Source: Streptomyces asoensis
Lineage (GTDB): Bacteria; Actinomycetota; Actinomycetes; Streptomycetales; Streptomycetaceae
Assembly: GCF_013085465.1 (NCBI RefSeq)
Contig: NZ_CP049838.1
Location: 6,200,001-6,264,000, forward strand
Reading direction: 5' to 3'
DNA: 64,000 nucleotides
In this document: positions 1 to 64,000 of the stretch, piece by piece
Position numbering within the stretch: position 1 is the first letter of the stretch
Layout: each line of letters opens with the position of its first letter
Notes under the pieces: generated by a model
The model's input: the letters and a program-made list of their open reading frames with translations, nothing else
Told to the model about the DNA's origin: nothing
Database searches by the model: none
Made by a program: the position numbers and the translations under genes

Positions 1-492
1 ATCGGGCGCGGCGGCCGGTTGGCCGCCCATCGGATACAGCTCCCACTCCCCGGGTTCATGGGTCATCCCCAGCAGCCGCCGCCAGGTGACGGTGTCGGTC
101 CTCCCGGTCGTCGGCAGCCCGCGCTTGCCCTGGAAGCCCTTCACGGCCTGCTCGGTGACCTCGCCGTACGTTCCCGTGGGCCCCACGAAGAGCCAGGCGA
201 TCTGGCGCAGCCGGGCCTGGAGCTCACGGACGTCACGCCCCTTGTCGCCGCGCGACCACAGGACCGCGGGAGGCGGGGCGCCGGTGGCCGGAGCACTCGG
301 CCTGTCGTCGGTGGTGGTCCGCGCCGGGGCTGACGCCGACGCCGACGCCGACGCCGAGGCCGTCCGGCCGACGTCGGCGGGCACGGGCGAGCGCTCCGCT
401 CCGTCCGCGTCGGGGGCCTGCACGCTACAGCCGCACACCGTCATCAGAGCCGCCGTGCCGGCCAGGACGGCGATCGATCTCCGCATCCGCAT
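1..492 (-). CDS. Peptidoglycan-binding-domain lipoprotein (C-terminus outside window)
   Basis: The frame is open through the left edge; 164 codons are visible. The N-terminus is MRMRRSIAVLAG followed by a hydrophobic stretch and Cys22 in the context VCGC, a plausible lipobox although Cys at -2 is unusual. An Ala-Ser repeat (about residues 45-55) and a Pro/Thr-rich linker follow. Then comes a segment with WSRGDKGRDVRELQARL, GTYGEVTEQAVKGFQ and GLPTTGRTDTVTW, the pattern of the PG_binding_1 fold. Such lipoproteins sit outside the membrane and bind murein, often with a catalytic domain that would lie beyond the window. A G-rich Shine-Dalgarno (SD) lies about 12 nt before ATG 492; ATG 486 is an alternative. 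Confidence 0.8.
   Translation of the reverse strand, partial: MRMRRSIAVLAGTAALMTVCGCSVQAPDADGAERSPVPADVGRTASASASASASAPARTTTDDRPSAPATGAPPPAVLWSRGDKGRDVRELQARLRQIAWLFVGPTGTYGEVTEQAVKGFQGKRGLPTTGRTDTVTWRRLLGMTHEPGEWELYPMGGQPAAAPD
327..358. repeat. GACGCC hexanucleotide microsatellite inside the lipoprotein gene
   Basis: About five tandem copies of a 6-bp GACGCC-type unit encode the Ala-Ser run of the linker. Being a multiple of three, length changes would stay in frame. Confidence 0.75.
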
Positions 493-705
493 GCCTGAGA
501 TGTTCCCCCCGGATGACGCTTCGCGAACGGAGCGGCATTGTGGTGACCGGCACCGCGAACAGTCTGTGAGGAAGGTCCCAGCGTGGTCCTCTGCACCGGG
601 TGCACGCGCGCCGATACAGTCCGTCGGACGGTCGGACCGTACTGACGGGTAACCGACCCGAGTGGTCGAAGCAGCGGGTATTGCTCAGCGGGAGGCATCA
701 CACCC

Positions 706-2286
<1,581 letters not shown>

Positions 2287-2377
2287 GCTGGGCGATTCCC
2301 TCGAATGGGTGATCGGGGGCGGAAACCGCCCGTTCCTGGTTAGGCTCGTGGAGGGTGGTCCCGATAAGGAGGGTGCC

Positions 2378-2959
2378 GTGGCTGTGATGCTGCACGAGTC
2401 GTCGCTCGCTGATGCTGCCGACCGGCTGTGGGAGGAGCTGCCCGGGCACCGGGTGGAGATCCTCAACGGGAGCATTGTCGTGACGCCGCCGCCGGATGGG
2501 CCGCACCAAGTGACACTGTCCTGGCTGATCGTGGCGTGCCACGAAGCCGGGGATCGGCAGGCCGGGCTGAAAACGGTCGGGGGAATCGGCTTGTGGTTGC
2601 CGACCGGGCCGGATGATTACGCCGTGCCGGACCTGTCCGTGGTGGATGCCGACTTCCACGACGCACTGGTCGAGAAGAACTGCTATGCCCCGCATGTCTT
2701 CCGCATGGTGTTGGAAGTGACGTCCTCCAACTGGACGAACGACACAGCCACCAAGGTCGACATCTACGCCAGGGCCAACATCCCGGTCTACGTCATCGCC
2801 GACCGCAGGCATGACGTGGTGCTCCTGTATCGAGACCCCGTCGACGGCAAGTACCCCGACCCCCTCCGCTACCAGCGAGGCCAGGCCGTCCCCGTTCCCG
2901 AGTCCGTCGGTGTCGCTCTCGAGCTCTGCGTCGACACCCTCCTCGACGGCGACGACTAG
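2378..2959 (+). CDS. Uma2-family (DUF820) putative endonuclease
   Basis: A 193-residue protein. The start is GTG 2378 because AAGGAGGG lies at 2366-2373 with 4 nt spacing; GTG 2384 and ATG 2387 are alternatives. It shows the Uma2 pattern: HRVEILNGSIVV near the start, PDLSVV mid-protein, VLEVTSSNWTNDTATK with the Glu and Lys of the PD-(D/E)XK-like site, then Y-A-x-xxIPVYVI. Uma2 proteins are numerous in Streptomyces and mostly of unknown role. It ends tail-to-tail with the monooxygenase gene, the two stop codons overlapping by 4 bp. Confidence 0.85.
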   Translation: MAVMLHESSLADAADRLWEELPGHRVEILNGSIVVTPPPDGPHQVTLSWLIVACHEAGDRQAGLKTVGGIGLWLPTGPDDYAVPDLSVVDADFHDALVEKNCYAPHVFRMVLEVTSSNWTNDTATKVDIYARANIPVYVIADRRHDVVLLYRDPVDGKYPDPLRYQRGQAVPVPESVGVALELCVDTLLDGDD

Positions 2960-4299
2960 CCGAGGCCGACCCGTGCGCGGTAGGACGCGAGGCCTTCCTC
3001 CGTGGCGCCCGCCCAGCCCACATAGCCGTCCGGGCGGACCAGGAACACGCCGTCCGGCAGGGTCACCAGGGTCCAGTCCGGGCCCCTGAGCCGGTCGAAG
3101 AGGCGGACGCCGTCGACCGTCAGGTCCGGGACGCGGTCGCCGGCGGACAGCGGACCGGGGTTCTCCCGGGTCTCCTCGCTCAGTGACGAGTGCCGGTAGT
3201 TGAGGCCCAGTTGGCGGGTCGACGCACCCCGCTTCGCCTCCTCGCGGTGGATCGCGGTGGAGAGGCCGAGCACGTGCTCGGCGATGGGGCGGCGCTCCTC
3301 CTCGTAGGTGTCCAGCAGGGCTTCCGGTGCCCGCCCGCCCAGTACGGCGCCCAGTTTCCAGCCCAGGTTGTATGCGTCCTGGACGCTGGTGTTCAGGCCC
3401 TGGCCGCCGGCCGGGGAGTGGACGTGCGCCGCGTCGCCCGCCAGGAAGATCCGTCCCTCGCGGAAGCGGTCCGCCAGGGCTGCGCGCGGGCGGAAGTCGG
3501 ACACCCAGAAGAGCTCCGTCACCGCCCCGGGGGCGAGGTGGGTGCGCTCCGAGACCAGCTTGCGGACGCCCTCCAGGGAGAGATCCGGATCCGTTCCGCC
3601 GGGGAGCCGTGCCACCAGCTGGAACCGGTCCGTCCCGGCCAGGGGGCACAGCGCCAGGAAGCCCGCGTCCGGCCCGCTCGGCGGGAACAGATGCCACCAC
3701 GTGCGGTCCAGGTCGGGGATCCGTACGTCCGCCACCAGGGTCGGGTCCGGGTCGAGCGTCTCGCCCCGCATCTCGATGCCCAGCGCGCGGCGCACCGCCG
3801 AGCGGCCGCCGTCCGCGGCGACGGCGTACCGGGCGCGGACCGGCTCGCCGGAGGCGAAGTGCGCCGTCACACCCTCCGTGTCCTGCTCGAGCCGCGTCAC
3901 CTCACGGCCGAAGGCCACGGTCCCGCCCAGCTCCGTCAGCCGTGCCAGCAGGATCTCCTGGTTGCGCCACTGCGGGATCATCCAGGGGCCGGTGAAGCGG
4001 GAGCCCTCCTCGCCGTCCTCCGCCGGGTCGAACATCGGGTGCTCGCCGGCCTGCTCGCCGTCCGCCCAGACCATGCCCACCGGGTACGCGCCACCGGCGG
4101 CGAGGACCTCGTCGAGGACGCCGAGATCCTCGTAGACCTCCATCGTGCGCGGCTGGAGGCCCTTGCCGCGTGAGCCGGGGGCGAGGGTCTCGCCGCGTTC
4201 CACCACCAGCGCGTCCACTCCGCGCCGGGCCAGGTCGATGCCGAGGGCGAGGCCGGTGGGGCCCGCGCCGACGATCAGGACGTCCACGTTCATATCCAT
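2956..4299 (-). CDS. FAD-dependent aromatic-ring monooxygenase (PheA/TfdB family, Rox-like)
   Basis: A 447-residue flavoprotein hydroxylase. The N-terminal GxGPTG dinucleotide-binding motif follows strand VDVLIVGAG. GDAAHVHSPAGGQGLNT near residue 285 is the second FAD (GD) motif. The length matches short class A hydroxylases; the C-terminal thioredoxin-like domain of TfdB or phenol hydroxylase is shortened. These enzymes use NAD(P)H and O2 to hydroxylate phenolic or antibiotic substrates; the substrate here is unknown. An AAGGAG SD at 4306-4311 precedes ATG 4299 and overlaps an operator-like palindrome. Its divergent TetR neighbour suggests substrate-induced expression. Confidence 0.88.
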   Translation of the reverse strand: MDMNVDVLIVGAGPTGLALGIDLARRGVDALVVERGETLAPGSRGKGLQPRTMEVYEDLGVLDEVLAAGGAYPVGMVWADGEQAGEHPMFDPAEDGEEGSRFTGPWMIPQWRNQEILLARLTELGGTVAFGREVTRLEQDTEGVTAHFASGEPVRARYAVAADGGRSAVRRALGIEMRGETLDPDPTLVADVRIPDLDRTWWHLFPPSGPDAGFLALCPLAGTDRFQLVARLPGGTDPDLSLEGVRKLVSERTHLAPGAVTELFWVSDFRPRAALADRFREGRIFLAGDAAHVHSPAGGQGLNTSVQDAYNLGWKLGAVLGGRAPEALLDTYEEERRPIAEHVLGLSTAIHREEAKRGASTRQLGLNYRHSSLSEETRENPGPLSAGDRVPDLTVDGVRLFDRLRGPDWTLVTLPDGVFLVRPDGYVGWAGATEEGLASYRARVGLG

Positions 4300-4308
4300 G
4301 CAACTCTC

Positions 4309-4323
4309 CTTAACGCTGTTAAG
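4309..4323. promoter_or_regulatory. TetR operator-like palindrome 1
   Basis: CTTAACGCTGTTAAG has 6-bp palindromic arms and overlaps the SD of the monooxygenase gene. It is one of a matched pair with 4346-4360, centres 37 bp apart, in the TetR/monooxygenase divergent promoter. Confidence 0.75.
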
Positions 4324-4345
4324 TGCCGTCGTTCACGAGGATGGC

Positions 4346-4360
4346 CTTAACGGCGTTAAG
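4346..4360. promoter_or_regulatory. TetR operator-like palindrome 2
   Basis: CTTAACGGCGTTAAG is palindromic except at its central base. It overlaps a TAAGCT -10-like box at 4357-4362 that lies 7 nt before the GTG of the TetR gene, so binding here would repress the regulator itself. Confidence 0.75.
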
Positions 4361-4369
4361 CTGTCAAGT

Positions 4370-5020
4370 GTGAGTACCGAACGACGCGCCCCCCTCGACC
4401 GCAAGCGGGTGGCGGACACCGCGCTCAGGCTGCTCGACGAGGCTGGTCTCGACGGGCTGACCCTGCGTGCCATCGCCAGGGAACTGGACGTCAAGGCGCC
4501 CGCCCTGTACTGGCACTTCAAGGACAAACAGGCCCTGCTGGACGAGATGGCGACCGAGATGTACCGGCGGATGGTCGCGGGCATCGCGCTCGACCCCGCC
4601 GACACCTGGCAGGACCGGACGCGCAAGGCCAACCACGGGCTGCGCGCGGCGCTGCTCGCCTACCGCGACGGCGCGAAGGTCTTCAGCGGCTCCCGCTTCA
4701 CCGGCACCGACCACGCCGTGCAGATGGAGGAGAACCTGCGCCTGTTCACCGCCGCCGGCTTCACCCTCGCCGACGCCGTACGCGCCTCGTCGACCGCGTA
4801 CGCGTACACCATCGGGTTCGTCACCGAGGAGCAGGGCGTGCACCCGCGGCCGGACGAGCGGCGCGAGGGGTTCGACGTGGCGGAACGTGCCCGGCTGCTC
4901 GCCGAGTTCCCGCTGTCGGCGAAGGCGGGCGCGGAGATCTTCGAGGATTACGACCGGCAGTTCGGGGAAGGTCTGGAGATCATCGTGGCCGGAATCGCCG
5001 CGCGGTACGGGGTGCGGTAG
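4370..5020 (+). CDS. TetR/AcrR-family repressor
   Basis: A 216-residue regulator. The N-terminal helix-turn-helix has the TetR pattern: LDEAGLDGLTLRAIARELDVKAPALYWHFKDK, ending in the diagnostic YWHF. The rest is helical and fits the TetR C-terminal ligand domain. The start is GTG 4370: no SD is visible, but TAAGCT lies 7 nt upstream, suggesting a leaderless mRNA. Two CTTAAC...GTTAAG palindromes between it and the divergent monooxygenase are the expected operators, so it probably represses both genes until bound by a substrate of the monooxygenase (inference). Confidence 0.9.
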   Translation: MSTERRAPLDRKRVADTALRLLDEAGLDGLTLRAIARELDVKAPALYWHFKDKQALLDEMATEMYRRMVAGIALDPADTWQDRTRKANHGLRAALLAYRDGAKVFSGSRFTGTDHAVQMEENLRLFTAAGFTLADAVRASSTAYAYTIGFVTEEQGVHPRPDERREGFDVAERARLLAEFPLSAKAGAEIFEDYDRQFGEGLEIIVAGIAARYGVR

Positions 5021-5068
5021 ACCCATACCTACGGCAGGCCGGCCGGGGCGCGATCCGGAGTCGTCTGT

Positions 5069-5096
5069 CGATTCACCGCATTCGATTCACCGCATT
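5069..5096. repeat. 14-bp tandem duplication
   Basis: Two adjacent copies of TCGATTCACCGCAT lie in the 131-bp gap between the TetR gene and the glycan locus. Confidence 0.7.
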
Positions 5097-5139
5097 GCGC
5101 AACTCATCGCGCGTTCTTATCGCGTTCACATCGCGCCCC

Positions 5140-5145
5140 TAGTTT
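5140..5145 (+). promoter_or_regulatory. -10-like box of a leaderless glycan-locus promoter
   Basis: TAGTTT ends 6 nt before ATG 5152 and no SD is present, so transcription probably starts at or next to the start codon. Confidence 0.45.
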
Positions 5146-5151
5146 CGCCGA

Positions 5152-6177
5152 ATGCCTGACATATCCAGCCGGGTGCAGGAGTCCCGCGTGCCCCGTCAGC
5201 GGGGTGGCGCCGCGCTCGTCTCTTATGTACTGCCCGTCTTCAACGAACAGGACGGGATCCGCCACTTCCACGAGGAGCTCGTGGCGGCACTGCGCGAACG
5301 CCCCGAGTACGCCTTCGAGTTGGTGTACGTCGACGACGGCTCCGCCGACGGCACGTCGCTCATCCTGGAAGACATCGCGAAGAACGACCGGCGCGTCCGG
5401 GTCGTCGACTTCGCGCGCAACTTCGGCCACCAGATGGCCATCACGGCCGGTATCGACGAGGCGCGCGGCGACGCCGTGATCGTCATGGACACCGACCTCC
5501 AGGATCCGCCGAAGGTCAGCCTCCAGCTGATCGACGCCTGGCGGGACGGCGCGGAGGTCGTGCACGCCCGTCGGCGCAGCCGTCAGGACACACTCTTCAA
5601 GCGGGCCACCGCGCACGCCTACTACCGTCTGCTGCGGTCCTCCACCGATGTGGACATCCCGCTGGACACCGGCGACTTCCGGCTCATGGACCGACGCGCC
5701 GCCGACGAGCTGCGGCGCTTCAGGGAGCGCAGCCGGTTCGTGCGCGGCATGGTCGCCTCGATGGGCTTCCGGCAGAGCGAGGTGCACTTCGACCGCGACG
5801 AGCGGTTCGCCGGCGAGACCAAGTACCCGCTGCGCAAGATGGCGCGCCTCGCCATCGACGGCCTGACCGGCTTCTCCACCGCACCCCTGCGGATGATCAC
5901 CAAACTGGGTTTCGCGGTGCTCGCGTTCTCCCTCGTCGGCATCTGCTACGCGCTCGGCATGAAGGTGCTGCGGCCCGAGATCACGGTCTCCGGCTGGACG
6001 ATGCTGATGGTCGTCGTCCTGTTCATGGGCGGTGTGCAGATGCTGTCGCTCGGCGTGCTGGGCAGCTACATCGGACGTACGTACAACGAGGTGCAGGGGC
6101 GGCCCCTGTACACCGTGCGGCAGGTCATCTCGCACGACTCGGAGGCCGGCGGTGACGGCACCGGCCATGGCCACTGA
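5152..6177 (+). CDS. Polyprenyl-phosphate glycosyltransferase (GT2, GtrB/DPM1-like)
   Basis: A 341-residue membrane-anchored GT2. The GT-A domain begins at VSYVLPVFNEQDG (about residue 23), with YVDDGSADGT near 60 and the DTDLQDPP metal-binding motif near 113. Two hydrophobic segments at about 236-258 and 270-292 match the GtrB/ArnC topology. Such enzymes load a sugar onto polyprenyl phosphate on the cytoplasmic face. The next gene encodes a GtrA-like membrane protein, the usual partner. It is the first gene of a three-gene operon with overlapping ends. No SD; the start is supported by the -10 box 6 nt upstream. Confidence 0.9.
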   Translation: MPDISSRVQESRVPRQRGGAALVSYVLPVFNEQDGIRHFHEELVAALRERPEYAFELVYVDDGSADGTSLILEDIAKNDRRVRVVDFARNFGHQMAITAGIDEARGDAVIVMDTDLQDPPKVSLQLIDAWRDGAEVVHARRRSRQDTLFKRATAHAYYRLLRSSTDVDIPLDTGDFRLMDRRAADELRRFRERSRFVRGMVASMGFRQSEVHFDRDERFAGETKYPLRKMARLAIDGLTGFSTAPLRMITKLGFAVLAFSLVGICYALGMKVLRPEITVSGWTMLMVVVLFMGGVQMLSLGVLGSYIGRTYNEVQGRPLYTVRQVISHDSEAGGDGTGHGH

Positions 6178-6631
6178 GGACATGGTGCGGGCCGGCACCC
6201 GTACGGGCACCGACGCCCCGGCAGGTGGCGACACCCCGCAGGGCACCGGCACCCGCACCCGCGACCTCCGGCAGCTGATCACCTACGCGCTGGTCGGCGG
6301 CAGTGGCGTCCTCCTCGACCTGGGCGCGTTCCTGCTGCTCTACAACGTGGCCGGTCTGCACGAGCAGGTGGCCAACGTGCTCTCCACCAGCCTCGGCATC
6401 ACCAACAACTTCGTCCTGAACGCCCTGTTCACCTTCGGCAAGCGCGACCGTCTGCTGCGGCGCTATCTGCGCTTCTACGCCGTCGGCCTGACCGGTATCG
6501 CCCTGACGTTCGTCCTGCTCGCGGTGTTCTCCCGAGGGCTCGGCATCGATCCGAACCTGGTGAAGGCCGGCTCGCTGCCGTTGGTGCTGGTCTTCCAGTT
6601 CGCGCTCAACAGAAAGTGGAGTTTCGCATGA
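6152..6631 (+). CDS. GtrA-family membrane protein
   Basis: A 159-residue protein with four predicted membrane helices and the GtrA signature: QLITYALVGGSGVLLDLG at the first helix, GITNNFVLNALFTF in the middle and QFALNRKWSF at the end. GtrA proteins are thought to flip or help flip polyprenyl-linked sugars made by GtrB. GTG 6152 is chosen because GGAGG at 6141-6145 is 6 nt away; ATG 6167 would be 21 nt from it. The gene overlaps the end of the GtrB-like gene by 26 bp and shares ATGA with the next gene, indicating translational coupling. Confidence 0.85.
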   Translation: MTAPAMATEDMVRAGTRTGTDAPAGGDTPQGTGTRTRDLRQLITYALVGGSGVLLDLGAFLLLYNVAGLHEQVANVLSTSLGITNNFVLNALFTFGKRDRLLRRYLRFYAVGLTGIALTFVLLAVFSRGLGIDPNLVKAGSLPLVLVFQFALNRKWSFA

Positions 6632-7896
6632 ACCTCGGCGTCATCGGCGCGGGAGCGACCGGCCTCACCGCCGCGTACGACGCGGTCAAGCAGGGCCACG
6701 CGGTCACCGTCCTGGAGGCCGCCGACGAACTCGGCGGGCTCGCCGCGTCGATCCCCGTCGGGGGAGTGCCGCTGGAGCGCTACTACCACCACATCTTCCG
6801 CAGCGACCGTCAGATGATCGAGCTCATCGAGGAACTGGGCTTGGGCGGCGACCTGCGTTTCCACAAGACCACCACCGGTGTGTTCCGGGGCGGGCGGATG
6901 CACCCCTTCAGCACGCCGCTGGAGATGCTGACCTCCCCGCTGTACGGCCTGCCCGCCGGTGTCCGCTTCGGTCTGTCGTCGGCCTGGTTGAAGGTCGTGC
7001 GTGACGGGGAGCGGTTCACCGACCGCACCGCCCTGAGCTGGCTGCGCAAGTGGGCCGGGCGGCGCGCCACCGAGGCCGTCTGGGAGCCGCTGCTGCGCGG
7101 CAAGTTCGGCGACCGCGCCGACCAGGTGTCCATGGCCTGGCTGTGGGCGCGGGTCCACTGCCGCACCTTCGAACTCGGCTACATGGACGGCGGGTTCGAG
7201 CGGGTCTACGCGACGCTCGCCGACCGGATCGCCGAGCGCGGCGGCAAGGTCGAGTTCGGCAAGCGGATGGAGACGATACGTCAGGACGGTGGCGACGGGC
7301 AGGTCGCCGTGCGCACCGCCGACGGCGCCTCGTACACCTTCGACCATCTGATCGTCACCACTCCGCAGCCCGCCTTCGCCAAGGCCGCCGACGCGCCCGC
7401 CGACGACGCCGTCTGGCGCAACCAGTATCTGGGCGCGACCTGCTTCGTCCTGGAGCTGGACCGCAGCGCCATCCCGTACTACTGGCTCAACATCAACGAG
7501 CCCGACTTCCCCTTCCTGGCGGTCGTCGAGCACACGCAGATGATCGACCCGGCGCAGTACGGGGGCCGTCACATCCTCTACGTGGGCAACTACGTCGAGC
7601 GGGACGACCGGCGCTTCACCACCGAGCCGGCCGAGCTGCTGGAGCGGTTCCTGCCGTGGCTCCAGCGGGTGAACCCGGAGTTCGACCGCTCCTGGATCCA
7701 GGCCTGGCACTTCTCGCGGGCGCCCTTCGCCCAGCCCGTGGTCACGCCCGAGTACAAGGCGCTGATCCCCGGCCACGAGACCCATCTCAGCGGGGTGACG
7801 CTCGCGACGATGGCGCAGATCTACCCGCAGGACCGGGGGCAGAGCTACTCGGTGGAGCTGGGTCACAAGGCGGCGCGCATCGCGGGCGTCGCCTGA
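6628..7896 (+). CDS. NAD(P)/FAD-dependent oxidoreductase (amine-oxidase/protoporphyrinogen-oxidase fold)
   Basis: A 422-residue flavoprotein. An N-terminal Rossmann motif (GVIGAGATGLTAAYD, then VLEAADELGG) is followed by RYYHHIF and a substrate domain. It resembles the flavin-containing oxidoreductase/UDP-galactopyranose-mutase-like superfamily found in sugar-polymer loci; the reaction is unknown. The ATG overlaps the stop of the GtrA-like gene (ATGA, 6628-6631), with GTGGAG upstream, so it is the third gene of a GtrB-GtrA-oxidoreductase operon. A role in modifying a lipid-linked sugar is inferred from context only. Confidence 0.8.
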   Translation: MNLGVIGAGATGLTAAYDAVKQGHAVTVLEAADELGGLAASIPVGGVPLERYYHHIFRSDRQMIELIEELGLGGDLRFHKTTTGVFRGGRMHPFSTPLEMLTSPLYGLPAGVRFGLSSAWLKVVRDGERFTDRTALSWLRKWAGRRATEAVWEPLLRGKFGDRADQVSMAWLWARVHCRTFELGYMDGGFERVYATLADRIAERGGKVEFGKRMETIRQDGGDGQVAVRTADGASYTFDHLIVTTPQPAFAKAADAPADDAVWRNQYLGATCFVLELDRSAIPYYWLNINEPDFPFLAVVEHTQMIDPAQYGGRHILYVGNYVERDDRRFTTEPAELLERFLPWLQRVNPEFDRSWIQAWHFSRAPFAQPVVTPEYKALIPGHETHLSGVTLATMAQIYPQDRGQSYSVELGHKAARIAGVA

Positions 7897-7940
7897 CCTG
7901 CCCGCGTCGCCCGACCTGCCCGCGTCGCCTGACCTGCCTC
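7890..7940. repeat. Short direct repeat at the 3' end of the oxidoreductase gene
   Basis: About three copies of an 18-bp unit, CGTCGCC(T/C)GACCTGCCCG, begin at the stop codon and run into the gap. Confidence 0.7.
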
Positions 7941-7964
7941 AGAGCGCCTGCGTCACAGAAGAAC

Positions 7965-7994
7965 GGCCCCGGCGGGGAGTTCACCGCCGGGGCC
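7965..7994. terminator. Bidirectional hairpin terminator
   Basis: An 11-bp perfect GC stem (7965-7975 with 7984-7994) with an 8-nt loop is followed by TTTC. It separates two convergent genes. Confidence 0.85.
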
Positions 7995-8016
7995 TTTCGT
8001 GTGAGCCGTATGTGTC

Positions 8017-9753
8017 TCAGCGGCGCGCGGTGCACACCACGAGCTGCCGCCCCTCGGGCTTGGGGCACTCGTACGCCCTGCGGATGTCGGCGGCGATCCG
8101 CGGGTCGATGATGCCCAGCGACAGCCAGCTGGGCTGGTAGACGGCGTAGGCGGCCGGGTGCTCCTGCGTGATGCAGCGCACGTTCTCCCGGGTCGACTCC
8201 AGCGAGGGCACCTCGGTGAGCTGCTTGGGCACGTTGAAGAAGGTGGGGAAGGGGTACCGGCAGGCGGTGGGGTGGGCGATGTAGTAGGCCTGCTGACCGA
8301 AGGTCAGATACAGCACGGGTGCGCCGTCCGGGAGTTCGGCGTCCACCTGCTGGGCCGCCGCCTCCGCCGACCGCGCCTGCGTTTTGAGCTCCGCGTTGGT
8401 CGTGACGATCCGCCCCTCGATCACGCGGACCCCGGACAGGGGCCACACGGTCGCGGCCAGGCACATGACGAGCGCGAGGACCGGCAGGGCCACCGGAACA
8501 CGCAGGGCGCCCGCCCGCGGTGCCCGCACCCACAGCAGGTCCACCACCCCGGCGAGCAGGGCCGCGGCCGAGGCGAGCCACGCGACGACCGCGGTGTCGA
8601 CGTCCGCACGGACGAGGGCGAGCAGCGGTGCCAGCGCCCCGTACAGGAGGGCGAGCACGGTGAGGCACAGCGGAGGCCGGCCGTGTGCGCCGTACCAGCG
8701 GCCGATCGCGAGAGCGGTCAGGGCCGCGGCCACCACCGGCAGGCTCTCGCCGTGGTAGGCGAACCAGTTGCCCTGGTAGACCACGACGGCCAGACCGACG
8801 ACGAGGAGCAGCAGCGTGACGAGCACGGCCTCGACGCGCTGCCGGCGCGACGGGAGGGTGGCGGCGAACAGCAGCAGCGCGCCGGGCAGCAGCGCGAGCA
8901 CCGGCGTCAGCGCGATCCGGTCGCCCAGGTAGTCGGCGGTCCGCAGCAGCAGGTCCGAGACGACGACCGGATCCTTGCCCAGCGCATGCGCGTTGATGTA
9001 CGGCATGTCGCGCAGCCACTGGAGCTCGCGCGAGCCCGACCAGGCGCTGACCGCGAACAGCAGGCCGGTGCCGACGGCGGTCGCGGCGGCGAGCAGCAGG
9101 CCCCGTACCCGGTCCACGGCGAAGACCACGAGGAGCGCCATCGCGGCGGTGCCCGCGGTGGAGTACTTCATCAGTACGGCGAGACCGAGCGGCAGCGCGC
9201 CGAGCGCGGCGGCCTGCCAGCGGCCGCGGACGCCCAGCGCGGCGGCGACGCCGACCGTCGCGAAGACGATCGCGAACCACTCCGGCTGCAAGTAGTCGAT
9301 GACGGGCGCGAAGGCCAGGGTGAGGGCGATCAGGCCCGAGACGAGCAGCGCGTCCCGCTCGGGCAGACGGCGGCGCAGAGCCCCGTACAGAAGGAGACCG
9401 GCGGCCGCGCACAGGGCGATGCCGATGAGCCGCAGGAGGGCCTCGCGCACCGCGTTCGAGCCGCCGGTGACGGAGTCCAGACCGTCGAGCAACCAGCGGT
9501 AGAAGAAAGGCCGGTGGGCGAATATCTCGGAGGGGGAGAGCCCGCCCGCCCCCGTCGTCCGCAGCGCGGCGAGTACATAGCGGATGTCGAGAAAGACACC
9601 GGCGGTGAGGGTCGTGTAGATCAGCAGCGCGGCGGTGGTGATGGCGGTGGTCCACCCCGCGGGAGAGGTGAGGCGCAGCCGACGCGATGCCGGTCCGTGC
9701 GGGCTCTGCCCGCGCTGCGCGGCGGGCGGAGGTGAGGTGGATATGTCGGTCAC
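8017..9753 (-). CDS. Polytopic membrane protein, probable GT-C-type glycosyltransferase
   Basis: A 578-residue protein with about ten or more hydrophobic segments between residues 30 and 440. A C-terminal soluble domain of roughly 130 residues (from WPLSGVRVIEG onward) is likely extracytoplasmic. The first loop between helices carries acidic and aromatic residues, as in GT-C enzymes (PMT/ArnT-like) that use polyprenyl-phosphate sugars. That would fit a GtrB-like donor maker across the terminator, but no motif proves it. The start is GTG 9753. It diverges from the GT2 gene at 9960. Confidence 0.65.
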   Translation of the reverse strand: MTDISTSPPPAAQRGQSPHGPASRRLRLTSPAGWTTAITTAALLIYTTLTAGVFLDIRYVLAALRTTGAGGLSPSEIFAHRPFFYRWLLDGLDSVTGGSNAVREALLRLIGIALCAAAGLLLYGALRRRLPERDALLVSGLIALTLAFAPVIDYLQPEWFAIVFATVGVAAALGVRGRWQAAALGALPLGLAVLMKYSTAGTAAMALLVVFAVDRVRGLLLAAATAVGTGLLFAVSAWSGSRELQWLRDMPYINAHALGKDPVVVSDLLLRTADYLGDRIALTPVLALLPGALLLFAATLPSRRQRVEAVLVTLLLLVVGLAVVVYQGNWFAYHGESLPVVAAALTALAIGRWYGAHGRPPLCLTVLALLYGALAPLLALVRADVDTAVVAWLASAAALLAGVVDLLWVRAPRAGALRVPVALPVLALVMCLAATVWPLSGVRVIEGRIVTTNAELKTQARSAEAAAQQVDAELPDGAPVLYLTFGQQAYYIAHPTACRYPFPTFFNVPKQLTEVPSLESTRENVRCITQEHPAAYAVYQPSWLSLGIIDPRIAADIRRAYECPKPEGRQLVVCTARR

Positions 9754-9903
9754 GTGCGCGAACGTAGCATCGAATTCCGCGAGAATACGGGGTGATGAAA
9801 AGGGGGAGGGGTCGGCTCACCCGTTCTTCATCTGCCATTTCCCGACCCGATCCGGATGTCACGCCGAATTCACCTGAGTGTCGGCGACGGGACATGCGGA
9901 AGC

Positions 9904-9925
9904 TGATCCTACTTTCTTAGGATCA
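9904..9925. promoter_or_regulatory. Inverted repeat in divergent glycan promoter region
   Basis: TGATCCTA and TAGGATCA form perfect 8-bp arms around a 6-nt centre in the 206-bp gap between the GT-C-like and GT2 genes, about 35-55 bp before GTG 9960. It could be an operator; no matching site was found elsewhere in the window. Confidence 0.5.
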
Positions 9926-9959
9926 CTTGACTTTCCGCTGAGAATCCAGGTGCGCACAC

Positions 9960-10943
9960 GTGGCCAACACACCGACCCTGTCCGTCGTCGTTCCCTGCTA
10001 CAACATCGAGTCGTACCTACCCGAGACCGTGACCAGCCTGGTCAACAATGCACGGGACGACTTCGAGTTCATCTTCGTCGAGGACAGATCCACCAAGGAC
10101 AGGACCTACGAAGCGCTCCTCGCCCTGACGGAGCGGCTCGGGCACAGCCGGGTGATCCGGCACGAGCGGAACGGCGGACTGGCAACCGCGCGCAACACCG
10201 GCATCGACGTCGCGGAAGGCCGTTACCTCACCTTCCTCGACGGCGACGACTGGCTGGCGCCGGGCTATCTGGCCCAACTGGTGGACGTCATCGAGCGGTT
10301 CGACGTCGACTTCGTCCGCACCGACCATGTACAGGTCACCGGTCTCGAGCGGGCCGTTCACCGGGCGCCCGAGGGCCGCCGCCACACCCCGCTCGACCCG
10401 CGCACCTCGATCCTCCCCGTCGACGACACCACGATGGTCGACTATCCGTACGCCTGGGCCGGCGTCTACCACCGCCGCCTCCTCGACCGGGGCATGCTCC
10501 GCTTCCACGACGGGCTGCGTACCGCCGAGGACCGGCCGTGGATCTGGGACCTGCACCGCAGGGCGGAGTCCTACGTCGTCGCCAGCCTGCACGGTGTCTT
10601 CTACCGCCGGGGCATCGCCAGTTCGCTCACCCAGATCGGGGACGTGCGCCAGCTGGACTTCTTCCGCTCCTTCGACCTCGTCCTCGCCGAGCTCGCCGAC
10701 GATCCCGAGGCGGACCGGCTGCGCGGGAAGGCGCTGCGCAACTTCTGCGTCGTCATCGCCCACCAGCTGATCGACCGGCGCCGGTTCGAGCGCAGTGTGG
10801 CCGCGAAGCTGAAGCGGCTGGCCGCCGAGGCGCTGGGCGCGATGAGCGAGGAGGAACTGAGCGAGGCCGTGGTGGGGATGGGTGAGGAACGTGTCCATGT
10901 GCTGCGCCGGGTCCGCGGCGGTATGAAGGGTGTGGCGGCATGA
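9960..10943 (+). CDS. GT2 family glycosyltransferase (copy 1 of a GT2/polysialyltransferase-like pair)
   Basis: A 327-residue GT-A glycosyltransferase. LSVVVPCYNIE opens the nucleotide-sugar fold; FVEDRSTKDRT replaces the usual DDGS segment; FLDGDDWL near residue 98 holds the DXD motif. HERNGGLATARNTGID is also typical. It closely resembles the GT2 encoded at 15119-16114, with shared blocks such as YAWAGVYHRRL, GLRTAEDRPWIW and SSLTQIGDVRQLDF. Its stop overlaps the start of the next gene (ATGA). GTG is the start; only a weak SD is visible. A role adding residues or primer to a sialic-type wall polymer is inferred from context. Confidence 0.88.
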   Translation: MANTPTLSVVVPCYNIESYLPETVTSLVNNARDDFEFIFVEDRSTKDRTYEALLALTERLGHSRVIRHERNGGLATARNTGIDVAEGRYLTFLDGDDWLAPGYLAQLVDVIERFDVDFVRTDHVQVTGLERAVHRAPEGRRHTPLDPRTSILPVDDTTMVDYPYAWAGVYHRRLLDRGMLRFHDGLRTAEDRPWIWDLHRRAESYVVASLHGVFYRRGIASSLTQIGDVRQLDFFRSFDLVLAELADDPEADRLRGKALRNFCVVIAHQLIDRRRFERSVAAKLKRLAAEALGAMSEEELSEAVVGMGEERVHVLRRVRGGMKGVAA

Positions 10944-12289
10944 TCCAGATATTCTGCTCGGCCACCCAGTACGCGGCCGCGACCGTCACCGCCGCGATCC
11001 GCGCCGGCCGGTTCGGCCCGCGCGAGGGCGTCCGCCGCATCCTCGTCGTCAGCAACACCGCCGCCGCGCCGGAGGTCGGCACCCCGTTGGACCGGATGGC
11101 CGGCTTCGAGAAGCTGCGCCCCGAGTTCGACCAGGTGTACTCCTGGAACGAGTTCATCTCCCCGCACCACCCGGCCGGTTGGTCGCCGCGCGTCCAGGAC
11201 ACCCGGCTCTGGGAGAAGGCCGTACGCCTCGCCTGGGACCTGGGCGACGAACCGGTCGAGATCGCCTGCGAGTCCATCCAGGCCAACCCCTCCCGCGCGA
11301 TCGCCGACATCTTCGCGGACAGTCCGATCCACGTGTACGCGGACGGTCTGATGAGCTACGGCCCGACCCGCAACCGCATCCCGCACGGCATGAGCAGCCG
11401 CATCACGCGCGTGCTCCACCTCGACCTGGTGCCCGGGCTGCAACCGATGCTCCTGTCCGAGTACGGCGTCCGGCCCGAGGCCGTGCCGGGCCAGGCGATG
11501 GTCGACGTCCTCGCGCAGATCGGCGAGTCCGGCGCCGGCCTCCTCGCCGAGCGGCTCCCGGCCGACCACCCCGCCACCGCCGTACTCCTCGGCCAGTACC
11601 TCTCCGCGATCGACCTGATCACCCAGGACGAGGAGGAGCGGCTGCATGTGCGCATGCTGCGCGCCGCCGCCCGCGCGGGTCACGAGAACGTGCTGTTCAA
11701 GCCGCACCCGAGCGCGCCCGCCGTCTACAGCGAGTCCCTGGAGGCGGCCGCCGGGGAACTCGGCGTGCGGCTCACCGTGCTGAACGAACCGATCCTCGCC
11801 GAGACGGTCTTCGCCTTCCTGAAGCCGAAGCTCGTCATCGGCTGCTTCTCCACGGCACTGATGACCGCCGCCGCCTTCTACGGCATTCCCGTCGCCCGGG
11901 TCGGCACGGAGCTGCTCCTGGAACGCATCACGCCGTACGAGAACAGCAACCGCGTCCCGCTCACCATCATCGACGTGGCGCTGCCCGACGCGGAGCACGC
12001 GGAGCTCGGCGCCCCTCTCGAACTCGCGGGGGCGGCCGAGGAGCTGACGCCCCTGATCCGGGCCGTGGGGTACTGCATGCAGTCCCGCAAGTACCACGGC
12101 CTGCGCGACGAGGCGGCCGCCTGGCTCACCGCGAATCTCGCCGAATCGTCCCCGTACCAGCGCTACTTCAAGCGCCGCCGCCTCACGAGCCTCCGCCTCC
12201 CCGGCGGCGGCCCGATCCGCGCCGAGGCACTCCGTCGCCACCCGGCGGTACGGCGGGCCGTACGCCGGATCCGCTCGACGGCACGTTAG
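10940..12289 (+). CDS. Polysialyltransferase-family protein (alpha-2,8-polysialyltransferase-like), copy 1
   Basis: A 449-residue protein of the bacterial sialyl/polysialyltransferase superfamily. The hallmarks are ADG at 134-136 (the D/E-D-G motif, catalytic base), KPHP at 254-257 (the HP motif, CMP binding) and CFSTA near 302-306 (the Ser/Thr motif). It would move a nonulosonic acid from its CMP form onto a growing chain. It is translationally coupled to the preceding GT2 and is a paralogue of the protein encoded at 13767-15119. The NeuA and NeuB homologues downstream in the locus could supply the donor. The C-terminal RYFKRRRLTSLRLP segment is basic and may contact the membrane. Confidence 0.85.
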   Translation: MIQIFCSATQYAAATVTAAIRAGRFGPREGVRRILVVSNTAAAPEVGTPLDRMAGFEKLRPEFDQVYSWNEFISPHHPAGWSPRVQDTRLWEKAVRLAWDLGDEPVEIACESIQANPSRAIADIFADSPIHVYADGLMSYGPTRNRIPHGMSSRITRVLHLDLVPGLQPMLLSEYGVRPEAVPGQAMVDVLAQIGESGAGLLAERLPADHPATAVLLGQYLSAIDLITQDEEERLHVRMLRAAARAGHENVLFKPHPSAPAVYSESLEAAAGELGVRLTVLNEPILAETVFAFLKPKLVIGCFSTALMTAAAFYGIPVARVGTELLLERITPYENSNRVPLTIIDVALPDAEHAELGAPLELAGAAEELTPLIRAVGYCMQSRKYHGLRDEAAAWLTANLAESSPYQRYFKRRRLTSLRLPGGGPIRAEALRRHPAVRRAVRRIRSTAR

Positions 12290-12293
12290 CGGC

Positions 12294-12337
12294 TGAGCGG
12301 GTGAGCGGGGACGCGCAGCGCCCCGCTCACCCGCTCA
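12294..12337. terminator. Strong hairpin terminator
   Basis: A 17-bp perfect stem (12294-12310 with 12321-12337) with a 10-nt loop lies 4 nt after the polysialyltransferase-like stop, without a T run. It separates convergent genes. Confidence 0.85.
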
Positions 12338-12379
12338 GGGGCGCGGGGAACTGCGCGACCGGCCCCCACCGGCCCGCGG
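12338..12379. repeat. Dispersed Streptomyces intergenic element (GGGGCGCGGGGAACTGCGCG type)
   Basis: The sequence begins GGGGCGCGGGGAACTGCGCG and continues to the CCCCCACCGGCCC segment. I know this motif as a very common intergenic sequence in Streptomyces genomes. Related elements occur at 59219 and 63440. Confidence 0.7.
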
Positions 12380-12380
12380 A

Positions 12381-13538
12381 TTACTCCGGCGCCCTCCGCG
12401 GAGCGGCGAGCGCCCGCTTCAGCCGTGGCCCGATCGGCTTCTCCACGAACCGGTGCAGGAGCCAGGCGATACAGAGCATGGACACTATGGTCGTGCCGAA
12501 CGTCAGCCACGCGTTCAGGCCGAACTCGCGGTACAGCACCCGGATGAAGAACCACCCCAGGTGCTCGTGGATCAGATAGAAGGGGTACGTCAGCGCCCCG
12601 GCCACCGTCAGCCAGCGCCAGTTCGCCCGGCTCGTCCAGCCCAGGGCCACCGCGGCGACGGCGACGAAGGCGACGAGGACGATCAGCTGGATGACGTACG
12701 GGCTGCGGTGGAACTGGCCCTGCGGGCCGGGGTGCCACAGGGCCGTGACCGAGTAGCGCTGGCCGAGCAGGAAGCTGAAGCCGACGATGCCCCACAACAG
12801 CAGGTCGTTGCCGAAGCGGTGGATCAGGTAGAAGGCCAGACCGCCGATGAAGTACGGGGCGTGGTCACGCATCACCAGCTCGTCGGTCAGCGGGTTGTCG
12901 GCGACCCGGGCGAAGACGCCGGCCAGCGTCCACAGGCAGCAGAACATCACCACCCTGCGGTAGGTGACGCCCCGCCAGACCACGAACAGCGCGAACAGGG
13001 CGTAGAAGCGCACCTCCACCCAGAGCGTCCAGTCCACCCCCAGCACCCGGGGCACGCCCATCGGCTGCTGGAGCATGGTGAGGTTGGTGAGGATCTCGTC
13101 CGAGCGCAGCGGCCCGGCCACCACCGGCAGGATCAGGCCCGCGGCGGTGACCAGGACGATCGCCGCCCAGTAGGCCGGGTACAGCCGGGCGACCCGGGAG
13201 CGGAAGAAGTCCCCCATGCTCCGGCCCCAGCTGCTCATGCAGATCACGAACCCGCTGATCAGGAAGAAGAACTGCACGCCAAGGCTGCCGTAGGTGGCGA
13301 ACTGCGACAGTGTCGGGAACTTCTGGCCGGGGGACTGGTGCCAGGACTGCGCGACCTCGCCGTTCTTGCCGGCGTAGTGGTAGAAGCAGACCATCAGGGC
13401 CGCCAGCAGGCGCAGCCCGTCCAGGGCGCGCAGCCGGCTCTCCGCCCGGGGCCGGACCGGAGCCCGGTCGGGGATGAGAAGGTTCAGCCGGAGTGCCGGT
13501 GTCGGGGCCGGGGCCGCCGCCTGGTCAGCCGCGCTCAT
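12381..13538 (-). CDS. Acyltransferase family 3 membrane protein (OafA/YrhL-like)
   Basis: A 385-residue integral membrane acyltransferase with about ten hydrophobic segments. RLRALDGLRLLAALMVCFYHY at the N-terminus carries the conserved Arg and the catalytic-type His of this family. GSLGVQFFFLISGFVI and FFRSRVARLYPAYW are the other family blocks. Such enzymes O-acylate surface polysaccharides. ATG 13538 is preferred to ATG 13592 because GGAAGG lies 7 nt upstream. Position inside the glycan locus, downstream of the second polysialyltransferase-like gene on the same strand, suggests it decorates the polymer made here (inference). Confidence 0.9.
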   Translation of the reverse strand: MSAADQAAAPAPTPALRLNLLIPDRAPVRPRAESRLRALDGLRLLAALMVCFYHYAGKNGEVAQSWHQSPGQKFPTLSQFATYGSLGVQFFFLISGFVICMSSWGRSMGDFFRSRVARLYPAYWAAIVLVTAAGLILPVVAGPLRSDEILTNLTMLQQPMGVPRVLGVDWTLWVEVRFYALFALFVVWRGVTYRRVVMFCCLWTLAGVFARVADNPLTDELVMRDHAPYFIGGLAFYLIHRFGNDLLLWGIVGFSFLLGQRYSVTALWHPGPQGQFHRSPYVIQLIVLVAFVAVAAVALGWTSRANWRWLTVAGALTYPFYLIHEHLGWFFIRVLYREFGLNAWLTFGTTIVSMLCIAWLLHRFVEKPIGPRLKRALAAPRRAPE

Positions 13539-13766
13539 CCTGGGACCTTCCGTGGGAGTCGTGAGAGGTGTTCGGTCGTGTCCGACGGCCATGGCCGTTG
13601 TCTCGACGACGGAACGCTATGCATCTCCGACAAGTCGGGGATGAGTGACGGCTGACTCACCGGCGGCGCAAGAATGACGATCGGATGAACAGCTGTCCCG
13701 GTATGTCGTGTTTCCGGTCGTCGAGTGACCGCCACACCGGAGACCGGCTGCCGCTACCGCTTGCCG

Positions 13767-15119
13767 CTACCGCTTGCCGGTCACCCGCTTCAGAGCGCGG
13801 GCCCGGCGCGCCAGGCGGCGGACGGTCGCGTTGCGCGGGATGAAGGCGAGCTGGCCCGGGACGGCACCGGGGAGGGCCAGCGCCGCCAGGCGCCGGCGCT
13901 TGAAGTAGCGCCAGGTGTGCGGGTCGAGGTGCGTGGAGAGGTAGCGCTCCGCCTCACCCAGCAGCCCCGGGTAGATCTTGGGCTGCATCGCGAAGCCGAC
14001 GGCCCTGAGCAGCGCGGCCAGTTCGTCCACCCGCTCCGCCGACGGCATGGCCCACGCCTCCACCGCCGGCCCGTCCGCCAGGTCCGGCAGCAGCACGTCG
14101 ACGATGGTGAGCGGCACCCGGTTGCTGTTCTGGTACGGCGCGAGCCTGGCCAGCACGGTGCCGGTGCCGACCCGGGCGACCGGGAGGCCGTACAGACCGG
14201 CGGCGGTGAGCAGCGCGGTGGAGAAACAGCCGACGACGAGGGCGGGGCGCAGCCGCTGGTAGGCCACCTCCGCGAGGACGGGCCGGTCGAGAAGCGTGAG
14301 TTCGGCGCCCAGCTTCCTCGCCTCGTCCTCCAGCAGCCGGGACCAGCGGGCGGGTGCCACGGGGTGCGGCTTGAAGACGAGCTTGCGGTGCCCGAGAGCC
14401 ACGGCGCCGCGCACCATGCCCAGATGCAGCTCCTCCTCCTCGGCGTCGTCGAGGATGCCGAGCGCCGAGAGGTACTGCCCGAGTAGCAGGGCCGGTTGCT
14501 CCTCGGGATCGGGCAACTCGGCCTCTTCCTCGGCGAGTTCGCCCAGCACCTTCAGGAACGCCTCGGACGGCACCAGTACCGGCGGCACGCCGAACTCGGT
14601 GAGCAGCAGGGGGGTGAGGCCCGGCACCAGATCGAGGTGCAGCAGCCGGTCGACCCGGGTGCCGACCAGCGGGTCGATCTTGTCGCGCGTGGGGCCGTAG
14701 CTCATCAGACCGTCGGCGTAGGCGTCGACGGGCGCGCCGGTGAACAACTGGCACAGCGCCAGTGCCGGATTCACCTGGATGGATTCCACGGCCAGGTGGA
14801 CCTCGTCGTCACCGAGGTCCCACAGCAGCCGTACGTACCGCTCCCACATCGGGATGTCGTCCCCGCGCGGGCCCCAGCCGCCGGGGTGGAAGGGGGCGAT
14901 GGTCTCGTTCCAGGACAGCACCTCGTCGAAGCGCTCACGGATCCGGGCGAAGCCCGGCATGGCGTCGACGGACGGCGTGATCTCCGGATTGACCGCGTTG
15001 TTGGTGACGAGCAGCAGCCGGCGGTCGGTCGGTTCGAAGAGCCCGGCGTCGAGGGCCGCGGCCAGCGTCGCGGCGCCGTACAGGGTCGAGACGCAGAAGA
15101 TCCGGGTCGTGCGAGGCAT
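13767..15119 (-). CDS. Polysialyltransferase-family protein, copy 2
   Basis: A 450-residue paralogue of the protein encoded at 10940-12289. ADG occurs at 135-137, KPHP in VFKPHPVAPARW and CFSTA in VVGCFSTALLTAAG. Shared blocks include VYADGLMSYGPTR/AYADGLMSYGPTR, LHLDLVPGL, PY(E/Q)NSNRVPLTI and RYFKRRRL. It differs by an acidic insert (LAEEEAELPDPEEQ). Its ATG shares one base with the stop of the upstream GT2 gene, so the two are coupled just as in copy 1. The duplicated pair may add two different residues or make two linkages. A short repeat (two CCGCTACCGCTTG copies) overlaps the stop codon. Confidence 0.85.
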   Translation of the reverse strand: MPRTTRIFCVSTLYGAATLAAALDAGLFEPTDRRLLLVTNNAVNPEITPSVDAMPGFARIRERFDEVLSWNETIAPFHPGGWGPRGDDIPMWERYVRLLWDLGDDEVHLAVESIQVNPALALCQLFTGAPVDAYADGLMSYGPTRDKIDPLVGTRVDRLLHLDLVPGLTPLLLTEFGVPPVLVPSEAFLKVLGELAEEEAELPDPEEQPALLLGQYLSALGILDDAEEEELHLGMVRGAVALGHRKLVFKPHPVAPARWSRLLEDEARKLGAELTLLDRPVLAEVAYQRLRPALVVGCFSTALLTAAGLYGLPVARVGTGTVLARLAPYQNSNRVPLTIVDVLLPDLADGPAVEAWAMPSAERVDELAALLRAVGFAMQPKIYPGLLGEAERYLSTHLDPHTWRYFKRRRLAALALPGAVPGQLAFIPRNATVRRLARRARALKRVTGKR

Positions 15120-16114
15120 CAGACGGCCACCGTCCGTGCCGCCACCGTCCGTGCCGCCACCGGCCTGCGCCTTACCCGCCGCAGCGCGCTCGCCCGCTGT
15201 ACGTCCATTGAGTCCATGACCTCCGCGAGCACGTCCTGCGGCATTCGCCTCAGGGCGGCGGCGCACAGGGAGCGCAGTTTCCGTGCCACGGCGGGTTCGA
15301 ACCTCTCGATCGAGCCGAGGTGATGCGTCATGATCGCGCAATAGGTGCGCACCGCCTTGGGCAGCAGCTTCTCGCCCTCGGCGTCCCGCGCCGTCTCCTC
15401 GATCACCTGGTCGAAGGCGCGGATGAAGTCCAGTTGCCGTACGTCGCCGATCTGGGTGAGGGAAGAGGCCACCCCGCGCCGGTAGTAGACGCCCAGCAGC
15501 CCCACCACGGCGAAGGTGTCCGCCTCGCGGTGGAGCTTCCAGATCCAGGGCCGGTCCTCGGCCGTCCGCAGTCCGTCGGTGAAGTGCAGCAGTCCTCGGT
15601 CGACGAGCCGGCGGTGGTAGACGCCGGCCCAGGCGTAGGCGTAGTCCACCGAAGTGGACCGGTCGGCGGGCAGGATCGCCTCCCGCGGGTTCATCACCGT
15701 CCCGCGCCGGCCGTGCGGCACGCGGTGAATGCTCCGGGCCCTCGCGGTGCACTGCACATGGTCGGTGCGGACGAAGTCGCAACCCAACTGCTCGATGGCG
15801 GCGAGGAGCCGGGGGAAGTATCCGGGCGCCAGCCAGTCGTCGCCGTCCAGGAAAGTCAGATAATCGCCCCGCGCCTTGTCGATGCCGGTATTTCTCGCGG
15901 TTGCCAGCCCTCCGTTCTTTTCGTGTCTGACCAACACCGCGCCCGGCAGTTCTCGCTCCGCACGCGTGAGGATGTCCGAGGTCGCATCGGTCGAGCAGTC
16001 GTCGACCAGAATGAACTCGAAGTCCTCGCGTGCGTTCGAACGCAGGCTCGTAAGGGTGTCGGGCGCGTATTGCTGAACGTTGTAGAACGGCACGATCACG
16101 GAAAGCTTGGGCAC
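15119..16114 (-). CDS. GT2 family glycosyltransferase, copy 2
   Basis: A 331-residue GT-A enzyme closely related to the protein at 9960-10943. It has LSVIVPFYNVQ, FILVDDCSTDAT, HEKNGGLATARNTGID and FLDGDDWL, with the DXD motif in the last. The C-terminus ends in a degenerate VAART repeat from a 15-bp DNA duplication at 15124-15163, absent from copy 1. The start GTG 16114 has no clear SD, but TAGGGT (16122-16127) lies 7 nt upstream, pointing to a leaderless transcript. It is the first gene of a GT2, polysialyltransferase-like, acyltransferase series on the minus strand. Confidence 0.87.
   Translation of the reverse strand: MPKLSVIVPFYNVQQYAPDTLTSLRSNAREDFEFILVDDCSTDATSDILTRAERELPGAVLVRHEKNGGLATARNTGIDKARGDYLTFLDGDDWLAPGYFPRLLAAIEQLGCDFVRTDHVQCTARARSIHRVPHGRRGTVMNPREAILPADRSTSVDYAYAWAGVYHRRLVDRGLLHFTDGLRTAEDRPWIWKLHREADTFAVVGLLGVYYRRGVASSLTQIGDVRQLDFIRAFDQVIEETARDAEGEKLLPKAVRTYCAIMTHHLGSIERFEPAVARKLRSLCAAALRRMPQDVLAEVMDSMDVQRASALRRVRRRPVAARTVAARTVAV
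15124..15163. repeat. 15-bp in-gene tandem repeat
   Basis: About 2.5 copies of GCCACCGTCCGTGCC lie at the 3' end of the GT2 gene and encode the VAART repeat. Confidence 0.75.
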
Positions 16115-16121
16115 CTGCGAA

Positions 16122-16127
16122 ACCCTA
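16122..16127 (-). promoter_or_regulatory. -10-like box before GT2 copy 2
   Basis: TAGGGT on the minus strand ends 7 nt before GTG 16114; no SD is present. Confidence 0.4.
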
Positions 16128-16253
16128 GAAGGGCCCCCGGCGGCAAAACTTGCCGGTGTGGATACGGGGGGTGAACTCGATGTGTCGGAATGGTGCACCC
16201 CCCGCGCTTTCGCGCAATTGGCGGGCCGGTTCGGCGTTCGGTGGTCCGCTGTT

Positions 16254-16266
16254 AACTTTTTGTTGA
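16254..16266 (+). promoter_or_regulatory. AACTTTTTGTTGA motif before the DUF6716-like gene
   Basis: AACTTTTTGTTGA stands 46 nt before GTG 16313. A near-identical AACTTTTGTTGA (21290-21301) stands 40 nt before GTG 21342. In such GC-rich DNA a shared AT-rich motif at similar distance suggests a common activator or promoter element. Confidence 0.45.
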
Positions 16267-16299
16267 GGGGTGATTGGGCAAATCCTGGGTTTTGCTTTC

Positions 16300-16305
16300 T
16301 AGCGT
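16300..16305 (+). promoter_or_regulatory. -10-like box before the DUF6716-like gene
   Basis: TAGCGT ends 7 nt before GTG 16313; no SD is present. Confidence 0.4.
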
Positions 16306-16312
16306 CTTGGCT

Positions 16313-17671
16313 GTGCCAGCAAGTACTGCCAACCCCCCACGGATTGCCGTCCTCGCGGACTCCGACACCCGATGGAAATGGGGTGCGCTGACCGCGACGC
16401 GGATCGCGCCCTCCATGGAAGCCGGATCCGGGAGCGGGGCGCAAGTCGCCCCCGTCCTGGACGGATTCCTGCTGCGCGGCCGGGCCACCCCCACCCCCCG
16501 CCAGCTGGCCGAGGTCGGCGTGCACGCCGACTCGCTGAGCGAGGTCACCGCGCTCGAGTTCCTGCGCGCCATGAAGAGGACGTCGTACGACATCCTCGTC
16601 CTCGCCCTGGTCGGCGGCGGCGTCCAGGCGATCCTGCACGGACTGAAGCGGATCTGGGAGGGGCGGACCGAACGTCCCGTCGTCGTCACCGGCTATGTCG
16701 GCGTCGTCTACGAGAAGCTCGCCGACGGCCTGCTGCTGCGGCACGGCGCCGACCTCGTCCTCGCCAACTCCCGCCAGGACGCGGAGCGTTTCCGCGCCGT
16801 GTACGAGGGGGTGGGCGCCGACGCCTCGTCGGTGACCGAAGTGGCCCTGCCGTTCCTGGGCGGTGCCCCGTACACGGGTGAACACGACCCGTACACCGTC
16901 GTCTTCGCCGCGCAGCCCTCCGTGCCGGAGAACCGCAGGGACCGTACGTACCTGCTCGACCGGCTGGTGCGGCACGCGCGACTGCACCCGGAGCGGGAGG
17001 TGCTGCTGAAGCTCCGCTCCAAGCCGGGCGAGCACACCACCCACATCGAGGAGCTGCCCTACCAGAAGCTGGTGCAGAAGCTCGATCCGCCGCCCAACTT
17101 CCGTCTGGTGTACGGGAACATGGGCGAAGTCCTCGACCGCACCGACCTCATGGTCACGGTCAGTTCGACGGCCGCCCTGGAGTCCCTGCACCGTCGGGTG
17201 CCCACGGTCGTCCTCACCGACCTCGGGGTGCGCGAGGCGCTCGGCAACCACCACTTCGTCGGCTCCGGCTGCCTCGCCTCCTGGGACCAGCTCGACGCCG
17301 GGCACCGGCCCGCCCCCGACGAGGCGTGGGTGGCCCGCCAGGGCGTCGCCGTCGCGGGTCCCCCCTCCGGGGGCGGCTCGTACGCGACGGCCTTCGACGC
17401 GGCGCGTGAGCGGATCGGTAAAGCGCTCAACGGCCCCGGCGGCCTTCCGCCCCTCACCCCCTACTACACACCCGCCACCGCGCCCGGCTATCTGCCCGGC
17501 ATCCTCGCCCGCCACCACCTCGGCCCCGACGGCAGCCCGCTGCCCGGCGCGCCCGCCGCCGACCGGGACCCGGGCCCGGTCCGGCAGATCGTGCGCCGGG
17601 CGGCGCGCGGCGCCTACCGGCACGGCGTGCAGCGGGTGGCCCCGGTCATCCGGCGGATGGGGGAGCTGTGA
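16313..17671 (+). CDS. DUF6716-type putative glycosyltransferase
   Basis: A 452-residue protein resembling the family named 'DUF6716 putative glycosyltransferase' in Streptomyces. It begins with a strand, PRIAVLADSDTRWKWG, then VVVTGYVGVVYEKLADGLLLRHGADLVLANS. LKLRSKPGEH and VTVSSTAALESLHRRVPTVVLTD have a GT-B/sialyltransferase look: a Lys-rich C-terminal nucleotide pocket followed by a Ser-Ser-Thr motif. GTG 16313 is the start, apparently leaderless. It lies 20 nt upstream of the NeuA-HAD gene and probably shares its transcript. A link to nonulosonic-acid polymer assembly is by position. Confidence 0.7.
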   Translation: MPASTANPPRIAVLADSDTRWKWGALTATRIAPSMEAGSGSGAQVAPVLDGFLLRGRATPTPRQLAEVGVHADSLSEVTALEFLRAMKRTSYDILVLALVGGGVQAILHGLKRIWEGRTERPVVVTGYVGVVYEKLADGLLLRHGADLVLANSRQDAERFRAVYEGVGADASSVTEVALPFLGGAPYTGEHDPYTVVFAAQPSVPENRRDRTYLLDRLVRHARLHPEREVLLKLRSKPGEHTTHIEELPYQKLVQKLDPPPNFRLVYGNMGEVLDRTDLMVTVSSTAALESLHRRVPTVVLTDLGVREALGNHHFVGSGCLASWDQLDAGHRPAPDEAWVARQGVAVAGPPSGGGSYATAFDAARERIGKALNGPGGLPPLTPYYTPATAPGYLPGILARHHLGPDGSPLPGAPAADRDPGPVRQIVRRAARGAYRHGVQRVAPVIRRMGEL

Positions 17672-17691
17672 CCCGTCAAGGAGAGAAACCC

Positions 17692-18939
17692 ATGTCCGAC
17701 TCACCAGCCGGGGTGCGCCGTGTGCTCGCGGTGATCCCCGCGCGCGGCGGCTCCAAGGGCGTGCCCGCGAAGAACCTCGCACCGGTGGGCGGCGTACCGC
17801 TCGTCACCCGCGCGGTCCGCGAGTGCCGGGCGACCCGCCTCGTGACGGACGTCGTCGTCTCCACCGACGACCACGCCATCGCGGCGGCGGCGCGCGAGGC
17901 GGGCGCGGAGGTCGTGCTCCGGCCGGCCGCCATCGCCGGCGACACCGCGACCTCCGAGGCGGCCGTCCTGCACGCCCTGGACGCCCACGAGGCACTGCAT
18001 GGCTCCCCGGTCGACGCCGTCCTGCTCGTGCAGTGCACCAGCCCCTTCCTCGTCCGCGACGACATCGACGGGGTCGCCGCGGCCGTCGTCGAGCAGGGCG
18101 CCGACACCGCGGTGACGGTCGCCCCGTTCCACGGCTTCGTCTGGCGCGACGCGGACGCCGGAGAGGGCGCGGACGCCGACGGGGGCCCCGGCCCGGCCGG
18201 CGGCTTCGGCGTCAACCACGACAAGGCCTTCCGCCCCCGCCGCCAGGACCGCCCCCAGGACCTCCTGGAGACCGGCGCCGCCTACGCCATGGAGACCGAC
18301 GGCTTCCGCGCGCACGGCCACCGCTTCTTCGGCCGCACGGAACTCGTCCGTACCGACCCCGCCCGGGTCCTGGAGATCGACGACCCGCACGACCTGGCCA
18401 GGGCAAGGTCGCTGGCGCCCCTCTTCGACACGGATCGCCCCGGCTCCCTCCCGACGGCCGCCGACATCGACGCGGTCGTCCTCGACTTCGACGGCACCCA
18501 GACCGACGACCGGGTGCTGATCGACTCCGACGGACGGGAGCTCGTCTCCGTGCACCGCGGCGACGGCCTCGGCATCGCCGCCCTGCGCAGGTCGGGCCTG
18601 CGGATGCTGATCCTCTCGACCGAACAGAACCCGGTCGTCGCCGCCCGGGCCCGGAAGCTGAGGCTCCCGGTCCTGCACGGCATCGACCGCAAGGACCTCG
18701 CGCTCAAGCAGTGGTGCGAGGAACAGGGCATCGCGCCGGAGCGCGTGCTCTACGTCGGCAACGACGTCAACGACCTCCCCTGCTTCGCCCTCGTGGGCTG
18801 GCCGGTGGCGGTCGCGAGCGCCCACGACGTCGTACGCGGCGCCGCACGCGCGGTCACCACCCTCCCCGGCGGCGACGGCGCGATCCGGGAGATCGCCGGC
18901 TGGATCCTCGGACCCTCTCTCGACACCCTCACCACGTAA
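17692..18939 (+). CDS. neuA: Bifunctional acylneuraminate/Kdn cytidylyltransferase-HAD phosphatase fusion (NeuA-like)
   Basis: A 415-residue two-domain protein. Residues 10-240 form a CMP-sialate synthetase: VIPARGGSKGVPAKN (14-28) is the nucleotide-binding motif, with QCTSPF at 114-119. Residues 258-415 form a KdsC-like HAD phosphatase: nucleophile pair D265/D267 in DFDGT, LST at 308-310, Lys in the DRKDLALKQ segment and GNDVND at 357-361. It would dephosphorylate a nonulosonate 9-phosphate and activate the sugar with CTP. AAGGAG 8 nt upstream fixes ATG 17692. neuB follows after 13 bp. A Gly/Asp-rich insert (about 153-172) interrupts the transferase domain. Confidence 0.88.
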   Translation: MSDSPAGVRRVLAVIPARGGSKGVPAKNLAPVGGVPLVTRAVRECRATRLVTDVVVSTDDHAIAAAAREAGAEVVLRPAAIAGDTATSEAAVLHALDAHEALHGSPVDAVLLVQCTSPFLVRDDIDGVAAAVVEQGADTAVTVAPFHGFVWRDADAGEGADADGGPGPAGGFGVNHDKAFRPRRQDRPQDLLETGAAYAMETDGFRAHGHRFFGRTELVRTDPARVLEIDDPHDLARARSLAPLFDTDRPGSLPTAADIDAVVLDFDGTQTDDRVLIDSDGRELVSVHRGDGLGIAALRRSGLRMLILSTEQNPVVAARARKLRLPVLHGIDRKDLALKQWCEEQGIAPERVLYVGNDVNDLPCFALVGWPVAVASAHDVVRGAARAVTTLPGGDGAIREIAGWILGPSLDTLTT

Positions 18940-18952
18940 GGACATCTCCCCC

Positions 18953-19891
18953 ATGAGCACCAACTCCCGTCTGCGTACCTTCGGTTCCCGCGAGGTCGGT
19001 CCCGGCAGGCCCGTCTACATCTGCGGCGAGATCGGCATCAACCACAACGGCGAGCTGGACAACGCCTTCAAGCTGATCGACGTGGCCGCCGAGGCCGGCT
19101 GCGACGCCGTGAAGTTCCAGAAGCGCACCCCCGAGATCTGCACCCCGCGCGACCAGTGGGACATCGAGCGCGACACCCCCTGGGGCCGGATGACCTACAT
19201 CGACTACCGCCACCGCGTCGAGTTCGGCGAGGACGAGTACCGGCAGATCGACGAGTACTGCAAGGAGAAGGGCATCGCCTGGTTCGCGTCCCCGTGGGAC
19301 ACCGAGGCGGTCGCCTTCCTGGAGAAGTTCGACGTCCCCGCGCACAAGGTGGCGTCCGCCTCGCTGACGGACGACGAGCTGCTGCGCGCCCTGCGCTCCA
19401 CCAACCGCGCCGTCATCCTCTCCACCGGCATGTCGACGCCGCGGCAGATCCGCCACGCCGTCGAGGTCCTCGGCAGCGACAACATCCTCATGTGCCACGC
19501 CACCTCGACCTACCCGGCGAAGGCCGAGGAGCTCAACCTCCGCGTGATCAACACGCTGGAGAAGGAGTACCCGAACGTCCCGATCGGCTACTCCGGCCAC
19601 GAGACCGGCCTCCAGACCACCCTCGCCGCGGTCGCCCTCGGCGCCGCCTTCGTCGAGCGCCACATCACCCTCGACCGCGCGATGTGGGGCTCCGACCAGG
19701 CCGCCTCCGTCGAGCCGGGCGGCCTCACCCGCCTCGTCCGCGACATCCGCACCATCGAGGCCTCCCTCGGCGACGGCGTCAAGAAGGTCTACGACTCCGA
19801 GCTCGGCCCCATGAAGAAGCTGCGCCGCGTGTCGGGCGTCGTCGCGGAGGCGGAGATCGCGGCGGCGGCGGGCGAACCGGTCGCTGTGTGA
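18953..19891 (+). CDS. neuB: N-acetylneuraminate/Kdn (9-phosphate) synthase, NeuB family, without SAF domain
   Basis: A 312-residue TIM-barrel synthase that condenses PEP with a mannose-type sugar to give a nine-carbon acid. Diagnostic blocks are EIGINHNG with the metal and substrate ligands, AGCDAVKFQKR, STGMST, CHATSTYPA, GYSGHETG and ERHITLDR. Typical NeuB proteins are about 340-350 residues and carry a C-terminal antifreeze-like SAF domain that caps the active site. Here the chain ends at VVAEAEIAAAAGEPVAV, so SAF is missing. It sits directly after the NeuA-phosphatase fusion. No NeuC epimerase is present in the window, which favours mannose-6-phosphate and hence Kdn as product (inference). 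Confidence 0.9.
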   Translation: MSTNSRLRTFGSREVGPGRPVYICGEIGINHNGELDNAFKLIDVAAEAGCDAVKFQKRTPEICTPRDQWDIERDTPWGRMTYIDYRHRVEFGEDEYRQIDEYCKEKGIAWFASPWDTEAVAFLEKFDVPAHKVASASLTDDELLRALRSTNRAVILSTGMSTPRQIRHAVEVLGSDNILMCHATSTYPAKAEELNLRVINTLEKEYPNVPIGYSGHETGLQTTLAAVALGAAFVERHITLDRAMWGSDQAASVEPGGLTRLVRDIRTIEASLGDGVKKVYDSELGPMKKLRRVSGVVAEAEIAAAAGEPVAV

Positions 19892-19934
19892 CCTGAATAC
19901 CCCTCCGAGTGCCTTACGGGATGGTCGTCCGACG

Positions 19935-21026
19935 ATGAGTCCTCGCGCCGGGAAGAACACCGGCCACACCCCCCACACCCTCGCCTTCGTCGAGAGTCCG
20001 GTGCAGCTCCTGAACGTCCTGGAGTGGGCGCACGCCCGGGAACTCCACCCGCGAGAGGAGCCCGGCGCGGGGTTGACCCTCGTCGTCCTGTCCCCGACCG
20101 ATCCGATGACCCGGGGCCAGCTGCGCCGCATGGCCGAGCTGGCCCGCCGGGAAGGGCACACGGTCCGCTGGGAGGAGGCCCGCGGCGGCACCACGGCGCC
20201 CTTCCGCACGATCGGCGGCCTCACCCCGCTGCTGCGGCGCGCGGAGCGGATGGTGATGGGCGACCCGTTCTCCCGTTACGTCCAGCTGCTGCTGACCATC
20301 ACCAGGGCGAGCGAGCTGGTCGTGGTGGACGACGGGACGGCGACGATGGAGTTCGTGGGCCAGCTGGCCCGCGGCGAACGCCTCGTCCGCTGGCACCGCA
20401 AGGGCGGCCGCTCGGGCCCCCGCGACGTGCTCTTCGCCCCGGTGTCCGCCGCGGCCCGCCGCCGTCTGACCCCCGGCCCGGACCGCGGGGTCGAGGTCTT
20501 CTCCTCCATGCCCATGAAGGACGCCCCCGACGGCGTCACGATCACGTCCAACGTCTTCGCCTGGACCCGTGAGCGCTTCGGCCCGCCGCGCGTGACGAAG
20601 AGCGCGGACATGGTCGGCACCTCGCTGGTGGAGACCGGCGTGGTGGACGTCGACCGCTATCTGGAGGCGGTCCGGACGCTGGCCGAGGCGCACGGCGCGA
20701 CCCGCTACTTCGCCCACCGCCGGGAGAGCACGGAGAAACTCCACCGGCTGGCCGTCGAGACGGGACTGGAGGTGGTCCGCCCGGACCTCCCGCTGGAACT
20801 GATCGCCCGCCGCGGCCCCATCGGCCGGACCGTCCTCAGCTTCCCTTCCACGGTCGTCCACACCCTGCCGCTGGCTCTGTCCGGCACCGACGTCCGCGTC
20901 GCGGTCTGCGACATCGACCCGGCCTGGCTGACGGAACACGCCTCGCCCAGAGCCCAGGGGTTCCTGTCCGGGGTGACGGGCACGGCGAAGGACGTACACC
21001 GGCTGGCAGCGGTGAGCGTGGTCTGA
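19935..21026 (+). CDS. Sialyltransferase/polysialyltransferase-superfamily-like protein
   Basis: A 363-residue protein that I assign with moderate confidence. It opens with HTLAFVESPVQLLNVLEW, the 'xxExPxQL' start common in GT52-type bacterial sialyltransferases. VVVDDGTAT holds the D/E-D-G motif, YFAHRRES replaces the usual HP motif and LSFPSTVVHTL fits the Ser/Thr motif. It follows neuB by 43 bp on the same strand and is likely the last gene of that operon. The likely job is transfer of the activated nonulosonic acid, perhaps the first residue or a branch. No good SD precedes ATG 19935, so the start is less certain. Confidence 0.65.
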   Translation: MSPRAGKNTGHTPHTLAFVESPVQLLNVLEWAHARELHPREEPGAGLTLVVLSPTDPMTRGQLRRMAELARREGHTVRWEEARGGTTAPFRTIGGLTPLLRRAERMVMGDPFSRYVQLLLTITRASELVVVDDGTATMEFVGQLARGERLVRWHRKGGRSGPRDVLFAPVSAAARRRLTPGPDRGVEVFSSMPMKDAPDGVTITSNVFAWTRERFGPPRVTKSADMVGTSLVETGVVDVDRYLEAVRTLAEAHGATRYFAHRRESTEKLHRLAVETGLEVVRPDLPLELIARRGPIGRTVLSFPSTVVHTLPLALSGTDVRVAVCDIDPAWLTEHASPRAQGFLSGVTGTAKDVHRLAAVSVV

Positions 21027-21341
21027 GGAGGGCCGGGACCAGGGCGACCACGAGCCGCCGCTGCCGGGTCGGCCCCGCGTCGTCGCCCAGCGTGGCACCA
21101 CCGCTGCACGGAGGTGATGATTTCGGGATCGGTCCCGGTACGTGGACAAACCCAGCGTGGCTCGAGCGGTCCGTGGTATCCGTGAAAGGAAGGAAGAAGT
21201 GTGGGTGCCGACCGAGAAACCGGCGAGTTTACCCATCCATCACAGCAGCCATGCGCCGCGCGGCCAACTTTTCTTCGCCTAACGGGTTGAACTTTTGTTG
21301 ATCGGGTCAGTTGACCGCCCCGGCGTCCTACCCTTCAGAGG
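21027..21341. other. 315-bp intergenic region
   Basis: No gene is visible. The last 120 bp are AT-richer and hold the AACTTTTGTTGA motif (21290-21301) and a TACCCT -10-like box (21329-21334) for the amidohydrolase gene. No terminator hairpin was recognised after 21026. Confidence 0.6.
21290..21301 (+). promoter_or_regulatory. AACTTTTGTTGA motif before the M20 gene
   Basis: Second copy of the motif at 16254-16266, one T shorter, 40 nt before GTG 21342. Confidence 0.45.
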
Positions 21342-22646
21342 GTGAAGCAACTGATGTCCCGAGAGTCCGAGGCCGATCCGTCAGGGGAAGACGTGCTCCC
21401 CGGTGCACTTCCGGGTGCGCTCCCCGGCGCCCTTCCCGGCACCTTGCCGGAGGCGCTGCGCGCAGAGCTCGTGGCCTTCCGCCGCGACATGCACATGCAC
21501 CCCGAGCTCGGCAACCAGGAGTTCCGTACGACGGCCGCGATCAAGGCCCGCCTCGAGCAGGCGGGTCTCAAGCCGCGCGTACTCGCCGTAGGGACCGGCC
21601 TCATCTGTGACATCGGGACCGTGGGCGGAGGGGGAGCGGCGGGCGCCGGGGCCGACGGGGTTCCCGTCCTCGCGATGCGCGCCGACATCGACGCGCTGCC
21701 CATCCCGGACACGAAGACCGAGTGCGCGTACCGCTCGACGGTGCCGGACCGCGCGCACGCCTGCGGGCACGACGTGCACACCACCGTCGTCCTCGGCGCC
21801 GGACTCGTCCTCGCCGAGCTGCACCGGCAGGGCCGGCTCCCGCGGCCCGTGCGGCTGATCTTCCAGCCCGCCGAGGAGGTACTGCCCGGCGGTGCCGCCG
21901 ACGCCATCGAGGGCGGGGCGCTGGACGGGGTCGGGCGGATCATCGCCGTGCACTGCGACCCGCGGGTCGACGCGGGCAGGGTCGGGCTGCGCGAGGGTGC
22001 CATCACCTCCGCCTGCGACCGGCTGGAGATCTCGCTGGACGGGCCCGGCGGCCACACCGCCCGCCCGCACCTCACCACCGACCTCGTGACCGCCGTCGCC
22101 CGGGTCGTCACCGACGTGCCCGCGCTGGTCGGCCGCCGCGTCGACACCCGGGCCGGGCTGGCCGTCACCTGGGGCCGGATCGAGAGCGGCCACGCACCGA
22201 ACGTGATCCCGCAGCACGCCGAGCTCTCCGGGACCGTCCGCTGCCTGGACATCGAGGCGTGGCGGCAGGCGCCGGACATCGTCGTCGCGGCGATCGACGA
22301 GGTCGCCAACCTGCACCGGGCCAAGTCGGAGATCAACTACGTGCGGGGCGTCCCGCCCGTCGTCAACGACGGCGAGGTCGCCGGGCTGCTGCGGGACGCC
22401 ATGGTCGCCCGACGCGGTGAGACGGCCGTGGAGAGCACCGAACAGAGCCTCGGCGGCGAGGACTTCTCCTGGTACCTCGAGCGGGTGCCCGGCGCGATGG
22501 CCCGGCTCGGGGTCCGCCCGCCCGGCGAGCGCACCGTGCGCGATCTGCACCAGGGCGACTTCGACGCGGACGAGTCGGCGATCACCGTCGGCGTGGAGCT
22601 CTTCACGGCTGCCGCGCTGCTGGACGCGGCGACTCGCGTCCACTGA
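21342..22646 (+). CDS. M20-family amidohydrolase/peptidase
   Basis: A 434-residue zinc-dependent amidohydrolase of the M20D (HipO/AbgB) type. RRDMHMHPELG, MRADIDALPI, HACGHDVHTT with Cys and His metal ligands, QPAEEVLPGGA with the catalytic/metal Glu pair, and GPGGHTARPH in the lid domain are all present. Substrates are probably N-acyl amino acids or amino-acid conjugates. An N-terminal LPGALPGALPG repeat comes from short DNA duplications. GTG 21342 is taken because TACCCT lies 7 nt upstream (leaderless); ATG 21354 with AGAGGG upstream is the alternative. The gene stands between the glycan and nucleoside clusters with no clear tie to either. Confidence 0.88.
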   Translation: MKQLMSRESEADPSGEDVLPGALPGALPGALPGTLPEALRAELVAFRRDMHMHPELGNQEFRTTAAIKARLEQAGLKPRVLAVGTGLICDIGTVGGGGAAGAGADGVPVLAMRADIDALPIPDTKTECAYRSTVPDRAHACGHDVHTTVVLGAGLVLAELHRQGRLPRPVRLIFQPAEEVLPGGAADAIEGGALDGVGRIIAVHCDPRVDAGRVGLREGAITSACDRLEISLDGPGGHTARPHLTTDLVTAVARVVTDVPALVGRRVDTRAGLAVTWGRIESGHAPNVIPQHAELSGTVRCLDIEAWRQAPDIVVAAIDEVANLHRAKSEINYVRGVPPVVNDGEVAGLLRDAMVARRGETAVESTEQSLGGEDFSWYLERVPGAMARLGVRPPGERTVRDLHQGDFDADESAITVGVELFTAAALLDAATRVH

Positions 22647-22809
22647 GGGAACCCCTGGCGGAGGAACCCCGAGGAGCCCGGGCGAGGGGGTGCCGGAAAG
22701 GCGCCCCTTCGTCCCCTTGTGTCACCCACCCGTAACCCCGGGGACGCGCTTGTAACCCCGCGTCGGCACGAATCGATAACGGCCCGGAGAAACCCCGTTC
22801 CCCTCCGCT

Positions 22810-22823
22810 TCTACGCGCGTTAC
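22810..22823. promoter_or_regulatory. Nucleoside-regulon palindrome, site 1 (bmpA-1)
   Basis: TCTACGCGCGTTAC matches 11 of 14 positions of TCTACGCGCGTAGA. It overlaps a TACTGT -10-like box (22821-22826), 109 nt before the bmpA-1 start. Confidence 0.75.
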
Positions 22824-22935
22824 TGTGCGCCGGAATCGCCACCGGGAAAGGCTTGTTGGGGAGCCCCTCCTGAACGGCGCCACCAAGGGGAAAGCGGGCC
22901 GGTCACGGCGCCGTGGGGATGAAGGGGTGCTTGCT

Positions 22936-24012
22936 ATGCGTCTGATATCTCGGAGGACGAGATTTTCCCGGGCCGCGGTGACCGTCGCGGTCGTCGCGCT
23001 CGCCGCCGCCGGCTGCGGCAAGTCCAGCACCGACTCCAAGTCGAGCGACTCGGAATCCAGCAGCGGCACGTACTCGGGCAAGGGCATCGGCCTCGCGTAC
23101 GACATCGGTGGCAAGGGCGACCAGTCCTTCAACGACGCCGCCTACGCCGGTTTCCAGAAGGCCGAGAAGGAATTCAAGATCGGCGGCCAGGACATCGAGC
23201 CGCAGGACGGCGAGTCCGACGCGGACAAGGTGCAGCGCCTGACCCAGCTCGCCCAGGCCGGCTACAACCCGGTGATCGGCGTCGGCTTCGCCTACGCGCC
23301 GGCCGTCAAGGAGGTCGCCGCCAAGTTCCCGAAGATCACCTTCGGGATCATCGACGACGAGCAGATCCAGGCGAAGAACGTCGCCGACATGGTCTTCCAC
23401 GAGGAGCAGGCCTCGTACCTGGCCGGTGTCGCCGCCGCCAAGGCCACCAAGAAGGCGCACATCGGCTTCATCGGCGGCGTGGACATCCCGCTGATCCACA
23501 AGTTCGAGGCCGGTTATGTCCAGGGCGCCAAGTCGGTCGACCCGAACATCAAGATCGAGTCGCAGTACCTGACCGAGACCGCCCAGGAAGGCGGCTTCTC
23601 CAGCCCCGACAAGGGCAAGGACGCGGCGAGCGGTCAGATCGAGGCGGGCGCCGACGTCATCTACCACGCGGCCGGCCTCTCCGGTCAGGGCGTCATCACC
23701 GAGGCCGCGGCCAAGAAGGTGTGGGCCATCGGCGTCGACTCCGACCAGTACAGCCAGAGCGCGCTGGCGGCGTACAAGGACTACATCCTCGGCTCGGCGC
23801 TGAAGAACGTCGGCGGCGCCGTCTACGACCTCGTGAAGTCCGTCCACGCGGGCAAGCCGCTGTCCGGTGTGGTCCGCGGCAGCCTCTCCAACGACGGGGT
23901 CGGATTCGCCGACACCAACCCGAAGTACAAGGCGATGACGGACGTCGTCGCGGCCGTCGACAAGGCCAAGCAGGACATCATCGACGGCAAGATCACGGTA
24001 AACACCAAGTAA
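22936..24012 (+). CDS. BmpA/Med-family nucleoside-binding lipoprotein 1
   Basis: A 358-residue substrate-binding lipoprotein. The signal peptide ends at ALAAAGC with the lipidated Cys, followed by a Ser-rich linker. The mature part has the BMP (PnrA/TmpC) fold: GLAYDIGGKGDQSFNDAAYAG binds the nucleoside, and GFAYAPAV, DDEQIQ and GVDIPLIHKFEAG are family blocks. It would capture nucleosides outside the cell for the ABC transporter at 25536-29601. GAAGGGG lies 8 nt before ATG 22936. It is highly similar to the next gene and has its own operator and a roughly 105-nt 5' leader. Confidence 0.92.
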   Translation: MRLISRRTRFSRAAVTVAVVALAAAGCGKSSTDSKSSDSESSSGTYSGKGIGLAYDIGGKGDQSFNDAAYAGFQKAEKEFKIGGQDIEPQDGESDADKVQRLTQLAQAGYNPVIGVGFAYAPAVKEVAAKFPKITFGIIDDEQIQAKNVADMVFHEEQASYLAGVAAAKATKKAHIGFIGGVDIPLIHKFEAGYVQGAKSVDPNIKIESQYLTETAQEGGFSSPDKGKDAASGQIEAGADVIYHAAGLSGQGVITEAAAKKVWAIGVDSDQYSQSALAAYKDYILGSALKNVGGAVYDLVKSVHAGKPLSGVVRGSLSNDGVGFADTNPKYKAMTDVVAAVDKAKQDIIDGKITVNTK

Positions 24013-24072
24013 CGGCCCGAAACCCGTTCCGCCGGGCCCTTGCTACGCCCTTACGGGCGTCCTTGCAGCCCA

Positions 24073-24101
24073 TGCGCCCCTTGCCTCCCGCAAGGGGCGC
24101 A
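24073..24101 (+). terminator. Hairpin terminator after bmpA-1
   Basis: A perfect 12-bp stem (24073-24084 with 24090-24101) with a 5-nt loop; no T run follows. Confidence 0.8.
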
Positions 24102-24176
24102 CTGCTGTCCGTAACCTGGACCGCAACTGTGGCCACAGCTCGGTAACGGACCGGACAGAAGGGTTTTTCCGTCTGG

Positions 24177-24190
24177 TCTACGCGCGTTAC
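24177..24190. promoter_or_regulatory. Nucleoside-regulon palindrome, site 2 (bmpA-2)
   Basis: TCTACGCGCGTTAC is identical to site 1. It overlaps a TACGCT -10-like box (24188-24193), about 55 nt before bmpA-2. Confidence 0.8.
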
Positions 24191-24244
24191 GCTGCGGCGG
24201 AACCAGCGCCTGGTTTGGGCGCTTGCACAAAGGAGTCAAGTTCC

Positions 24245-25300
24245 ATGCGCCGGGTGTCCCGAATCGCGGTTGCGGGTGTTGCCACCGCAGCTCTCGCCGT
24301 GACCGTTTCCGCTTGCGGAAGCTCCTCCACGTCGTCGTCGTCCTCCTCCAACAGCAGTGACAAGAACCTGGGCCTCGCGCTCGCGTACGACGTCGGTGGC
24401 AAGGGCGACCAGTCCTTCAACGACGCCGCCACGGCCGGCCTGGACAAGGCCGACAAGGAGTTCGGCTACAAGTCCACCGCTGTCGAGCCGCAGGACGGCG
24501 AGTCCGACGCGGACAAGGTGCAGCGCCTGGAGAGCCTCGCCAAGCAGGGCTACAACCCGGTGATCGGCGTCGGCTTCGCCTACGCGCCGGCCGTCAAGGA
24601 GGTCGCGGCCAAGTACCCGAAGACCACCTTCGGCATCGTCGACGACGAGCAGATCAAGGCCGACAACGTCGCCGACCTCGTCTTCCACGAGGAGCAGGCC
24701 TCCTACCTCGCCGGTGTCGCCGCCGCCAAGGCCACCAAGACCAACACCGTCGGCTTCGTCGGTGGCGTGGACGTTCCGCTGATCCACAAGTTCGAGGCCG
24801 GCTTCAAGCAGGGCGTCGAGGACACCAAGAAGGGCGTCACGGTCAAGTCGCAGTACCTGACCGAGACCGCCGCCGAGGGTGGCTTCTCCAGCCCCGACAA
24901 GGGCGAGAGCGCCGCCGAGGGCCAGATCGACGCCGGTGCGGACGTCGTCTACGCCGCCGCCGGTCTGTCCGGTCAGGGTGTCATCAAGGCCGCCAACGCC
25001 CACAAGATCTGGGCCATCGGCGTCGACTCCGACCAGTACAAGCAGGACGCGCTGAAGGCGTACAAGGACTCGATCCTCACCTCGGCCATGAAGAACGTCG
25101 AGGGCGCGGTCTACACGCTGGCCAAGTCCGTCAAGGACGGCAAGCCCGCGACCGGCGTCGTCCGCGGCAGCCTCGAGAACGGCGGCGTGAGCGTGTCGGA
25201 CTCGAACCCGTCCTTCGCGGGCAACACCGCGATCCAGGACGCGATCAAGAAGGCCGAAGAGGGCATCAAGAACGGCACCATCACGGTCAAGACCTCCTGA
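24245..25300 (+). CDS. BmpA/Med-family nucleoside-binding lipoprotein 2
   Basis: A 351-residue paralogue of the preceding protein. The lipobox is TVSAC, followed by a poly-Ser linker. It shares long blocks with copy 1, such as VGGKGDQSFNDAA, QDGESDADKVQRL, NPVIGVGFAYAPAVKEVAA and GLSGQGVI. AAAGGAG 9 nt before ATG 24245 fixes the start. A terminator and a separate palindrome-bearing promoter lie between the copies, so each is its own unit. The copies may differ in nucleoside preference (inference). Confidence 0.92.
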   Translation: MRRVSRIAVAGVATAALAVTVSACGSSSTSSSSSSNSSDKNLGLALAYDVGGKGDQSFNDAATAGLDKADKEFGYKSTAVEPQDGESDADKVQRLESLAKQGYNPVIGVGFAYAPAVKEVAAKYPKTTFGIVDDEQIKADNVADLVFHEEQASYLAGVAAAKATKTNTVGFVGGVDVPLIHKFEAGFKQGVEDTKKGVTVKSQYLTETAAEGGFSSPDKGESAAEGQIDAGADVVYAAAGLSGQGVIKAANAHKIWAIGVDSDQYKQDALKAYKDSILTSAMKNVEGAVYTLAKSVKDGKPATGVVRGSLENGGVSVSDSNPSFAGNTAIQDAIKKAEEGIKNGTITVKTS

Positions 25301-25493
25301 CCTTCTGTCAGAGGCCTTGGCCAATGAAGCGCTGTAATGGCAGCGTTACGGCCACGGAACCGGGCGCGGGAAGGATGTCCTCCCCGCGCCCCGTTCGCGC
25401 GGCAGAATGCTCGGAACGGATCGAGACTTGATCGGGATCTCCCTCAAGATCATTCAAGATCGACCTGATCCGGGCACTATTTAAAGCAGGGGC

Positions 25494-25507
25494 GCTACGC
25501 GCGTAGA
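25494..25507. promoter_or_regulatory. Nucleoside-regulon palindrome, site 3 (ABC transporter operon)
   Basis: GCTACGCGCGTAGA has a perfect 12-bp palindrome, CTACGCGCGTAG, at 25495-25506, about 28 nt before the proposed ATC start codon. Confidence 0.85.
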
Positions 25508-25521
25508 GCGACCCCTTTTCC

Positions 25522-25527
25522 AAGGAG
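25522..25527 (+). promoter_or_regulatory. Ribosome-binding site that decides an unusual ATC start
   Basis: AAGGAG is the only strong SD before the ABC ATPase frame. The in-frame codon 8 nt downstream is ATC (25536); no ATG, GTG or TTG occurs in frame between the upstream stop (25482) and GTG 25665. Confidence 0.7.
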
Positions 25528-25535
25528 AGTGCGCC

Positions 25536-27220
<1,685 letters not shown>

Positions 27221-27224
<4 letters not shown>

Positions 27225-28339
27225 AGAAGTTCGACAAGGAGCGCGTGCTCCTCGCGGTGGCCGGCCCGGTCATCGCGCTCGTCGCGGCGATCCTGCTGAC
27301 CTCGGTCGTGCTGATCGCCTCGGGCAAGAGCCCGATCGAGCCGTACACGCTCATGCTGGAGCAGGCCGGCTACTCCGACGTCCAGGTCCTGATCGTCAAC
27401 CAGGCCTCGATGTACTACGTCGCCGCCCTCGCGGTCGCCATCGGCTTCCGCATGAACCTGTTCAACATCGGCGTCGACGGCCAGTACCGCCTCGCCGCGA
27501 TGATGACCGCCGTGGTCGGCGCGAACATCGCCCTGCCGTCCTTCCTCCAGATCCCGCTGCTGCTCCTGGTCGGCGTCCTCACCGGCGCCTTCTGGGCCGG
27601 CATCGCGGGCGTCCTGAAGGTCACCCGCGGGGTCAGCGAGGTGGTGGCGACGATCATGCTGAACGCGATCGCCACCAGCGTCATCGGCTACCTCACCCTC
27701 GACAACATGTGGGGCGTGCAGGTCGGCAACAACAACACCACCGGCATCATGAAGGACTCCGGCTGGGTCCCCGGCATCGACCTCGGCGCCGACGTCGGCG
27801 AGATCTACGGCCTGGTCTTCCTCGCCATCGCCCTGGGCATCGTCTACTGGGTCGTCCTCAACCGCACCCGCTTCGGCTTCGACCTGCGCGCCACCGGCGA
27901 GTCCGAGACCGCCGCCGCGGCCTCCGGCGTCGACGCCAAGAAGATGGTCCTCACCGCGATGCTCATCTCCGGCGGCATCGCGGGCCTCTCCGGCCTGCCC
28001 CTGCTGCTCGGCGACGCCCACACCTACAGCCTGAGCTTCCCCACGGGTCTCGGCTTCACCGGCATCACCATCGCCCTGCTCGGCCGCAACAACCCGGTCG
28101 GCATCGCGTTCGCCGCGCTCCTGATCGCCTTCCTCGACAAGGCCTCTCCCGCCCTCGACTACGCGACCCCGGTGGCGTACGAGAAGGAGATCGCCACGAT
28201 CATGCAGGGCCTCATCGTCTTCGCGGTCGTCATCTCGTACGAGGCCGTACGCCAGTGGGGTCTGCGCCGTCAGCAGAAGCGCGTCGGCGCCGAGCTCGCC
28301 GCCGCCGCCCAGAACACCAAGAAGGAGGTGACGGTCTGA
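27221..28339 (+). CDS. Nucleoside ABC transporter permease 1
   Basis: A 372-residue inner-membrane permease of the branched-chain/simple-sugar type (BPD_transp_2, YufP/NupB-like), with eight to ten hydrophobic segments. FRMNLFNIGVDGQYRLAAM is the family motif near the second helix. GVSEVVATIMLNAIA and RATGESETAAAASGVD lie at the cytoplasmic loop contacting the ATPase. The ATG overlaps the ATPase stop (ATGA). With the second permease it should form the heterodimeric channel served by the BmpA lipoproteins. Confidence 0.92.
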
Positions 28340-29601
28340 TGAGCACCACGACCATCGCCAAGCCGCAGGCGAAGCAGCCCGGCAAGGGCGGCCGCAAACT
28401 CTCGCTCCCGGTCCTCCTGCTGATCATCGCGGGCGTCCTGGTGCTGACCTCGATCGTCCGCCTCATCACCGGCGCGGACGGCATCACCTCCACCGGCCAG
28501 ATGTCCACGGCCCTGCGCCTCGCCGTCCCGATCGGCCTCGCGGGCCTCGGCGGCCTGTGGGCCGAACGCGCGGGCGTCGTCAACATCGGCCTCGAGGGCA
28601 TGATGATCCTCGGCACCTGGTTCGGCGCCTGGGCCGGTTACCAGTGGGGCCCGTGGACGGGCGTCGTCTTCGGCATCATCGGCGGCGCGCTCGGCGCCGT
28701 CCTGCACGCCGTCGCGACCGTCACCTTCAACGTGAACCACATCGTCTCCGGTGTGGCCGTCAACATCCTGGCCCTCGGCACCACCCGCTACCTGTCGAAG
28801 TTCGCCTTCGAGGGCGTCGAGCAGGGCTCCTCCAAGCAGTCCCCGCCGATCGACTCGCTGGGCACCTTCGACATCCCAGGGCTCTCCGGCTGGCTGGACA
28901 CGCTCAACGAGAAGCACTGGTTCCTGATCTCGGACATCGCCGGCCTGGTCGGCGGTCTGATCACCGACCTGTCGCCCCTCACCGTCGTCGCCGTCGCCCT
29001 CGTCCCGGCCACCTGGTGGGTGCTGTGGCGGACGGCCTTCGGCCTGCGGCTGCGGTCCTGCGGCGAGAACCCGGTGGCCGCCGAGTCCCTCGGCGTCAAC
29101 GTCTACAAGTACAAGTACATCGCCGTGATCATCAGCGGTGGCTTCGCGGGCCTCGGCGGCGCGTTCCTGTCCATCGTGGCCTCGAACGTCTACCTCGACG
29201 GCCAGACCGCGGGCCGCGGCTACATCGGCCTCGCGGCGATGATCTTCGGCAACTGGATGCCGGGCGGCCTCGCCCTCGGCGCGGGCCTGTTCGGCTACAC
29301 CGACAGCCTCAACCTGCGCGGCGGCACCACCAACGTGCACGCGCTGATCCTGCTCCTTGCGATCGTGCTGGTCTTCGGCGCGGCCTACCTGGCGTGGAAG
29401 AAGAAGTACGTCCCCGCCGTCGTCACCGCGCTGATCTCGGCCCTGATGTTCGTCTGGTACCTCGGCACGGACGAGGTCCCGCGCCAGGTCGTGACGGCCG
29501 CGCCGTACGTCGTCACCCTGCTGGTGCTCTCGCTGTCCGCCCAGTCCCTCAGGATGCCCAAGGCGGACGGCATGCCGTACCGGAAGGGGCAGGGCAAGTG
29601 A
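28339..29601 (+). CDS. Nucleoside ABC transporter permease 2
   Basis: A 420-residue permease partner (YufQ/NupC-like). LGGLWAERAGVVNIGLEGMM is the family block, followed by FNVNHIVSGVAVNILALGTTRYL and LRSCGENPVAAESLGV. About ten helices are expected, with a hydrophobic C-terminal pair. ATG 28339 shares one base with the stop of permease 1, and AAGGAGGTGA at 28322-28331 is a near-perfect anti-16S complement 7 nt upstream. Its own stop overlaps the cdd start (GTGA). Confidence 0.92.
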   Translation: MSTTTIAKPQAKQPGKGGRKLSLPVLLLIIAGVLVLTSIVRLITGADGITSTGQMSTALRLAVPIGLAGLGGLWAERAGVVNIGLEGMMILGTWFGAWAGYQWGPWTGVVFGIIGGALGAVLHAVATVTFNVNHIVSGVAVNILALGTTRYLSKFAFEGVEQGSSKQSPPIDSLGTFDIPGLSGWLDTLNEKHWFLISDIAGLVGGLITDLSPLTVVAVALVPATWWVLWRTAFGLRLRSCGENPVAAESLGVNVYKYKYIAVIISGGFAGLGGAFLSIVASNVYLDGQTAGRGYIGLAAMIFGNWMPGGLALGAGLFGYTDSLNLRGGTTNVHALILLLAIVLVFGAAYLAWKKKYVPAVVTALISALMFVWYLGTDEVPRQVVTAAPYVVTLLVLSLSAQSLRMPKADGMPYRKGQGK

Positions 29602-30002
29602 CCCCGCCCGCCGCCGCGGTCGACTGGGAGAAGCTGCGCACGGTGGCCCGGGACGCCATGTCCCGGGCGTACGCCCCGTACTCCGGCTTCCCGGTCGGCG
29701 TGGCGGCCCTCGTCGACGACGGCCGGATCGTGTCGGGCTGCAACGTCGAGAACGCCTCCTACGGCATCGGCCTGTGCGCCGAGTGCGGGCTGGTCTCCGA
29801 GCTCCAGAACACCGGAGGCGGCCGGCTCACGCACTTCACCTGCGTAGACGGCAGGGGCGAGATCCTCGTCCCGTGCGGCCGCTGCCGCCAGCTGCTCTAC
29901 GAGTTCGGCGGCCCCGAGCTGCTGCTGGAGACGCCGGCGGGGATCCTGCCGCTGGCCGAGATGCTCCCGCAGGCCTTCGGCCCGGGCCACCTCACCAAGT
30001 AA
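29598..30002 (+). CDS. cdd: Cytidine deaminase
   Basis: A 134-residue homotetrameric-type cytidine deaminase that converts cytidine and deoxycytidine to uridine forms. The zinc site is complete: Cys60 and Glu62 in CAE, and PCGRC with Cys93 and Cys96. AYAPYSGFPVGVAAL and GCNVENASYG bind the nucleoside. GTG 29598 overlaps the stop of permease 2, so deamination is coupled to import. A strong terminator follows the gene. Confidence 0.95.
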   Translation: MTPPAAAVDWEKLRTVARDAMSRAYAPYSGFPVGVAALVDDGRIVSGCNVENASYGIGLCAECGLVSELQNTGGGRLTHFTCVDGRGEILVPCGRCRQLLYEFGGPELLLETPAGILPLAEMLPQAFGPGHLTK

Positions 30003-30005
30003 GTC

Positions 30006-30044
30006 CCGCGCGGCCCCTCTGACTGGCGCAGAGGGGCCGCGCGG
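30006..30044 (+). terminator. Terminator of the transporter-cdd operon
   Basis: A perfect 16-bp GC-rich stem (30006-30021 with 30029-30044) with a 7-nt loop, then TTT. Confidence 0.92.
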
Positions 30045-30108
30045 TTTCTGGAACGTCTTGCCGCACCACCTTGCACCCGCACTACGGTGCACCACCGGAA
30101 GGAAAGCC

Positions 30109-31401
<1,293 letters not shown>

Positions 31402-31445
31402 ACAGATCGCCCGAACGGTCGCCCGACGGCGGCTCTCCCGCTCCG

Positions 31446-31832
31446 ATGAGTTGGGCGCCCCGCGCCGGTCTACCGATCGTGGAATCGACGACACCGCCTG
31501 TACTCACCCTGACCGGTCCTGTCACCCGCCCCCGGGTGACAGGGCTCGTCGACGCCGTACGGGCGCTGATGGAGACCACCGGCGCGGCGGTCGTCGTCTG
31601 TGACGTCGCCGGGATCGGGCCGCCGGGGCTCATCGCCGTCGACCTGCTGGCGCGGCTCCAGCTGGCCGCCCGGCGGGCCGGGGGACACATACGGCTGCGC
31701 GCCCCCGACCCGGCCCTACGCGCCCTGCTCGACCTCGTCGGTCTCCGCTTCGAGATGGAGGGGGAGGCCGAAGAGGGGGAACCAGCGCTGGGTGTCGAGA
31801 TAGAAGTGGAACCCGGTGAGGCGGCCGTCTGA
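31446..31832 (+). CDS. STAS-domain protein (anti-anti-sigma-like)
   Basis: A 128-residue protein. PVLTLTGPVTRPRVTGLVDAVRAL, AAVVVCDVAGIGPPGLIAVDLLARLQLAA and HIRLRAPDPALRALLDLVGL fit the STAS fold of anti-sigma-factor antagonists. The phosphorylatable Ser in the usual D-S-S/T-G loop is not evident (DVAGIGPPG), so classical switching is doubtful. Its last 117 bp overlap the 3' end of the sigma-factor gene on the other strand. ATG 31446 follows deoA by 44 bp; no strong SD was noted. Confidence 0.7.
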   Translation: MSWAPRAGLPIVESTTPPVLTLTGPVTRPRVTGLVDAVRALMETTGAAVVVCDVAGIGPPGLIAVDLLARLQLAARRAGGHIRLRAPDPALRALLDLVGLRFEMEGEAEEGEPALGVEIEVEPGEAAV

Positions 31833-32732
31833 GATCTCCAGGACCTGGATCGCCCACGGGGTGAACCCGCCCTTGTCGGGGTCCGGCTTGTACTGGGCGA
31901 AGCCCGGCAGGCCGTTGACCTGGACCGGCAGCAGGCGCGAGCCCTCGCACGCGGAGCCGAGCGTGGTCATGAAGCCGGTGATGTCGTCGTGCCCGGTCAG
32001 CCACAGGTCGAACGGCGGCATCGTCATGATGGCGTCCTCGTGGAGGAGGGCCGTCAGCGCCGTCATGTCATAGCCCTCGAAGGCCGCCACATAGCGGTCG
32101 AGCAGTTTCTGCTGCTCCTCGTCCAACGGGTCGGACACCGCCGCGTCCGCGCCGGAGGCCTCCCGCTCGGACAGGGTCGCCCGCGCCCGCTGGAGCGCGC
32201 TGTTGACCGAGGCGACCGAGGTGTCGAGCAGCTCGGCGACCTCGCTCGCCTTCCACGCCAGCACCTCGCGCAGGATCAGCACCGCCCGCTGCTTCGGCGG
32301 GAGCTGCTGCAACGCGGCCATGAACGCGAGGCGCACCGATTCCTTGGCGACCGCCGCCTCGGCCGGGTCCTCCACCGTCGGCAGCACACGGGCGTCCGGC
32401 ATCGGCTCCAGCCAGGTGTTGTCGGGGCGGGGGGAGAGGGCCGCGCGGGCGAGCGGGGTGGCCTCGGAGAGGTCCATCGGCCGGGCCCGCTTGTTGCCGG
32501 CCGTCAGCATGTCCAGACAGACGTTCGTCGCGATCCGGTACAGCCACGAGCGCAGACTGGAGCGGCCCTCGAACTTCTCGTAGCTCCGCCAGGCGCGGAC
32601 CAGGGTGTCCTGCACCGCGTCCTCGGCCTCGAAGGAGGAGCCGAGCATGCGGTAGCAGTAGCCGGTCAGTTCCGTCCGGTGCTTCTCCAGTGCGACGTCG
32701 ATGTCGGTCGTCGTCGCCGTGCTGTTGCCCAT
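31716..32732 (-). CDS. ECF RNA polymerase sigma factor with C-terminal SnoaL-like domain (SigG/TIGR02960-like)
   Basis: A 338-residue sigma-70 family protein. Region 2 is HRTELTGYCYRMLGSSFEAEDAVQDTLVRAW with SSLRSWLYRIATNVCLDML. Region 4 is LQQLPPKQRAVLILREVLAWKASEVAELL followed by SVNSALQRAR. From about residue 205 an NTF2/SnoaL-like domain (LLDRYVAAFEGYDMTALTALLHEDA) follows, the architecture of SigG/SigJ-type ECF factors, where the tail modulates activity in place of an anti-sigma factor. The 3' end overlaps the convergent STAS gene. Confidence 0.9.
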   Translation of the reverse strand: MGNSTATTTDIDVALEKHRTELTGYCYRMLGSSFEAEDAVQDTLVRAWRSYEKFEGRSSLRSWLYRIATNVCLDMLTAGNKRARPMDLSEATPLARAALSPRPDNTWLEPMPDARVLPTVEDPAEAAVAKESVRLAFMAALQQLPPKQRAVLILREVLAWKASEVAELLDTSVASVNSALQRARATLSEREASGADAAVSDPLDEEQQKLLDRYVAAFEGYDMTALTALLHEDAIMTMPPFDLWLTGHDDITGFMTTLGSACEGSRLLPVQVNGLPGFAQYKPDPDKGGFTPWAIQVLEISDGRLTGFHFYLDTQRWFPLFGLPLHLEAETDEVEQGA

Positions 32733-32880
32733 CGTCCACCCACCCCTGTGGCCGTTCTGTCACGCGCCTTTGCGCCCAGCACTTCGGAAGCTACCGCAGC
32801 CCACTGACAATGGCCCGCCGAGTCGACGAAAGCGCAGGTCAGAGTCGTTGCCCAGGCCATGATCAGCCCACCGGGCCCAA

Positions 32881-32936
32881 ACCACAGCGCTCAGACCACA
32901 GCGCTCAGCCCACAGCGCTCAGCCCACCGTGCTCAG
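32881..32936. repeat. 14-bp tandem repeat, four copies
   Basis: Four consecutive 14-bp units of the form ACCACAGCGCTCAG, the last diverged, fill the gap and overlap the stop codon of the clamp-like gene. Confidence 0.85.
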
Positions 32937-34048
32937 ACCAGCTGCTTCACGGACATCAGCAGGTGCCGGTGGGCCTCGGGCGCGTCCGCCGCGCCCAGCA
33001 GCGCCCGCTGTCCCGTCCCCAGCAGCTCCACCCGCAGCCTCGGCGCCTCGAAGGAGGCCAGCGCGTCCAGCAGGTAGGCGGGGTTGAAGGCCACGGTGAC
33101 CTCCTCGGCGCCGGTCAGTCCGGCGGGCAGCCGCTGCGTGGCCACGTCGTCGCCGTACCCGGCGCGCAGCAGGACGGACCCGGCCGAGAAGTCCAGCCGT
33201 ACCGGGCTGTTCGCCTCCGCCACCACCGCGACTCTCCGCACGGCCTCCGTCAGCGCCCCGCTCTCCACCTCGGCGACCGCGGCCCCCGCCATGTCGAACA
33301 GCTTCCCGTAGGAGGGCAGCCGTCCGTCCAGCCGCCGGACCACCGTCCGCGTCCGCCCGCCCTCGAACCCGATCGGGCCGGTCCCCGAGGCTCCGTCGAG
33401 CCCGACCCGGACGGTCCCGCACCGGGCCAGCGACCGGGTCACGTCCAGCAGCCGCCGGGCCGGCACGAGCGCCTCCGCCACCCCTTCGGCGGCCGCCTCC
33501 GGCTTCCACTCCAGCCGCCGTACCGCGTACCGGTAGCGGTCCGACGCCGACAGTGTCATCTCCTCGCCGTCAAGGCGCAGTTGGACGCCCGTCAGCACCG
33601 GGAGCGTGTCGTCGCGGCCGGCGGCCACCGCGACCTGGGCGACGGCGGTCGCGAACGCGGCCGCGTCCACGGTGCCGTACGCCCGCGGCGGTTCGGGCGG
33701 GGTGGGGTACTCCTCGCGCGGGAGTGTCGACAGGCCGAAGCTGGTGCCGCCCGCCTCGACCGTGAACCGGGTGCCGGCCACGGCGCAGCTCACCGGCCCG
33801 TCCGGCAGCACCTTGCAGATGTCGAGGAGCCGGCGGCCGAGCACGAGCACCCGGCCCGCCGTGCCGACCTCGGCGTCGGTCTCGATCCGTGCCGCCGTCT
33901 CGAAGTCGAACCCCGACACGGTCAGCCGGCCCGCCGCCGCGTCCAGCAGCAGCCCGCCCAGCACGGGTACCGGCGTACGGGCGGGCAGCGCGCGGGCCGC
34001 CCAGGCCACCGCCTCGGCGAGGTCACCGCGGTCGATCCGGAACTCCAT
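32933..34048 (-). CDS. DNA polymerase III beta-subunit (sliding clamp) paralogue
   Basis: A 371-residue DnaN-like protein with three clamp domains. MEFRIDRGDLAEAVAWAARALPARTPVPVLGGLLL is the classic DnaN start. LPREEYP, DTLPVLTGVQLRLDGEEMTLSASDRYRYAVRR and the C-terminal HRHLLMSVKQLV are the other clamp blocks; the end resembles the DnaN LLMPVR tail with Ser for Pro. Streptomyces keeps its replicative dnaN near the origin, and no replication genes lie here, so this is probably an accessory clamp. ATG 34048 is chosen for AGGGGG 6 nt upstream. Confidence 0.85.
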   Translation of the reverse strand: MEFRIDRGDLAEAVAWAARALPARTPVPVLGGLLLDAAAGRLTVSGFDFETAARIETDAEVGTAGRVLVLGRRLLDICKVLPDGPVSCAVAGTRFTVEAGGTSFGLSTLPREEYPTPPEPPRAYGTVDAAAFATAVAQVAVAAGRDDTLPVLTGVQLRLDGEEMTLSASDRYRYAVRRLEWKPEAAAEGVAEALVPARRLLDVTRSLARCGTVRVGLDGASGTGPIGFEGGRTRTVVRRLDGRLPSYGKLFDMAGAAVAEVESGALTEAVRRVAVVAEANSPVRLDFSAGSVLLRAGYGDDVATQRLPAGLTGAEEVTVAFNPAYLLDALASFEAPRLRVELLGTGQRALLGAADAPEAHRHLLMSVKQLV

Positions 34049-34148
34049 CAAAAACCCCCTGCTCGCACCGGTCGTCGCGCGGAGGCTATGCGCCACCACT
34101 GACAACCGGCCCCGAGCAGGGGGAGGACCGCGGGAAGCCGCGGGACGT

Positions 34149-35420
34149 TCAGTGCGCGGCGACCAGCGTCTCCCGGCGGGCCGCCCGCGTTCCGAACACC
34201 GTGATCGTCACGACGCCGAGCACCGCCAGGACGCCCACGCCGACCGTGCCGGCCCAGCCGCCCGAGTGGAAGGCCAGCGCGCCGACCGTGGAGCCGGTGC
34301 TGGAACCGATGTAGTACGCGGACTGGTAGAGGGCGGAGGCCTGGGCGCGGCCGGTCGTCGCCGTCTTGCTGACCGCCGAGGAGGCCACCGCGTGCCCCGC
34401 GAAGAAGCCCGCCGTGATCAGGACCAGGCCCAGCAGGACCAGGACCAGCGAGTCCGCCAGCGACAGCAGCAGTCCGGTGGCCGTGGTGCCGCCCGCCAGG
34501 TACAGCGCGCCGCGCCGGCCGAGACGGCCGACCAGCCGGCCCGCCGTCGACGCCGACACCGTGCCCACCAGGTACACCAGGAAGATCGAGCCGACGATGC
34601 CCTGGGGGAGGGAGAACGGCGCCTCCGTCAGCCGGTAGCCGATCACCGTGTACACGCCGCCGAAGACCGTCATGAACAGCGCGCCGATCGCGTACAGGCG
34701 GCACAGCAGCGGGTTGGCGAGGTGCTCGCGGACCGTGCCGATCAGCACGCGGGGCGCCAGTGAACCCGCCTTGAAGTGCCGGGGCGCCGGCAGCAGCAGG
34801 CGGAAGGCGATCGCGCAGGCCACCGCGAGGGCGCCGATCACCCCGACGGCCACCCGCCAGCCCCACTCCTGGGCGACCCAGCCGGTGATGACCCGGCCGC
34901 TCATCCCGCCGACGCTGTTGCCCGCCACGAACAGGCCGATCGCCGTGACGAGCGCCTTCGGCCGGACCTCCTCGGCGAGATACGCGGTCGCCGACGCCGG
35001 GAGACCGGCCAGCGCCGCGCCCTGCACCGCCCGCAGCACGACCAGCGTGCCCAGGGAGGGGGCGAACGGGACCAGCATGCCCACGCCGACCGCGACGCCC
35101 AGCGAGGCCGTCATGACCGTACGGCGGCCGTAGCGCTCCGACAGGGCGCTCATCGGGAGCACGAACAGCGCCAGTCCACCGGTCGCCGCCGCCACCGTCC
35201 AGCTCGCCTGACTCGCCGCCACCCCGAAGTCACCGGAGATCAGCGGCAGGAGCGCCTGCGTGGAGTACAGCAGGGCGAAGGTCGCCACACCGGCGAGGAA
35301 GAGCGCGAAGCTCATCCGGCGATAGCCGGGGCCGCCGGGGGCCAGACGGGAGTCGGAGGAGAAGGAAACGGAGGACGCGGCGCCCACGATCGTGGACGCC
35401 CCGGTACTGGCGGGAGACAT
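34149..35420 (-). CDS. MFS efflux transporter (YnfM/arabinose-efflux type)
   Basis: A 423-residue major facilitator with twelve predicted helices. Helix 1 starts at FALFLAGVATFALLYSTQALLP. SERYGRRTVM gives the MFS loop 2-3 motif, with GRLGRRGALY in the second half as its repeat. The N-terminal 35 residues are Ser/Gly-rich and soluble. It is transcribed divergently from a LysR gene 63 bp away, suggesting regulation by that protein. Substrate unknown. Confidence 0.9.
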   Translation of the reverse strand: MSPASTGASTIVGAASSVSFSSDSRLAPGGPGYRRMSFALFLAGVATFALLYSTQALLPLISGDFGVAASQASWTVAAATGGLALFVLPMSALSERYGRRTVMTASLGVAVGVGMLVPFAPSLGTLVVLRAVQGAALAGLPASATAYLAEEVRPKALVTAIGLFVAGNSVGGMSGRVITGWVAQEWGWRVAVGVIGALAVACAIAFRLLLPAPRHFKAGSLAPRVLIGTVREHLANPLLCRLYAIGALFMTVFGGVYTVIGYRLTEAPFSLPQGIVGSIFLVYLVGTVSASTAGRLVGRLGRRGALYLAGGTTATGLLLSLADSLVLVLLGLVLITAGFFAGHAVASSAVSKTATTGRAQASALYQSAYYIGSSTGSTVGALAFHSGGWAGTVGVGVLAVLGVVTITVFGTRAARRETLVAAH

Positions 35421-35470
35421 GCTTCGAAGTTACGTACACCCCGGCTCATCCGTCCAATGCATGGAATCGT

Positions 35471-35476
35471 CATAAT
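35471..35476 (+). promoter_or_regulatory. -10-like box before the LysR gene
   Basis: CATAAT ends 7 nt before ATG 35484 with no SD, consistent with a leaderless mRNA; an ATGCAT palindrome lies just upstream at about 35457-35462. Confidence 0.4.
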
Positions 35477-35483
35477 CGTTCCC

Positions 35484-36455
35484 ATGGTGCATCAGCAGAG
35501 GTCAGAGGCTCGCCTGTCACCGTCCAGTGACACAGAAGACATGGCGGACGGGGCGGAGATGTCCAGGGTGCTGGCCCCTCGGCTCGCCTACTTCGCCGGA
35601 GTCGCCCGTACCGAGCACGTCACGCGCGCCGCGCAGGAGATGCAGGTCCCGCAGTCGACGCTCTCCCGGGCCATGGTCCGCCTCGAACAGGACCTGGGCG
35701 TCGACCTGTTCGCCCGGCACGGCCGCACGGTCTCCCTCACCCCCGCCGGGCGCACCTTCCTCGCCTCCGTCGAGCGCGCCCTCGGCGAGATCGAGCGGGC
35801 CGCCGACGAGGTCCGGGCGGACGCCGACGCGGCCACCGGCAAGGTCGCCTTCGGCTTCCTGCACACCATGGGCGCGGAGACCGTCCCCGGGCTGATCCAC
35901 GCCTTCCGCGTCGATCACCCGCGCGTCCGCTTCAGCCTGGTCCAGAACTACGGCGAGGCGATGCTCGAGCGGCTGCGGGCGGGGGAGCTGGACCTCTGTC
36001 TGACCTCCCCGGTCCCGGACGCACCCGACCTGGTGGCCCGGCGCCTCGACGAGCAGAAGCTGCGCCTGGTCGTCCCCGCCGACCACCGTCTCGCCGCCCG
36101 CAGACGGGTCCGCCTCGCCGAGGCCGCCGACGAGACCTTCGTGACCCTGGAACCGGGCTACGGCCTGCGCCGCATCACCGACGACCTCTGCAAGGAGGCC
36201 GGTTTCCGGCCCCGGATCGCCTTCGAGGGCGAGGAGGCGGAGACCCTGCGCGGACTGGTGGCGGCGGGGCTGGGGGTGGCGCTGCTGCCGCCGCCCGCCG
36301 TGGCCCGCCCGGGGGTGGTGGAGCTGACGGTCACGGCCCCGAGAGCCGCCCGCGAGATCGGCGTGGCCTGGCTGGACGGCCACCCGGACACCCCGCCCGT
36401 GGCGGCCTTCAAGAAGTTCCTGCTGTCGAGGAGGGGCAACCTGCTGCCGAACTGA
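35484..36455 (+). CDS. LysR-family transcriptional regulator
   Basis: A 323-residue LysR protein. The winged helix-turn-helix is LAYFAGVARTEHVTRAAQEMQVPQSTLSRAMVRLEQDLGVDLFARHGRTVSLTPAG, followed by the linker helix and a periplasmic-binding-like effector domain. ATG 35484 is proposed from the adjacent -10-like box; ATG 35541 or 35559 would trim 19-25 poorly conserved residues. It probably controls the divergent MFS exporter. It ends 10 bp before the convergent hydrolase gene. Confidence 0.88.
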   Translation: MVHQQRSEARLSPSSDTEDMADGAEMSRVLAPRLAYFAGVARTEHVTRAAQEMQVPQSTLSRAMVRLEQDLGVDLFARHGRTVSLTPAGRTFLASVERALGEIERAADEVRADADAATGKVAFGFLHTMGAETVPGLIHAFRVDHPRVRFSLVQNYGEAMLERLRAGELDLCLTSPVPDAPDLVARRLDEQKLRLVVPADHRLAARRRVRLAEAADETFVTLEPGYGLRRITDDLCKEAGFRPRIAFEGEEAETLRGLVAAGLGVALLPPPAVARPGVVELTVTAPRAAREIGVAWLDGHPDTPPVAAFKKFLLSRRGNLLPN

Positions 36456-36465
36456 GGGCCGTGCC

Positions 36466-37239
36466 TCAGGGGCGGCCCGGGCGCCGTAACGAGGTGCCGA
36501 ACCCCACGGCCAACGGCATCCGCAGCCCCAGCGGCGGCGGGGCGGCCAGCGCGTCCTCCACCGGCCGGGAGAGCGCCCGGCCGAACAGCGCGCCCATGAC
36601 GAAGTCCTCGGCCAGCGCGAGGACTTCACCGCGGTACTGGTGCAGCCCGTGGCCGTCGGAGTGCACCTCGAACCGGCACACGTCCCGGTTCGCCTTCTTC
36701 GCCCGTGCCGCGAGCCGGAACGACAGCTCGGGGTCGCAGCGCTCGTCGTTCGTGCCGTGCACGATCAGCACCCGCCGCCCCGCCAGCTGCTTCACCGGTT
36801 CGGGTGGAGCGGCCATGTCCTCCTCCGGCAGCCAGGGAGCGATCGCCAGCACGGAGTTGACGGCCTCGTGACCGCCTGCCCGCAGTGCGGCCCGCGCGCC
36901 CATGTCGACGCCGGTCAGGCACACGGCGACGTCTCCGTATCGCCGTACCGCCTCGTCGGCCGCCCAGGCCGCGTCGGCCGCGAGATGCGCCTCGCTGCCG
37001 TTCCAGCCGCGGTAGCGGTAGTGCACGGCGTGCACGGCGAGGCCCTCCTCGCGTCCCGCCCGGGCCAGCCTGCGCCCCAACCCCCGCACGGAGGCGGCCG
37101 CCCACACGGCGGACGGTCTCCGGCTGGACACCTCCTCGCCGCCCGGGAGCAGCAGCACCACCCCGCTCACCGCCGTCGGCGCGGGGCCGAGCGCCTTCCC
37201 CAGCCGGACCGTCCGAACCGGCGTCACATCCTGTGCCAT
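36466..37239 (-). CDS. Alpha/beta-hydrolase with Asp at the nucleophile elbow
   Basis: A 257-residue alpha/beta-hydrolase of the dienelactone-hydrolase-like type. VVLLLPGGEE forms the oxyanion strand-loop, HGTNDERCDP near 161-169 supplies the acid, and SDGHGLHQY with His197 the base. At the nucleophile elbow, where GxSxG is expected, the sequence is GVDMG with Asp112. An Asp there is known in haloalkane dehalogenases and epoxide hydrolases, but their surrounding motifs differ. The protein may be an inactive or altered hydrolase. The function is unknown; it precedes add divergently by 113 bp. Confidence 0.8.
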   Translation of the reverse strand: MAQDVTPVRTVRLGKALGPAPTAVSGVVLLLPGGEEVSSRRPSAVWAAASVRGLGRRLARAGREEGLAVHAVHYRYRGWNGSEAHLAADAAWAADEAVRRYGDVAVCLTGVDMGARAALRAGGHEAVNSVLAIAPWLPEEDMAAPPEPVKQLAGRRVLIVHGTNDERCDPELSFRLAARAKKANRDVCRFEVHSDGHGLHQYRGEVLALAEDFVMGALFGRALSRPVEDALAAPPPLGLRMPLAVGFGTSLRRPGRP

Positions 37240-37323
37240 GACAGAACAGTGTCAGAAGCGCCGTTGTACTCCACCTGTCCGGGCGGTCACCGTTACGTAT
37301 CGGCGGAGTTGTACAGCGCGCCG

Positions 37324-37337
37324 TCTACGCGCGTAGG
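37324..37337. promoter_or_regulatory. Nucleoside-regulon palindrome, site 4 (add)
   Basis: TCTACGCGCGTAGG contains the perfect 12-bp palindrome CTACGCGCGTAG. It ends 3 nt before the TAGAGT -10 box. Confidence 0.85.
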
Positions 37338-37340
37338 AGT

Positions 37341-37346
37341 TAGAGT
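37341..37346 (+). promoter_or_regulatory. -10 box of leaderless add promoter
   Basis: TAGAGT ends 6 nt before ATG 37353; a TTGTAC -35-like hexamer lies upstream at about 37308. The regulon palindrome fills the spacer. Confidence 0.55.
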
Positions 37347-37352
37347 GCGGAA

Positions 37353-38516
37353 ATGACGAGCCAGAGCACCCAGGCGGGCATCACCCCGAGCTCGGACCAG
37401 ATCCGGCGGGCACCCAAGGTTCTGCTGCACGACCATCTCGACGGCGGGCTGCGTCCCGGCACGATCGTCGACCTCGCCCGGGACTCCGGGTACGCCCAAC
37501 TCCCGGAAACCGACCCCGACAAGCTCGGCATCTGGTTCCGGGAGGCCGCCGACTCCGGTTCGCTGGAACGGTACCTGGAGACCTTCTCGCACACCGTCGG
37601 CGTGATGCAGACCCGCGACGCGCTCGTCCGGGTCGCCCGCGATTGCGCCGAGGACCTCGCCGAGGACGGTGTCGTCTACGCCGAGGTGCGCTACGCGCCC
37701 GAGCAGCACCTCGACGGCGGGCTGAGCCTCGAAGAGGTCGTCGAGGCCGTCAACGAGGGCTTCCGGGAGGGCGAGCGGACGGCCCGGCAGAACGGCCACC
37801 GCATCCGTGTCGGCGCCCTGCTCACCGCCATGCGGCACGCGGCCCGCTCCCTGGAGATCGCCGAACTCGCCAACCGCTACCGGGACCTGGGGGTCGTGGG
37901 CTTCGACATCGCGGGCGCGGAGGCGGGCTTCCCGCCCACCCGGCACCTCGACGCCTTCGAGTACCTGAAGCGCGAGAACAACCACTTCACCATCCACGCC
38001 GGCGAGGCCTTCGGGCTGCCGTCGATCTGGCAGGCCCTCCAGTGGTGCGGCGCCGACCGGCTCGGTCACGGGGTGCGCATCATCGACGACATCGAGATCG
38101 CCGCCGACGGCGGTGTGAAGCTCGGCCGGCTCGCCTCCTACGTCCGCGACAAGCGCATCCCGCTGGAGCTGTGCCCCAGCTCCAACCTCCAGACCGGAGC
38201 GGCCGCCTCCTACGCCGAGCACCCCATCGGCCTGCTGCGCCGGCTCCACTTCCGGGCCACCGTCAACACGGACAACCGTCTGATGTCCGGCACCAGCATG
38301 AGCCGGGAATTCGAGCACCTTGTCGACGCGTTCGGCTATACGCTCGACGATCTCCAGTGGTTCTCTGTCAATGCTATGAAGTCAGCATTCATTCCTTTCG
38401 ATGAACGACTTGCCATGATCAGTGACGTGATCAAGCCCGGCTATTCCGAGCTGAAGTCCGAATGGCTGTTCCAGCAGACCGCCTCCACCAGCGGTTCTGC
38501 GGAAACGGAAGGCTGA
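37353..38516 (+). CDS. add: Adenosine deaminase
   Basis: A 387-residue metallo-deaminase converting adenosine and deoxyadenosine to inosine forms. Zinc ligands His26 and His28 lie in LLHDHLDGG, with His215 and catalytic Glu218 in HAGE, His239 in LGHGV and Asp307 in NTDN. SSNLQTG is also conserved. The start follows an apparent leaderless promoter covered by the regulon palindrome. From about 38320 to the stop, codon third positions become much less GC-rich than in the rest of the gene. Inosine from this step is the substrate of PunA encoded at 54807-55631. Confidence 0.95.
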
Positions 38517-38655
38517 GTAGCGTTTTTTCGGGGCACGGAATGCGGGCGGGTGTTCACCATCCGTCCGCATTTCGATGTTTGCCGCCGACCCCTCTCCGTG
38601 TTTACGGTCGAGAACCGCTCAGTTTCCCCGTATCCCATTCGAGGACGCACTCATC

Positions 38656-39009
38656 ATGAAGCAGTCTGCTGCCAAGACCCTCGGTGTCGCCGCTCTCGGT
38701 GCCGCCTTCGCCGCCGTCGGTGCGGGCGCCGCGAACGCCGCCCCCGCCGTCCCGGACGCCACGCAGGCCCTGGACGGCGTCACCAGGACGCTGCCGGCGG
38801 AGAACCTGACCACGGCGCTGCCCGCGGCCGGTGAGGTGCTGTCGCAGGCCCAGCCGGCGCTCGGCGCGGGCCTGACCGCCACCCAGCCGGTCGCCGAGAA
38901 GCTGCTCGCCGAAAGCCCGACCGCGCCCGTCGCCGGTCTGCTCGGTGGTCTGCCGCTCAAGGGCCTGCCGACGCACGGCCTGCCGGTCAACGGCATCCCG
39001 CTGGGCTGA
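38656..39009 (+). CDS. Small secreted protein with Leu/Pro/Gly repeats
   Basis: A 117-residue exported protein of unknown function. A Sec signal peptide (MKQSAAKTLGVAALGAAF...) ends at an AxA site near AGAANA. The mature chain is low-complexity: VPDATQALDGVTRTLP, then a C-terminal GLPLKGLPTHGLPVNGIPLG-like run of Gly-Leu-Pro turns. It has no cysteines and does not match chaplins. GAGGA lies 10 nt before ATG 38656. A distant look-alike is encoded at 45464-45892. An extracellular or wall-associated role is inferred from the signal peptide only. Confidence 0.75.
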   Translation: MKQSAAKTLGVAALGAAFAAVGAGAANAAPAVPDATQALDGVTRTLPAENLTTALPAAGEVLSQAQPALGAGLTATQPVAEKLLAESPTAPVAGLLGGLPLKGLPTHGLPVNGIPLG

Positions 39010-39034
39010 ACGGCACCGCCCGGCACGCACGACA

Positions 39035-39079
39035 CGCCGTCGGGGCGCACCCGGAAACACCGGGCGCGCCCCGACGGCG
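39035..39079. terminator. Bidirectional terminator between convergent genes
   Basis: A 14-bp perfect outer stem (39035-39048 with 39066-39079) and an inner 5-bp stem (39050-39054 with 39060-39064). Confidence 0.9.
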
Positions 39080-39095
39080 TTGCTGTGGACGGCCG

Positions 39096-39299
39096 TCACC
39101 AGGCCGTGCGCGCCGCCTTGTCCTCCGACGGCAGCAGGACCCACAGCGCTATGTAGAGCAGGAACTGCGGGCCGGGCAGCAGACAGGACACCAGGAAGAT
39201 CACGCGCATCGTGGTCGCGGAGGTGCCGAAGCGCCGGGCCAGCGCGGCGCACACTCCGCCGATCATGCGGCCGTGGGTGGGGCGAGCGAGGCTGGACAT
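39096..39299 (-). CDS. PspC-domain small membrane protein
   Basis: A 67-residue single PspC domain. LARPTHGRMIGGVCAALARRFG matches the family start, and MRVIFLVSCLLPGPQFLLYIALWVLLP gives one to two membrane segments. PspC proteins take part in envelope-stress sensing, but single-domain forms in actinomycetes are uncharacterised. It is monocistronic as far as can be seen, facing a bidirectional terminator. Confidence 0.85.
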   Translation of the reverse strand: MSSLARPTHGRMIGGVCAALARRFGTSATTMRVIFLVSCLLPGPQFLLYIALWVLLPSEDKAARTAW

Positions 39300-39393
39300 C
39301 TGCGGCTCCTTCGCGAGCGTCTGTCGGAGGCGGCCCGTGCGGCTGCTCCATCTGACGTCAACGCTACGGTGACGAAGGGGACGAAGCGTCGCT

Positions 39394-40011
39394 CTACGGT
39401 GCGACCCCGACCCTGGTAATCCTCGGGGTCAGACCCTGAGCGGCCTCCTCCTGACGGACCGCGGCCCGCCCCCGGCGCTCGTCCCTGCGGCGCAGCCACC
39501 CGCGCACCGCCGGCACCACCGCGACATGCGCCAGCGCCACGCCCAGGGTGTTCAGCAGCATCGAGTCGACGTCCACGACCTGACCGGGCACCCCGGTCTG
39601 CAACAGCTCGATGCCCAGCGACAGCAGGGCGCCCGCCGTGACCGTACGGATCAGGGAGGCGAGCGGCGAGACCCGGAGCCTGCCGTGCACCAGCGGCAGC
39701 AGAAAGCCCAGCGGGGCCAGCAGCCCCAGCCCCTCGCCGATCCGCCGGGCCGCCTCGGGCCAGCCCAGTCTCAGGTCGGCCCGGATCCCGTCGAACGGAT
39801 GGAGGTTGGCCGGCACCACCCAGGGGACGTTCAGCGGGCGCAGCGCGACCCAGGCGACGAACACGAGATGGGCGGCCAGGAGGAGAATCCCGGTCGCGCG
39901 GATGCGGATCGCGGCGCTGCCGCCGATGGAGCCTTGACGCTGCACGCCCCCCAAGACGCGACCCCCGGCACGATCGGTTCCGGCCCGACCCCCGATACCG
40001 GCACGAGTCAC
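39394..40011 (-). CDS. VanZ-family membrane protein
   Basis: A membrane protein of about 205 residues with four to five hydrophobic segments. FVAWVALRPLNVPW, NLHPFDGIRADL, LLAPLGFLLPLV, GIELLQTGVPGQVVDVDSMLLNTLGVALA are the VanZ pattern (acidic VDVDDxxxNxxG-like motif). VanZ relatives confer low-level teicoplanin resistance; most are of unknown role. The start is uncertain. A frame extends to GTG 40098, but that codon lies inside a strong terminator hairpin, so GTG 40011 is preferred; GTG 39945 is also possible. Confidence 0.78.
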   Translation of the reverse strand: MTRAGIGGRAGTDRAGGRVLGGVQRQGSIGGSAAIRIRATGILLLAAHLVFVAWVALRPLNVPWVVPANLHPFDGIRADLRLGWPEAARRIGEGLGLLAPLGFLLPLVHGRLRVSPLASLIRTVTAGALLSLGIELLQTGVPGQVVDVDSMLLNTLGVALAHVAVVPAVRGWLRRRDERRGRAAVRQEEAAQGLTPRITRVGVAP

Positions 40012-40065
40012 CCGCCCCGCCCGGCCGCCCCGGCCCTTCCGACCGACGGTGACCTGCGACGACCA

Positions 40066-40115
40066 CGGCCACCGGGCCCGACGTGAGGCGTCCGCCACAC
40101 GTCGGGCCCGGTGGC
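40066..40115 (-). terminator. Terminator of the afsQ operon
   Basis: A perfect 19-bp stem (40066-40084 with 40097-40115) with a 12-nt loop, 17 bp after the lipoprotein stop codon. Confidence 0.9.
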
Positions 40116-40132
40116 CGGAGGCCCGGTCAGGG

Positions 40133-40756
40133 TCAGCCGCTGTCGGTGACCGCCGAGGACGGGGGCTCCGCGCTGCCGGGGCGGGAGCGGACCTCGTCGG
40201 TGCACCCGTAGCGGCGCAGCGGGTCGGAGCCGGGGCCGCCCAGGATCACCGAGCCGTCGCCCTCGGCCGCCGCCGAGTCGGAGAACGTACAGACGAGCTG
40301 GGCGAGCGCGTACGAGGTCAGGTTCCCGGGCGGGGTGCTCAGCCGCAGCGCGTCGTCGGGGTCCTTCGCACCGGGCCCGCCGACCGTCATGCCGCCGCGC
40401 ACGTCCGTCGTGTACCCGGCCTCCTTCTCGGCCGCCGACGGCGACTCGGCGAGCTGGTCGAGCAGGCCCTGCGCCACCAGCACCCGCCGCTCGAAGTCCG
40501 CCGCGCCGTTCGGCACCCGCACGGACCGGTCGACGGTCACCAGCGACGAACCGCACAGCAGGAACACCTGCACCGGCACGCCCGCGCGGGCGGACTGCGA
40601 GGTCACGTCCGGCTCGGTGAGCGAGCAGCGCGCCCGGGAGGGCGCGGGCCCGAAGTCGGTCGGCACCTCGGTCGCCCGGATCCCGCAGCCGGCGAGCAGA
40701 CCGGCCAGCACGGGCACGGCGAGCAGCCGTCGTACCGTCGCACGGCGCATGGTCAC
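40133..40756 (-). CDS. AfsQ-cluster lipoprotein
   Basis: A 207-residue lipoprotein. RRLLAVPVLAGLLAGC is a classic signal with lipobox LAGC. The mature part has a GerMN-like look: VFLLCGSSLVTVDRSV, then RVLVAQGLLDQLAESPS, but no catalytic motif. Its GTG shares one base with the afsQ2 stop, making it the third gene of the afsQ1-afsQ2-lipoprotein operon. Similar arrangements (kinase plus lipoprotein) suggest an accessory sensor or modulator of AfsQ2 (inference). The strong terminator follows. Confidence 0.85.
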   Translation of the reverse strand: MTMRRATVRRLLAVPVLAGLLAGCGIRATEVPTDFGPAPSRARCSLTEPDVTSQSARAGVPVQVFLLCGSSLVTVDRSVRVPNGAADFERRVLVAQGLLDQLAESPSAAEKEAGYTTDVRGGMTVGGPGAKDPDDALRLSTPPGNLTSYALAQLVCTFSDSAAAEGDGSVILGGPGSDPLRRYGCTDEVRSRPGSAEPPSSAVTDSG

Positions 40757-42381
40757 TACGCGTCCCCCTTGTCCTGCACGGACTTCCCGGACTGCACGGG
40801 CATGGACTGGACGGAGTGCGCCGGCCGCACGGCCCGCTCGTCCTCCTCGCCGCCCTGGTCCGCCGCCTCCAGGACGCCCCGGGGCAGTCGCAGCGTGAAC
40901 ACCGCACCGCCCTCCGGGGAGTTGGCGGCGGTGATCTCGCCGCCGTGGATGTGGGCGTTCTCCAGGGCGATGGACAGGCCGAGCCCGCTGCCCTCGGAGC
41001 GCGGCCGGGAGGCGCTCGCCTTGTAGAACCGGTCGAAGACGTGCGGCAGCACCTCCTCCGGGATGCCGGGCCCGTGGTCGCGCACGGAGATGACGACCGC
41101 GTCGTCCGCCGCCGACACCGACACCCGCACCGGCGAACCGCCGTGCTTGAGCGCGTTGCCGATGAGGTTGGCGAGGATCACGTCCAGACGGCGCGGGTCG
41201 AGCAGGGCGTGGATGCCGCGCTCGGCGTCCAGGTCGACCGCGTCCAGCCAGGCGCGGGCGTCGATGCAGTGGGTGATCTGGTCGGCGACGTCGACGTCGT
41301 CCAGGACCAGCCGCGCCGTACCGGCGTCGAAGCGGGTGACCTCCATCAGGTTCTCGACGAGGTTGTTCAGCCGCCGCGTCTCGCTGACCACCAGCCGCAC
41401 CGCGGGCTCGATCATCGGGTCGATGCTGCCCGACTCGGCGTCCAGCTCCTCCTCCAGCACCTCCGCGACGGTGGTGATGGCGGTCAGCGGAGTCCGCAGC
41501 TCGTGCGACATGTCGGCGACGAACCGCCGCGAGGCGTTGTCCCGCGCGGCCATGTCGGCGACCCGCTTCTCCAGCGACTCCGCGGCCCGGTTGAACGTCC
41601 GTGACAGATCGGCGAGTTCGTCCGTCCCGGACACCCGCAGCCGGGTGTCGAACCGGCCCTCGCCGAGCCGCCGCGCCGCGACGCCCAGCCGGTGCACCGG
41701 CTTCAGCACGGTGGTCCCGGCGGCCTGCGCGAGCAGCGCGGCCCCGATCAGCGCGAGGCCGGTGGCGATCCCCAGCGACCAGGCGAGCGAATTGAGGTCC
41801 TTGGCCTCCGGCTCCAGCGACTTGCGCATGTACCCGGTCGGCCCGCCCCCGTTCACCTGCGTCCCGGCCACCAGATACGGCGTCCCGTGGTCGACGACGC
41901 GCTGCCAGTACAGGTGGTACGGCGACTTGTTGCCGCCCGTGACGTCCTGCCGCTTGTTCACCGCCGTACGCAGCGCCCCGGGCACGTCCTCCAGCGAGAA
42001 CCCGTTCAGGCCGCCCGAGTTGCCGTAGACGGTCTTGCCGCTGGAGTCCTCGCCCACCAGCAGCACGCTGAAGCGCTGGCTGCTGTTGGCCATCTGCCCG
42101 GCGGTGTGCTGGAGCTCGTCCTGCGAGGGATGCTCGGGCAGCGAACCCGCCCGGTTCTCCATCTCCTGCTCGAAGTCCCGCAGCACCGCACCCTGGGTAC
42201 GGGTCAGCACGGCCTCGCGGTTGAGCCAGTACGCGATGCCGGACGCGGACACTGCGGCGGTCAGTGCCACCGCCCCGAAGACGACGACGAGCCGCAGCCG
42301 CAGGCTGGTGAAACGCAGCCGCGAAAGTCTTCCCTTACGCGCCGCGGACCAGCCGCGGAGCCCCCCTTGCCGTTGTGTCAC
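40756..42381 (-). CDS. afsQ2: Sensor histidine kinase AfsQ2
   Basis: A 541-residue kinase, close to the known length of AfsQ2. TM1 is about residues 28-51; an extracytoplasmic sensor region spans about 52-200; TM2 is about 201-221. HAMP follows (LGVAARRLGEGRFDTRL), then the dimerisation/phosphoacceptor helix with His293 in DMSHELRTPLT. The ATPase domain has the N box NLIGNALKHGG, G1 DHGPGIPEE, F box and G2 GSGLGLSIA. GTG overlaps the afsQ1 stop by 4 bp. With AfsQ1 it forms the two-component system known in S. coelicolor to affect antibiotic production and nitrogen/glutamate responses. Confidence 0.95.
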   Translation of the reverse strand: MTQRQGGLRGWSAARKGRLSRLRFTSLRLRLVVVFGAVALTAAVSASGIAYWLNREAVLTRTQGAVLRDFEQEMENRAGSLPEHPSQDELQHTAGQMANSSQRFSVLLVGEDSSGKTVYGNSGGLNGFSLEDVPGALRTAVNKRQDVTGGNKSPYHLYWQRVVDHGTPYLVAGTQVNGGGPTGYMRKSLEPEAKDLNSLAWSLGIATGLALIGAALLAQAAGTTVLKPVHRLGVAARRLGEGRFDTRLRVSGTDELADLSRTFNRAAESLEKRVADMAARDNASRRFVADMSHELRTPLTAITTVAEVLEEELDAESGSIDPMIEPAVRLVVSETRRLNNLVENLMEVTRFDAGTARLVLDDVDVADQITHCIDARAWLDAVDLDAERGIHALLDPRRLDVILANLIGNALKHGGSPVRVSVSAADDAVVISVRDHGPGIPEEVLPHVFDRFYKASASRPRSEGSGLGLSIALENAHIHGGEITAANSPEGGAVFTLRLPRGVLEAADQGGEEDERAVRPAHSVQSMPVQSGKSVQDKGDA

Positions 42382-43055
42382 TGAGGGGCGTCCAGGCGGT
42401 AGCCGACGCCGCGCACGGTACGGATCAGGACCGGGGACGACGGCACGTCCTCCACCTTGGCCCGCAGCCGCTGGACACAGGCGTCCACCAGCCGTGAGTC
42501 GCCCAGGTAGTCGTGCTCCCACACCAGCCGCAGCAGCTGCTGCCGGGACAGCGCCTGCCCCGGCCGCCGGCTCAGTTCGAGCAGCAGCCGCAGTTCGGTC
42601 GGCGTGAGCTGGAGGTCCTCGCCGTTCTTCGTCACCGTCATCGCCGCGCGGTCGATGACGAGACTGCCGAACGTCGCCGAATCGCTCGACTCGCGCTCTC
42701 CGCGCCGCAGCACGGCCCGGATCCGGGCGTCCAGCACCCGGCCCTGCACGGGTTTGACGACGTAGTCGTCGGCGCCGGACTCCAGCCCGACGACCACGTC
42801 GATGTCGTCGCTGCGCGCGGTCAGCAAGATGATAGGCAGTTGGTCGGTGCGCCGGATGCGCCGGCACACCTCGAAACCGTCGATGCCGGGCAGCATCACG
42901 TCCAGCACGATGAGATCCGGCCGCTGCTCGCGCAGCAGCTTCAGACCGTCCTCACCGCTGGCAGCGGTGGCCACCCGGTGTCCCTGGCGCGTCAGTGAGA
43001 GCTCCAGGGCCGTACGGATGGCGTCGTCGTCCTCGATCAGCAACAGGGAAGGCAC
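42378..43055 (-). CDS. afsQ1: Response regulator AfsQ1
   Basis: A 225-residue OmpR/PhoB-type regulator, exactly the length of AfsQ1. The receiver domain has the acidic pocket IEDDD (8-12), phosphoacceptor Asp52 in LIVLDVMLPG, Thr in LLTARS and Lys in VVKPV. The C-terminal winged helix includes LTPTELRLLLELSRRPG and RLRAKVED...IRTVRGVGYRL. GTG 43055 is the start; a CAGAAT -10-like box lies 6 nt upstream, so it may be leaderless. A GTGAC direct-repeat site for it lies at 43554-43569, next to the divergent sigQ. Confidence 0.95.
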   Translation of the reverse strand: MPSLLLIEDDDAIRTALELSLTRQGHRVATAASGEDGLKLLREQRPDLIVLDVMLPGIDGFEVCRRIRRTDQLPIILLTARSDDIDVVVGLESGADDYVVKPVQGRVLDARIRAVLRRGERESSDSATFGSLVIDRAAMTVTKNGEDLQLTPTELRLLLELSRRPGQALSRQQLLRLVWEHDYLGDSRLVDACVQRLRAKVEDVPSSPVLIRTVRGVGYRLDAPQ

Positions 43056-43059
43056 GGGC

Positions 43060-43480
43060 TCATTCTGGCCCATGAGGGGGCTGTCGTTCGACCTGTGGGT
43101 CGGTGGTGAGGCGCCAGAGGGAGATGGTTCCGGCGGCGCGGGCCGCGGACAGGGGGTAGGACGTCTCCCGCGAACGCCTGTGCCGGGGTCGTACATCAGT
43201 GCGGTCCACAATCCGCAGACCTGCGGTTTTGACGAGTCGGGGCAGTTCCTCACGGGTGCGTGGACCGAGGTGTCCGGACGGATCGGACAGGATCAGCCGG
43301 CCCTCGCCGTCGGATGCAGGTGCGGCCCGAGACCTGCCAGGAACCCGCACGGCATCCTGCCGTCCTCGTCGTGGACCCCCGGTTCCGGAGCGACGGCCGG
43401 CCGGCCGGGCAGCCACGGCGGATCGCGGACGACGGGATCGACACGGCCGGGGCGCCCGGCCGGGAGGGTCCCGCGGTGAC
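43060..43480 (-). pseudogene. 3' remnant of a class I SAM-dependent methyltransferase, frameshifted
   Basis: Two minus-strand frames join into one recognisable C-terminal methyltransferase part. The upstream frame reads VVRDPPWLPGRPAVAPEPG, with the D/N-PPW motif, then HDEDGRMPCGFLAGLGPHLHP and soon stops. The downstream frame continues GEGRLILSDPSGHLGPRTREEL and ends SLWRLTT with a stop at 43060. Adding one base near 43310 would make it continuous. The N-terminal half, including the SAM-binding glycine motif, is not found upstream. It lies directly before afsQ1, so the afsQ1 promoter is inside the remnant. Confidence 0.6.
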
Positions 43481-43553
43481 CTGCGCGGACCGGGTCAACT
43501 GCCGTACCGGGGACGCCTGTGGACGGTCTGTGGTGTTGCCGTGACAGGCCCCT

Positions 43554-43569
43554 GTGACAGGTCTGTGAC
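43554..43569. promoter_or_regulatory. AfsQ1 box
   Basis: GTGAC-AGGTCT-GTGAC matches the published AfsQ1 pattern GTnAC-n6-GTnAC. A third GTGAC (43541-43545) precedes it by 8 nt. The site lies about 130-145 bp before the sigQ ATG. Confidence 0.75.
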
Positions 43570-43697
43570 AGTCGGCGGACACGGCGATGAAGTGGCCCGG
43601 GCAATCTTTTGGTCACGGACAAGGCGACGCGGAACGACAGCGGAGCCGGACCGGCGCAGGAGACCGAACACCGGAAGTCCACGACGGGGGGCGCGAG

Positions 43698-44441
43698 ATG
43701 AACACGCTGCACGGTATGAGCGCCAACGCAGTCGCAGTCGTCACGCGTCTGCACGACGTACACCGGGGTTCCGAGAAGTCCGGTGCCGTGAGCGGGCGGG
43801 GGTGCGCTCGCGGCACCGGGCGCCAGCACACCACCTTCATGACGGTGGTCGACACGGGGGAACAGGCGGCTCACGGGGGAGCCACGTACAGGGAGGACAC
43901 GGGGGAGCGTCGTTCGCTGACCGAGGCGGAGTTCACCGCCTACGTCCAGGAGCGCCGCGCCTCCCTGTACGCAACCGCCTACCACCTCACCGGCGACCGC
44001 TTCGAGGCCGAGGACCTGCTCCAGAGCGCGCTGTTCTCGACGTACCGGGCGTGGGACCGGATCAGTGACAAGGCCGCGGTCGGCGGATACCTCCGCCGGA
44101 CGATGACCAACCTGCACATCAGCGCGTGGCGCCGCCGCAAGCTGAACGAGTACCCGACCGAGGAGCTGCCGGAGACGGCCGGCGACACGGACGCGATGCG
44201 CGGCACCGAGCTGCGCGCGGTCCTGTGGCAGGCGCTGGCCCGGCTCCCCGAACTCCAGCGGACGATGCTGGTCCTGCGCTACTACGAGGGCCGCACCGAC
44301 CCGGAGATCGCGGAGATCCTCGACATCAGTGTCGGCACGGTGAAGTCCAGCATCTGGCGGTCGCTCCGCCGGCTGCGTGAGGACGAGGTCCTCAGCTTCG
44401 GCCGTGACGAGGAGGACGCCTTCGGGGAGCTTGTCGCCTGA
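43698..44441 (+). CDS. sigQ: ECF sigma factor SigQ (SigE family)
   Basis: A 247-residue ECF factor of the SigE/SigQ type. An N-terminal extension of about 75 residues precedes region 2 (FTAYVQERRASLYATAYHLTGDRFEAEDLLQSALFSTYRAWDRI, then GGYLRRTMTNLHISAWRRR). Region 4 is LARLPELQRTMLVLRYYEGRTDPEIAEILDISVGTVKSSIWRSLRRLRE. It is divergent from afsQ1 as in S. coelicolor, where sigQ is an AfsQ1 target. ATG 43698 is preceded by a G-rich stretch. Three CACGGGGGA repeats lie in the 5' part of the gene, encoding the variable extension. Confidence 0.92.
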   Translation: MNTLHGMSANAVAVVTRLHDVHRGSEKSGAVSGRGCARGTGRQHTTFMTVVDTGEQAAHGGATYREDTGERRSLTEAEFTAYVQERRASLYATAYHLTGDRFEAEDLLQSALFSTYRAWDRISDKAAVGGYLRRTMTNLHISAWRRRKLNEYPTEELPETAGDTDAMRGTELRAVLWQALARLPELQRTMLVLRYYEGRTDPEIAEILDISVGTVKSSIWRSLRRLREDEVLSFGRDEEDAFGELVA

Positions 44442-44593
44442 GGGTGAACGGGGGAAAGGCCCGGCTCCGCTCAGGGGAGCCGGTGAACGGGGGAAACACG
44501 GGGGAAGCGGTACCGGGGGGCCCGACGGGGGACGTTGGGGGAGCGGTACCGCGCAAGCACGGGGGAAGCACCACCCCGGGGGGACACGGGGGA
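43853..44593. repeat. Dispersed CACGGGGGA repeats in and after sigQ
   Basis: CACGGGGGA occurs at 43853, 43872, 43898, 44497, 44558 and 44585. AACGGGGGA occurs at 44447 and 44486, and GACGGGGGA at 44524. All are on the plus strand. The 258-bp stretch 44442-44699 after sigQ holds no gene beyond these repeats. Confidence 0.8.
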
Positions 44594-44699
44594 GCACCGA
44601 GGAAGCGGGGCTGGAGGGCCGGGGGGTCCGTCCAGTCCCGCTTCTGCGTGTCGTCCGCTCCGGTGTGAGCGCCCTACGGCGCTACTTTGCGGACACGCG

Positions 44700-45338
44700 C
44701 TAGGCGGCCGTACGCGCCGTCGGGGCGCGGCGGCCCGCCGCCGCTGACGCCAGGCGGCCCATCGCCTCGTCGCGGTCGCAGGCGTGCGCCCCGAGCGCGG
44801 TCTGCCGGGCGACGATGGAGCGCTCGGCGCGCATCAGGCGCCAGCCGCGGCGCAGCAGGAAGGGCACCGACTTGCGGCCCTCCTTCAGATCGCGCAGGAA
44901 GCGGCGGCGGAAGGTCTTCACCGGGCCGCGGCTCAGGCACAGCGCGTCGGCCAGGACGCCCAGTTCGCGGCACCGGTTCACGATCTCGGCGGCGAAGATG
45001 CCCTCCGCGATGAACAGCGGGGTCCGCCCGATCTCGATCGCGTCCGCGCCGGTGCGCGCGCTGAGCGAGATGTCGTAGACGGGAACATTCGTACGACCCG
45101 TGCCGCACAGTTCCACGATCGAGGCGACGGCCGTGTCCGCGTCCCACGATCCGGGGTCGTCCCAGTCGATGTCGGAGCTCCCGGCGACCAGCGGCAGCGT
45201 CGGGTCGTCGCCCTCCTTGTAGAAGTCGTCGAGCCGCAGCACCGGGAGGCCGGAGCGGGCGGCGAGCAGGGACTTGCCGGAGCCGGAAGGGCCGCAGAGC
45301 AGCACGACTCGCGTCGGTATGGGCGGAGGGGAGGTCAC
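44700..45338 (-). CDS. Uridine kinase-like P-loop protein
   Basis: A 212-residue P-loop kinase of the uridine kinase/phosphoribulokinase superfamily. VVLLCGPSGSGKSLLA is Walker A; LRLDDFYKEGDDPTLP matches the substrate-binding loop of uridine kinases; FIAEGIFAAEIV corresponds to Walker B. It would phosphorylate uridine or cytidine with ATP or GTP, the anabolic counterpart of the catabolic genes nearby; the substrate is not proven. GTG 45338 is chosen, since the upstream 23 codons are unlike the family. No regulon palindrome was found before it. Confidence 0.8.
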   Translation of the reverse strand: MTSPPPIPTRVVLLCGPSGSGKSLLAARSGLPVLRLDDFYKEGDDPTLPLVAGSSDIDWDDPGSWDADTAVASIVELCGTGRTNVPVYDISLSARTGADAIEIGRTPLFIAEGIFAAEIVNRCRELGVLADALCLSRGPVKTFRRRFLRDLKEGRKSVPFLLRRGWRLMRAERSIVARQTALGAHACDRDEAMGRLASAAAGRRAPTARTAA

Positions 45339-45463
45339 GGGACACCAGTGTGAGGCATCCCCCCGGCCGTCAACGACCCCGCGGGTCGGCTTTGATGCGC
45401 GCGTCACACCTCAACTACCCTTCGTGTCGACCTGATCACCTTGCGCATCAGAAGGCGGCATCG

Positions 45464-45892
45464 ATGGCCCGACACGCTTCCCCCCAGACCTCCACCGGCC
45501 GGCGCGCCCTCGCCGCCCTCGCGACCGCCGGGGTGGCGCTGGGCGCCGGCGCCGGGACCGCAGCCGCGGCGACCGGCGAGCCCGCTGTCGACGTGGTGCG
45601 GACGAGGCCCACCTCGGTCGGTCAGCTCGACCCGCAGGCGGGCGTGCAGGGGGTGCTCGGCTCCCTGACGTACGTCACCGGCTCCGTCGCCGGCCTCAAG
45701 CCCAACCCCCTCGCGGGCACCGGCGTCGACCCCCTCGACAACGGCGTCGGCACCCAGCTCGCCGACTTCAAGCCGCTGACCTCCCAGATGCTCACCGGGC
45801 CGGTGGCGCAGGCGCAGTCCATCGGCTCGGTCCCGGTGCTGGGGGACGTGACGAAGGCGCTGGGAGGCGTCACGAAGGTGCTCGGCGGCTGA
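45464..45892 (+). CDS. Small secreted protein
   Basis: A 142-residue exported protein of unknown function. The N-terminus has GRRALAALATAGVALGAGAG and an AAAA cleavage region; the upstream TGRRA resembles a Tat or Sec signal. The mature chain is rich in Val, Gly and Leu with VLGSLTYVTGSVAGLKPNPLAGTGVDPLDNG and a GGVTKVLGG end. It resembles the protein at 38656-39009 in style (small, no Cys, Gly/Pro/Leu-rich) but not clearly in sequence. GAAGG lies 8 nt before ATG 45464. Confidence 0.72.
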   Translation: MARHASPQTSTGRRALAALATAGVALGAGAGTAAAATGEPAVDVVRTRPTSVGQLDPQAGVQGVLGSLTYVTGSVAGLKPNPLAGTGVDPLDNGVGTQLADFKPLTSQMLTGPVAQAQSIGSVPVLGDVTKALGGVTKVLGG

Positions 45893-45908
45893 GGCCGGCC
45901 CGCACGGA

Positions 45909-45952
45909 CGGAAGCCGCGCCGCCCCCGGACGGAGGGGTGGCGCGGCTTCCG
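45909..45952. terminator. Bidirectional terminator
   Basis: A 13-bp perfect stem (45909-45921 with 45940-45952), with further CCCC/GGGG pairing inside, between convergent genes. Confidence 0.85.
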
Positions 45953-45976
45953 CGTCTCGGGGCCCGGTGATCTGCC

Positions 45977-46891
45977 CTAGTACGACGAACCCGAGGCGCC
46001 CAGTGAACCCGTGGGGTGCCAGACCGTCTTCGTCTCCAGGAAGGCCGTCATGCGGTCCGTTCCGGGGGCGGCGCTCCAGTCGTCCACAGGCTGTGGACGA
46101 AGGACGCGCTTCAGGTTGTCGGCCGCCGCGATCTCCAGCTCCTTCGCCAGCACGTCGTCGGCGCCCGCGAGGTCGATCGCGTTGACGTCCTGGTGGGCGG
46201 CGAGGGGTGCCGCGATCTCCGCCGTACGGCCGGAGAGGACGTTGACGACCCCGCCCGGCACGTCGGAGGTGGCCAGCACCTCGCCGAGCGACAGCGCCGG
46301 GAGCGGGGAGCGCTCGCTCGCGATCACGATCGCCGTGTTGCCGGTCGCGATCACCGGGGCGAGCACCGACACCAGGCCCAGGAAGGACGACTCCTGCGGG
46401 GCCAGGACCGCGACCACGCCCGTCGGTTCGGGCGAGGAGAGGTTGAAGTACGGGCCCGCGACCGGGTTTCCGCCGCCCACGACCTGGGCGATCTTGTCGG
46501 TCCAGCCCGCGTACCAGACCCAGCGGTCGATCGTCGCCTCGACCTGGTCGGCGGCCTTGGACTTCGACAGGCCCTCGGCCTCGGCGACCTCGGTGACGAA
46601 CTGGCCCTTGCGGCCCTCCAGCATCTCCGCGACGCGGTAGAGGATCTGGCCCCGGTTGTACGCCGTCGCCCCGGACCAGCCGCCGAACGCCTTGCGCGCG
46701 GCAACGACCGCGTCACGGGCGTCCTTGCGGGAGGACTGCGGTGCGTTGGCGAGCCACTTGCCCTTTGCGTCGGTCACCTCGTACACCCGGCCGCTCTCGG
46801 AACGCGGGAACTTCCCGCCGACGTACAGCTTGTAGGTCTTGAAGACGCTGAGCCGCTGCTGCTGTTCGGTCTTGTCGGTCTTATCGGACAT
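45977..46891 (-). CDS. Truncated aldehyde dehydrogenase homologue lacking the catalytic domain
   Basis: A 304-residue protein of the aldehyde dehydrogenase superfamily. Residues 20-245 match the coenzyme-binding half (KLYVGGKFPRSESGR, WSGATAYNRGQILYRVAEML, a VIATGNTAIVIASE segment). The catalytic half with the active Cys and general-base Glu is missing: no GQ-x-C motif occurs. After a short linker the C-terminus FLETKTVWHPTG resembles the oligomerisation strand (YTEVKTVTV) of full enzymes. The start overlaps the full-length enzyme's stop by 11 bp. Its codon use looks normal, so it is probably a functional non-catalytic partner and not a pseudogene. Confidence 0.82.
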   Translation of the reverse strand: MSDKTDKTEQQQRLSVFKTYKLYVGGKFPRSESGRVYEVTDAKGKWLANAPQSSRKDARDAVVAARKAFGGWSGATAYNRGQILYRVAEMLEGRKGQFVTEVAEAEGLSKSKAADQVEATIDRWVWYAGWTDKIAQVVGGGNPVAGPYFNLSSPEPTGVVAVLAPQESSFLGLVSVLAPVIATGNTAIVIASERSPLPALSLGEVLATSDVPGGVVNVLSGRTAEIAAPLAAHQDVNAIDLAGADDVLAKELEIAAADNLKRVLRPQPVDDWSAAPGTDRMTAFLETKTVWHPTGSLGASGSSY

Positions 46892-48332
46892 CGAGGTACG
46901 CCTCCAGGCCGTGGCGGCCGCCCTCGCGGCCGAAGCCCGACTCCTTGTAGCCGCCGAACGGCGACGTCGGGTCGAACTTGTTGAACGTGTTGGACCAGAT
47001 CACGCCCGCGCGGAGCTTGCTCGCCACCGCGAGGATGCGGGAGCCCTTCTCCGTCCAGATGCCGGCCGACAGGCCGTACGGCGTGTTGTTGGCCTTGGCG
47101 ACGGCCTCCTCCGGCGTGCGGAAGCTGAGGACCGACAGGACCGGGCCGAAGATCTCGTCGCGGGCGACGGTGTGCGCCTGGGTGACGTTCGTGAAGAGCG
47201 TCGGGGCGAACCAGTAACCGGACGTGGGCAGTTCGCAGGCCGGGGACCAGCGTTCGGCACCCTCCGCCTCGCCCTGCTCGACGAGCGAGGTGATGCGCGA
47301 GAGCTGCTCGGCGGAGTTGATCGCGCCGATGTCGGTGTTCTTGTCGAGCGGATCGCCGAGCCGGAGGGTGGCGAGGCGGCGCTTCAGCGACTCCAGCAGC
47401 TCGTCCTGGATCGACTCCTGGACGAGGAGCCGGCTGCCCGCGCAGCAGACCTGGCCCTGGTTGAAGAAGATGCCGCTGACGATGCCCTCGACGGCCTGGT
47501 CGATCGGCGCGTCGTCGAAGACGATGTTGGCGCCCTTGCCGCCCAGTTCGAGCGTGACCTTCTTGTGCGAGCCCGCGACCTGCCGGGCGATCGCCTTGCC
47601 GACGGCGGTGGAGCCGGTGAAGGCGACCTTGTTCACGTCCGGGTGCGCGACCAGCGCGGCGCCCGCGTCGCCGTAGCCGGGGAGGATGTTGACGACGCCC
47701 TTGGGCAGGCCCGCCTGGCGGCAGATGTCCGCGAAGAACAGGGCGGACAGAGGGGTGGTCTCGGCCGGCTTCAGGACGACCGTGTTGCCGGTGGCGAGCG
47801 CCGGGGCGATCTTCCACGCCAGCATCAGGAGGGGGAAGTTCCAGGGAATGACCTGGCCGGCGACGCCCAGCGGCCTGGGGGACGCTCCGAAACCGGCGTG
47901 GTCGAGCTTGTCCGCCCAGCCCGCGTAGTAGAAGAAGTGCGCGGCGACCAGGGGCAGGTCGGCGTCGCGCGTCTCCTTGATCGGCTTGCCGTTGTCCAGC
48001 GTCTCCAGGACGGCCAGTTCGCGGCTGCGCTCCTGGATGATCCGGGCGATGCGGAACAGGTACTTGGCGCGCTCGGAGCCCGGCAGCGCGGACCACTTCC
48101 CGAAGGCCTTGCGGGCGGCCCGCACGGCACGGTCGACGTCTGCCTCGCCCGCCTGGGCGATCTCGGAGAGGACCTCCTCGGTGGACGGCGAGACGGTCTT
48201 GAAGACCTTGCCCTCGGCCGCCTCGGTGAACTCACCGTCGATGAACAGGCCGTAGGAGGGGGCGATGTCGACGACCGAGCGGGACTCGGGGGCCGGAGCG
48301 TACTCGAATGCGGATGCAGTCGTGGATGCCAT
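46881..48332 (-). CDS. Aldehyde dehydrogenase (NAD(P)+-dependent), probably for acetaldehyde
   Basis: A 483-residue catalytic enzyme. PWNFPLLMLAWKIAPALATGNTVVLKPAE binds the cofactor; FTGSTAVGK follows; Glu262 in LELGGKG is the general base; Cys296 in NQGQVCCAGSR is the nucleophile. The chain stops at GLEAYLDVR, short of the usual C-terminal strand, which the truncated neighbour seems to carry. It lies 5 bp after deoC, which releases acetaldehyde from deoxyribose-5-phosphate, so acetaldehyde oxidation is the likely role (inference). ATG 48332 is the start. Confidence 0.9.
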   Translation of the reverse strand: MASTTASAFEYAPAPESRSVVDIAPSYGLFIDGEFTEAAEGKVFKTVSPSTEEVLSEIAQAGEADVDRAVRAARKAFGKWSALPGSERAKYLFRIARIIQERSRELAVLETLDNGKPIKETRDADLPLVAAHFFYYAGWADKLDHAGFGASPRPLGVAGQVIPWNFPLLMLAWKIAPALATGNTVVLKPAETTPLSALFFADICRQAGLPKGVVNILPGYGDAGAALVAHPDVNKVAFTGSTAVGKAIARQVAGSHKKVTLELGGKGANIVFDDAPIDQAVEGIVSGIFFNQGQVCCAGSRLLVQESIQDELLESLKRRLATLRLGDPLDKNTDIGAINSAEQLSRITSLVEQGEAEGAERWSPACELPTSGYWFAPTLFTNVTQAHTVARDEIFGPVLSVLSFRTPEEAVAKANNTPYGLSAGIWTEKGSRILAVASKLRAGVIWSNTFNKFDPTSPFGGYKESGFGREGGRHGLEAYLDVR

Positions 48333-48337
48333 GGTGA

Positions 48338-49300
48338 TCAGTCCACCGTCACGTAGTCGGGGCCGGAGTAGCGGCCGGTGGCCAGCTTCTGACGCTGCAT
48401 CAGCAGGTCGTTCAGGAGCGAGGAGGCGCCGAAGCGGAACCAGTGGTTGTCCAGCCAGTCCTCGCCCGCGGTCTCGTTGACCAGGACGAGGAACTTGATC
48501 GCGTCCTTGGTGGTGCGGATGCCGCCGGCGGGCTTCACGCCGACCTGGACGCCGGTCTGGGCGCGGAAGTCGCGCACGGCCTCCAGCATCAGGAGGGTGT
48601 TCGGGGGAGTGGCGTTGACGGCGACCTTGCCGGTCGAGGTCTTGATGAAGTCGGCGCCCGCGAGCATGCCGAGCCAGCTCGCCCGGCGGATGTTGTCGTA
48701 CGTCGACAGCTCGCCCGTCTCGAAGATGACCTTCAGCCGGGCGGACGTCCCGCACGCCTCGCGCACGGCGGTGATCTCGTCGTACACCTTCAGGTACTTG
48801 CCCGCGAGGAACGCTCCGCGGTCGATGACCATGTCGATCTCGTCGGCGCCCGCGGCGATGGCGTCGCGGACGTCCGCGAGCTTCACCTCGAGGGCGGCGC
48901 GGCCGGCCGGGAAGGCGGTGGCGACCGAGGCGACCTTGACGCCGGAGCCGGCGACGGCGGCCTTGGCGGTGGCGACCATGTCCGGATACACGCAGACCGC
49001 GGCCGTGGTCGGGGTCGTACGGTCGGTCGGGTCGGGGTGGACCGCCTTCGCGCCGAGCGCCCGGACCTTGCCCGGGGTGTCCGCGCCTTCCAGCGTCGTC
49101 AGGTCGACCATCGAGATGGCGAGGTCGATGGCGTACGCCTTCGCGGTCGTCTTGATGGAACGGGTGCCGAGCGCGGCGGCGCGCGCCTCCAGGCCGACCG
49201 TGTCGACGCCGGGCAGCCCGTGGAGGAAGCGGCGCAGCGAGCTGTCGGACGCCGTGACGTCCGTGAGTGCGTCGGCTGCGGTAGGTGTATTGGTGGGCAT
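48338..49300 (-). CDS. deoC: Deoxyribose-phosphate aldolase
   Basis: A 320-residue class I aldolase that cleaves 2-deoxyribose-5-phosphate to glyceraldehyde-3-phosphate and acetaldehyde. Schiff-base Lys220 lies in DFIKTSTGK and Lys256 in GVKPAGG; AAVCVYP and LKVIFETGEL are conserved. It is longer than E. coli DeoC because of an N-terminal extension of about 50 residues. The start may be ATG 49300 or GTG 49306. The latter is 6 nt from a TATGCT -10 box and would be leaderless. The gene heads the deoC-ALDH-truncated-ALDH operon under palindrome site 5. Confidence 0.95.
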   Translation of the reverse strand: MPTNTPTAADALTDVTASDSSLRRFLHGLPGVDTVGLEARAAALGTRSIKTTAKAYAIDLAISMVDLTTLEGADTPGKVRALGAKAVHPDPTDRTTPTTAAVCVYPDMVATAKAAVAGSGVKVASVATAFPAGRAALEVKLADVRDAIAAGADEIDMVIDRGAFLAGKYLKVYDEITAVREACGTSARLKVIFETGELSTYDNIRRASWLGMLAGADFIKTSTGKVAVNATPPNTLLMLEAVRDFRAQTGVQVGVKPAGGIRTTKDAIKFLVLVNETAGEDWLDNHWFRFGASSLLNDLLMQRQKLATGRYSGPDYVTVD

Positions 49301-49312
49301 GGTCACCAGACG

Positions 49313-49318
49313 AGCATA
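49313..49318 (-). promoter_or_regulatory. -10 box of deoC promoter
   Basis: TATGCT on the minus strand directly abuts the regulon palindrome and ends 6 nt before GTG 49306. A TGTACA hexamer lies 17 nt upstream of it. Confidence 0.5.
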
Positions 49319-49332
49319 TCTACGCGCGTAGC
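49319..49332. promoter_or_regulatory. Nucleoside-regulon palindrome, site 5 (deoC operon)
   Basis: TCTACGCGCGTAGC on the plus strand contains the perfect 12-bp palindrome and lies immediately upstream of the deoC -10 box. Confidence 0.85.
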
Positions 49333-49423
49333 GGCTGTACACCCCGGCGGTTGCATCCGTGCTCGTCGTGAACGGCGGGGCTGCGGATGAGCGGGCCGGT
49401 GGGCGTCGGGCAGAATCGGGGCC

Positions 49424-50140
49424 ATGACGACCCCGGAACACCAGTCACCCGCGCCGCAGCCTTCGGCACCCGAGACCAAGGACCGCGTCTACCGGTCGCC
49501 CGCGGGCATGGCCGGGGGCGTGCTGCTGCTGGGCCTGGTGGGCTGGCTCGGCCTCGACGCGATCATCGTGGGCGACGGGCGCACGCCGTGGCTGGCGCTC
49601 GCCTCGCTGATCCTGCTGGTGCCGCTGATCGTCGCCTTCACGCTGCGGCCCGCCGTGTTCGCGGGCCAGGACCGGCTCCGGGTGCGCAATCCGTTCCGGG
49701 TGATCGTGCTGCCCTGGGGGCAGGTGGCCTCCCTGCGGTCCGGCTACTCCAACGAGGTCGTCGCCGAGTCGGGGAAGAAGTTCCAGCTGTGGTCCATCCC
49801 CGTCTCGCTGCGGGCGCGGAAGAAGGCGACCCGCCGGGAGTCCCGGGCGGCGGCCGGGCGGACCGGCGGCCAGGACGCCCGGGGCGCCCGGGGCGGCAGT
49901 GGGTTCGGCGGCCTCGGCGGCCTCGGCGGCGGCCTGTCGCGTGGCGGCGGCGCCGCCGTACCGGACGGGCCCGCGCGCGCCGAGACCGACCGGGTCATGG
50001 ACGAGCTGCGGGAGCTGTGGGGGGCACGCGAGAAGAAGGAGACCGCACAGGGCGAGGTGACCGCGCGCTGGGCCTGGGAGATCCTGGGCCCGGCGGTGGC
50101 GGGGGCCGTGGTGCTGGGGATTCTGCTGGCTGTGGGGTGA
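49424..50140 (+). CDS. PH-domain-containing membrane protein
   Basis: A 238-residue protein with two N-terminal membrane segments (about residues 28-48 and 56-74). Next comes a bacterial PH-like segment, LRVRNPFRVIVLPWGQVASLRSGYSNEVVAESGKKFQLWSIPV, typical of actinobacterial bPH proteins near membrane-protein genes. A Gly-rich low-complexity stretch (about 145-170) and a C-terminal hydrophobic helix follow. Function unknown. It is divergent from deoC by 117 bp; a CAGAAT box 7 nt before the ATG suggests a leaderless start. Confidence 0.78.
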   Translation: MTTPEHQSPAPQPSAPETKDRVYRSPAGMAGGVLLLGLVGWLGLDAIIVGDGRTPWLALASLILLVPLIVAFTLRPAVFAGQDRLRVRNPFRVIVLPWGQVASLRSGYSNEVVAESGKKFQLWSIPVSLRARKKATRRESRAAAGRTGGQDARGARGGSGFGGLGGLGGGLSRGGGAAVPDGPARAETDRVMDELRELWGAREKKETAQGEVTARWAWEILGPAVAGAVVLGILLAVG

Positions 50141-50625
50141 GGGCGGGGTGCGGGGTGCCTAGTGCCGGTGGGGTGCGGGGTGCGGGGTGCCTAGTGCCGG
50201 TGGGGTGCTGGGCGCTGAGGGTCAGGTGCCGGGCGCTGAGTGCGGGGTGCCGAGGTGCGGGGCGCGGGGTGCTAGTGCCGGTGGGGTGCGGGGTGCGGGG
50301 TGCGGGGTGCTGGGCGCTGAGGGTCGGGTGCCGGGCGCTGAGTGCGGGGTGCCGAGGTGCGGGGTGCGGGGTGCAGGGTGCCGAGGATCGGGTGCCGGGC
50401 GCGGGGCGCCTACCGCGTGCCGGGCGCTAAGTGCCCGATGCGGGGTGCCGAGGTGCGGGGCGCGGGGTGCTAGTGCCGGTGGGGTGCGGGGTGCTGGGCG
50501 CTGAGGGTCGGGTGCCGGGCGCGGGGCCGCCTACCTAATGCCGGGCGCTGAGTGCCGGGTGCGGGGTGCCGAGGGCCGGGCGCGGGGTGCCTAGTGCGGG
50601 GTGCCGAGGGGCGGGCGTGGGGGTG
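50141..50625. repeat. G-rich degenerate tandem-repeat array (GTGCGGGGTGC type)
   Basis: About 485 bp are built from variants of GTGCGGGGTGCC, GTGCCGGTGGG and TGGGCGCTGAGGGTC. Larger blocks recur, for example a segment at 50207 again at 50309 (102 bp apart) and partly at 50493. No coding signal follows from either strand. Confidence 0.88.
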
Positions 50626-50731
50626 AGGGCTCGGAGGCCCGGGGTGGGTTGTCGGGTGCGGTCGGGCGGGGTGGATTGTGATCTGGGCGTTGCCGTGGAT
50701 CACAGGGTCTTTCGTCATGATCGGCACATGG

Positions 50732-50804
50732 CCCGGTCGTGACGGCCGTGGCAGGTGCCCCGGTCATGGCGGCCGTGGCAGGTGCCCCGGTCGTGGCGGC
50801 CGTC
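50732..50804. repeat. 27-bp tandem repeat, 2.7 copies
   Basis: Units start CCCGGTCGTGACGGCCGTGG at 50732, 50759 and 50786 with one to three changes. They end 40 bp before the next gene. The rest of the 704-bp gap (50626-50731) shows no gene. Confidence 0.88.
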
Positions 50805-50844
50805 GTGGGCCGGAGATCTGGTGGGCCGGTAGGTCGGGGGAGCG

Positions 50845-52539
50845 ATGAGTACGCATTCTGCTGAGGTTCTGCGGCTGCCGGAGGCGGCCGTACCCGAGGG
50901 CTGTCGGTCCTGGGACGCCGAACAGGCGGGGCGCTGGACGCGCGGGCTGCCGCCGCGCTGGGTGCCCGTGCGGGCGCGGACGTCCGTGTTCGTGGCGCTG
51001 CCGGTGGTGGCCCTGGCCGGTGCCGGTCTGCTGCACCTGTCCGCCGGACTGCCCGCCTGGGCTGCCGCGCTGGTCGCCCTGAACGTCGTATGGCTGGTGC
51101 TGCGGCCCGAGGCGGCCCTGGTCCTGGTGCCCTTCGCCGCTGCCGTCGTTCTGACGCCGGGGGACTTCGCCTGGCCCGTGCGGCTGGGGCTGCTGACCGC
51201 GCTCGTGGGCGTCTGGGCGGCCGTGGGCCTGCGGCTTGCCGCACGGAAGCGGCAGCGGGCGGCGGGGCTGGATGCCGCCGGCGGGGTGACCGCCGAGGTG
51301 CCCCGGGCGCCCGGGGCCGCGGGCGGACGGGCCGAGCGGGGCACGTTCCTGCTGTGGTCCGGGCTCGTCACGGTCGTCGCCGGAGGCTCCCTGTACGCCA
51401 CCGCGGGCCTGTGGGACCTGGCCGAGGACCGGCAGGCGGTCCCGGCGGCCGGCTGGTGCCTCGCCGGGCTCGGGCTCACCGTGCTGCTCTCATCGGCGTT
51501 GGCCCGCCGCCGGGCCGTCGGCCTGCGCTGGGCGCCCGTCCCGGTGCTGCGCGTGCTCGTGCGGGAGAACGGCGACGTCGAGACCGAGGTCTTCGCCGCC
51601 GACGACCTCGCCGCGCTGCGCCCCCTGTTCACGGTCTCCACCGTCGAGCTCGCCGGGCGCGCGGAGGGCGATGACGATGACGATGACGATGACGAGAATG
51701 AGGACAACGCTGACGACGAGAGCCTTCGGGAGCTGATCTCGCGGATCGACGACGAGCGCGCCGGGCCGCTGCGCGAGGCCGTTCTGTACGGGGCCCCCTA
51801 CGACGGCGCCGAGGTCGTGTTCCTCGCCGCCGCCGACAAGGCCGGTGAGCCGCCGGTGGTGGAGGCGTCCGTGGGGCCCGTGCGGCCGGTGACGGGCGTG
51901 GCGTTCCGGTGGAGGGCCAGGACCGAGAAGGGGAAGGCCCTCCGGGAGGCCCGGCAGGAGGCACTGCGCGGGGCCGCCGCCGCGGTCGTCGCCGAGCGGA
52001 TCGGCCAGGAGGCCGCCGCCGTGGGGGTACGGAGGTGGCGTGCCGGGTGGGCCGACTGGTTCGCTGTCGGGCTGGTGCTGCTGTTCGTCTCGCTCTACTG
52101 GGAGGACTCCGGGTGGTGGAGGTACGGCTACGCCCTGGTCGCCACCCTGCTCGCCGCCCTGCTGCTGCCGCGCCGGATCGCCTGGCGGGTCACCGCCGAC
52201 CGTGAGGGCCTGTGGTTCAACGGTCTGGGCGGGACCCGGCACCTCGCCTGGGATCACGTCCGTGCCGTGGAGTGCGAGGGCGTGCGGCTGCGGATCCACG
52301 GCAGACAGGCCTCGTTCGAGGAGTGGCGGGTGGCCTCGCCCCGCTGGCCGTGGCTGGAGAGCAGGTTCGGCCTGGTGCACCCGTACGAGCGGACGGCCGC
52401 CGAGATCACCGCGATGTGGCGCGACCCGGCGGCCCGCCCGGCCGATCTGGCCGACGAGAGGCAGCGAGGGCGTGCGTTGTGGCCGCTCGGCCTCGTCATC
52501 GGCATCGTGGGCACGGCGACAGTGGCCCTTCTGCCCTGA
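50845..52539 (+). CDS. Large membrane protein with acidic run, function unknown
   Basis: A 564-residue protein. Hydrophobic segments cluster at about residues 45-130 and 165-215. A soluble part follows that includes an acidic stretch of eight Asp then ENEDNADDES (about 275-293), and two more helices lie near 395-435. The C-terminal part, ITADREGLWFNGLGGTRHLAWDHVRAVECEG in style, resembles PH-like bacterial domains (WRVTADREGLWF...). It may thus be functionally related to the PH protein upstream. GGGGAG just precedes ATG 50845. Confidence 0.72.
   Translation: MSTHSAEVLRLPEAAVPEGCRSWDAEQAGRWTRGLPPRWVPVRARTSVFVALPVVALAGAGLLHLSAGLPAWAAALVALNVVWLVLRPEAALVLVPFAAAVVLTPGDFAWPVRLGLLTALVGVWAAVGLRLAARKRQRAAGLDAAGGVTAEVPRAPGAAGGRAERGTFLLWSGLVTVVAGGSLYATAGLWDLAEDRQAVPAAGWCLAGLGLTVLLSSALARRRAVGLRWAPVPVLRVLVRENGDVETEVFAADDLAALRPLFTVSTVELAGRAEGDDDDDDDDENEDNADDESLRELISRIDDERAGPLREAVLYGAPYDGAEVVFLAAADKAGEPPVVEASVGPVRPVTGVAFRWRARTEKGKALREARQEALRGAAAAVVAERIGQEAAAVGVRRWRAGWADWFAVGLVLLFVSLYWEDSGWWRYGYALVATLLAALLLPRRIAWRVTADREGLWFNGLGGTRHLAWDHVRAVECEGVRLRIHGRQASFEEWRVASPRWPWLESRFGLVHPYERTAAEITAMWRDPAARPADLADERQRGRALWPLGLVIGIVGTATVALLP
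51669..51695. repeat. GATGAC hexanucleotide run
   Basis: Four tandem copies of GATGAC and a partial fifth encode the poly-Asp stretch of the membrane protein. Confidence 0.85.
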
Positions 52540-52566
52540 CGCCAACGGGCCGGCCCGGCCCGCAGG

Positions 52567-52629
52567 GCCCGGGGCACCCGTAAGGGCCGCCCGCCCGCCC
52601 TCTGTGCAGCCCTTACGGGCGCCCCGGGC
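52567..52629 (+). terminator. Long hairpin terminator
   Basis: A 9-bp and an 11-bp stem (52567-52575 with 52621-52629; 52577-52587 with 52609-52619) are separated by one mismatch. Confidence 0.85.
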
Positions 52630-52644
52630 TCGTGTGGCTCACAG

Positions 52645-53002
52645 GGGCTCGAGCGATATGCGCGGCCCGCATCCCGGCAGGCGGCCTCCCCCGGCACGCC
52701 CACAGGGTCGGCAGGGGGAGGCAGAGGCATCAACTGATGCGGGTGCGGTTCGCAGGGCTCGTGGCGCGTATGACGCGCGCGGCCCCTGCGGGGTTCGCCG
52801 GCCTCGTAGGGCTCGAGCGGTGTGTGCGGTCCGCAGGCCGGCAGGCGGCCTCCCCCGGCACGCCCACAGGGTCGGCAGGGGGAGGCAGAGGCATCAACTG
52901 ATGCGGGTGCGGTTCGCAGGGCTCGTGGCGCGTATGACGCGCGCGGCCCCTGCGGGGTTCGCCGGCCTCGTAGGGCTCGAGCGGTGTGTGCGGTCCGCAG
53001 GC
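52645..53002. repeat. 164-bp tandem duplication, 2.2 copies
   Basis: Copy 1 is 52645-52808, copy 2 is 52809-52972 and a 30-bp third start is 52973-53002. Most positions are identical. The 581-bp gap 52540-53120 holds this repeat and the terminator above; no gene was recognised. Confidence 0.9.
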
Positions 53003-53120
53003 CCTGCAAGCCGGTCTTCCCTGGCACGCCCGCGCCGGAAGGGCCGGCAGGAGCGCACGGCTCACCGGCTGCGCGCGGCGTACGGCCGCGCGGTTCCTGT
53101 CGGTCGGGTGGTGTGCGGGG

Positions 53121-54752
53121 TCAGATGCCGGCTGCTGCCGACAGGTCGTGCTTGATGGCGGTGAGCAGGGCGTTCGCCGTGCTGTGGGCCGTCGGGAGGT
53201 CGGCGTGGGCGGGGACCGGGACCACGACCTCCAGGTAGCACTTCAGCTTCGGTTCGGTGCCGCTGGGGCGGACGATGACCCGGGCGCCGTCCAGCGTGTA
53301 GCGCAGGCCGTCGGTGGGGGGCAGCTTGTCCGTGCCCAGGGTGAGGTCCTCGGCCCGGGTGATGGCCAGGCCCGCGAGGGAGGTCGGGGGCTGCTCGCGG
53401 AGCCGCTCCATCGCGCGGGCGATGAGCGAGAGGTCCTGTACGCGCACCGAGAGCTGGTCGGTGGCGTGCAGGCCGTGCTCCACGGCGAGGTCGTCGAGCA
53501 GGTCGAGGAGGGTGCGGCCCTCGGACTTGAGGGTGGAGGCGAGTTCCGTGATGAGCAGGGCGGCGGTGATGCCGTCCTTGTCGCGTACGCCCTCGGGGTC
53601 CACGCAGTAGCCGAGGGCCTCCTCGTAGCCGTAGCGCAGGCCGTCGACGCGGGCGATCCACTTGAAGCCGGTAAGGGTCTCCTCGTAGGGCAGGCCCGCC
53701 TTCTCGGCGATACGGCCGAGGAGGGAGGAGGACACGATCGACTCGGCGAACGTGCCCCGCGCCCCGCGCCGGACGAGGTGCGCGGCGAGGAGCGAGCCGA
53801 CCTCGTCGCCCCGCAGCATGCGCCAGTCGCCCTCGTGGGGCACGGCCACGGCGCAGCGGTCGGCGTCCGGGTCGTTGGCGATGATCAGGTCGGGGCCGGT
53901 CTCGCGGGCCCTGGCGAAGGCCAGATCCATCGCGCCGGGCTCTTCCGGGTTGGGGAAGGCGACGGTCGGGAAGTCCGGGTCGGGGTCGGCCTGCTCGGCG
54001 ACGAGGACGGGCTCGGGGAAGCCCGCGCGGGCGAAGGCGGCCAGCAGGACGTCCTTGCCCACGCCGTGCATCGCCGTGTACACCGTGCGCGCCGTGCGGG
54101 GGGAGTCCGCGGCGAGGACGGCGTCCGTACGGGCCAGATAGGCGTCGAGGACGGCGTCGTCGAGGGTCTGCCAGCCGGCCTCCGGACGCGGAACGTCCTT
54201 CAGGGCGGCGATCGCGTCGATCTCGGCCGCGATCTCGGCGTCGGCGGGCGGCACGATCTGCGAGCCGTCCCCCAGGTACACCTTGTAGCCGTTGTCGCGC
54301 GGCGGGTTGTGGCTGGCGGTGACCTCCACACCGGCCACCGCGCCCAGGTGCCTTATGGCGAAGGCGAGGACGGGGGTGGGCAGGGGCCGGGGGAGCACGG
54401 CCGCCCGGAAGCCCGCGCCCGTCATCACGGCCGCGGTGTCGCGGGCGAAGTCCTCCGACTTGTGGCGGGCGTCGTAGCCGATGACGACGACGCCGCCGGT
54501 CCCGCCGTTCTCGGTGAGGTACGCGGCCAGGCCGGCCGCGGCCCGGATCACGACGGAGCGGTTCATCCGCATGGGCCCGGCCCCGAGCTCACCGCGGAGC
54601 CCGGCGGTACCGAACTGGAGGGTGCCGCCGAAGCGCTCGGCGAGCTCGGTGACGTCTCCGGCGTCCAGGAGCTCGGCGAGTTCCGCGCGGGTCTCCGGGT
54701 CGGGATCCTCGGCGAGCCAGGTCTGGGCGCGGGCGATGAGATCGTCGTGCAC
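53121..54752 (-). CDS. Phosphopentomutase/phosphoglucomutase-like (alpha-D-phosphohexomutase family, PGM2 type)
   Basis: A 543-residue mutase. The phosphoserine loop is TASHNPP, the metal loop DPDADR, the sugar-binding loop GYEEALGY and the phosphate loop RPSGTEPK. RFGGTLQFGTAGLRGELGAGP is the N-terminal signature. Relatives of this length (PGM2-like) act on ribose-1-phosphate and deoxyribose-1-phosphate as well as glucose phosphates. It lies 54 bp after punA on the same strand, and DeoC needs deoxyribose-5-phosphate, so phosphopentomutase is the likely main role. The start is GTG 54752. Confidence 0.88.
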   Translation of the reverse strand: MHDDLIARAQTWLAEDPDPETRAELAELLDAGDVTELAERFGGTLQFGTAGLRGELGAGPMRMNRSVVIRAAAGLAAYLTENGGTGGVVVIGYDARHKSEDFARDTAAVMTGAGFRAAVLPRPLPTPVLAFAIRHLGAVAGVEVTASHNPPRDNGYKVYLGDGSQIVPPADAEIAAEIDAIAALKDVPRPEAGWQTLDDAVLDAYLARTDAVLAADSPRTARTVYTAMHGVGKDVLLAAFARAGFPEPVLVAEQADPDPDFPTVAFPNPEEPGAMDLAFARARETGPDLIIANDPDADRCAVAVPHEGDWRMLRGDEVGSLLAAHLVRRGARGTFAESIVSSSLLGRIAEKAGLPYEETLTGFKWIARVDGLRYGYEEALGYCVDPEGVRDKDGITAALLITELASTLKSEGRTLLDLLDDLAVEHGLHATDQLSVRVQDLSLIARAMERLREQPPTSLAGLAITRAEDLTLGTDKLPPTDGLRYTLDGARVIVRPSGTEPKLKCYLEVVVPVPAHADLPTAHSTANALLTAIKHDLSAAAGI

Positions 54753-54806
54753 GGTGGATGAACCTCTCGTGTGTCGTCGTGAGTTTCCGCGCCCCCGGTG
54801 GGGCCC

Positions 54807-55631
54807 CTAGAGCCGACCCAGCACCTGTGCCAGCAGGGAGCCCATGCGGGTCGCCGAGTCGCGTCCCGCCTGGAGAACCTCCTCGTGGTTCAGCGGCTCG
54901 CCGGTCATGCCGGCGGCGAGGTTGGTCACGAGGGAGATGCCGAGCACCTCGGCCCCGGCCTCACGGGCCGCGATGGCCTCGAGCACGGTCGACATGCCCA
55001 CCAGGTCCGCGCCGATGGTGCGGGCCATCCGGATCTCGGCCGGCGTCTCGTAGTGCGGGCCGGGGAACTGGGCGTAGACGCCCTCCTCCAGCGTGGCGTC
55101 GATCTCCTTGCACAGCGTGCGCAGCCGCGGGGAGTACAGGTCCGTGAGGTCCACGAAGTTCGCGCCGACGATGGGGGACGTCGCCGTGAGGTTGATGTGG
55201 TCGCTGATCAGCACCGGCTGCCCGGGGCGCATGCCCTCGCGCAGGCCGCCGCAGCCGTTCGTCAGCACGATCGTCTTGCAGCCGGCCGCCACCGCCGTGC
55301 GGACACCGTGGGCGACGGCGGCGACACCGCGGCCCTCGTAGTAGTGGGTGCGGCCCAGGAAGACCAGCGCACGCTTCGCGCCGATCTGGTACGAGCGGAT
55401 CTTGCCGCCGTGGCCCTCGACCGCCGGCGGCGGGAATCCGGGCAGCTCGGTGACCTGGAACTCGGCGTCGGGAGCCCCCAGGGCGTCCACGGCCGGTGCC
55501 CAGCCGGAGCCCATCACGAGGGCGACGTCGTGGGTCTCGGCGCCGGTCAGTTCGCGCAGCCGCGCGGCGGCGGCGTCGGCGGCGGCGTGGGGGTCGCCCT
55601 GGATGTCGTCCGGGAGAAGAGATGCGTTCAC
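54807..55631 (-). CDS. punA: Purine nucleoside phosphorylase (trimeric, PunA type)
   Basis: A 274-residue trimeric PNP splitting inosine and guanosine forms to base and (deoxy)ribose-1-phosphate. LVMGSGW binds phosphate; [44 protein letters not shown] with the purine-site Glu, and [11 protein letters not shown] are all typical. The start is GTG 55631, 6 nt after a TACCCT -10 box (leaderless). Site 6 of the regulon palindrome lies 12 bp further upstream. The mutase gene follows and is probably co-transcribed. Confidence 0.95.
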
Positions 55632-55637
55632 GCGATG

Positions 55638-55643
55638 AGGGTA
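55638..55643 (-). promoter_or_regulatory. -10 box of leaderless punA promoter
   Basis: TACCCT on the minus strand ends 6 nt before GTG 55631; the palindrome at 55655-55668 would cover the -35 region. Confidence 0.5.
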
Positions 55644-55654
55644 GCCGGTTCCGG

Positions 55655-55668
55655 CCTACGCGCGTAGA
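55655..55668. promoter_or_regulatory. Nucleoside-regulon palindrome, site 6 (punA)
   Basis: CCTACGCGCGTAGA contains the perfect 12-bp CTACGCGCGTAG palindrome. Confidence 0.85.
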
Positions 55669-55729
55669 TGACAGAGCCCATGGGATGGCGATCGTTGTCT
55701 TGTCGTTTCCAACGAGAGAGCCGGAGTGA

Positions 55730-56011
55730 TCACTCGCCCGTGACGAAGATGTCCTTGTCGTTGAAGACCTCGACGATGAAGATCAGCAGCCTGCCGATGC
55801 TGACCGTGTACTCGATGAGGATGTTCTGGGTCAGCCGGATCGTCCGGTCGTCCCCGGTGGAGCTTATGGGCCGGGACAGGTCGGGAAACGGATCCGCGGC
55901 GAGCATCATGATGCCCTTCTCGAACGCGGCCCGCTGCTGTTCATCCAGCCGGTCGCGCGCCGCTGCCGCCTGTTCCGTGTAGAAGACGGTGTACGCAGTC
56001 CTGCCGGTCAT
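55730..56011 (-). CDS. RelE/ParE-family toxin-like protein
   Basis: A 93-residue protein that fits the RelE/ParE fold: AYTVFYTEQAAAARDRLDEQQRAAFEKGIMML (helical hairpin), then RTIRLTQNILIEYTVSIGRLLIFIVEVFND (the beta sheet). The catalytic-type residues of RelE are not obvious, as in ParE toxins. GGGAGAG is 5 nt before ATG 56011. No antitoxin gene is visible beside it, so it may be orphan or not a toxin at all. The upstream 40-bp palindrome could be its operator. Confidence 0.7.
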   Translation of the reverse strand: MTGRTAYTVFYTEQAAAARDRLDEQQRAAFEKGIMMLAADPFPDLSRPISSTGDDRTIRLTQNILIEYTVSIGRLLIFIVEVFNDKDIFVTGE

Positions 56012-56029
56012 CGCGCTCTCCCGTTCGTG

Positions 56030-56069
56030 TGCTGATGCCCACCGAGTCTAGAGTCGGTGGGCATCAGCA
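56030..56069. promoter_or_regulatory. 40-bp near-perfect palindrome before the toxin-like gene
   Basis: Arms 56030-56045 and 56054-56069 are perfect 16-bp complements around a centre containing TCTAGA. It overlaps the stop codon of the upstream gene and ends 19 bp before the toxin-like ATG. It could be a terminator or an autoregulatory operator. Confidence 0.7.
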
Positions 56070-56501
56070 AGGCCTCTTGCGGAGCTCCATCACGTAATCG
56101 TGTGGTGCCCCCGCCGACTCCGCCGCGTCGGCGATCTCGCCCAGGTAGCGGGCCGCGGGCAGGCCGCCCTCGTAGCCGTTCAGCACGAACATCCAGGCGG
56201 ACTCCTCCCGATCCAGCGTCTGCACCCGCACCCGGGCGCGCCGGTAGATGCCGAGACTCACGCCCTCCCAGCGGTCCAGGGAGTCCTCGTCCATGGGGGC
56301 GACGTCGTACAGCGCGACGAAGACCTGCGCGCCGGGGTCCTCTGCGACCGTCGCCAGCGCGCCCTCCCAGCCCAGCTGCTCACCGCCGAACGTCAGCCGC
56401 CACCCGTTCAGCCAACCGGTGGCGCGCAGTGGCGAGTGGGGAGCGCGGCGGGTCATCAGCCGCGCGTCGAGGTTGCCGGCGTACGCGGCGTAGAGCGACA
56501 T
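56064..56501 (-). CDS. Gamma-glutamylcyclotransferase-like protein
   Basis: A 145-residue protein of the GGCT/BtrG-like fold. MSLYAAYAGNLD is the YxxxN-type substrate loop start. GWRLTFGG follows, then VFVALYDVAPMDEDSLDRWEGVSLGIYRRARVRV with the acidic pair (DEDSLDRWEG) common in GGCTs. It may act on gamma-glutamyl compounds, but the catalytic Glu was not verified. The start is ATG 56501, preceded by AGTACTCTCCTTGC read on the plus strand as GCAAGGAGAGTA, i.e. no strong minus-strand SD. Confidence 0.78.
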   Translation of the reverse strand: MSLYAAYAGNLDARLMTRRAPHSPLRATGWLNGWRLTFGGEQLGWEGALATVAEDPGAQVFVALYDVAPMDEDSLDRWEGVSLGIYRRARVRVQTLDREESAWMFVLNGYEGGLPAARYLGEIADAAESAGAPHDYVMELRKRPC

Positions 56502-56598
56502 GCAAGGAGAGTACGGCAGCCCGCACACGCGTCACTCTCGTAACGGTGGCGGCCCCCGCGGCCCCCCGGGGCAGTACCACCGGCCCCCGTGCGGGACA

Positions 56599-58047
56599 AT
56601 GGAGTACGTGACTCGGATCGTGATCATCGGTGGCGGACCCGGCGGCTATGAGGCAGCGCTGGTTGCCGCGCAGCTCGGCGCGGAGGTGACCGTCGTCGAC
56701 TGCGACGGTCTGGGCGGAGCGTCGGTGCTGACCGACTGCGTGCCGTCGAAGACCCTGATCGCCACGGCCGAGGTGATGACCACCTTCGACTCCTCGTACG
56801 AGGAGCTGGGGATCATCGTCGCCGACGACACCCCGCCGCTGGAGCAGGCCGCCCGGGTCGTCGGGGTGGACCTCGGCAAGGTCAACCGGCGGGTGAAGCG
56901 GCTCGCGCTCGCCCAGTCGCACGACATCACCGCCTCCGTCACCCGGGCCGGGGCGCGCGTGCTGCGCGGGCGCGGCCGGCTGGCGGGCATGCAGGCCCTC
57001 GACGGCTCGCGCAAGGTCGTGGTCAGCGCCGCCGACGGCACCGAGGAGACCCTCACCGCCGACGCCGTCCTGCTCGCCACCGGCGCCCACCCGCGCGAGC
57101 TGCCGGACGCCCAGCCCGACGGCGAGCGCATCCTGAACTGGACCCAGGTCTACGACCTCGGCGAGCTCCCCGAGGAGCTCATCGTGGTCGGCTCGGGTGT
57201 GACCGGTGCCGAGTTCGCCGGCGCCTACCAGGCCCTCGGCTCCAAGGTCACCCTCGTGTCCTCGCGCGACCGCGTGCTGCCCGGCGAGGACCCGGACGCC
57301 GCCGCCGTCCTCGAGGACGTCTTCCGGCGCCGTGGCATGAACGTCATGGCCCGCTCGCGCGCCGAGTCCGCCAAGCGGGTCGGTGACCGGGTCGAGGTCA
57401 CCCTGTCCGACGGCCGGGTCATCACCGGCTCGCACTGCCTCATGGCGGTCGGCGCCATTCCCAACAGCGAGGGGATGGGGCTGGAGGAGGCGGGCGTCAA
57501 GGTCCGGGAGTCCGGTCACATCTGGACCGACAAGGTGTCCAGGACCACCGCCCCGGGCGTGTACGCGGCCGGCGACGTGACCGGGATCTTCGCCCTGGCC
57601 TCCGTCGCCGCCATGCAGGGCCGTATCGCCATGTACCACTTCCTCGGCGACGCGGTGGCCCCGCTCAACCTGAAGACCGTCTCCTCGAACGTCTTCACCG
57701 ACCCCGAGATCGCCACCGTCGGCTACAGCCAGGCCGACGTGGACGGCGGCAAGATCGACGCGCGGGTCGTCAAGCTGCCGCTGCTGCGCAACCCGCGCGC
57801 CAAGATGCAGGGCATTCGCGACGGCTTCGTCAAGATCTTCTGCCGGCCCGGCACCGGGATCGTCGTCGGCGGTGTGGTCGTGTCGCCGCGCGCCTCGGAA
57901 CTCATCCACCCGATCTCGATCGCCGTCGACAACAATCTGACGGTCGAACAGATCGCGAACGCGTTCACCGTGTACCCGTCCCTTTCCGGGTCGATCGCGG
58001 AGGTGGCGCGACAGCTGCACACCCGGAAGACGACGGGCGAGGTCTGA
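56599..58047 (+). CDS. lpdA: LpdA-type flavoprotein disulfide-reductase homologue (NAD(P)H quinone reductase-like)
   Basis: A 482-residue FAD/NAD protein of the lipoamide dehydrogenase family. GGGPGGYEAALVAAQLGAEVTVVD binds FAD; GSGVTGAEFAGAYQALGSKVTLV binds NAD(P); YAAGDVTG is the third motif. At the redox site the usual C-x4-C is reduced: the sequence is GGASVLTDCVPSK, with Val where the first Cys belongs. M. tuberculosis LpdA (Rv3303c), which acts on quinones and not lipoamide, resembles this protein from memory. ATG 56599 is taken; GTG 56608 is possible. Confidence 0.87.
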   Translation: MEYVTRIVIIGGGPGGYEAALVAAQLGAEVTVVDCDGLGGASVLTDCVPSKTLIATAEVMTTFDSSYEELGIIVADDTPPLEQAARVVGVDLGKVNRRVKRLALAQSHDITASVTRAGARVLRGRGRLAGMQALDGSRKVVVSAADGTEETLTADAVLLATGAHPRELPDAQPDGERILNWTQVYDLGELPEELIVVGSGVTGAEFAGAYQALGSKVTLVSSRDRVLPGEDPDAAAVLEDVFRRRGMNVMARSRAESAKRVGDRVEVTLSDGRVITGSHCLMAVGAIPNSEGMGLEEAGVKVRESGHIWTDKVSRTTAPGVYAAGDVTGIFALASVAAMQGRIAMYHFLGDAVAPLNLKTVSSNVFTDPEIATVGYSQADVDGGKIDARVVKLPLLRNPRAKMQGIRDGFVKIFCRPGTGIVVGGVVVSPRASELIHPISIAVDNNLTVEQIANAFTVYPSLSGSIAEVARQLHTRKTTGEV

Positions 58048-58059
58048 CGGCCGGTTTCG

Positions 58060-58082
58060 ACTCCCCGCTGGTCACGGGGAGT
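58060..58082 (+). terminator. Hairpin terminator after lpdA-like gene
   Basis: An 8-bp stem (58060-58067 with 58075-58082) with a 7-nt loop. Confidence 0.7.
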
Positions 58083-58222
58083 TGACGGCGCGTCGTCGTC
58101 GGGTTGCCGGGCATGCGGGAGGCATAGGCGCCGGAACTGGGCCCTATACCACTCCCCGTCCCCCTGTGCGAACAACTTCTACTATTCGGCGCAAAGAGCT
58201 GAAAGCAGACGGTCGTCCGCGT

Positions 58223-58228
58223 TACTGT
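58223..58228 (+). promoter_or_regulatory. -10-like box before the DeoR-family gene
   Basis: TACTGT ends 7 nt before GTG 58236 with no SD. The surrounding CGCGTTACTGT is shared with the bmpA-1 promoter (22816-22826). Confidence 0.5.
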
Positions 58229-58235
58229 CAGTTTC

Positions 58236-59201
58236 GTGTTCGCTGCAGAACGTCGTCAATTGATCCTCGAAATGGTGCGAGCGAACGGGGCCGTGTCGCT
58301 CCGTGAACTCGCCCGCGTCGTCCAGACCTCCGAAGTGACCGTACGGCGGGACGTGCGCGCGCTGGAGGCAGAAGGACTCCTCGACCGCCGGCATGGCGGT
58401 GCGGTATTGCCGGGCGGGTTCACGCGAGAATCCGGCTTTCCGCAGAAATCCCATCTCGCGACCGCCGAAAAGACCGCCATCGCGGACCTCGCCGCCAACT
58501 TCGTGGAAGAGGGCGAGGCCATTGTGGTCGGGGCGGGCACCACGACACAGGAGCTGGCCCGCCGGCTCGCCCGGGTGCCCGGACTGACCGTCGTCACCAA
58601 CTCCCTGCTCGTCGCCCAGGCGTTGGCCCATGCCAACCGGGTCGAGGTCGTGATGACCGGCGGCACCCTGCGCGGCTCCAACTACGCCCTCGTGGGGAGC
58701 GGCGCCGAGCAGTCCCTCCAGGGACTCAGGGTGTCGCGGGCCTTCATCTCCGGGAGCGGACTGACCGCGGAGCGCGGGCTGTCCACGTCCAACATGCTGT
58801 CGGCGTCCGTGGACCGGGCGCTGGTGCAGGCGGCCGCCGAGGTCGTCGTCCTCGCCGACCACACCAAGCTCGGCACGGACACGATGTTCCAGACCGTGCC
58901 GACGGATGTCATCACCCGGCTGGTGACCGACGAGCCGCCCGCGCACGACGACCGTGCGGCCACGGAGCTTCAGGCTCTGGCGGACCAGGGGGTGCAGATC
59001 GCCGTGGCCGGGGCGTCCGGGAGCCCGGGGGGTGATGCGGTCCCGGCGCGCCATCAGCAGCAGCGTCGGGACGTGCCGTTGCCGGCTCCGCGGCGGGGGC
59101 AGGTGCCGGGTGCTGCCGCGGGCTTGCGGGCGGCCTCGATGCTGGGTGAGCAGGCCCCTGGCGGGGAGCGGGCGAGGGTCGCGGACCTGCGTCGTCGTTG
59201 A
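58236..59201 (+). CDS. DeoR/GlpR-family transcriptional regulator
   Basis: A 321-residue regulator. The N-terminal HTH is ERRQLILEMVRANGAVSLRELARVVQTSEVTVRRDVRALEAEGLLDRRHGGA, the DeoR signature. The effector domain has VGAGTTTQELARRL, VVTNSLLVAQALA, TGGTLRGSNYALVG, the sugar-phosphate-binding pattern of GlpR/DeoR. Beyond residue 255 a disordered Gln/Arg/Pro-rich tail of about 65 residues is added, running towards a repeat array. The start is GTG 58236 (leaderless). It is a candidate controller of the TCTACGCGCGTAGA sites, since DeoR proteins often sense sugar phosphates such as deoxyribose-5-phosphate (inference). Confidence 0.88.
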   Translation: MFAAERRQLILEMVRANGAVSLRELARVVQTSEVTVRRDVRALEAEGLLDRRHGGAVLPGGFTRESGFPQKSHLATAEKTAIADLAANFVEEGEAIVVGAGTTTQELARRLARVPGLTVVTNSLLVAQALAHANRVEVVMTGGTLRGSNYALVGSGAEQSLQGLRVSRAFISGSGLTAERGLSTSNMLSASVDRALVQAAAEVVVLADHTKLGTDTMFQTVPTDVITRLVTDEPPAHDDRAATELQALADQGVQIAVAGASGSPGGDAVPARHQQQRRDVPLPAPRRGQVPGAAAGLRAASMLGEQAPGGERARVADLRRR

Positions 59202-59218
59202 CCTCGCGGGGCCGCCCC

Positions 59219-59290
59219 TGGGGGCTCCGCCCCCAGACCCCCGTTCGGCCCTGAACGGGCCTCGTCCTCAATCGCCGGACGGGCTGGATG
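59219..59290. repeat. Dispersed Streptomyces intergenic element (GGGGCTCCGCCCCCAGACCC type)
   Basis: A 7-bp hairpin (TGGGGGC/GCCCCCA, 59219-59235) followed by a CCCGTT...AACGGG dyad and the CCTCGTCCTCAATCGCCGGA segment. I recognise this as a sequence seen many times in Streptomyces intergenic DNA, here placed as a terminator after the DeoR gene. Confidence 0.75.
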
Positions 59291-59860
59291 GTCCGGCCCC
59301 GTTGGATGGTCCCGGCGGGCCGCATGGTCCCAGCGGGCCGGAGGGTCCGGTAAGCCGGAGGGTCCGGCAGGGCGAAGGGCCCGGCAAGCCGGAGGTCCCG
59401 GCAGGGTGGAGGGTTCGGTAAGCCCCGAGGTCCCGGCAGGGTGGAGGGTTCGGTAAGCCCGGCGGTCCCGGCAGGGTGGAGGGTTCGGTAAGCCCGGAGG
59501 TCCCGGCGGGGTGGAGGGTCCGGCAGGGTTGAGGGTCCGGTAAGCCGGAGGGCCCGGCAGGCTGGAGGTCTGGCTGGCCGGAGGTCCCGGTGAGCCCGGA
59601 GGTCGCAGCAGCCCGGAGGTCCCGGTAAGTCGGAGGGTTCGGCAGGCCGGAGGTCCCGGCAGGGTGGAGGGCCCGGTAAGCCGGAGGTCCCGGCAGGCTG
59701 GAGGGCCCGGCAGGCCGGAGTCCCGGTCGCCCGGAGGTCGCAGCAGCCCGGAGGTCCCGGTAAGTCGGAGGGTTCGGCAGGCCGGAGGTCCCGGCAGGGT
59801 GGAGGGGTCGGTAAGCCGAGGGCTGGATGGTTCGGTAAGTCGGAGGGCCTGGGTGGGGCG
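59290..59860. repeat. Minisatellite array with a 35-bp core repeat
   Basis: Units beginning GGTCCCGGCAGGGTGGAGGG recur every 35 bp at 59394, 59429, 59464 and 59499. Degenerate relatives fill the remainder. A larger block beginning GGAGGTCGCAGCAGCCCGG at 59598 recurs at 59733 (135 bp apart). The 763-bp gap 59202-59964 contains no recognised gene. Confidence 0.9.
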
Positions 59861-59964
59861 GTTGGGCTCTGGAAGGCGGGCTGAGGGCCGGATGGGGCGT
59901 TGGGGTTGTGAAACGCGGCGAGGCGCCCGGGGAGTGGGCGCCTCGACACGGGTGATCCCTGGGG

Positions 59965-61737
<1,773 letters not shown>

Positions 61738-62101
61738 GATTGAGGCTCCCTCCTTGAAACAAGCCGAGTTTAGGGACTGCCGACACGCCTCATCGACCCG
61801 TCCCCAAAGGTGAGCTTGCCCACACGGAGCGTGATGCCAGGCTCACTCGACCGCGAAATCCCTTGTAGTACCGCCGTACGCAGCACTCCTCCGACAAACC
61901 CTAGCCCTCTGATGTGGCCAAGGTCTCTGTGAGCACGTGCTGCGGCACACTCCGTTTCTTTGTGGAGTCCCTACGAATGGCCCAACGATTCTTTGCCGCG
62001 CGCAGAACCCTTGTCCCGCGGTTTACCCGTTAGTAGCGTTCAGGGTGTCTCGAACGTACGTCAGGTAACAGCACCCTTGCTCGGGTCGGGGTCGAAAGTG
62101 G
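61738..62101. other. 364-bp divergent promoter region
   Basis: It holds the accA2 SD and promoter and, on the other strand, the region before the membrane-protein gene. AT-richer stretches occur at about 61955-62035. No gene or hairpin was recognised. Confidence 0.55.
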
Positions 62102-62605
62102 GTGGGACCGGTGGTGCGCAGACCGGTGGCGTGGATCGTGGCGGTCGTGCTCTTCGCGGAGGCGCTCGGCGTCGCCGCGCTGAACTGGTTCATGGGCGTC
62201 GTGGTGGACCGGCAGGACATGTCCCTGGCCGGAATGGACCCGGACGTCATGTCGACGTCCTCGAAGGTCGGCGGGATCCTCTTCGGCCTCTACTTCGGCC
62301 TGTGCGCCGTGGTGGCCCTGCTGGTGGCGCTGCGCGACCGCGCGCCCGCCGGACTCGGCCGGGTGCTGCTGATCAGCGCCGCGGTCGTACACGCCCTGCT
62401 GGGCGCCTTCGCGTGGGGTCTGCTGGGCTGGACGCAGTTCCTGTTCATGGTGGTCGTCCTCGCCCTGATCGTGCTGCTCCTGATGACCTACGACGCCCAG
62501 CAGCGGCCCGTGGCCCCGCAGCCGGAGGACAGCAAGGGTGACGGCGGCGGCCCGCCGGTCGCGCCGGCGCCGGTCACGCCTCCGACGGCGCCCACAACTC
62601 CGTGA
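62102..62605 (+). CDS. Four-helix membrane protein, function unknown
   Basis: A 167-residue protein with predicted helices at about residues 9-32, 58-80, 87-108 and 111-128. The loop after helix 1 contains [19 protein letters not shown]. The C-terminal tail is Pro/Ala-rich. It resembles small actinobacterial membrane proteins found near maf. GTG 62102 is taken; GTG 62111 is also possible. Its end overlaps the convergent maf gene by 32 bp. Confidence 0.75.
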
Positions 62606-63179
62606 TCCCGACGCCCAGTTGCGCCAGCAGTCGGCGCACGAGGGGCAGGCTGATGCCGATGACGTTGCCGTGGTCGCCCTCGATGCCCTCGATGAACGGG
62701 GCCGAGCGGCCGTCGAGGGTGAACGCCCCGGCGACGTAGAGGGGTTCGCCCGAGGCGACGTACGCCGCGATCTCCTCGTCGGTCGGCTCGCCGAAGCGGA
62801 CGACGGTGGAGGCGGTCGCGGAGGTGTAGCGCCCGCTGACGGTGTCGTAGACGCAGTGGCCGGTCTGGAGTGTCCCGGCCCGGCCGCGCATCGCCTTCCA
62901 GCGGGCGGTGGCCTCCGCGGCGTCCGCGGGCTTGCCCAGCGCCTCGCCGTCCAGGTCGAGCACCGAGTCGCAGCCGATCACCAGGGCGCCCTTGACCTCG
63001 GGCTTCGCGGCCACGACGGAGGCCTTCGCCTCGGCGAGCGCGAGCGCCAGATCGGCCGGGGTGGGGGCGGTGACGGCGTCCTCGTCGACCCCGCTCACGA
63101 TCACCTCGGGGGCGAGACCGGCCTGTCGCAGCAGGTTCAGCCGGGCGGGGGACTGGGAGGCGAGGACGAGTCGGCGCAT
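62574..63179 (-). CDS. maf: Maf-family nucleoside-triphosphate pyrophosphatase
   Basis: A 201-residue house-cleaning pyrophosphatase. [20 protein letters not shown] is the N-terminal signature with the phosphate-binding S-x-S-x-R. Further blocks are [11 protein letters not shown] with the catalytic Asp and [17 protein letters not shown], then [29 protein letters not shown]. It hydrolyses non-canonical or excess dTTP/UTP-type nucleotides and is linked to septation in Bacillus. Its 3' end overlaps the convergent membrane-protein gene. Confidence 0.93.
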
Positions 63180-63206
63180 GCGGTCAGCCTAGCGGCGTGG
63201 CGCGCT

Positions 63207-63335
63207 TTACCTGAGCCCCAGCACGATCATCGCTATCACCATGGCCAGGGCGAGGAAGAGGCCGAGTCTCCGCAGGCTCTCCTGCATCTCGCGGAGTTCC
63301 TCGGGGGGCTCGTTCTCGGGGTCGGACCACAGCAT
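63207..63335 (-). CDS. Tiny single-helix membrane protein (MmpB-like)
   Basis: A 42-residue protein: a charged N-terminal part, MLWSDPENEPPEELREMQESLRR, then one membrane helix, LGLFLALAMVIAMIVLGL, ending in Arg. The ATG 63335 start is favoured because upstream sequence in frame is a low-complexity run through an intergenic repeat. I recall 42-residue Streptomyces proteins of this kind named MmpB (morphogenic membrane protein), but could not verify it. It lies between accE and maf on the same strand. Confidence 0.7.
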   Translation of the reverse strand: MLWSDPENEPPEELREMQESLRRLGLFLALAMVIAMIVLGLR

Positions 63336-63391
63336 GCCACCAGCGTGGGGCTTGGCGGGGGCCTGTGCCTGAGTAGGCGTACTCAAATGTG

Positions 63392-63439
63392 GGCCCGCAG
63401 CCGTACACCCGATGTTCGGGTGTTCGTCGGCTGCGGGCC
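63392..63439 (-). terminator. Two-tier hairpin after accE
   Basis: A 12-bp outer stem (63392-63403 with 63428-63439) and a 7-bp inner stem (63405-63411 with 63417-63423) form a cruciform-like structure. Confidence 0.8.
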
Positions 63440-63510
63440 GGTGGGGGCTTGTCGCGCCCGCGCGGCGGAGCCGCATATCGATACGGCCCCGCGCCCCTGA
63501 AAAGCGGGTG
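63440..63510. repeat. Dispersed Streptomyces intergenic element (CGCATATCGATACGGCCCCG type)
   Basis: The stretch GGCGGAGCCGCATATCGATA followed by CGGCCCCGCGCCCCTGAAAA is, read on the minus strand, the genus-typical sequence starting AGGGGCGCGGGGC. It is attached to the preceding hairpin. Confidence 0.75.
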
Positions 63511-63521
63511 GTCGGCTGTCC

Positions 63522-63731
63522 TCAGCTCGGCCAGTAGGTGCGGGTCCAGGACGCCTGGCCGGGGTGTGGGACTCGGTGTGTCGCGATGCGGGACGGGTCG
63601 GACCATGCGTCCCTCGGGGGCTCCGCGCCGGACGGTGTGGCCGTTGCCGCCGCGGCGCGGGCCCGGACCACCGCCAGGGCGGCGGCGAGCTCCTCGGGGG
63701 TCGGGTTGCCCCGTACGACCTTGATCGTCAC
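63522..63731 (-). CDS. accE: Acyl-CoA carboxylase epsilon subunit
   Basis: A 69-residue epsilon subunit that stabilises and stimulates the carboxylase of alpha and beta subunits in actinomycetes. IKVVRGNPTPEELAAALAVVRARAAA is the family helix, and the C-terminal W-T-R-T-YWPS ends as usual for AccE/PccE. The SD AAGGAG overlaps the stop codon of pccB, 9 bp away, so the two are coupled. Confidence 0.93.
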   Translation of the reverse strand: MTIKVVRGNPTPEELAAALAVVRARAAAATATPSGAEPPRDAWSDPSRIATHRVPHPGQASWTRTYWPS

Positions 63732-63740
63732 AGCGGCTCC

Positions 63741-64000
63741 TTAGAGGGGGATGTTGCCGTGCTTCTTCGGAGGGAGGGATTCCCGCTTGGTGCGCAGTTG
63801 ACGCAGGCCGCGCACGATGTGCCGGCGCGTTTCGGACGGCATGATCACCGAGTCGACGTAGCCGCGCTCGGCCGCGACGTAGGGGTTGAGGAGGGTGTCC
63901 TCGTACTCCCGGATCAGCCGGGCGCGCACCGCCTCCAGATCCTCACCGCTCGCCGCCGCCTCCGCGATCGTGCGGCGGTGCAGGATGTTGACCGCGCCCT
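63741..64000 (-). CDS. pccB: Propionyl/acetyl-CoA carboxylase beta subunit, C-terminal end only
   Basis: The last 86 codons of a carboxyltransferase beta subunit; the gene continues beyond the right edge. GAVNILHRRTIAEAAASG, then REYEDTLLNPYVAAERGYVDSVIMPSETRRHIVRGL and KRESLPPKKHGNIPL are the standard beta-subunit terminus. It accepts CO2 from the biotin of the alpha subunit. Gene order pccB-accE matches Streptomyces propionyl-CoA carboxylase loci. Confidence 0.93.
   Translation of the reverse strand, partial: GAVNILHRRTIAEAAASGEDLEAVRARLIREYEDTLLNPYVAAERGYVDSVIMPSETRRHIVRGLRQLRTKRESLPPKKHGNIPL

Follow-up and report, generated by a model that had tools for sequence, protein, structure and literature searches.

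Nucleoside Genes and Palindromic Sites of the Locus

The window, i.e., the whole stretch of 64,000 bp analysed here, corresponds to bases 6,200,001–6,264,000 of a genome that forms one contig of 10.04 Mb. Its genes for nucleoside-binding proteins, a transporter and enzymes of nucleoside breakdown are listed in Table 1 together with six palindromic sites. From protein family and gene context, the ABC transporter is presumed to carry nucleosides, and the phosphoglucomutase/phosphomannomutase-family protein may act on pentose phosphates. The ATPase gene (nup) probably begins with an ATC codon (count 20/20), and the cytidine deaminase match covers residues 354–480 of the open reading frame 28557–30002.

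We take SCO4885, SCO4901, SCO4914, SCO4916, and SCO4920 to be the S. coelicolor counterparts of window genes, the last of them presumably that of the DeoR-family gene. In the accessible parts of the respective papers, SCO4885 is described as a putative nucleoside-binding lipoprotein (PMC6593405), SCO4914 as deoxyribose-phosphate aldolase (PMC3293853), and SCO4916 as a possible alternative phosphomannomutase (PMC5982138).

Two reference strings were used: the 12-mer palindrome CTACGCGCGTAG and the 14-mer consensus TCTACGCGCGTAGA. The first-pass annotation had placed 14-mers at 22810, 24177, 25494, 37324, 49319, and 55655, with a perfect 12-bp palindrome in four of them, and all these coordinates were verified. 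The last four differ from TCTACGCGCGTAGA by one mismatch each, and their exact 12-mers stand 16–29 bp 5′ of a nucleoside gene start. The two bmpA sites share the form TCTACGCGCGTTAC, with three mismatches to the consensus, and their 12-mer is the conserved variant CTACGCGCGTTA. Domain searches combined with the coordinates placed each of the six sites upstream of nucleoside genes. The first reading had noticed no further match in the window, and a search with up to two mismatches to the 12-mer likewise returned only these six places.

Table 1. Palindromic sites and genes of the window (positions counted from its first base).
Feature	Position	Strand	Remarks
Variant operator CTACGCGCGTTA, putative	22811..22822	none	113 bp before bmpA1
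bmpA1, BMP-type nucleoside-binding lipoprotein	22936..24012	+	start picked by eye
Variant operator CTACGCGCGTTA, putative	24178..24189	none	55 bp before bmpA2
bmpA2, BMP/PnrA-like binding protein	24245..25300	+	PF02608; PDB relatives include TmpC 2fqw
Exact operator CTACGCGCGTAG, putative	25495..25506	none	before nup-cdd-deoA operon
Nucleoside ABC transporter ATPase (nup)	25536..27224	+	probable ATC start codon
ABC permease 1	27221..28339	+	PF02653
ABC permease 2	28336..29601	+	PF02653
cdd, cytidine deaminase	29598..30002	+	NF004064 above cut-off; start approximate
deoA, thymidine phosphorylase	30115..31401	+	NF004490 above cut-off
Exact operator, putative	37325..37336	none	16 bp before add
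add, adenosine deaminase	37353..38516	+	NF006847 above cut-off
Aldehyde dehydrogenase-family protein, downstream of deoC	45977..46891	-	PF00171
Aldehyde dehydrogenase, downstream of deoC	46881..48227	-	PF00171 in ORF 46881-48755; start approximate, from domain match
deoC, deoxyribose-phosphate aldolase	48338..49300	-	PF01791
Exact operator, putative	49320..49331	none	19 bp before deoC; adjoins TATGCT -10-like box
Phosphoglucomutase/phosphomannomutase-family protein	53121..54752	-	PF02878-PF02880
punA, purine nucleoside phosphorylase family	54807..55631	-	PF01048
Exact operator, putative	55656..55667	none	24 bp before punA
DeoR-family regulator, candidate	58236..59201	+	PF08220 and PF00455

Site Frequency in the Genome

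The bare number of sites in the window is ordinary and not significant: six were observed against 4.5 expected for the 12-mer with up to two mismatches (matched by 26 of 100 shuffles) and against 3.17 expected for the 14-mer with up to three (10 of 100). Significance lies in three other features: the exact copies are clustered here, all six sites precede nucleoside genes, and the sites recur across the family. The genome of 10.04 Mb holds four exact copies of CTACGCGCGTAG, all inside 30.2 kb of the window and preceding the nucleoside ABC operon, add, deoC, and punA, whereas the reversed motif has no exact copy at all. Several distinct nucleoside operons are preceded by the same site, more than chance would predict.

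The situation is different once mismatches are allowed. With up to one mismatch the genome contains 36 sites (4 exact and 32 with one mismatch) against 34 for the reversed motif, so most of the one-mismatch sites should be due to chance and any single one-mismatch target may be; two-mismatch matches arise by chance at about one per 14 kb. The first-pass annotation had named random occurrence across the genome as one observation that would speak against it; the exact motif does not behave in this way, but its one-mismatch form is as frequent as the control.

Could the sites then be chance matches in GC-rich DNA? The one- and two-mismatch counts in a single genome or window, being near background, agree with this reading, but it is contradicted by an excess of the exact motif in every one of the 151 Streptomyces genomes considered below, by recurrence at unlinked promoters, and by the divergence of the flanks around the sites, and we regard it as extremely improbable.

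Conservation of the Sites in Streptomycetaceae

A search of Streptomyces genomes found the exact motif in 151 of 151, with 2–6 copies per genome; the total was 575, as compared with 68 for the reversed motif, both sums being taken from a hand-copied table. In Streptomycetaceae as a whole, at least one exact copy was present in 120 of 121 genomes and in 16 of 17 genera, and the sole genome without one carries one- and two-mismatch forms at deoC and punA.

Outside Streptomycetaceae, the motif is near background. A class-level search returned the exact motif in 33/33 genomes of the genus and in 9/262 others, and an order-level search in 47/47 genomes of the genus and in 3/13 of the sister family; two of the three sister-family copies lie within an IMP dehydrogenase gene, and the third falls outside any called gene. 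Those exact sites outside the family that were examined (one in the genome G212 and the three of the sister family) do not resemble nucleoside promoters. The deoC site was found with at most one mismatch in six of six family genomes, whereas six of six sister-family genomes, one of them with only a short stretch upstream of deoC, showed at least three mismatches. From all these comparisons, the system seems to have arisen with Streptomycetaceae.

Promoters were also read, with a tolerance of two mismatches, in genomes selected because they hold few exact sites or none. Sites were present at deoC in 10/10, at punA in 11/11, at add in 7/7, and at bmpA-type genes in 7/7 cases, while the promoter of the nup ATPase was without a site at this tolerance in 7/7; there, bmpA lies directly upstream and the promoter may be shared. 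Among 92 family loci, an automatically picked subset of the pattern matches, 78 sites stand just before five gene types (punA 34, nup 19, add 16, a second adenosine deaminase 6, and deoC 3), and the remaining 14 lie elsewhere, outside the main promoters.

When promoters were anchored on the site, agreement per group was 91–100% for the 12-mer and 31–63% for the flanks. The former figure is inflated, since the analysis retained best matches within two mismatches and discarded all others; short flanks and duplicate windows were removed as well. In the 139 sites kept, CTACGCG is invariant and the right half varies. Exact sites occur in 24/24 of the kept add promoters and in 46/51 of those of punA, and the bmpA variant, TCTACGCGCGTTA followed by A or C, in 24/27 bmpA-type promoters.

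Position of the Sites in Core Promoters

A conserved −10-like box follows the 3′ side of the palindrome at about 1 bp in deoC (TATGcT), 4 bp in add (TAnagT), and 12 bp in punA (tacnCt). The site is accordingly predicted between the −35 and −10 regions at deoC and add and at about −35 at punA, which bears out the earlier placement of the palindromes over or beside core-promoter boxes. If the punA box is right, the site there is not transcribed, which disfavours an RNA element.

The variable spacing to the −10-like box suggests, as far as predicted promoters allow, a repressor that blocks the promoter; an activator usually needs a fixed spacing. Binding of an activator would be compatible with the punA site at about −35, but the deoC and add sites between the −35 and −10 regions argue against it, as do distances as unequal as those found, which would be unusual for an activator, and we consider activation unlikely. 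Repression by a protein bound at the palindrome is plausible.

Putative Targets Outside the Window

The first-pass annotation had assigned one palindrome to nucleoside import and breakdown. This holds across the family and at core promoters, but the scope was too narrow: unlinked targets also carry the site, and the regulon is wider than the six sites first proposed. Its putative further members are a secreted nuclease, nucleotidases, a second adenosine deaminase, a purine-type permease, and, in two genera, purN.

The nuclease was studied in the best 80 of 487 named relatives, from Streptomyces, Kitasatospora, Actinacidiphila, and one further actinobacterium. Among these best 80, 77 promoters carry the site with at most one mismatch (4 exact and 73 with one mismatch; of the others, two have two mismatches and one has four), against 0/80 for the reversed motif, which never matched better than with two mismatches. 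Up to 100 shuffled palindromes were tried as well, and in no promoter of this set did any of them match with one mismatch or fewer. Because of the relatedness of the genomes, the 77 do not count as independent cases, although their flanks have diverged. The first 600 residues of one nuclease protein matched the model of the ExeM/NucH extracellular endonuclease below its cut-off (88 of 300 bits).

Of the 32 one-mismatch sites of the source genome, 31 (11 + 20, all except 7964261) were examined. Three stand 27–101 bp before genes with metallophosphatase and 5′-nucleotidase C domains, one stands 63 bp before the gene of a secreted LTD-domain protein, and one lies about 78 bp before a PF00860 permease and also faces a small gene. 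Four are ambiguous. One overlaps the first codons of a secreted protein with a GmrSD_C domain, and another lies in the purS-lsr2 interval, where a PurS domain was found and where the site is exact in the genome G245 (locus L065). The third is associated with an OppC-type permease, again with an exact site in another genome (G009, locus L155), and the fourth with a secreted family bearing the string GNADWIIS, for which six other loci have exact copies. The other one-mismatch sites appeared unrelated.

Exact copies were further found before gene pairs of a nucleotidase and an mshD-like protein in two genomes (G128 and G343) and near purN at six loci of two genera, in four of which the formyltransferase domain was confirmed. 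The second adenosine deaminase, which shares about 62% identity with add, has the site in six genomes, and PF00962 was checked in one of them. A separate observation concerns a secreted protein family among the candidate targets, which has no named function in the libraries searched.

Candidate Regulators

The DeoR-family protein encoded at 58236–59201, which the first-pass annotation had put forward, would sense a sugar phosphate, e.g., deoxyribose 5-phosphate, through its C-terminal domain. It has the HTH_DeoR domain and the DeoRC sensor domain, and its gene is 2.6 kb from the punA site. An ortholog is present in 121/121 Streptomycetaceae genomes (E below 1e-60), whereas all 13 sister-family genomes have only relatives of at most 44% identity, a boundary that is the same as that of the motif. 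Such a family distribution may, however, be common to many other regulators. The promoters of deoR itself lack the site in 31/31 cases, with 4–5 mismatches at best, and in further genera the best match has 3–5.

Within the order the distributions of DeoR and the motif agree, but elsewhere relatives occur without the motif. A class search of 148 genomes found relatives of 54–69% identity in 13 genomes outside the family, 12 of which have no exact motif (G227 has one). The recognition helix and helix-turn-helix are nearly the same in five aligned relatives, and where neighbourhoods were examined, the relatives outside the family adjoin an ABC ATPase, a sugar-binding protein, an aldose epimerase, or a glycosyltransferase. 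By the available parts of two studies, SCO4920 belongs to a co-expression module featuring bldN and regulators (PMC3224704), which does not favour this candidate, and is listed among glucose-responsive regulators (PMC4848846). These findings point both ways, and we regard DeoR 58236 as a doubtful candidate.

Another binding sequence for it was looked for in two ways. A GATC array before the nup operon of the source genome, considered as a DeoR site, is not conserved, with six copies in 170 bp here and 0–5 in 19 others, in which the copies are partly in coding sequence. Palindromes near DeoR relatives in other families, inspected by eye, yielded no clear common motif.

We think it rather likely that the regulator is another protein encoded elsewhere, e.g., of the LacI or BlaI/CopY type, and not autoregulated through the site. 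LacI-type operators have a central CpG, and those of the BlaI/CopY type, C-TACA-NN-TGTA-G, have a layout near that of C-TACG-CG-CGTA-G, in which G/C takes the place of A/T; for both types the fit would be one of layout. The source genome contains 46 LacI-domain matches, but among the 30 of these loci that were examined, none convincingly has a site with up to two mismatches before its gene.

A regulator autoregulated through the site was looked for at the four exact and 31 of the 32 one-mismatch sites of the source genome, none of which lies clearly before a regulator gene, and a helix-turn-helix gene that an exact site precedes in a single genome looks like a chance case. No regulator recurred among the neighbours of several unlinked targets when these were inspected by eye. 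About 60 bp upstream of a DeoR paralog at 4,436,060 stands CTACGCGCGGAT, with two mismatches; it is only a weak lead, since chance alone would give about one match of this kind in every 14 kb.

Proposed Model

Taken together, these comparisons of sequences make it probable that a single DNA-binding regulator, most likely a repressor acting as a dimer, uses CTACGCGCGTAG as its operator and governs nucleic-acid scavenging in Streptomycetaceae. We infer three things here: a single regulator for all sites, repression, and the inducer. The repressor at the core promoter would keep the scavenging genes low and would release when nucleosides or a breakdown product, e.g., a pentose phosphate, accumulate. 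The secreted nuclease, nucleotidases, nucleoside importer, deaminases, phosphorylases, and deoC would then rise together.

We lean, slightly, towards a broader reading, namely that one operator and its regulator, having arisen at the base of Streptomycetaceae, span the way from extracellular DNA to central metabolism, together with purine transport and, in some genera, de novo purine synthesis, and couple feeding on the DNA of dead hyphae to growth. The route would run from the secreted nuclease through secreted nucleotidases, nucleoside import, deamination, and phosphorolysis to cleavage of deoxyribose phosphate.

Streptomyces recycle parts of their own mycelium in development. With a family-wide operator that would join the uptake and breakdown of nucleosides to a secreted nuclease and nucleotidases, this recycling can be tested as one regulon. 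The palindrome can also serve as a bait sequence for finding the regulator, and new candidate targets are named here.

Comparison with Known Systems

Regulons with palindromic nucleoside operators are a known kind; in the open papers searched, we found no description of CTACGCGCGTAG as an operator or of a member based on it. The 12-mer itself is known as a synthetic oligonucleotide crystallized as A-DNA, PDB 5MVK (PMC8063756 and PMC8510090, as far as accessible).

AdeR, HpxR, UriR, and the global PurR are LacI-family regulators of nucleoside use or purine synthesis with palindromic operators; in the accessible part of that study, and with limited search terms, Streptomycetaceae are mentioned solely in connection with the numbers of LacI genes and with the SCO5692 regulon (PMC4052901). 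The palindromic operators are a feature in common with the present system, in which purN falls under the motif in two genera. Unlike in those systems, no LacI gene among the 30 loci examined could be linked to CTACGCGCGTAG.

The phosphate (Pho) regulation of Streptomyces differs in that the PHO box is a direct repeat and that deoC, punA, and the import genes are not known as classic targets of Pho. Secreted nucleotide breakdown is shared, since SCO4152, a secreted 5′-nucleotidase, is under Pho regulation according to the part of the study available (PMC13033682). An independent hint comes from the accessible part of another study, in which S. coelicolor showed higher levels of the adenosine deaminase SCO4901 together with three putative nucleases than S. 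lividans did (PMC7244524).

One of the loci retrieved (L127) has three CACTAC-N4-GTAGTG palindromes with a BlaI/CopY-type layout. Operators of this type resemble the present site in the layout of their half-sites; the centre varies in the L127 palindromes, whereas the GCGC centre is nearly fixed in our 139 kept sites.

The DeoR and CytR regulons of E. coli differ from the present system in their operator sequences, and secreted nucleases or nucleotidases are not known to be among their core targets. They are induced by nucleosides or deoxyribose phosphate, and, as proposed here, a repressor governs a set of genes for nucleoside uptake and deo-type breakdown.

Start codon of the nucleoside ABC ATPase and the deoR promoter

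All 20 Streptomycetaceae loci carry GGAGAGTGCG[CT]CATC at the nucleoside ABC ATPase gene, in frame with the conserved ITKRFPG of the ABC ATPase, and at five of these 20 loci ATG, GTG, TTG and CTG are all absent between the last in-frame stop and the ITKRFPG motif. Judged from this conservation, the start codon of the ATPase seems to be ATC, which would be a conserved non-canonical start within the regulated transporter.

The region 5' of deoR (window about 58090–58236), the DeoR-family regulator gene, is strongly conserved as far as the start codon (GTTACTGTCAGTTTCGTG) in 31 family loci; because the promoter is conserved up to that point, the sequence suggests that the deoR transcript is under tight control and is perhaps leaderless.

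Features located in the window and at other loci
Feature	Position	Strand	Basis
Nucleoside ABC ATPase start	window 25536	+	probable ATC codon by sequence conservation
DeoR-family paralog (L076, 1732)	own genome 4,436,060		two-mismatch site CTACGCGCGGAT ~60 bp upstream
GNADWIIS-family gene in L006	up to about 1447	-	string GNADWIIS
DNA polymerase III beta-clamp-domain gene	window 32933-34105	-	all three clamp domains matched

Genes and palindromes at other loci

A secreted protein family bearing GNADWIIS lies 3' of the motif at seven loci (L006, with a one-mismatch site, and L125, L144, L145, L147, L148 and L156, with exact sites). Pfam matches of the L144, L156 and L006 proteins were only Ig-like, carbohydrate-binding or weak, and an NCBIfam search of the L144 protein gave no match; the family is possibly an undescribed nucleic-acid scavenging enzyme.

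The beta-clamp-domain gene is situated between the nucleoside genes and possibly encodes a second clamp. The frequency of sites such as that preceding the DeoR paralog is near chance expectation.

In one genome (L127, about 1470–1550), three tandem intergenic CACTAC-N4-GTAGTG palindromes with differing centres look unlike the sites of the nucleic-acid scavenging regulon and resemble BlaI/CopY-type operators.
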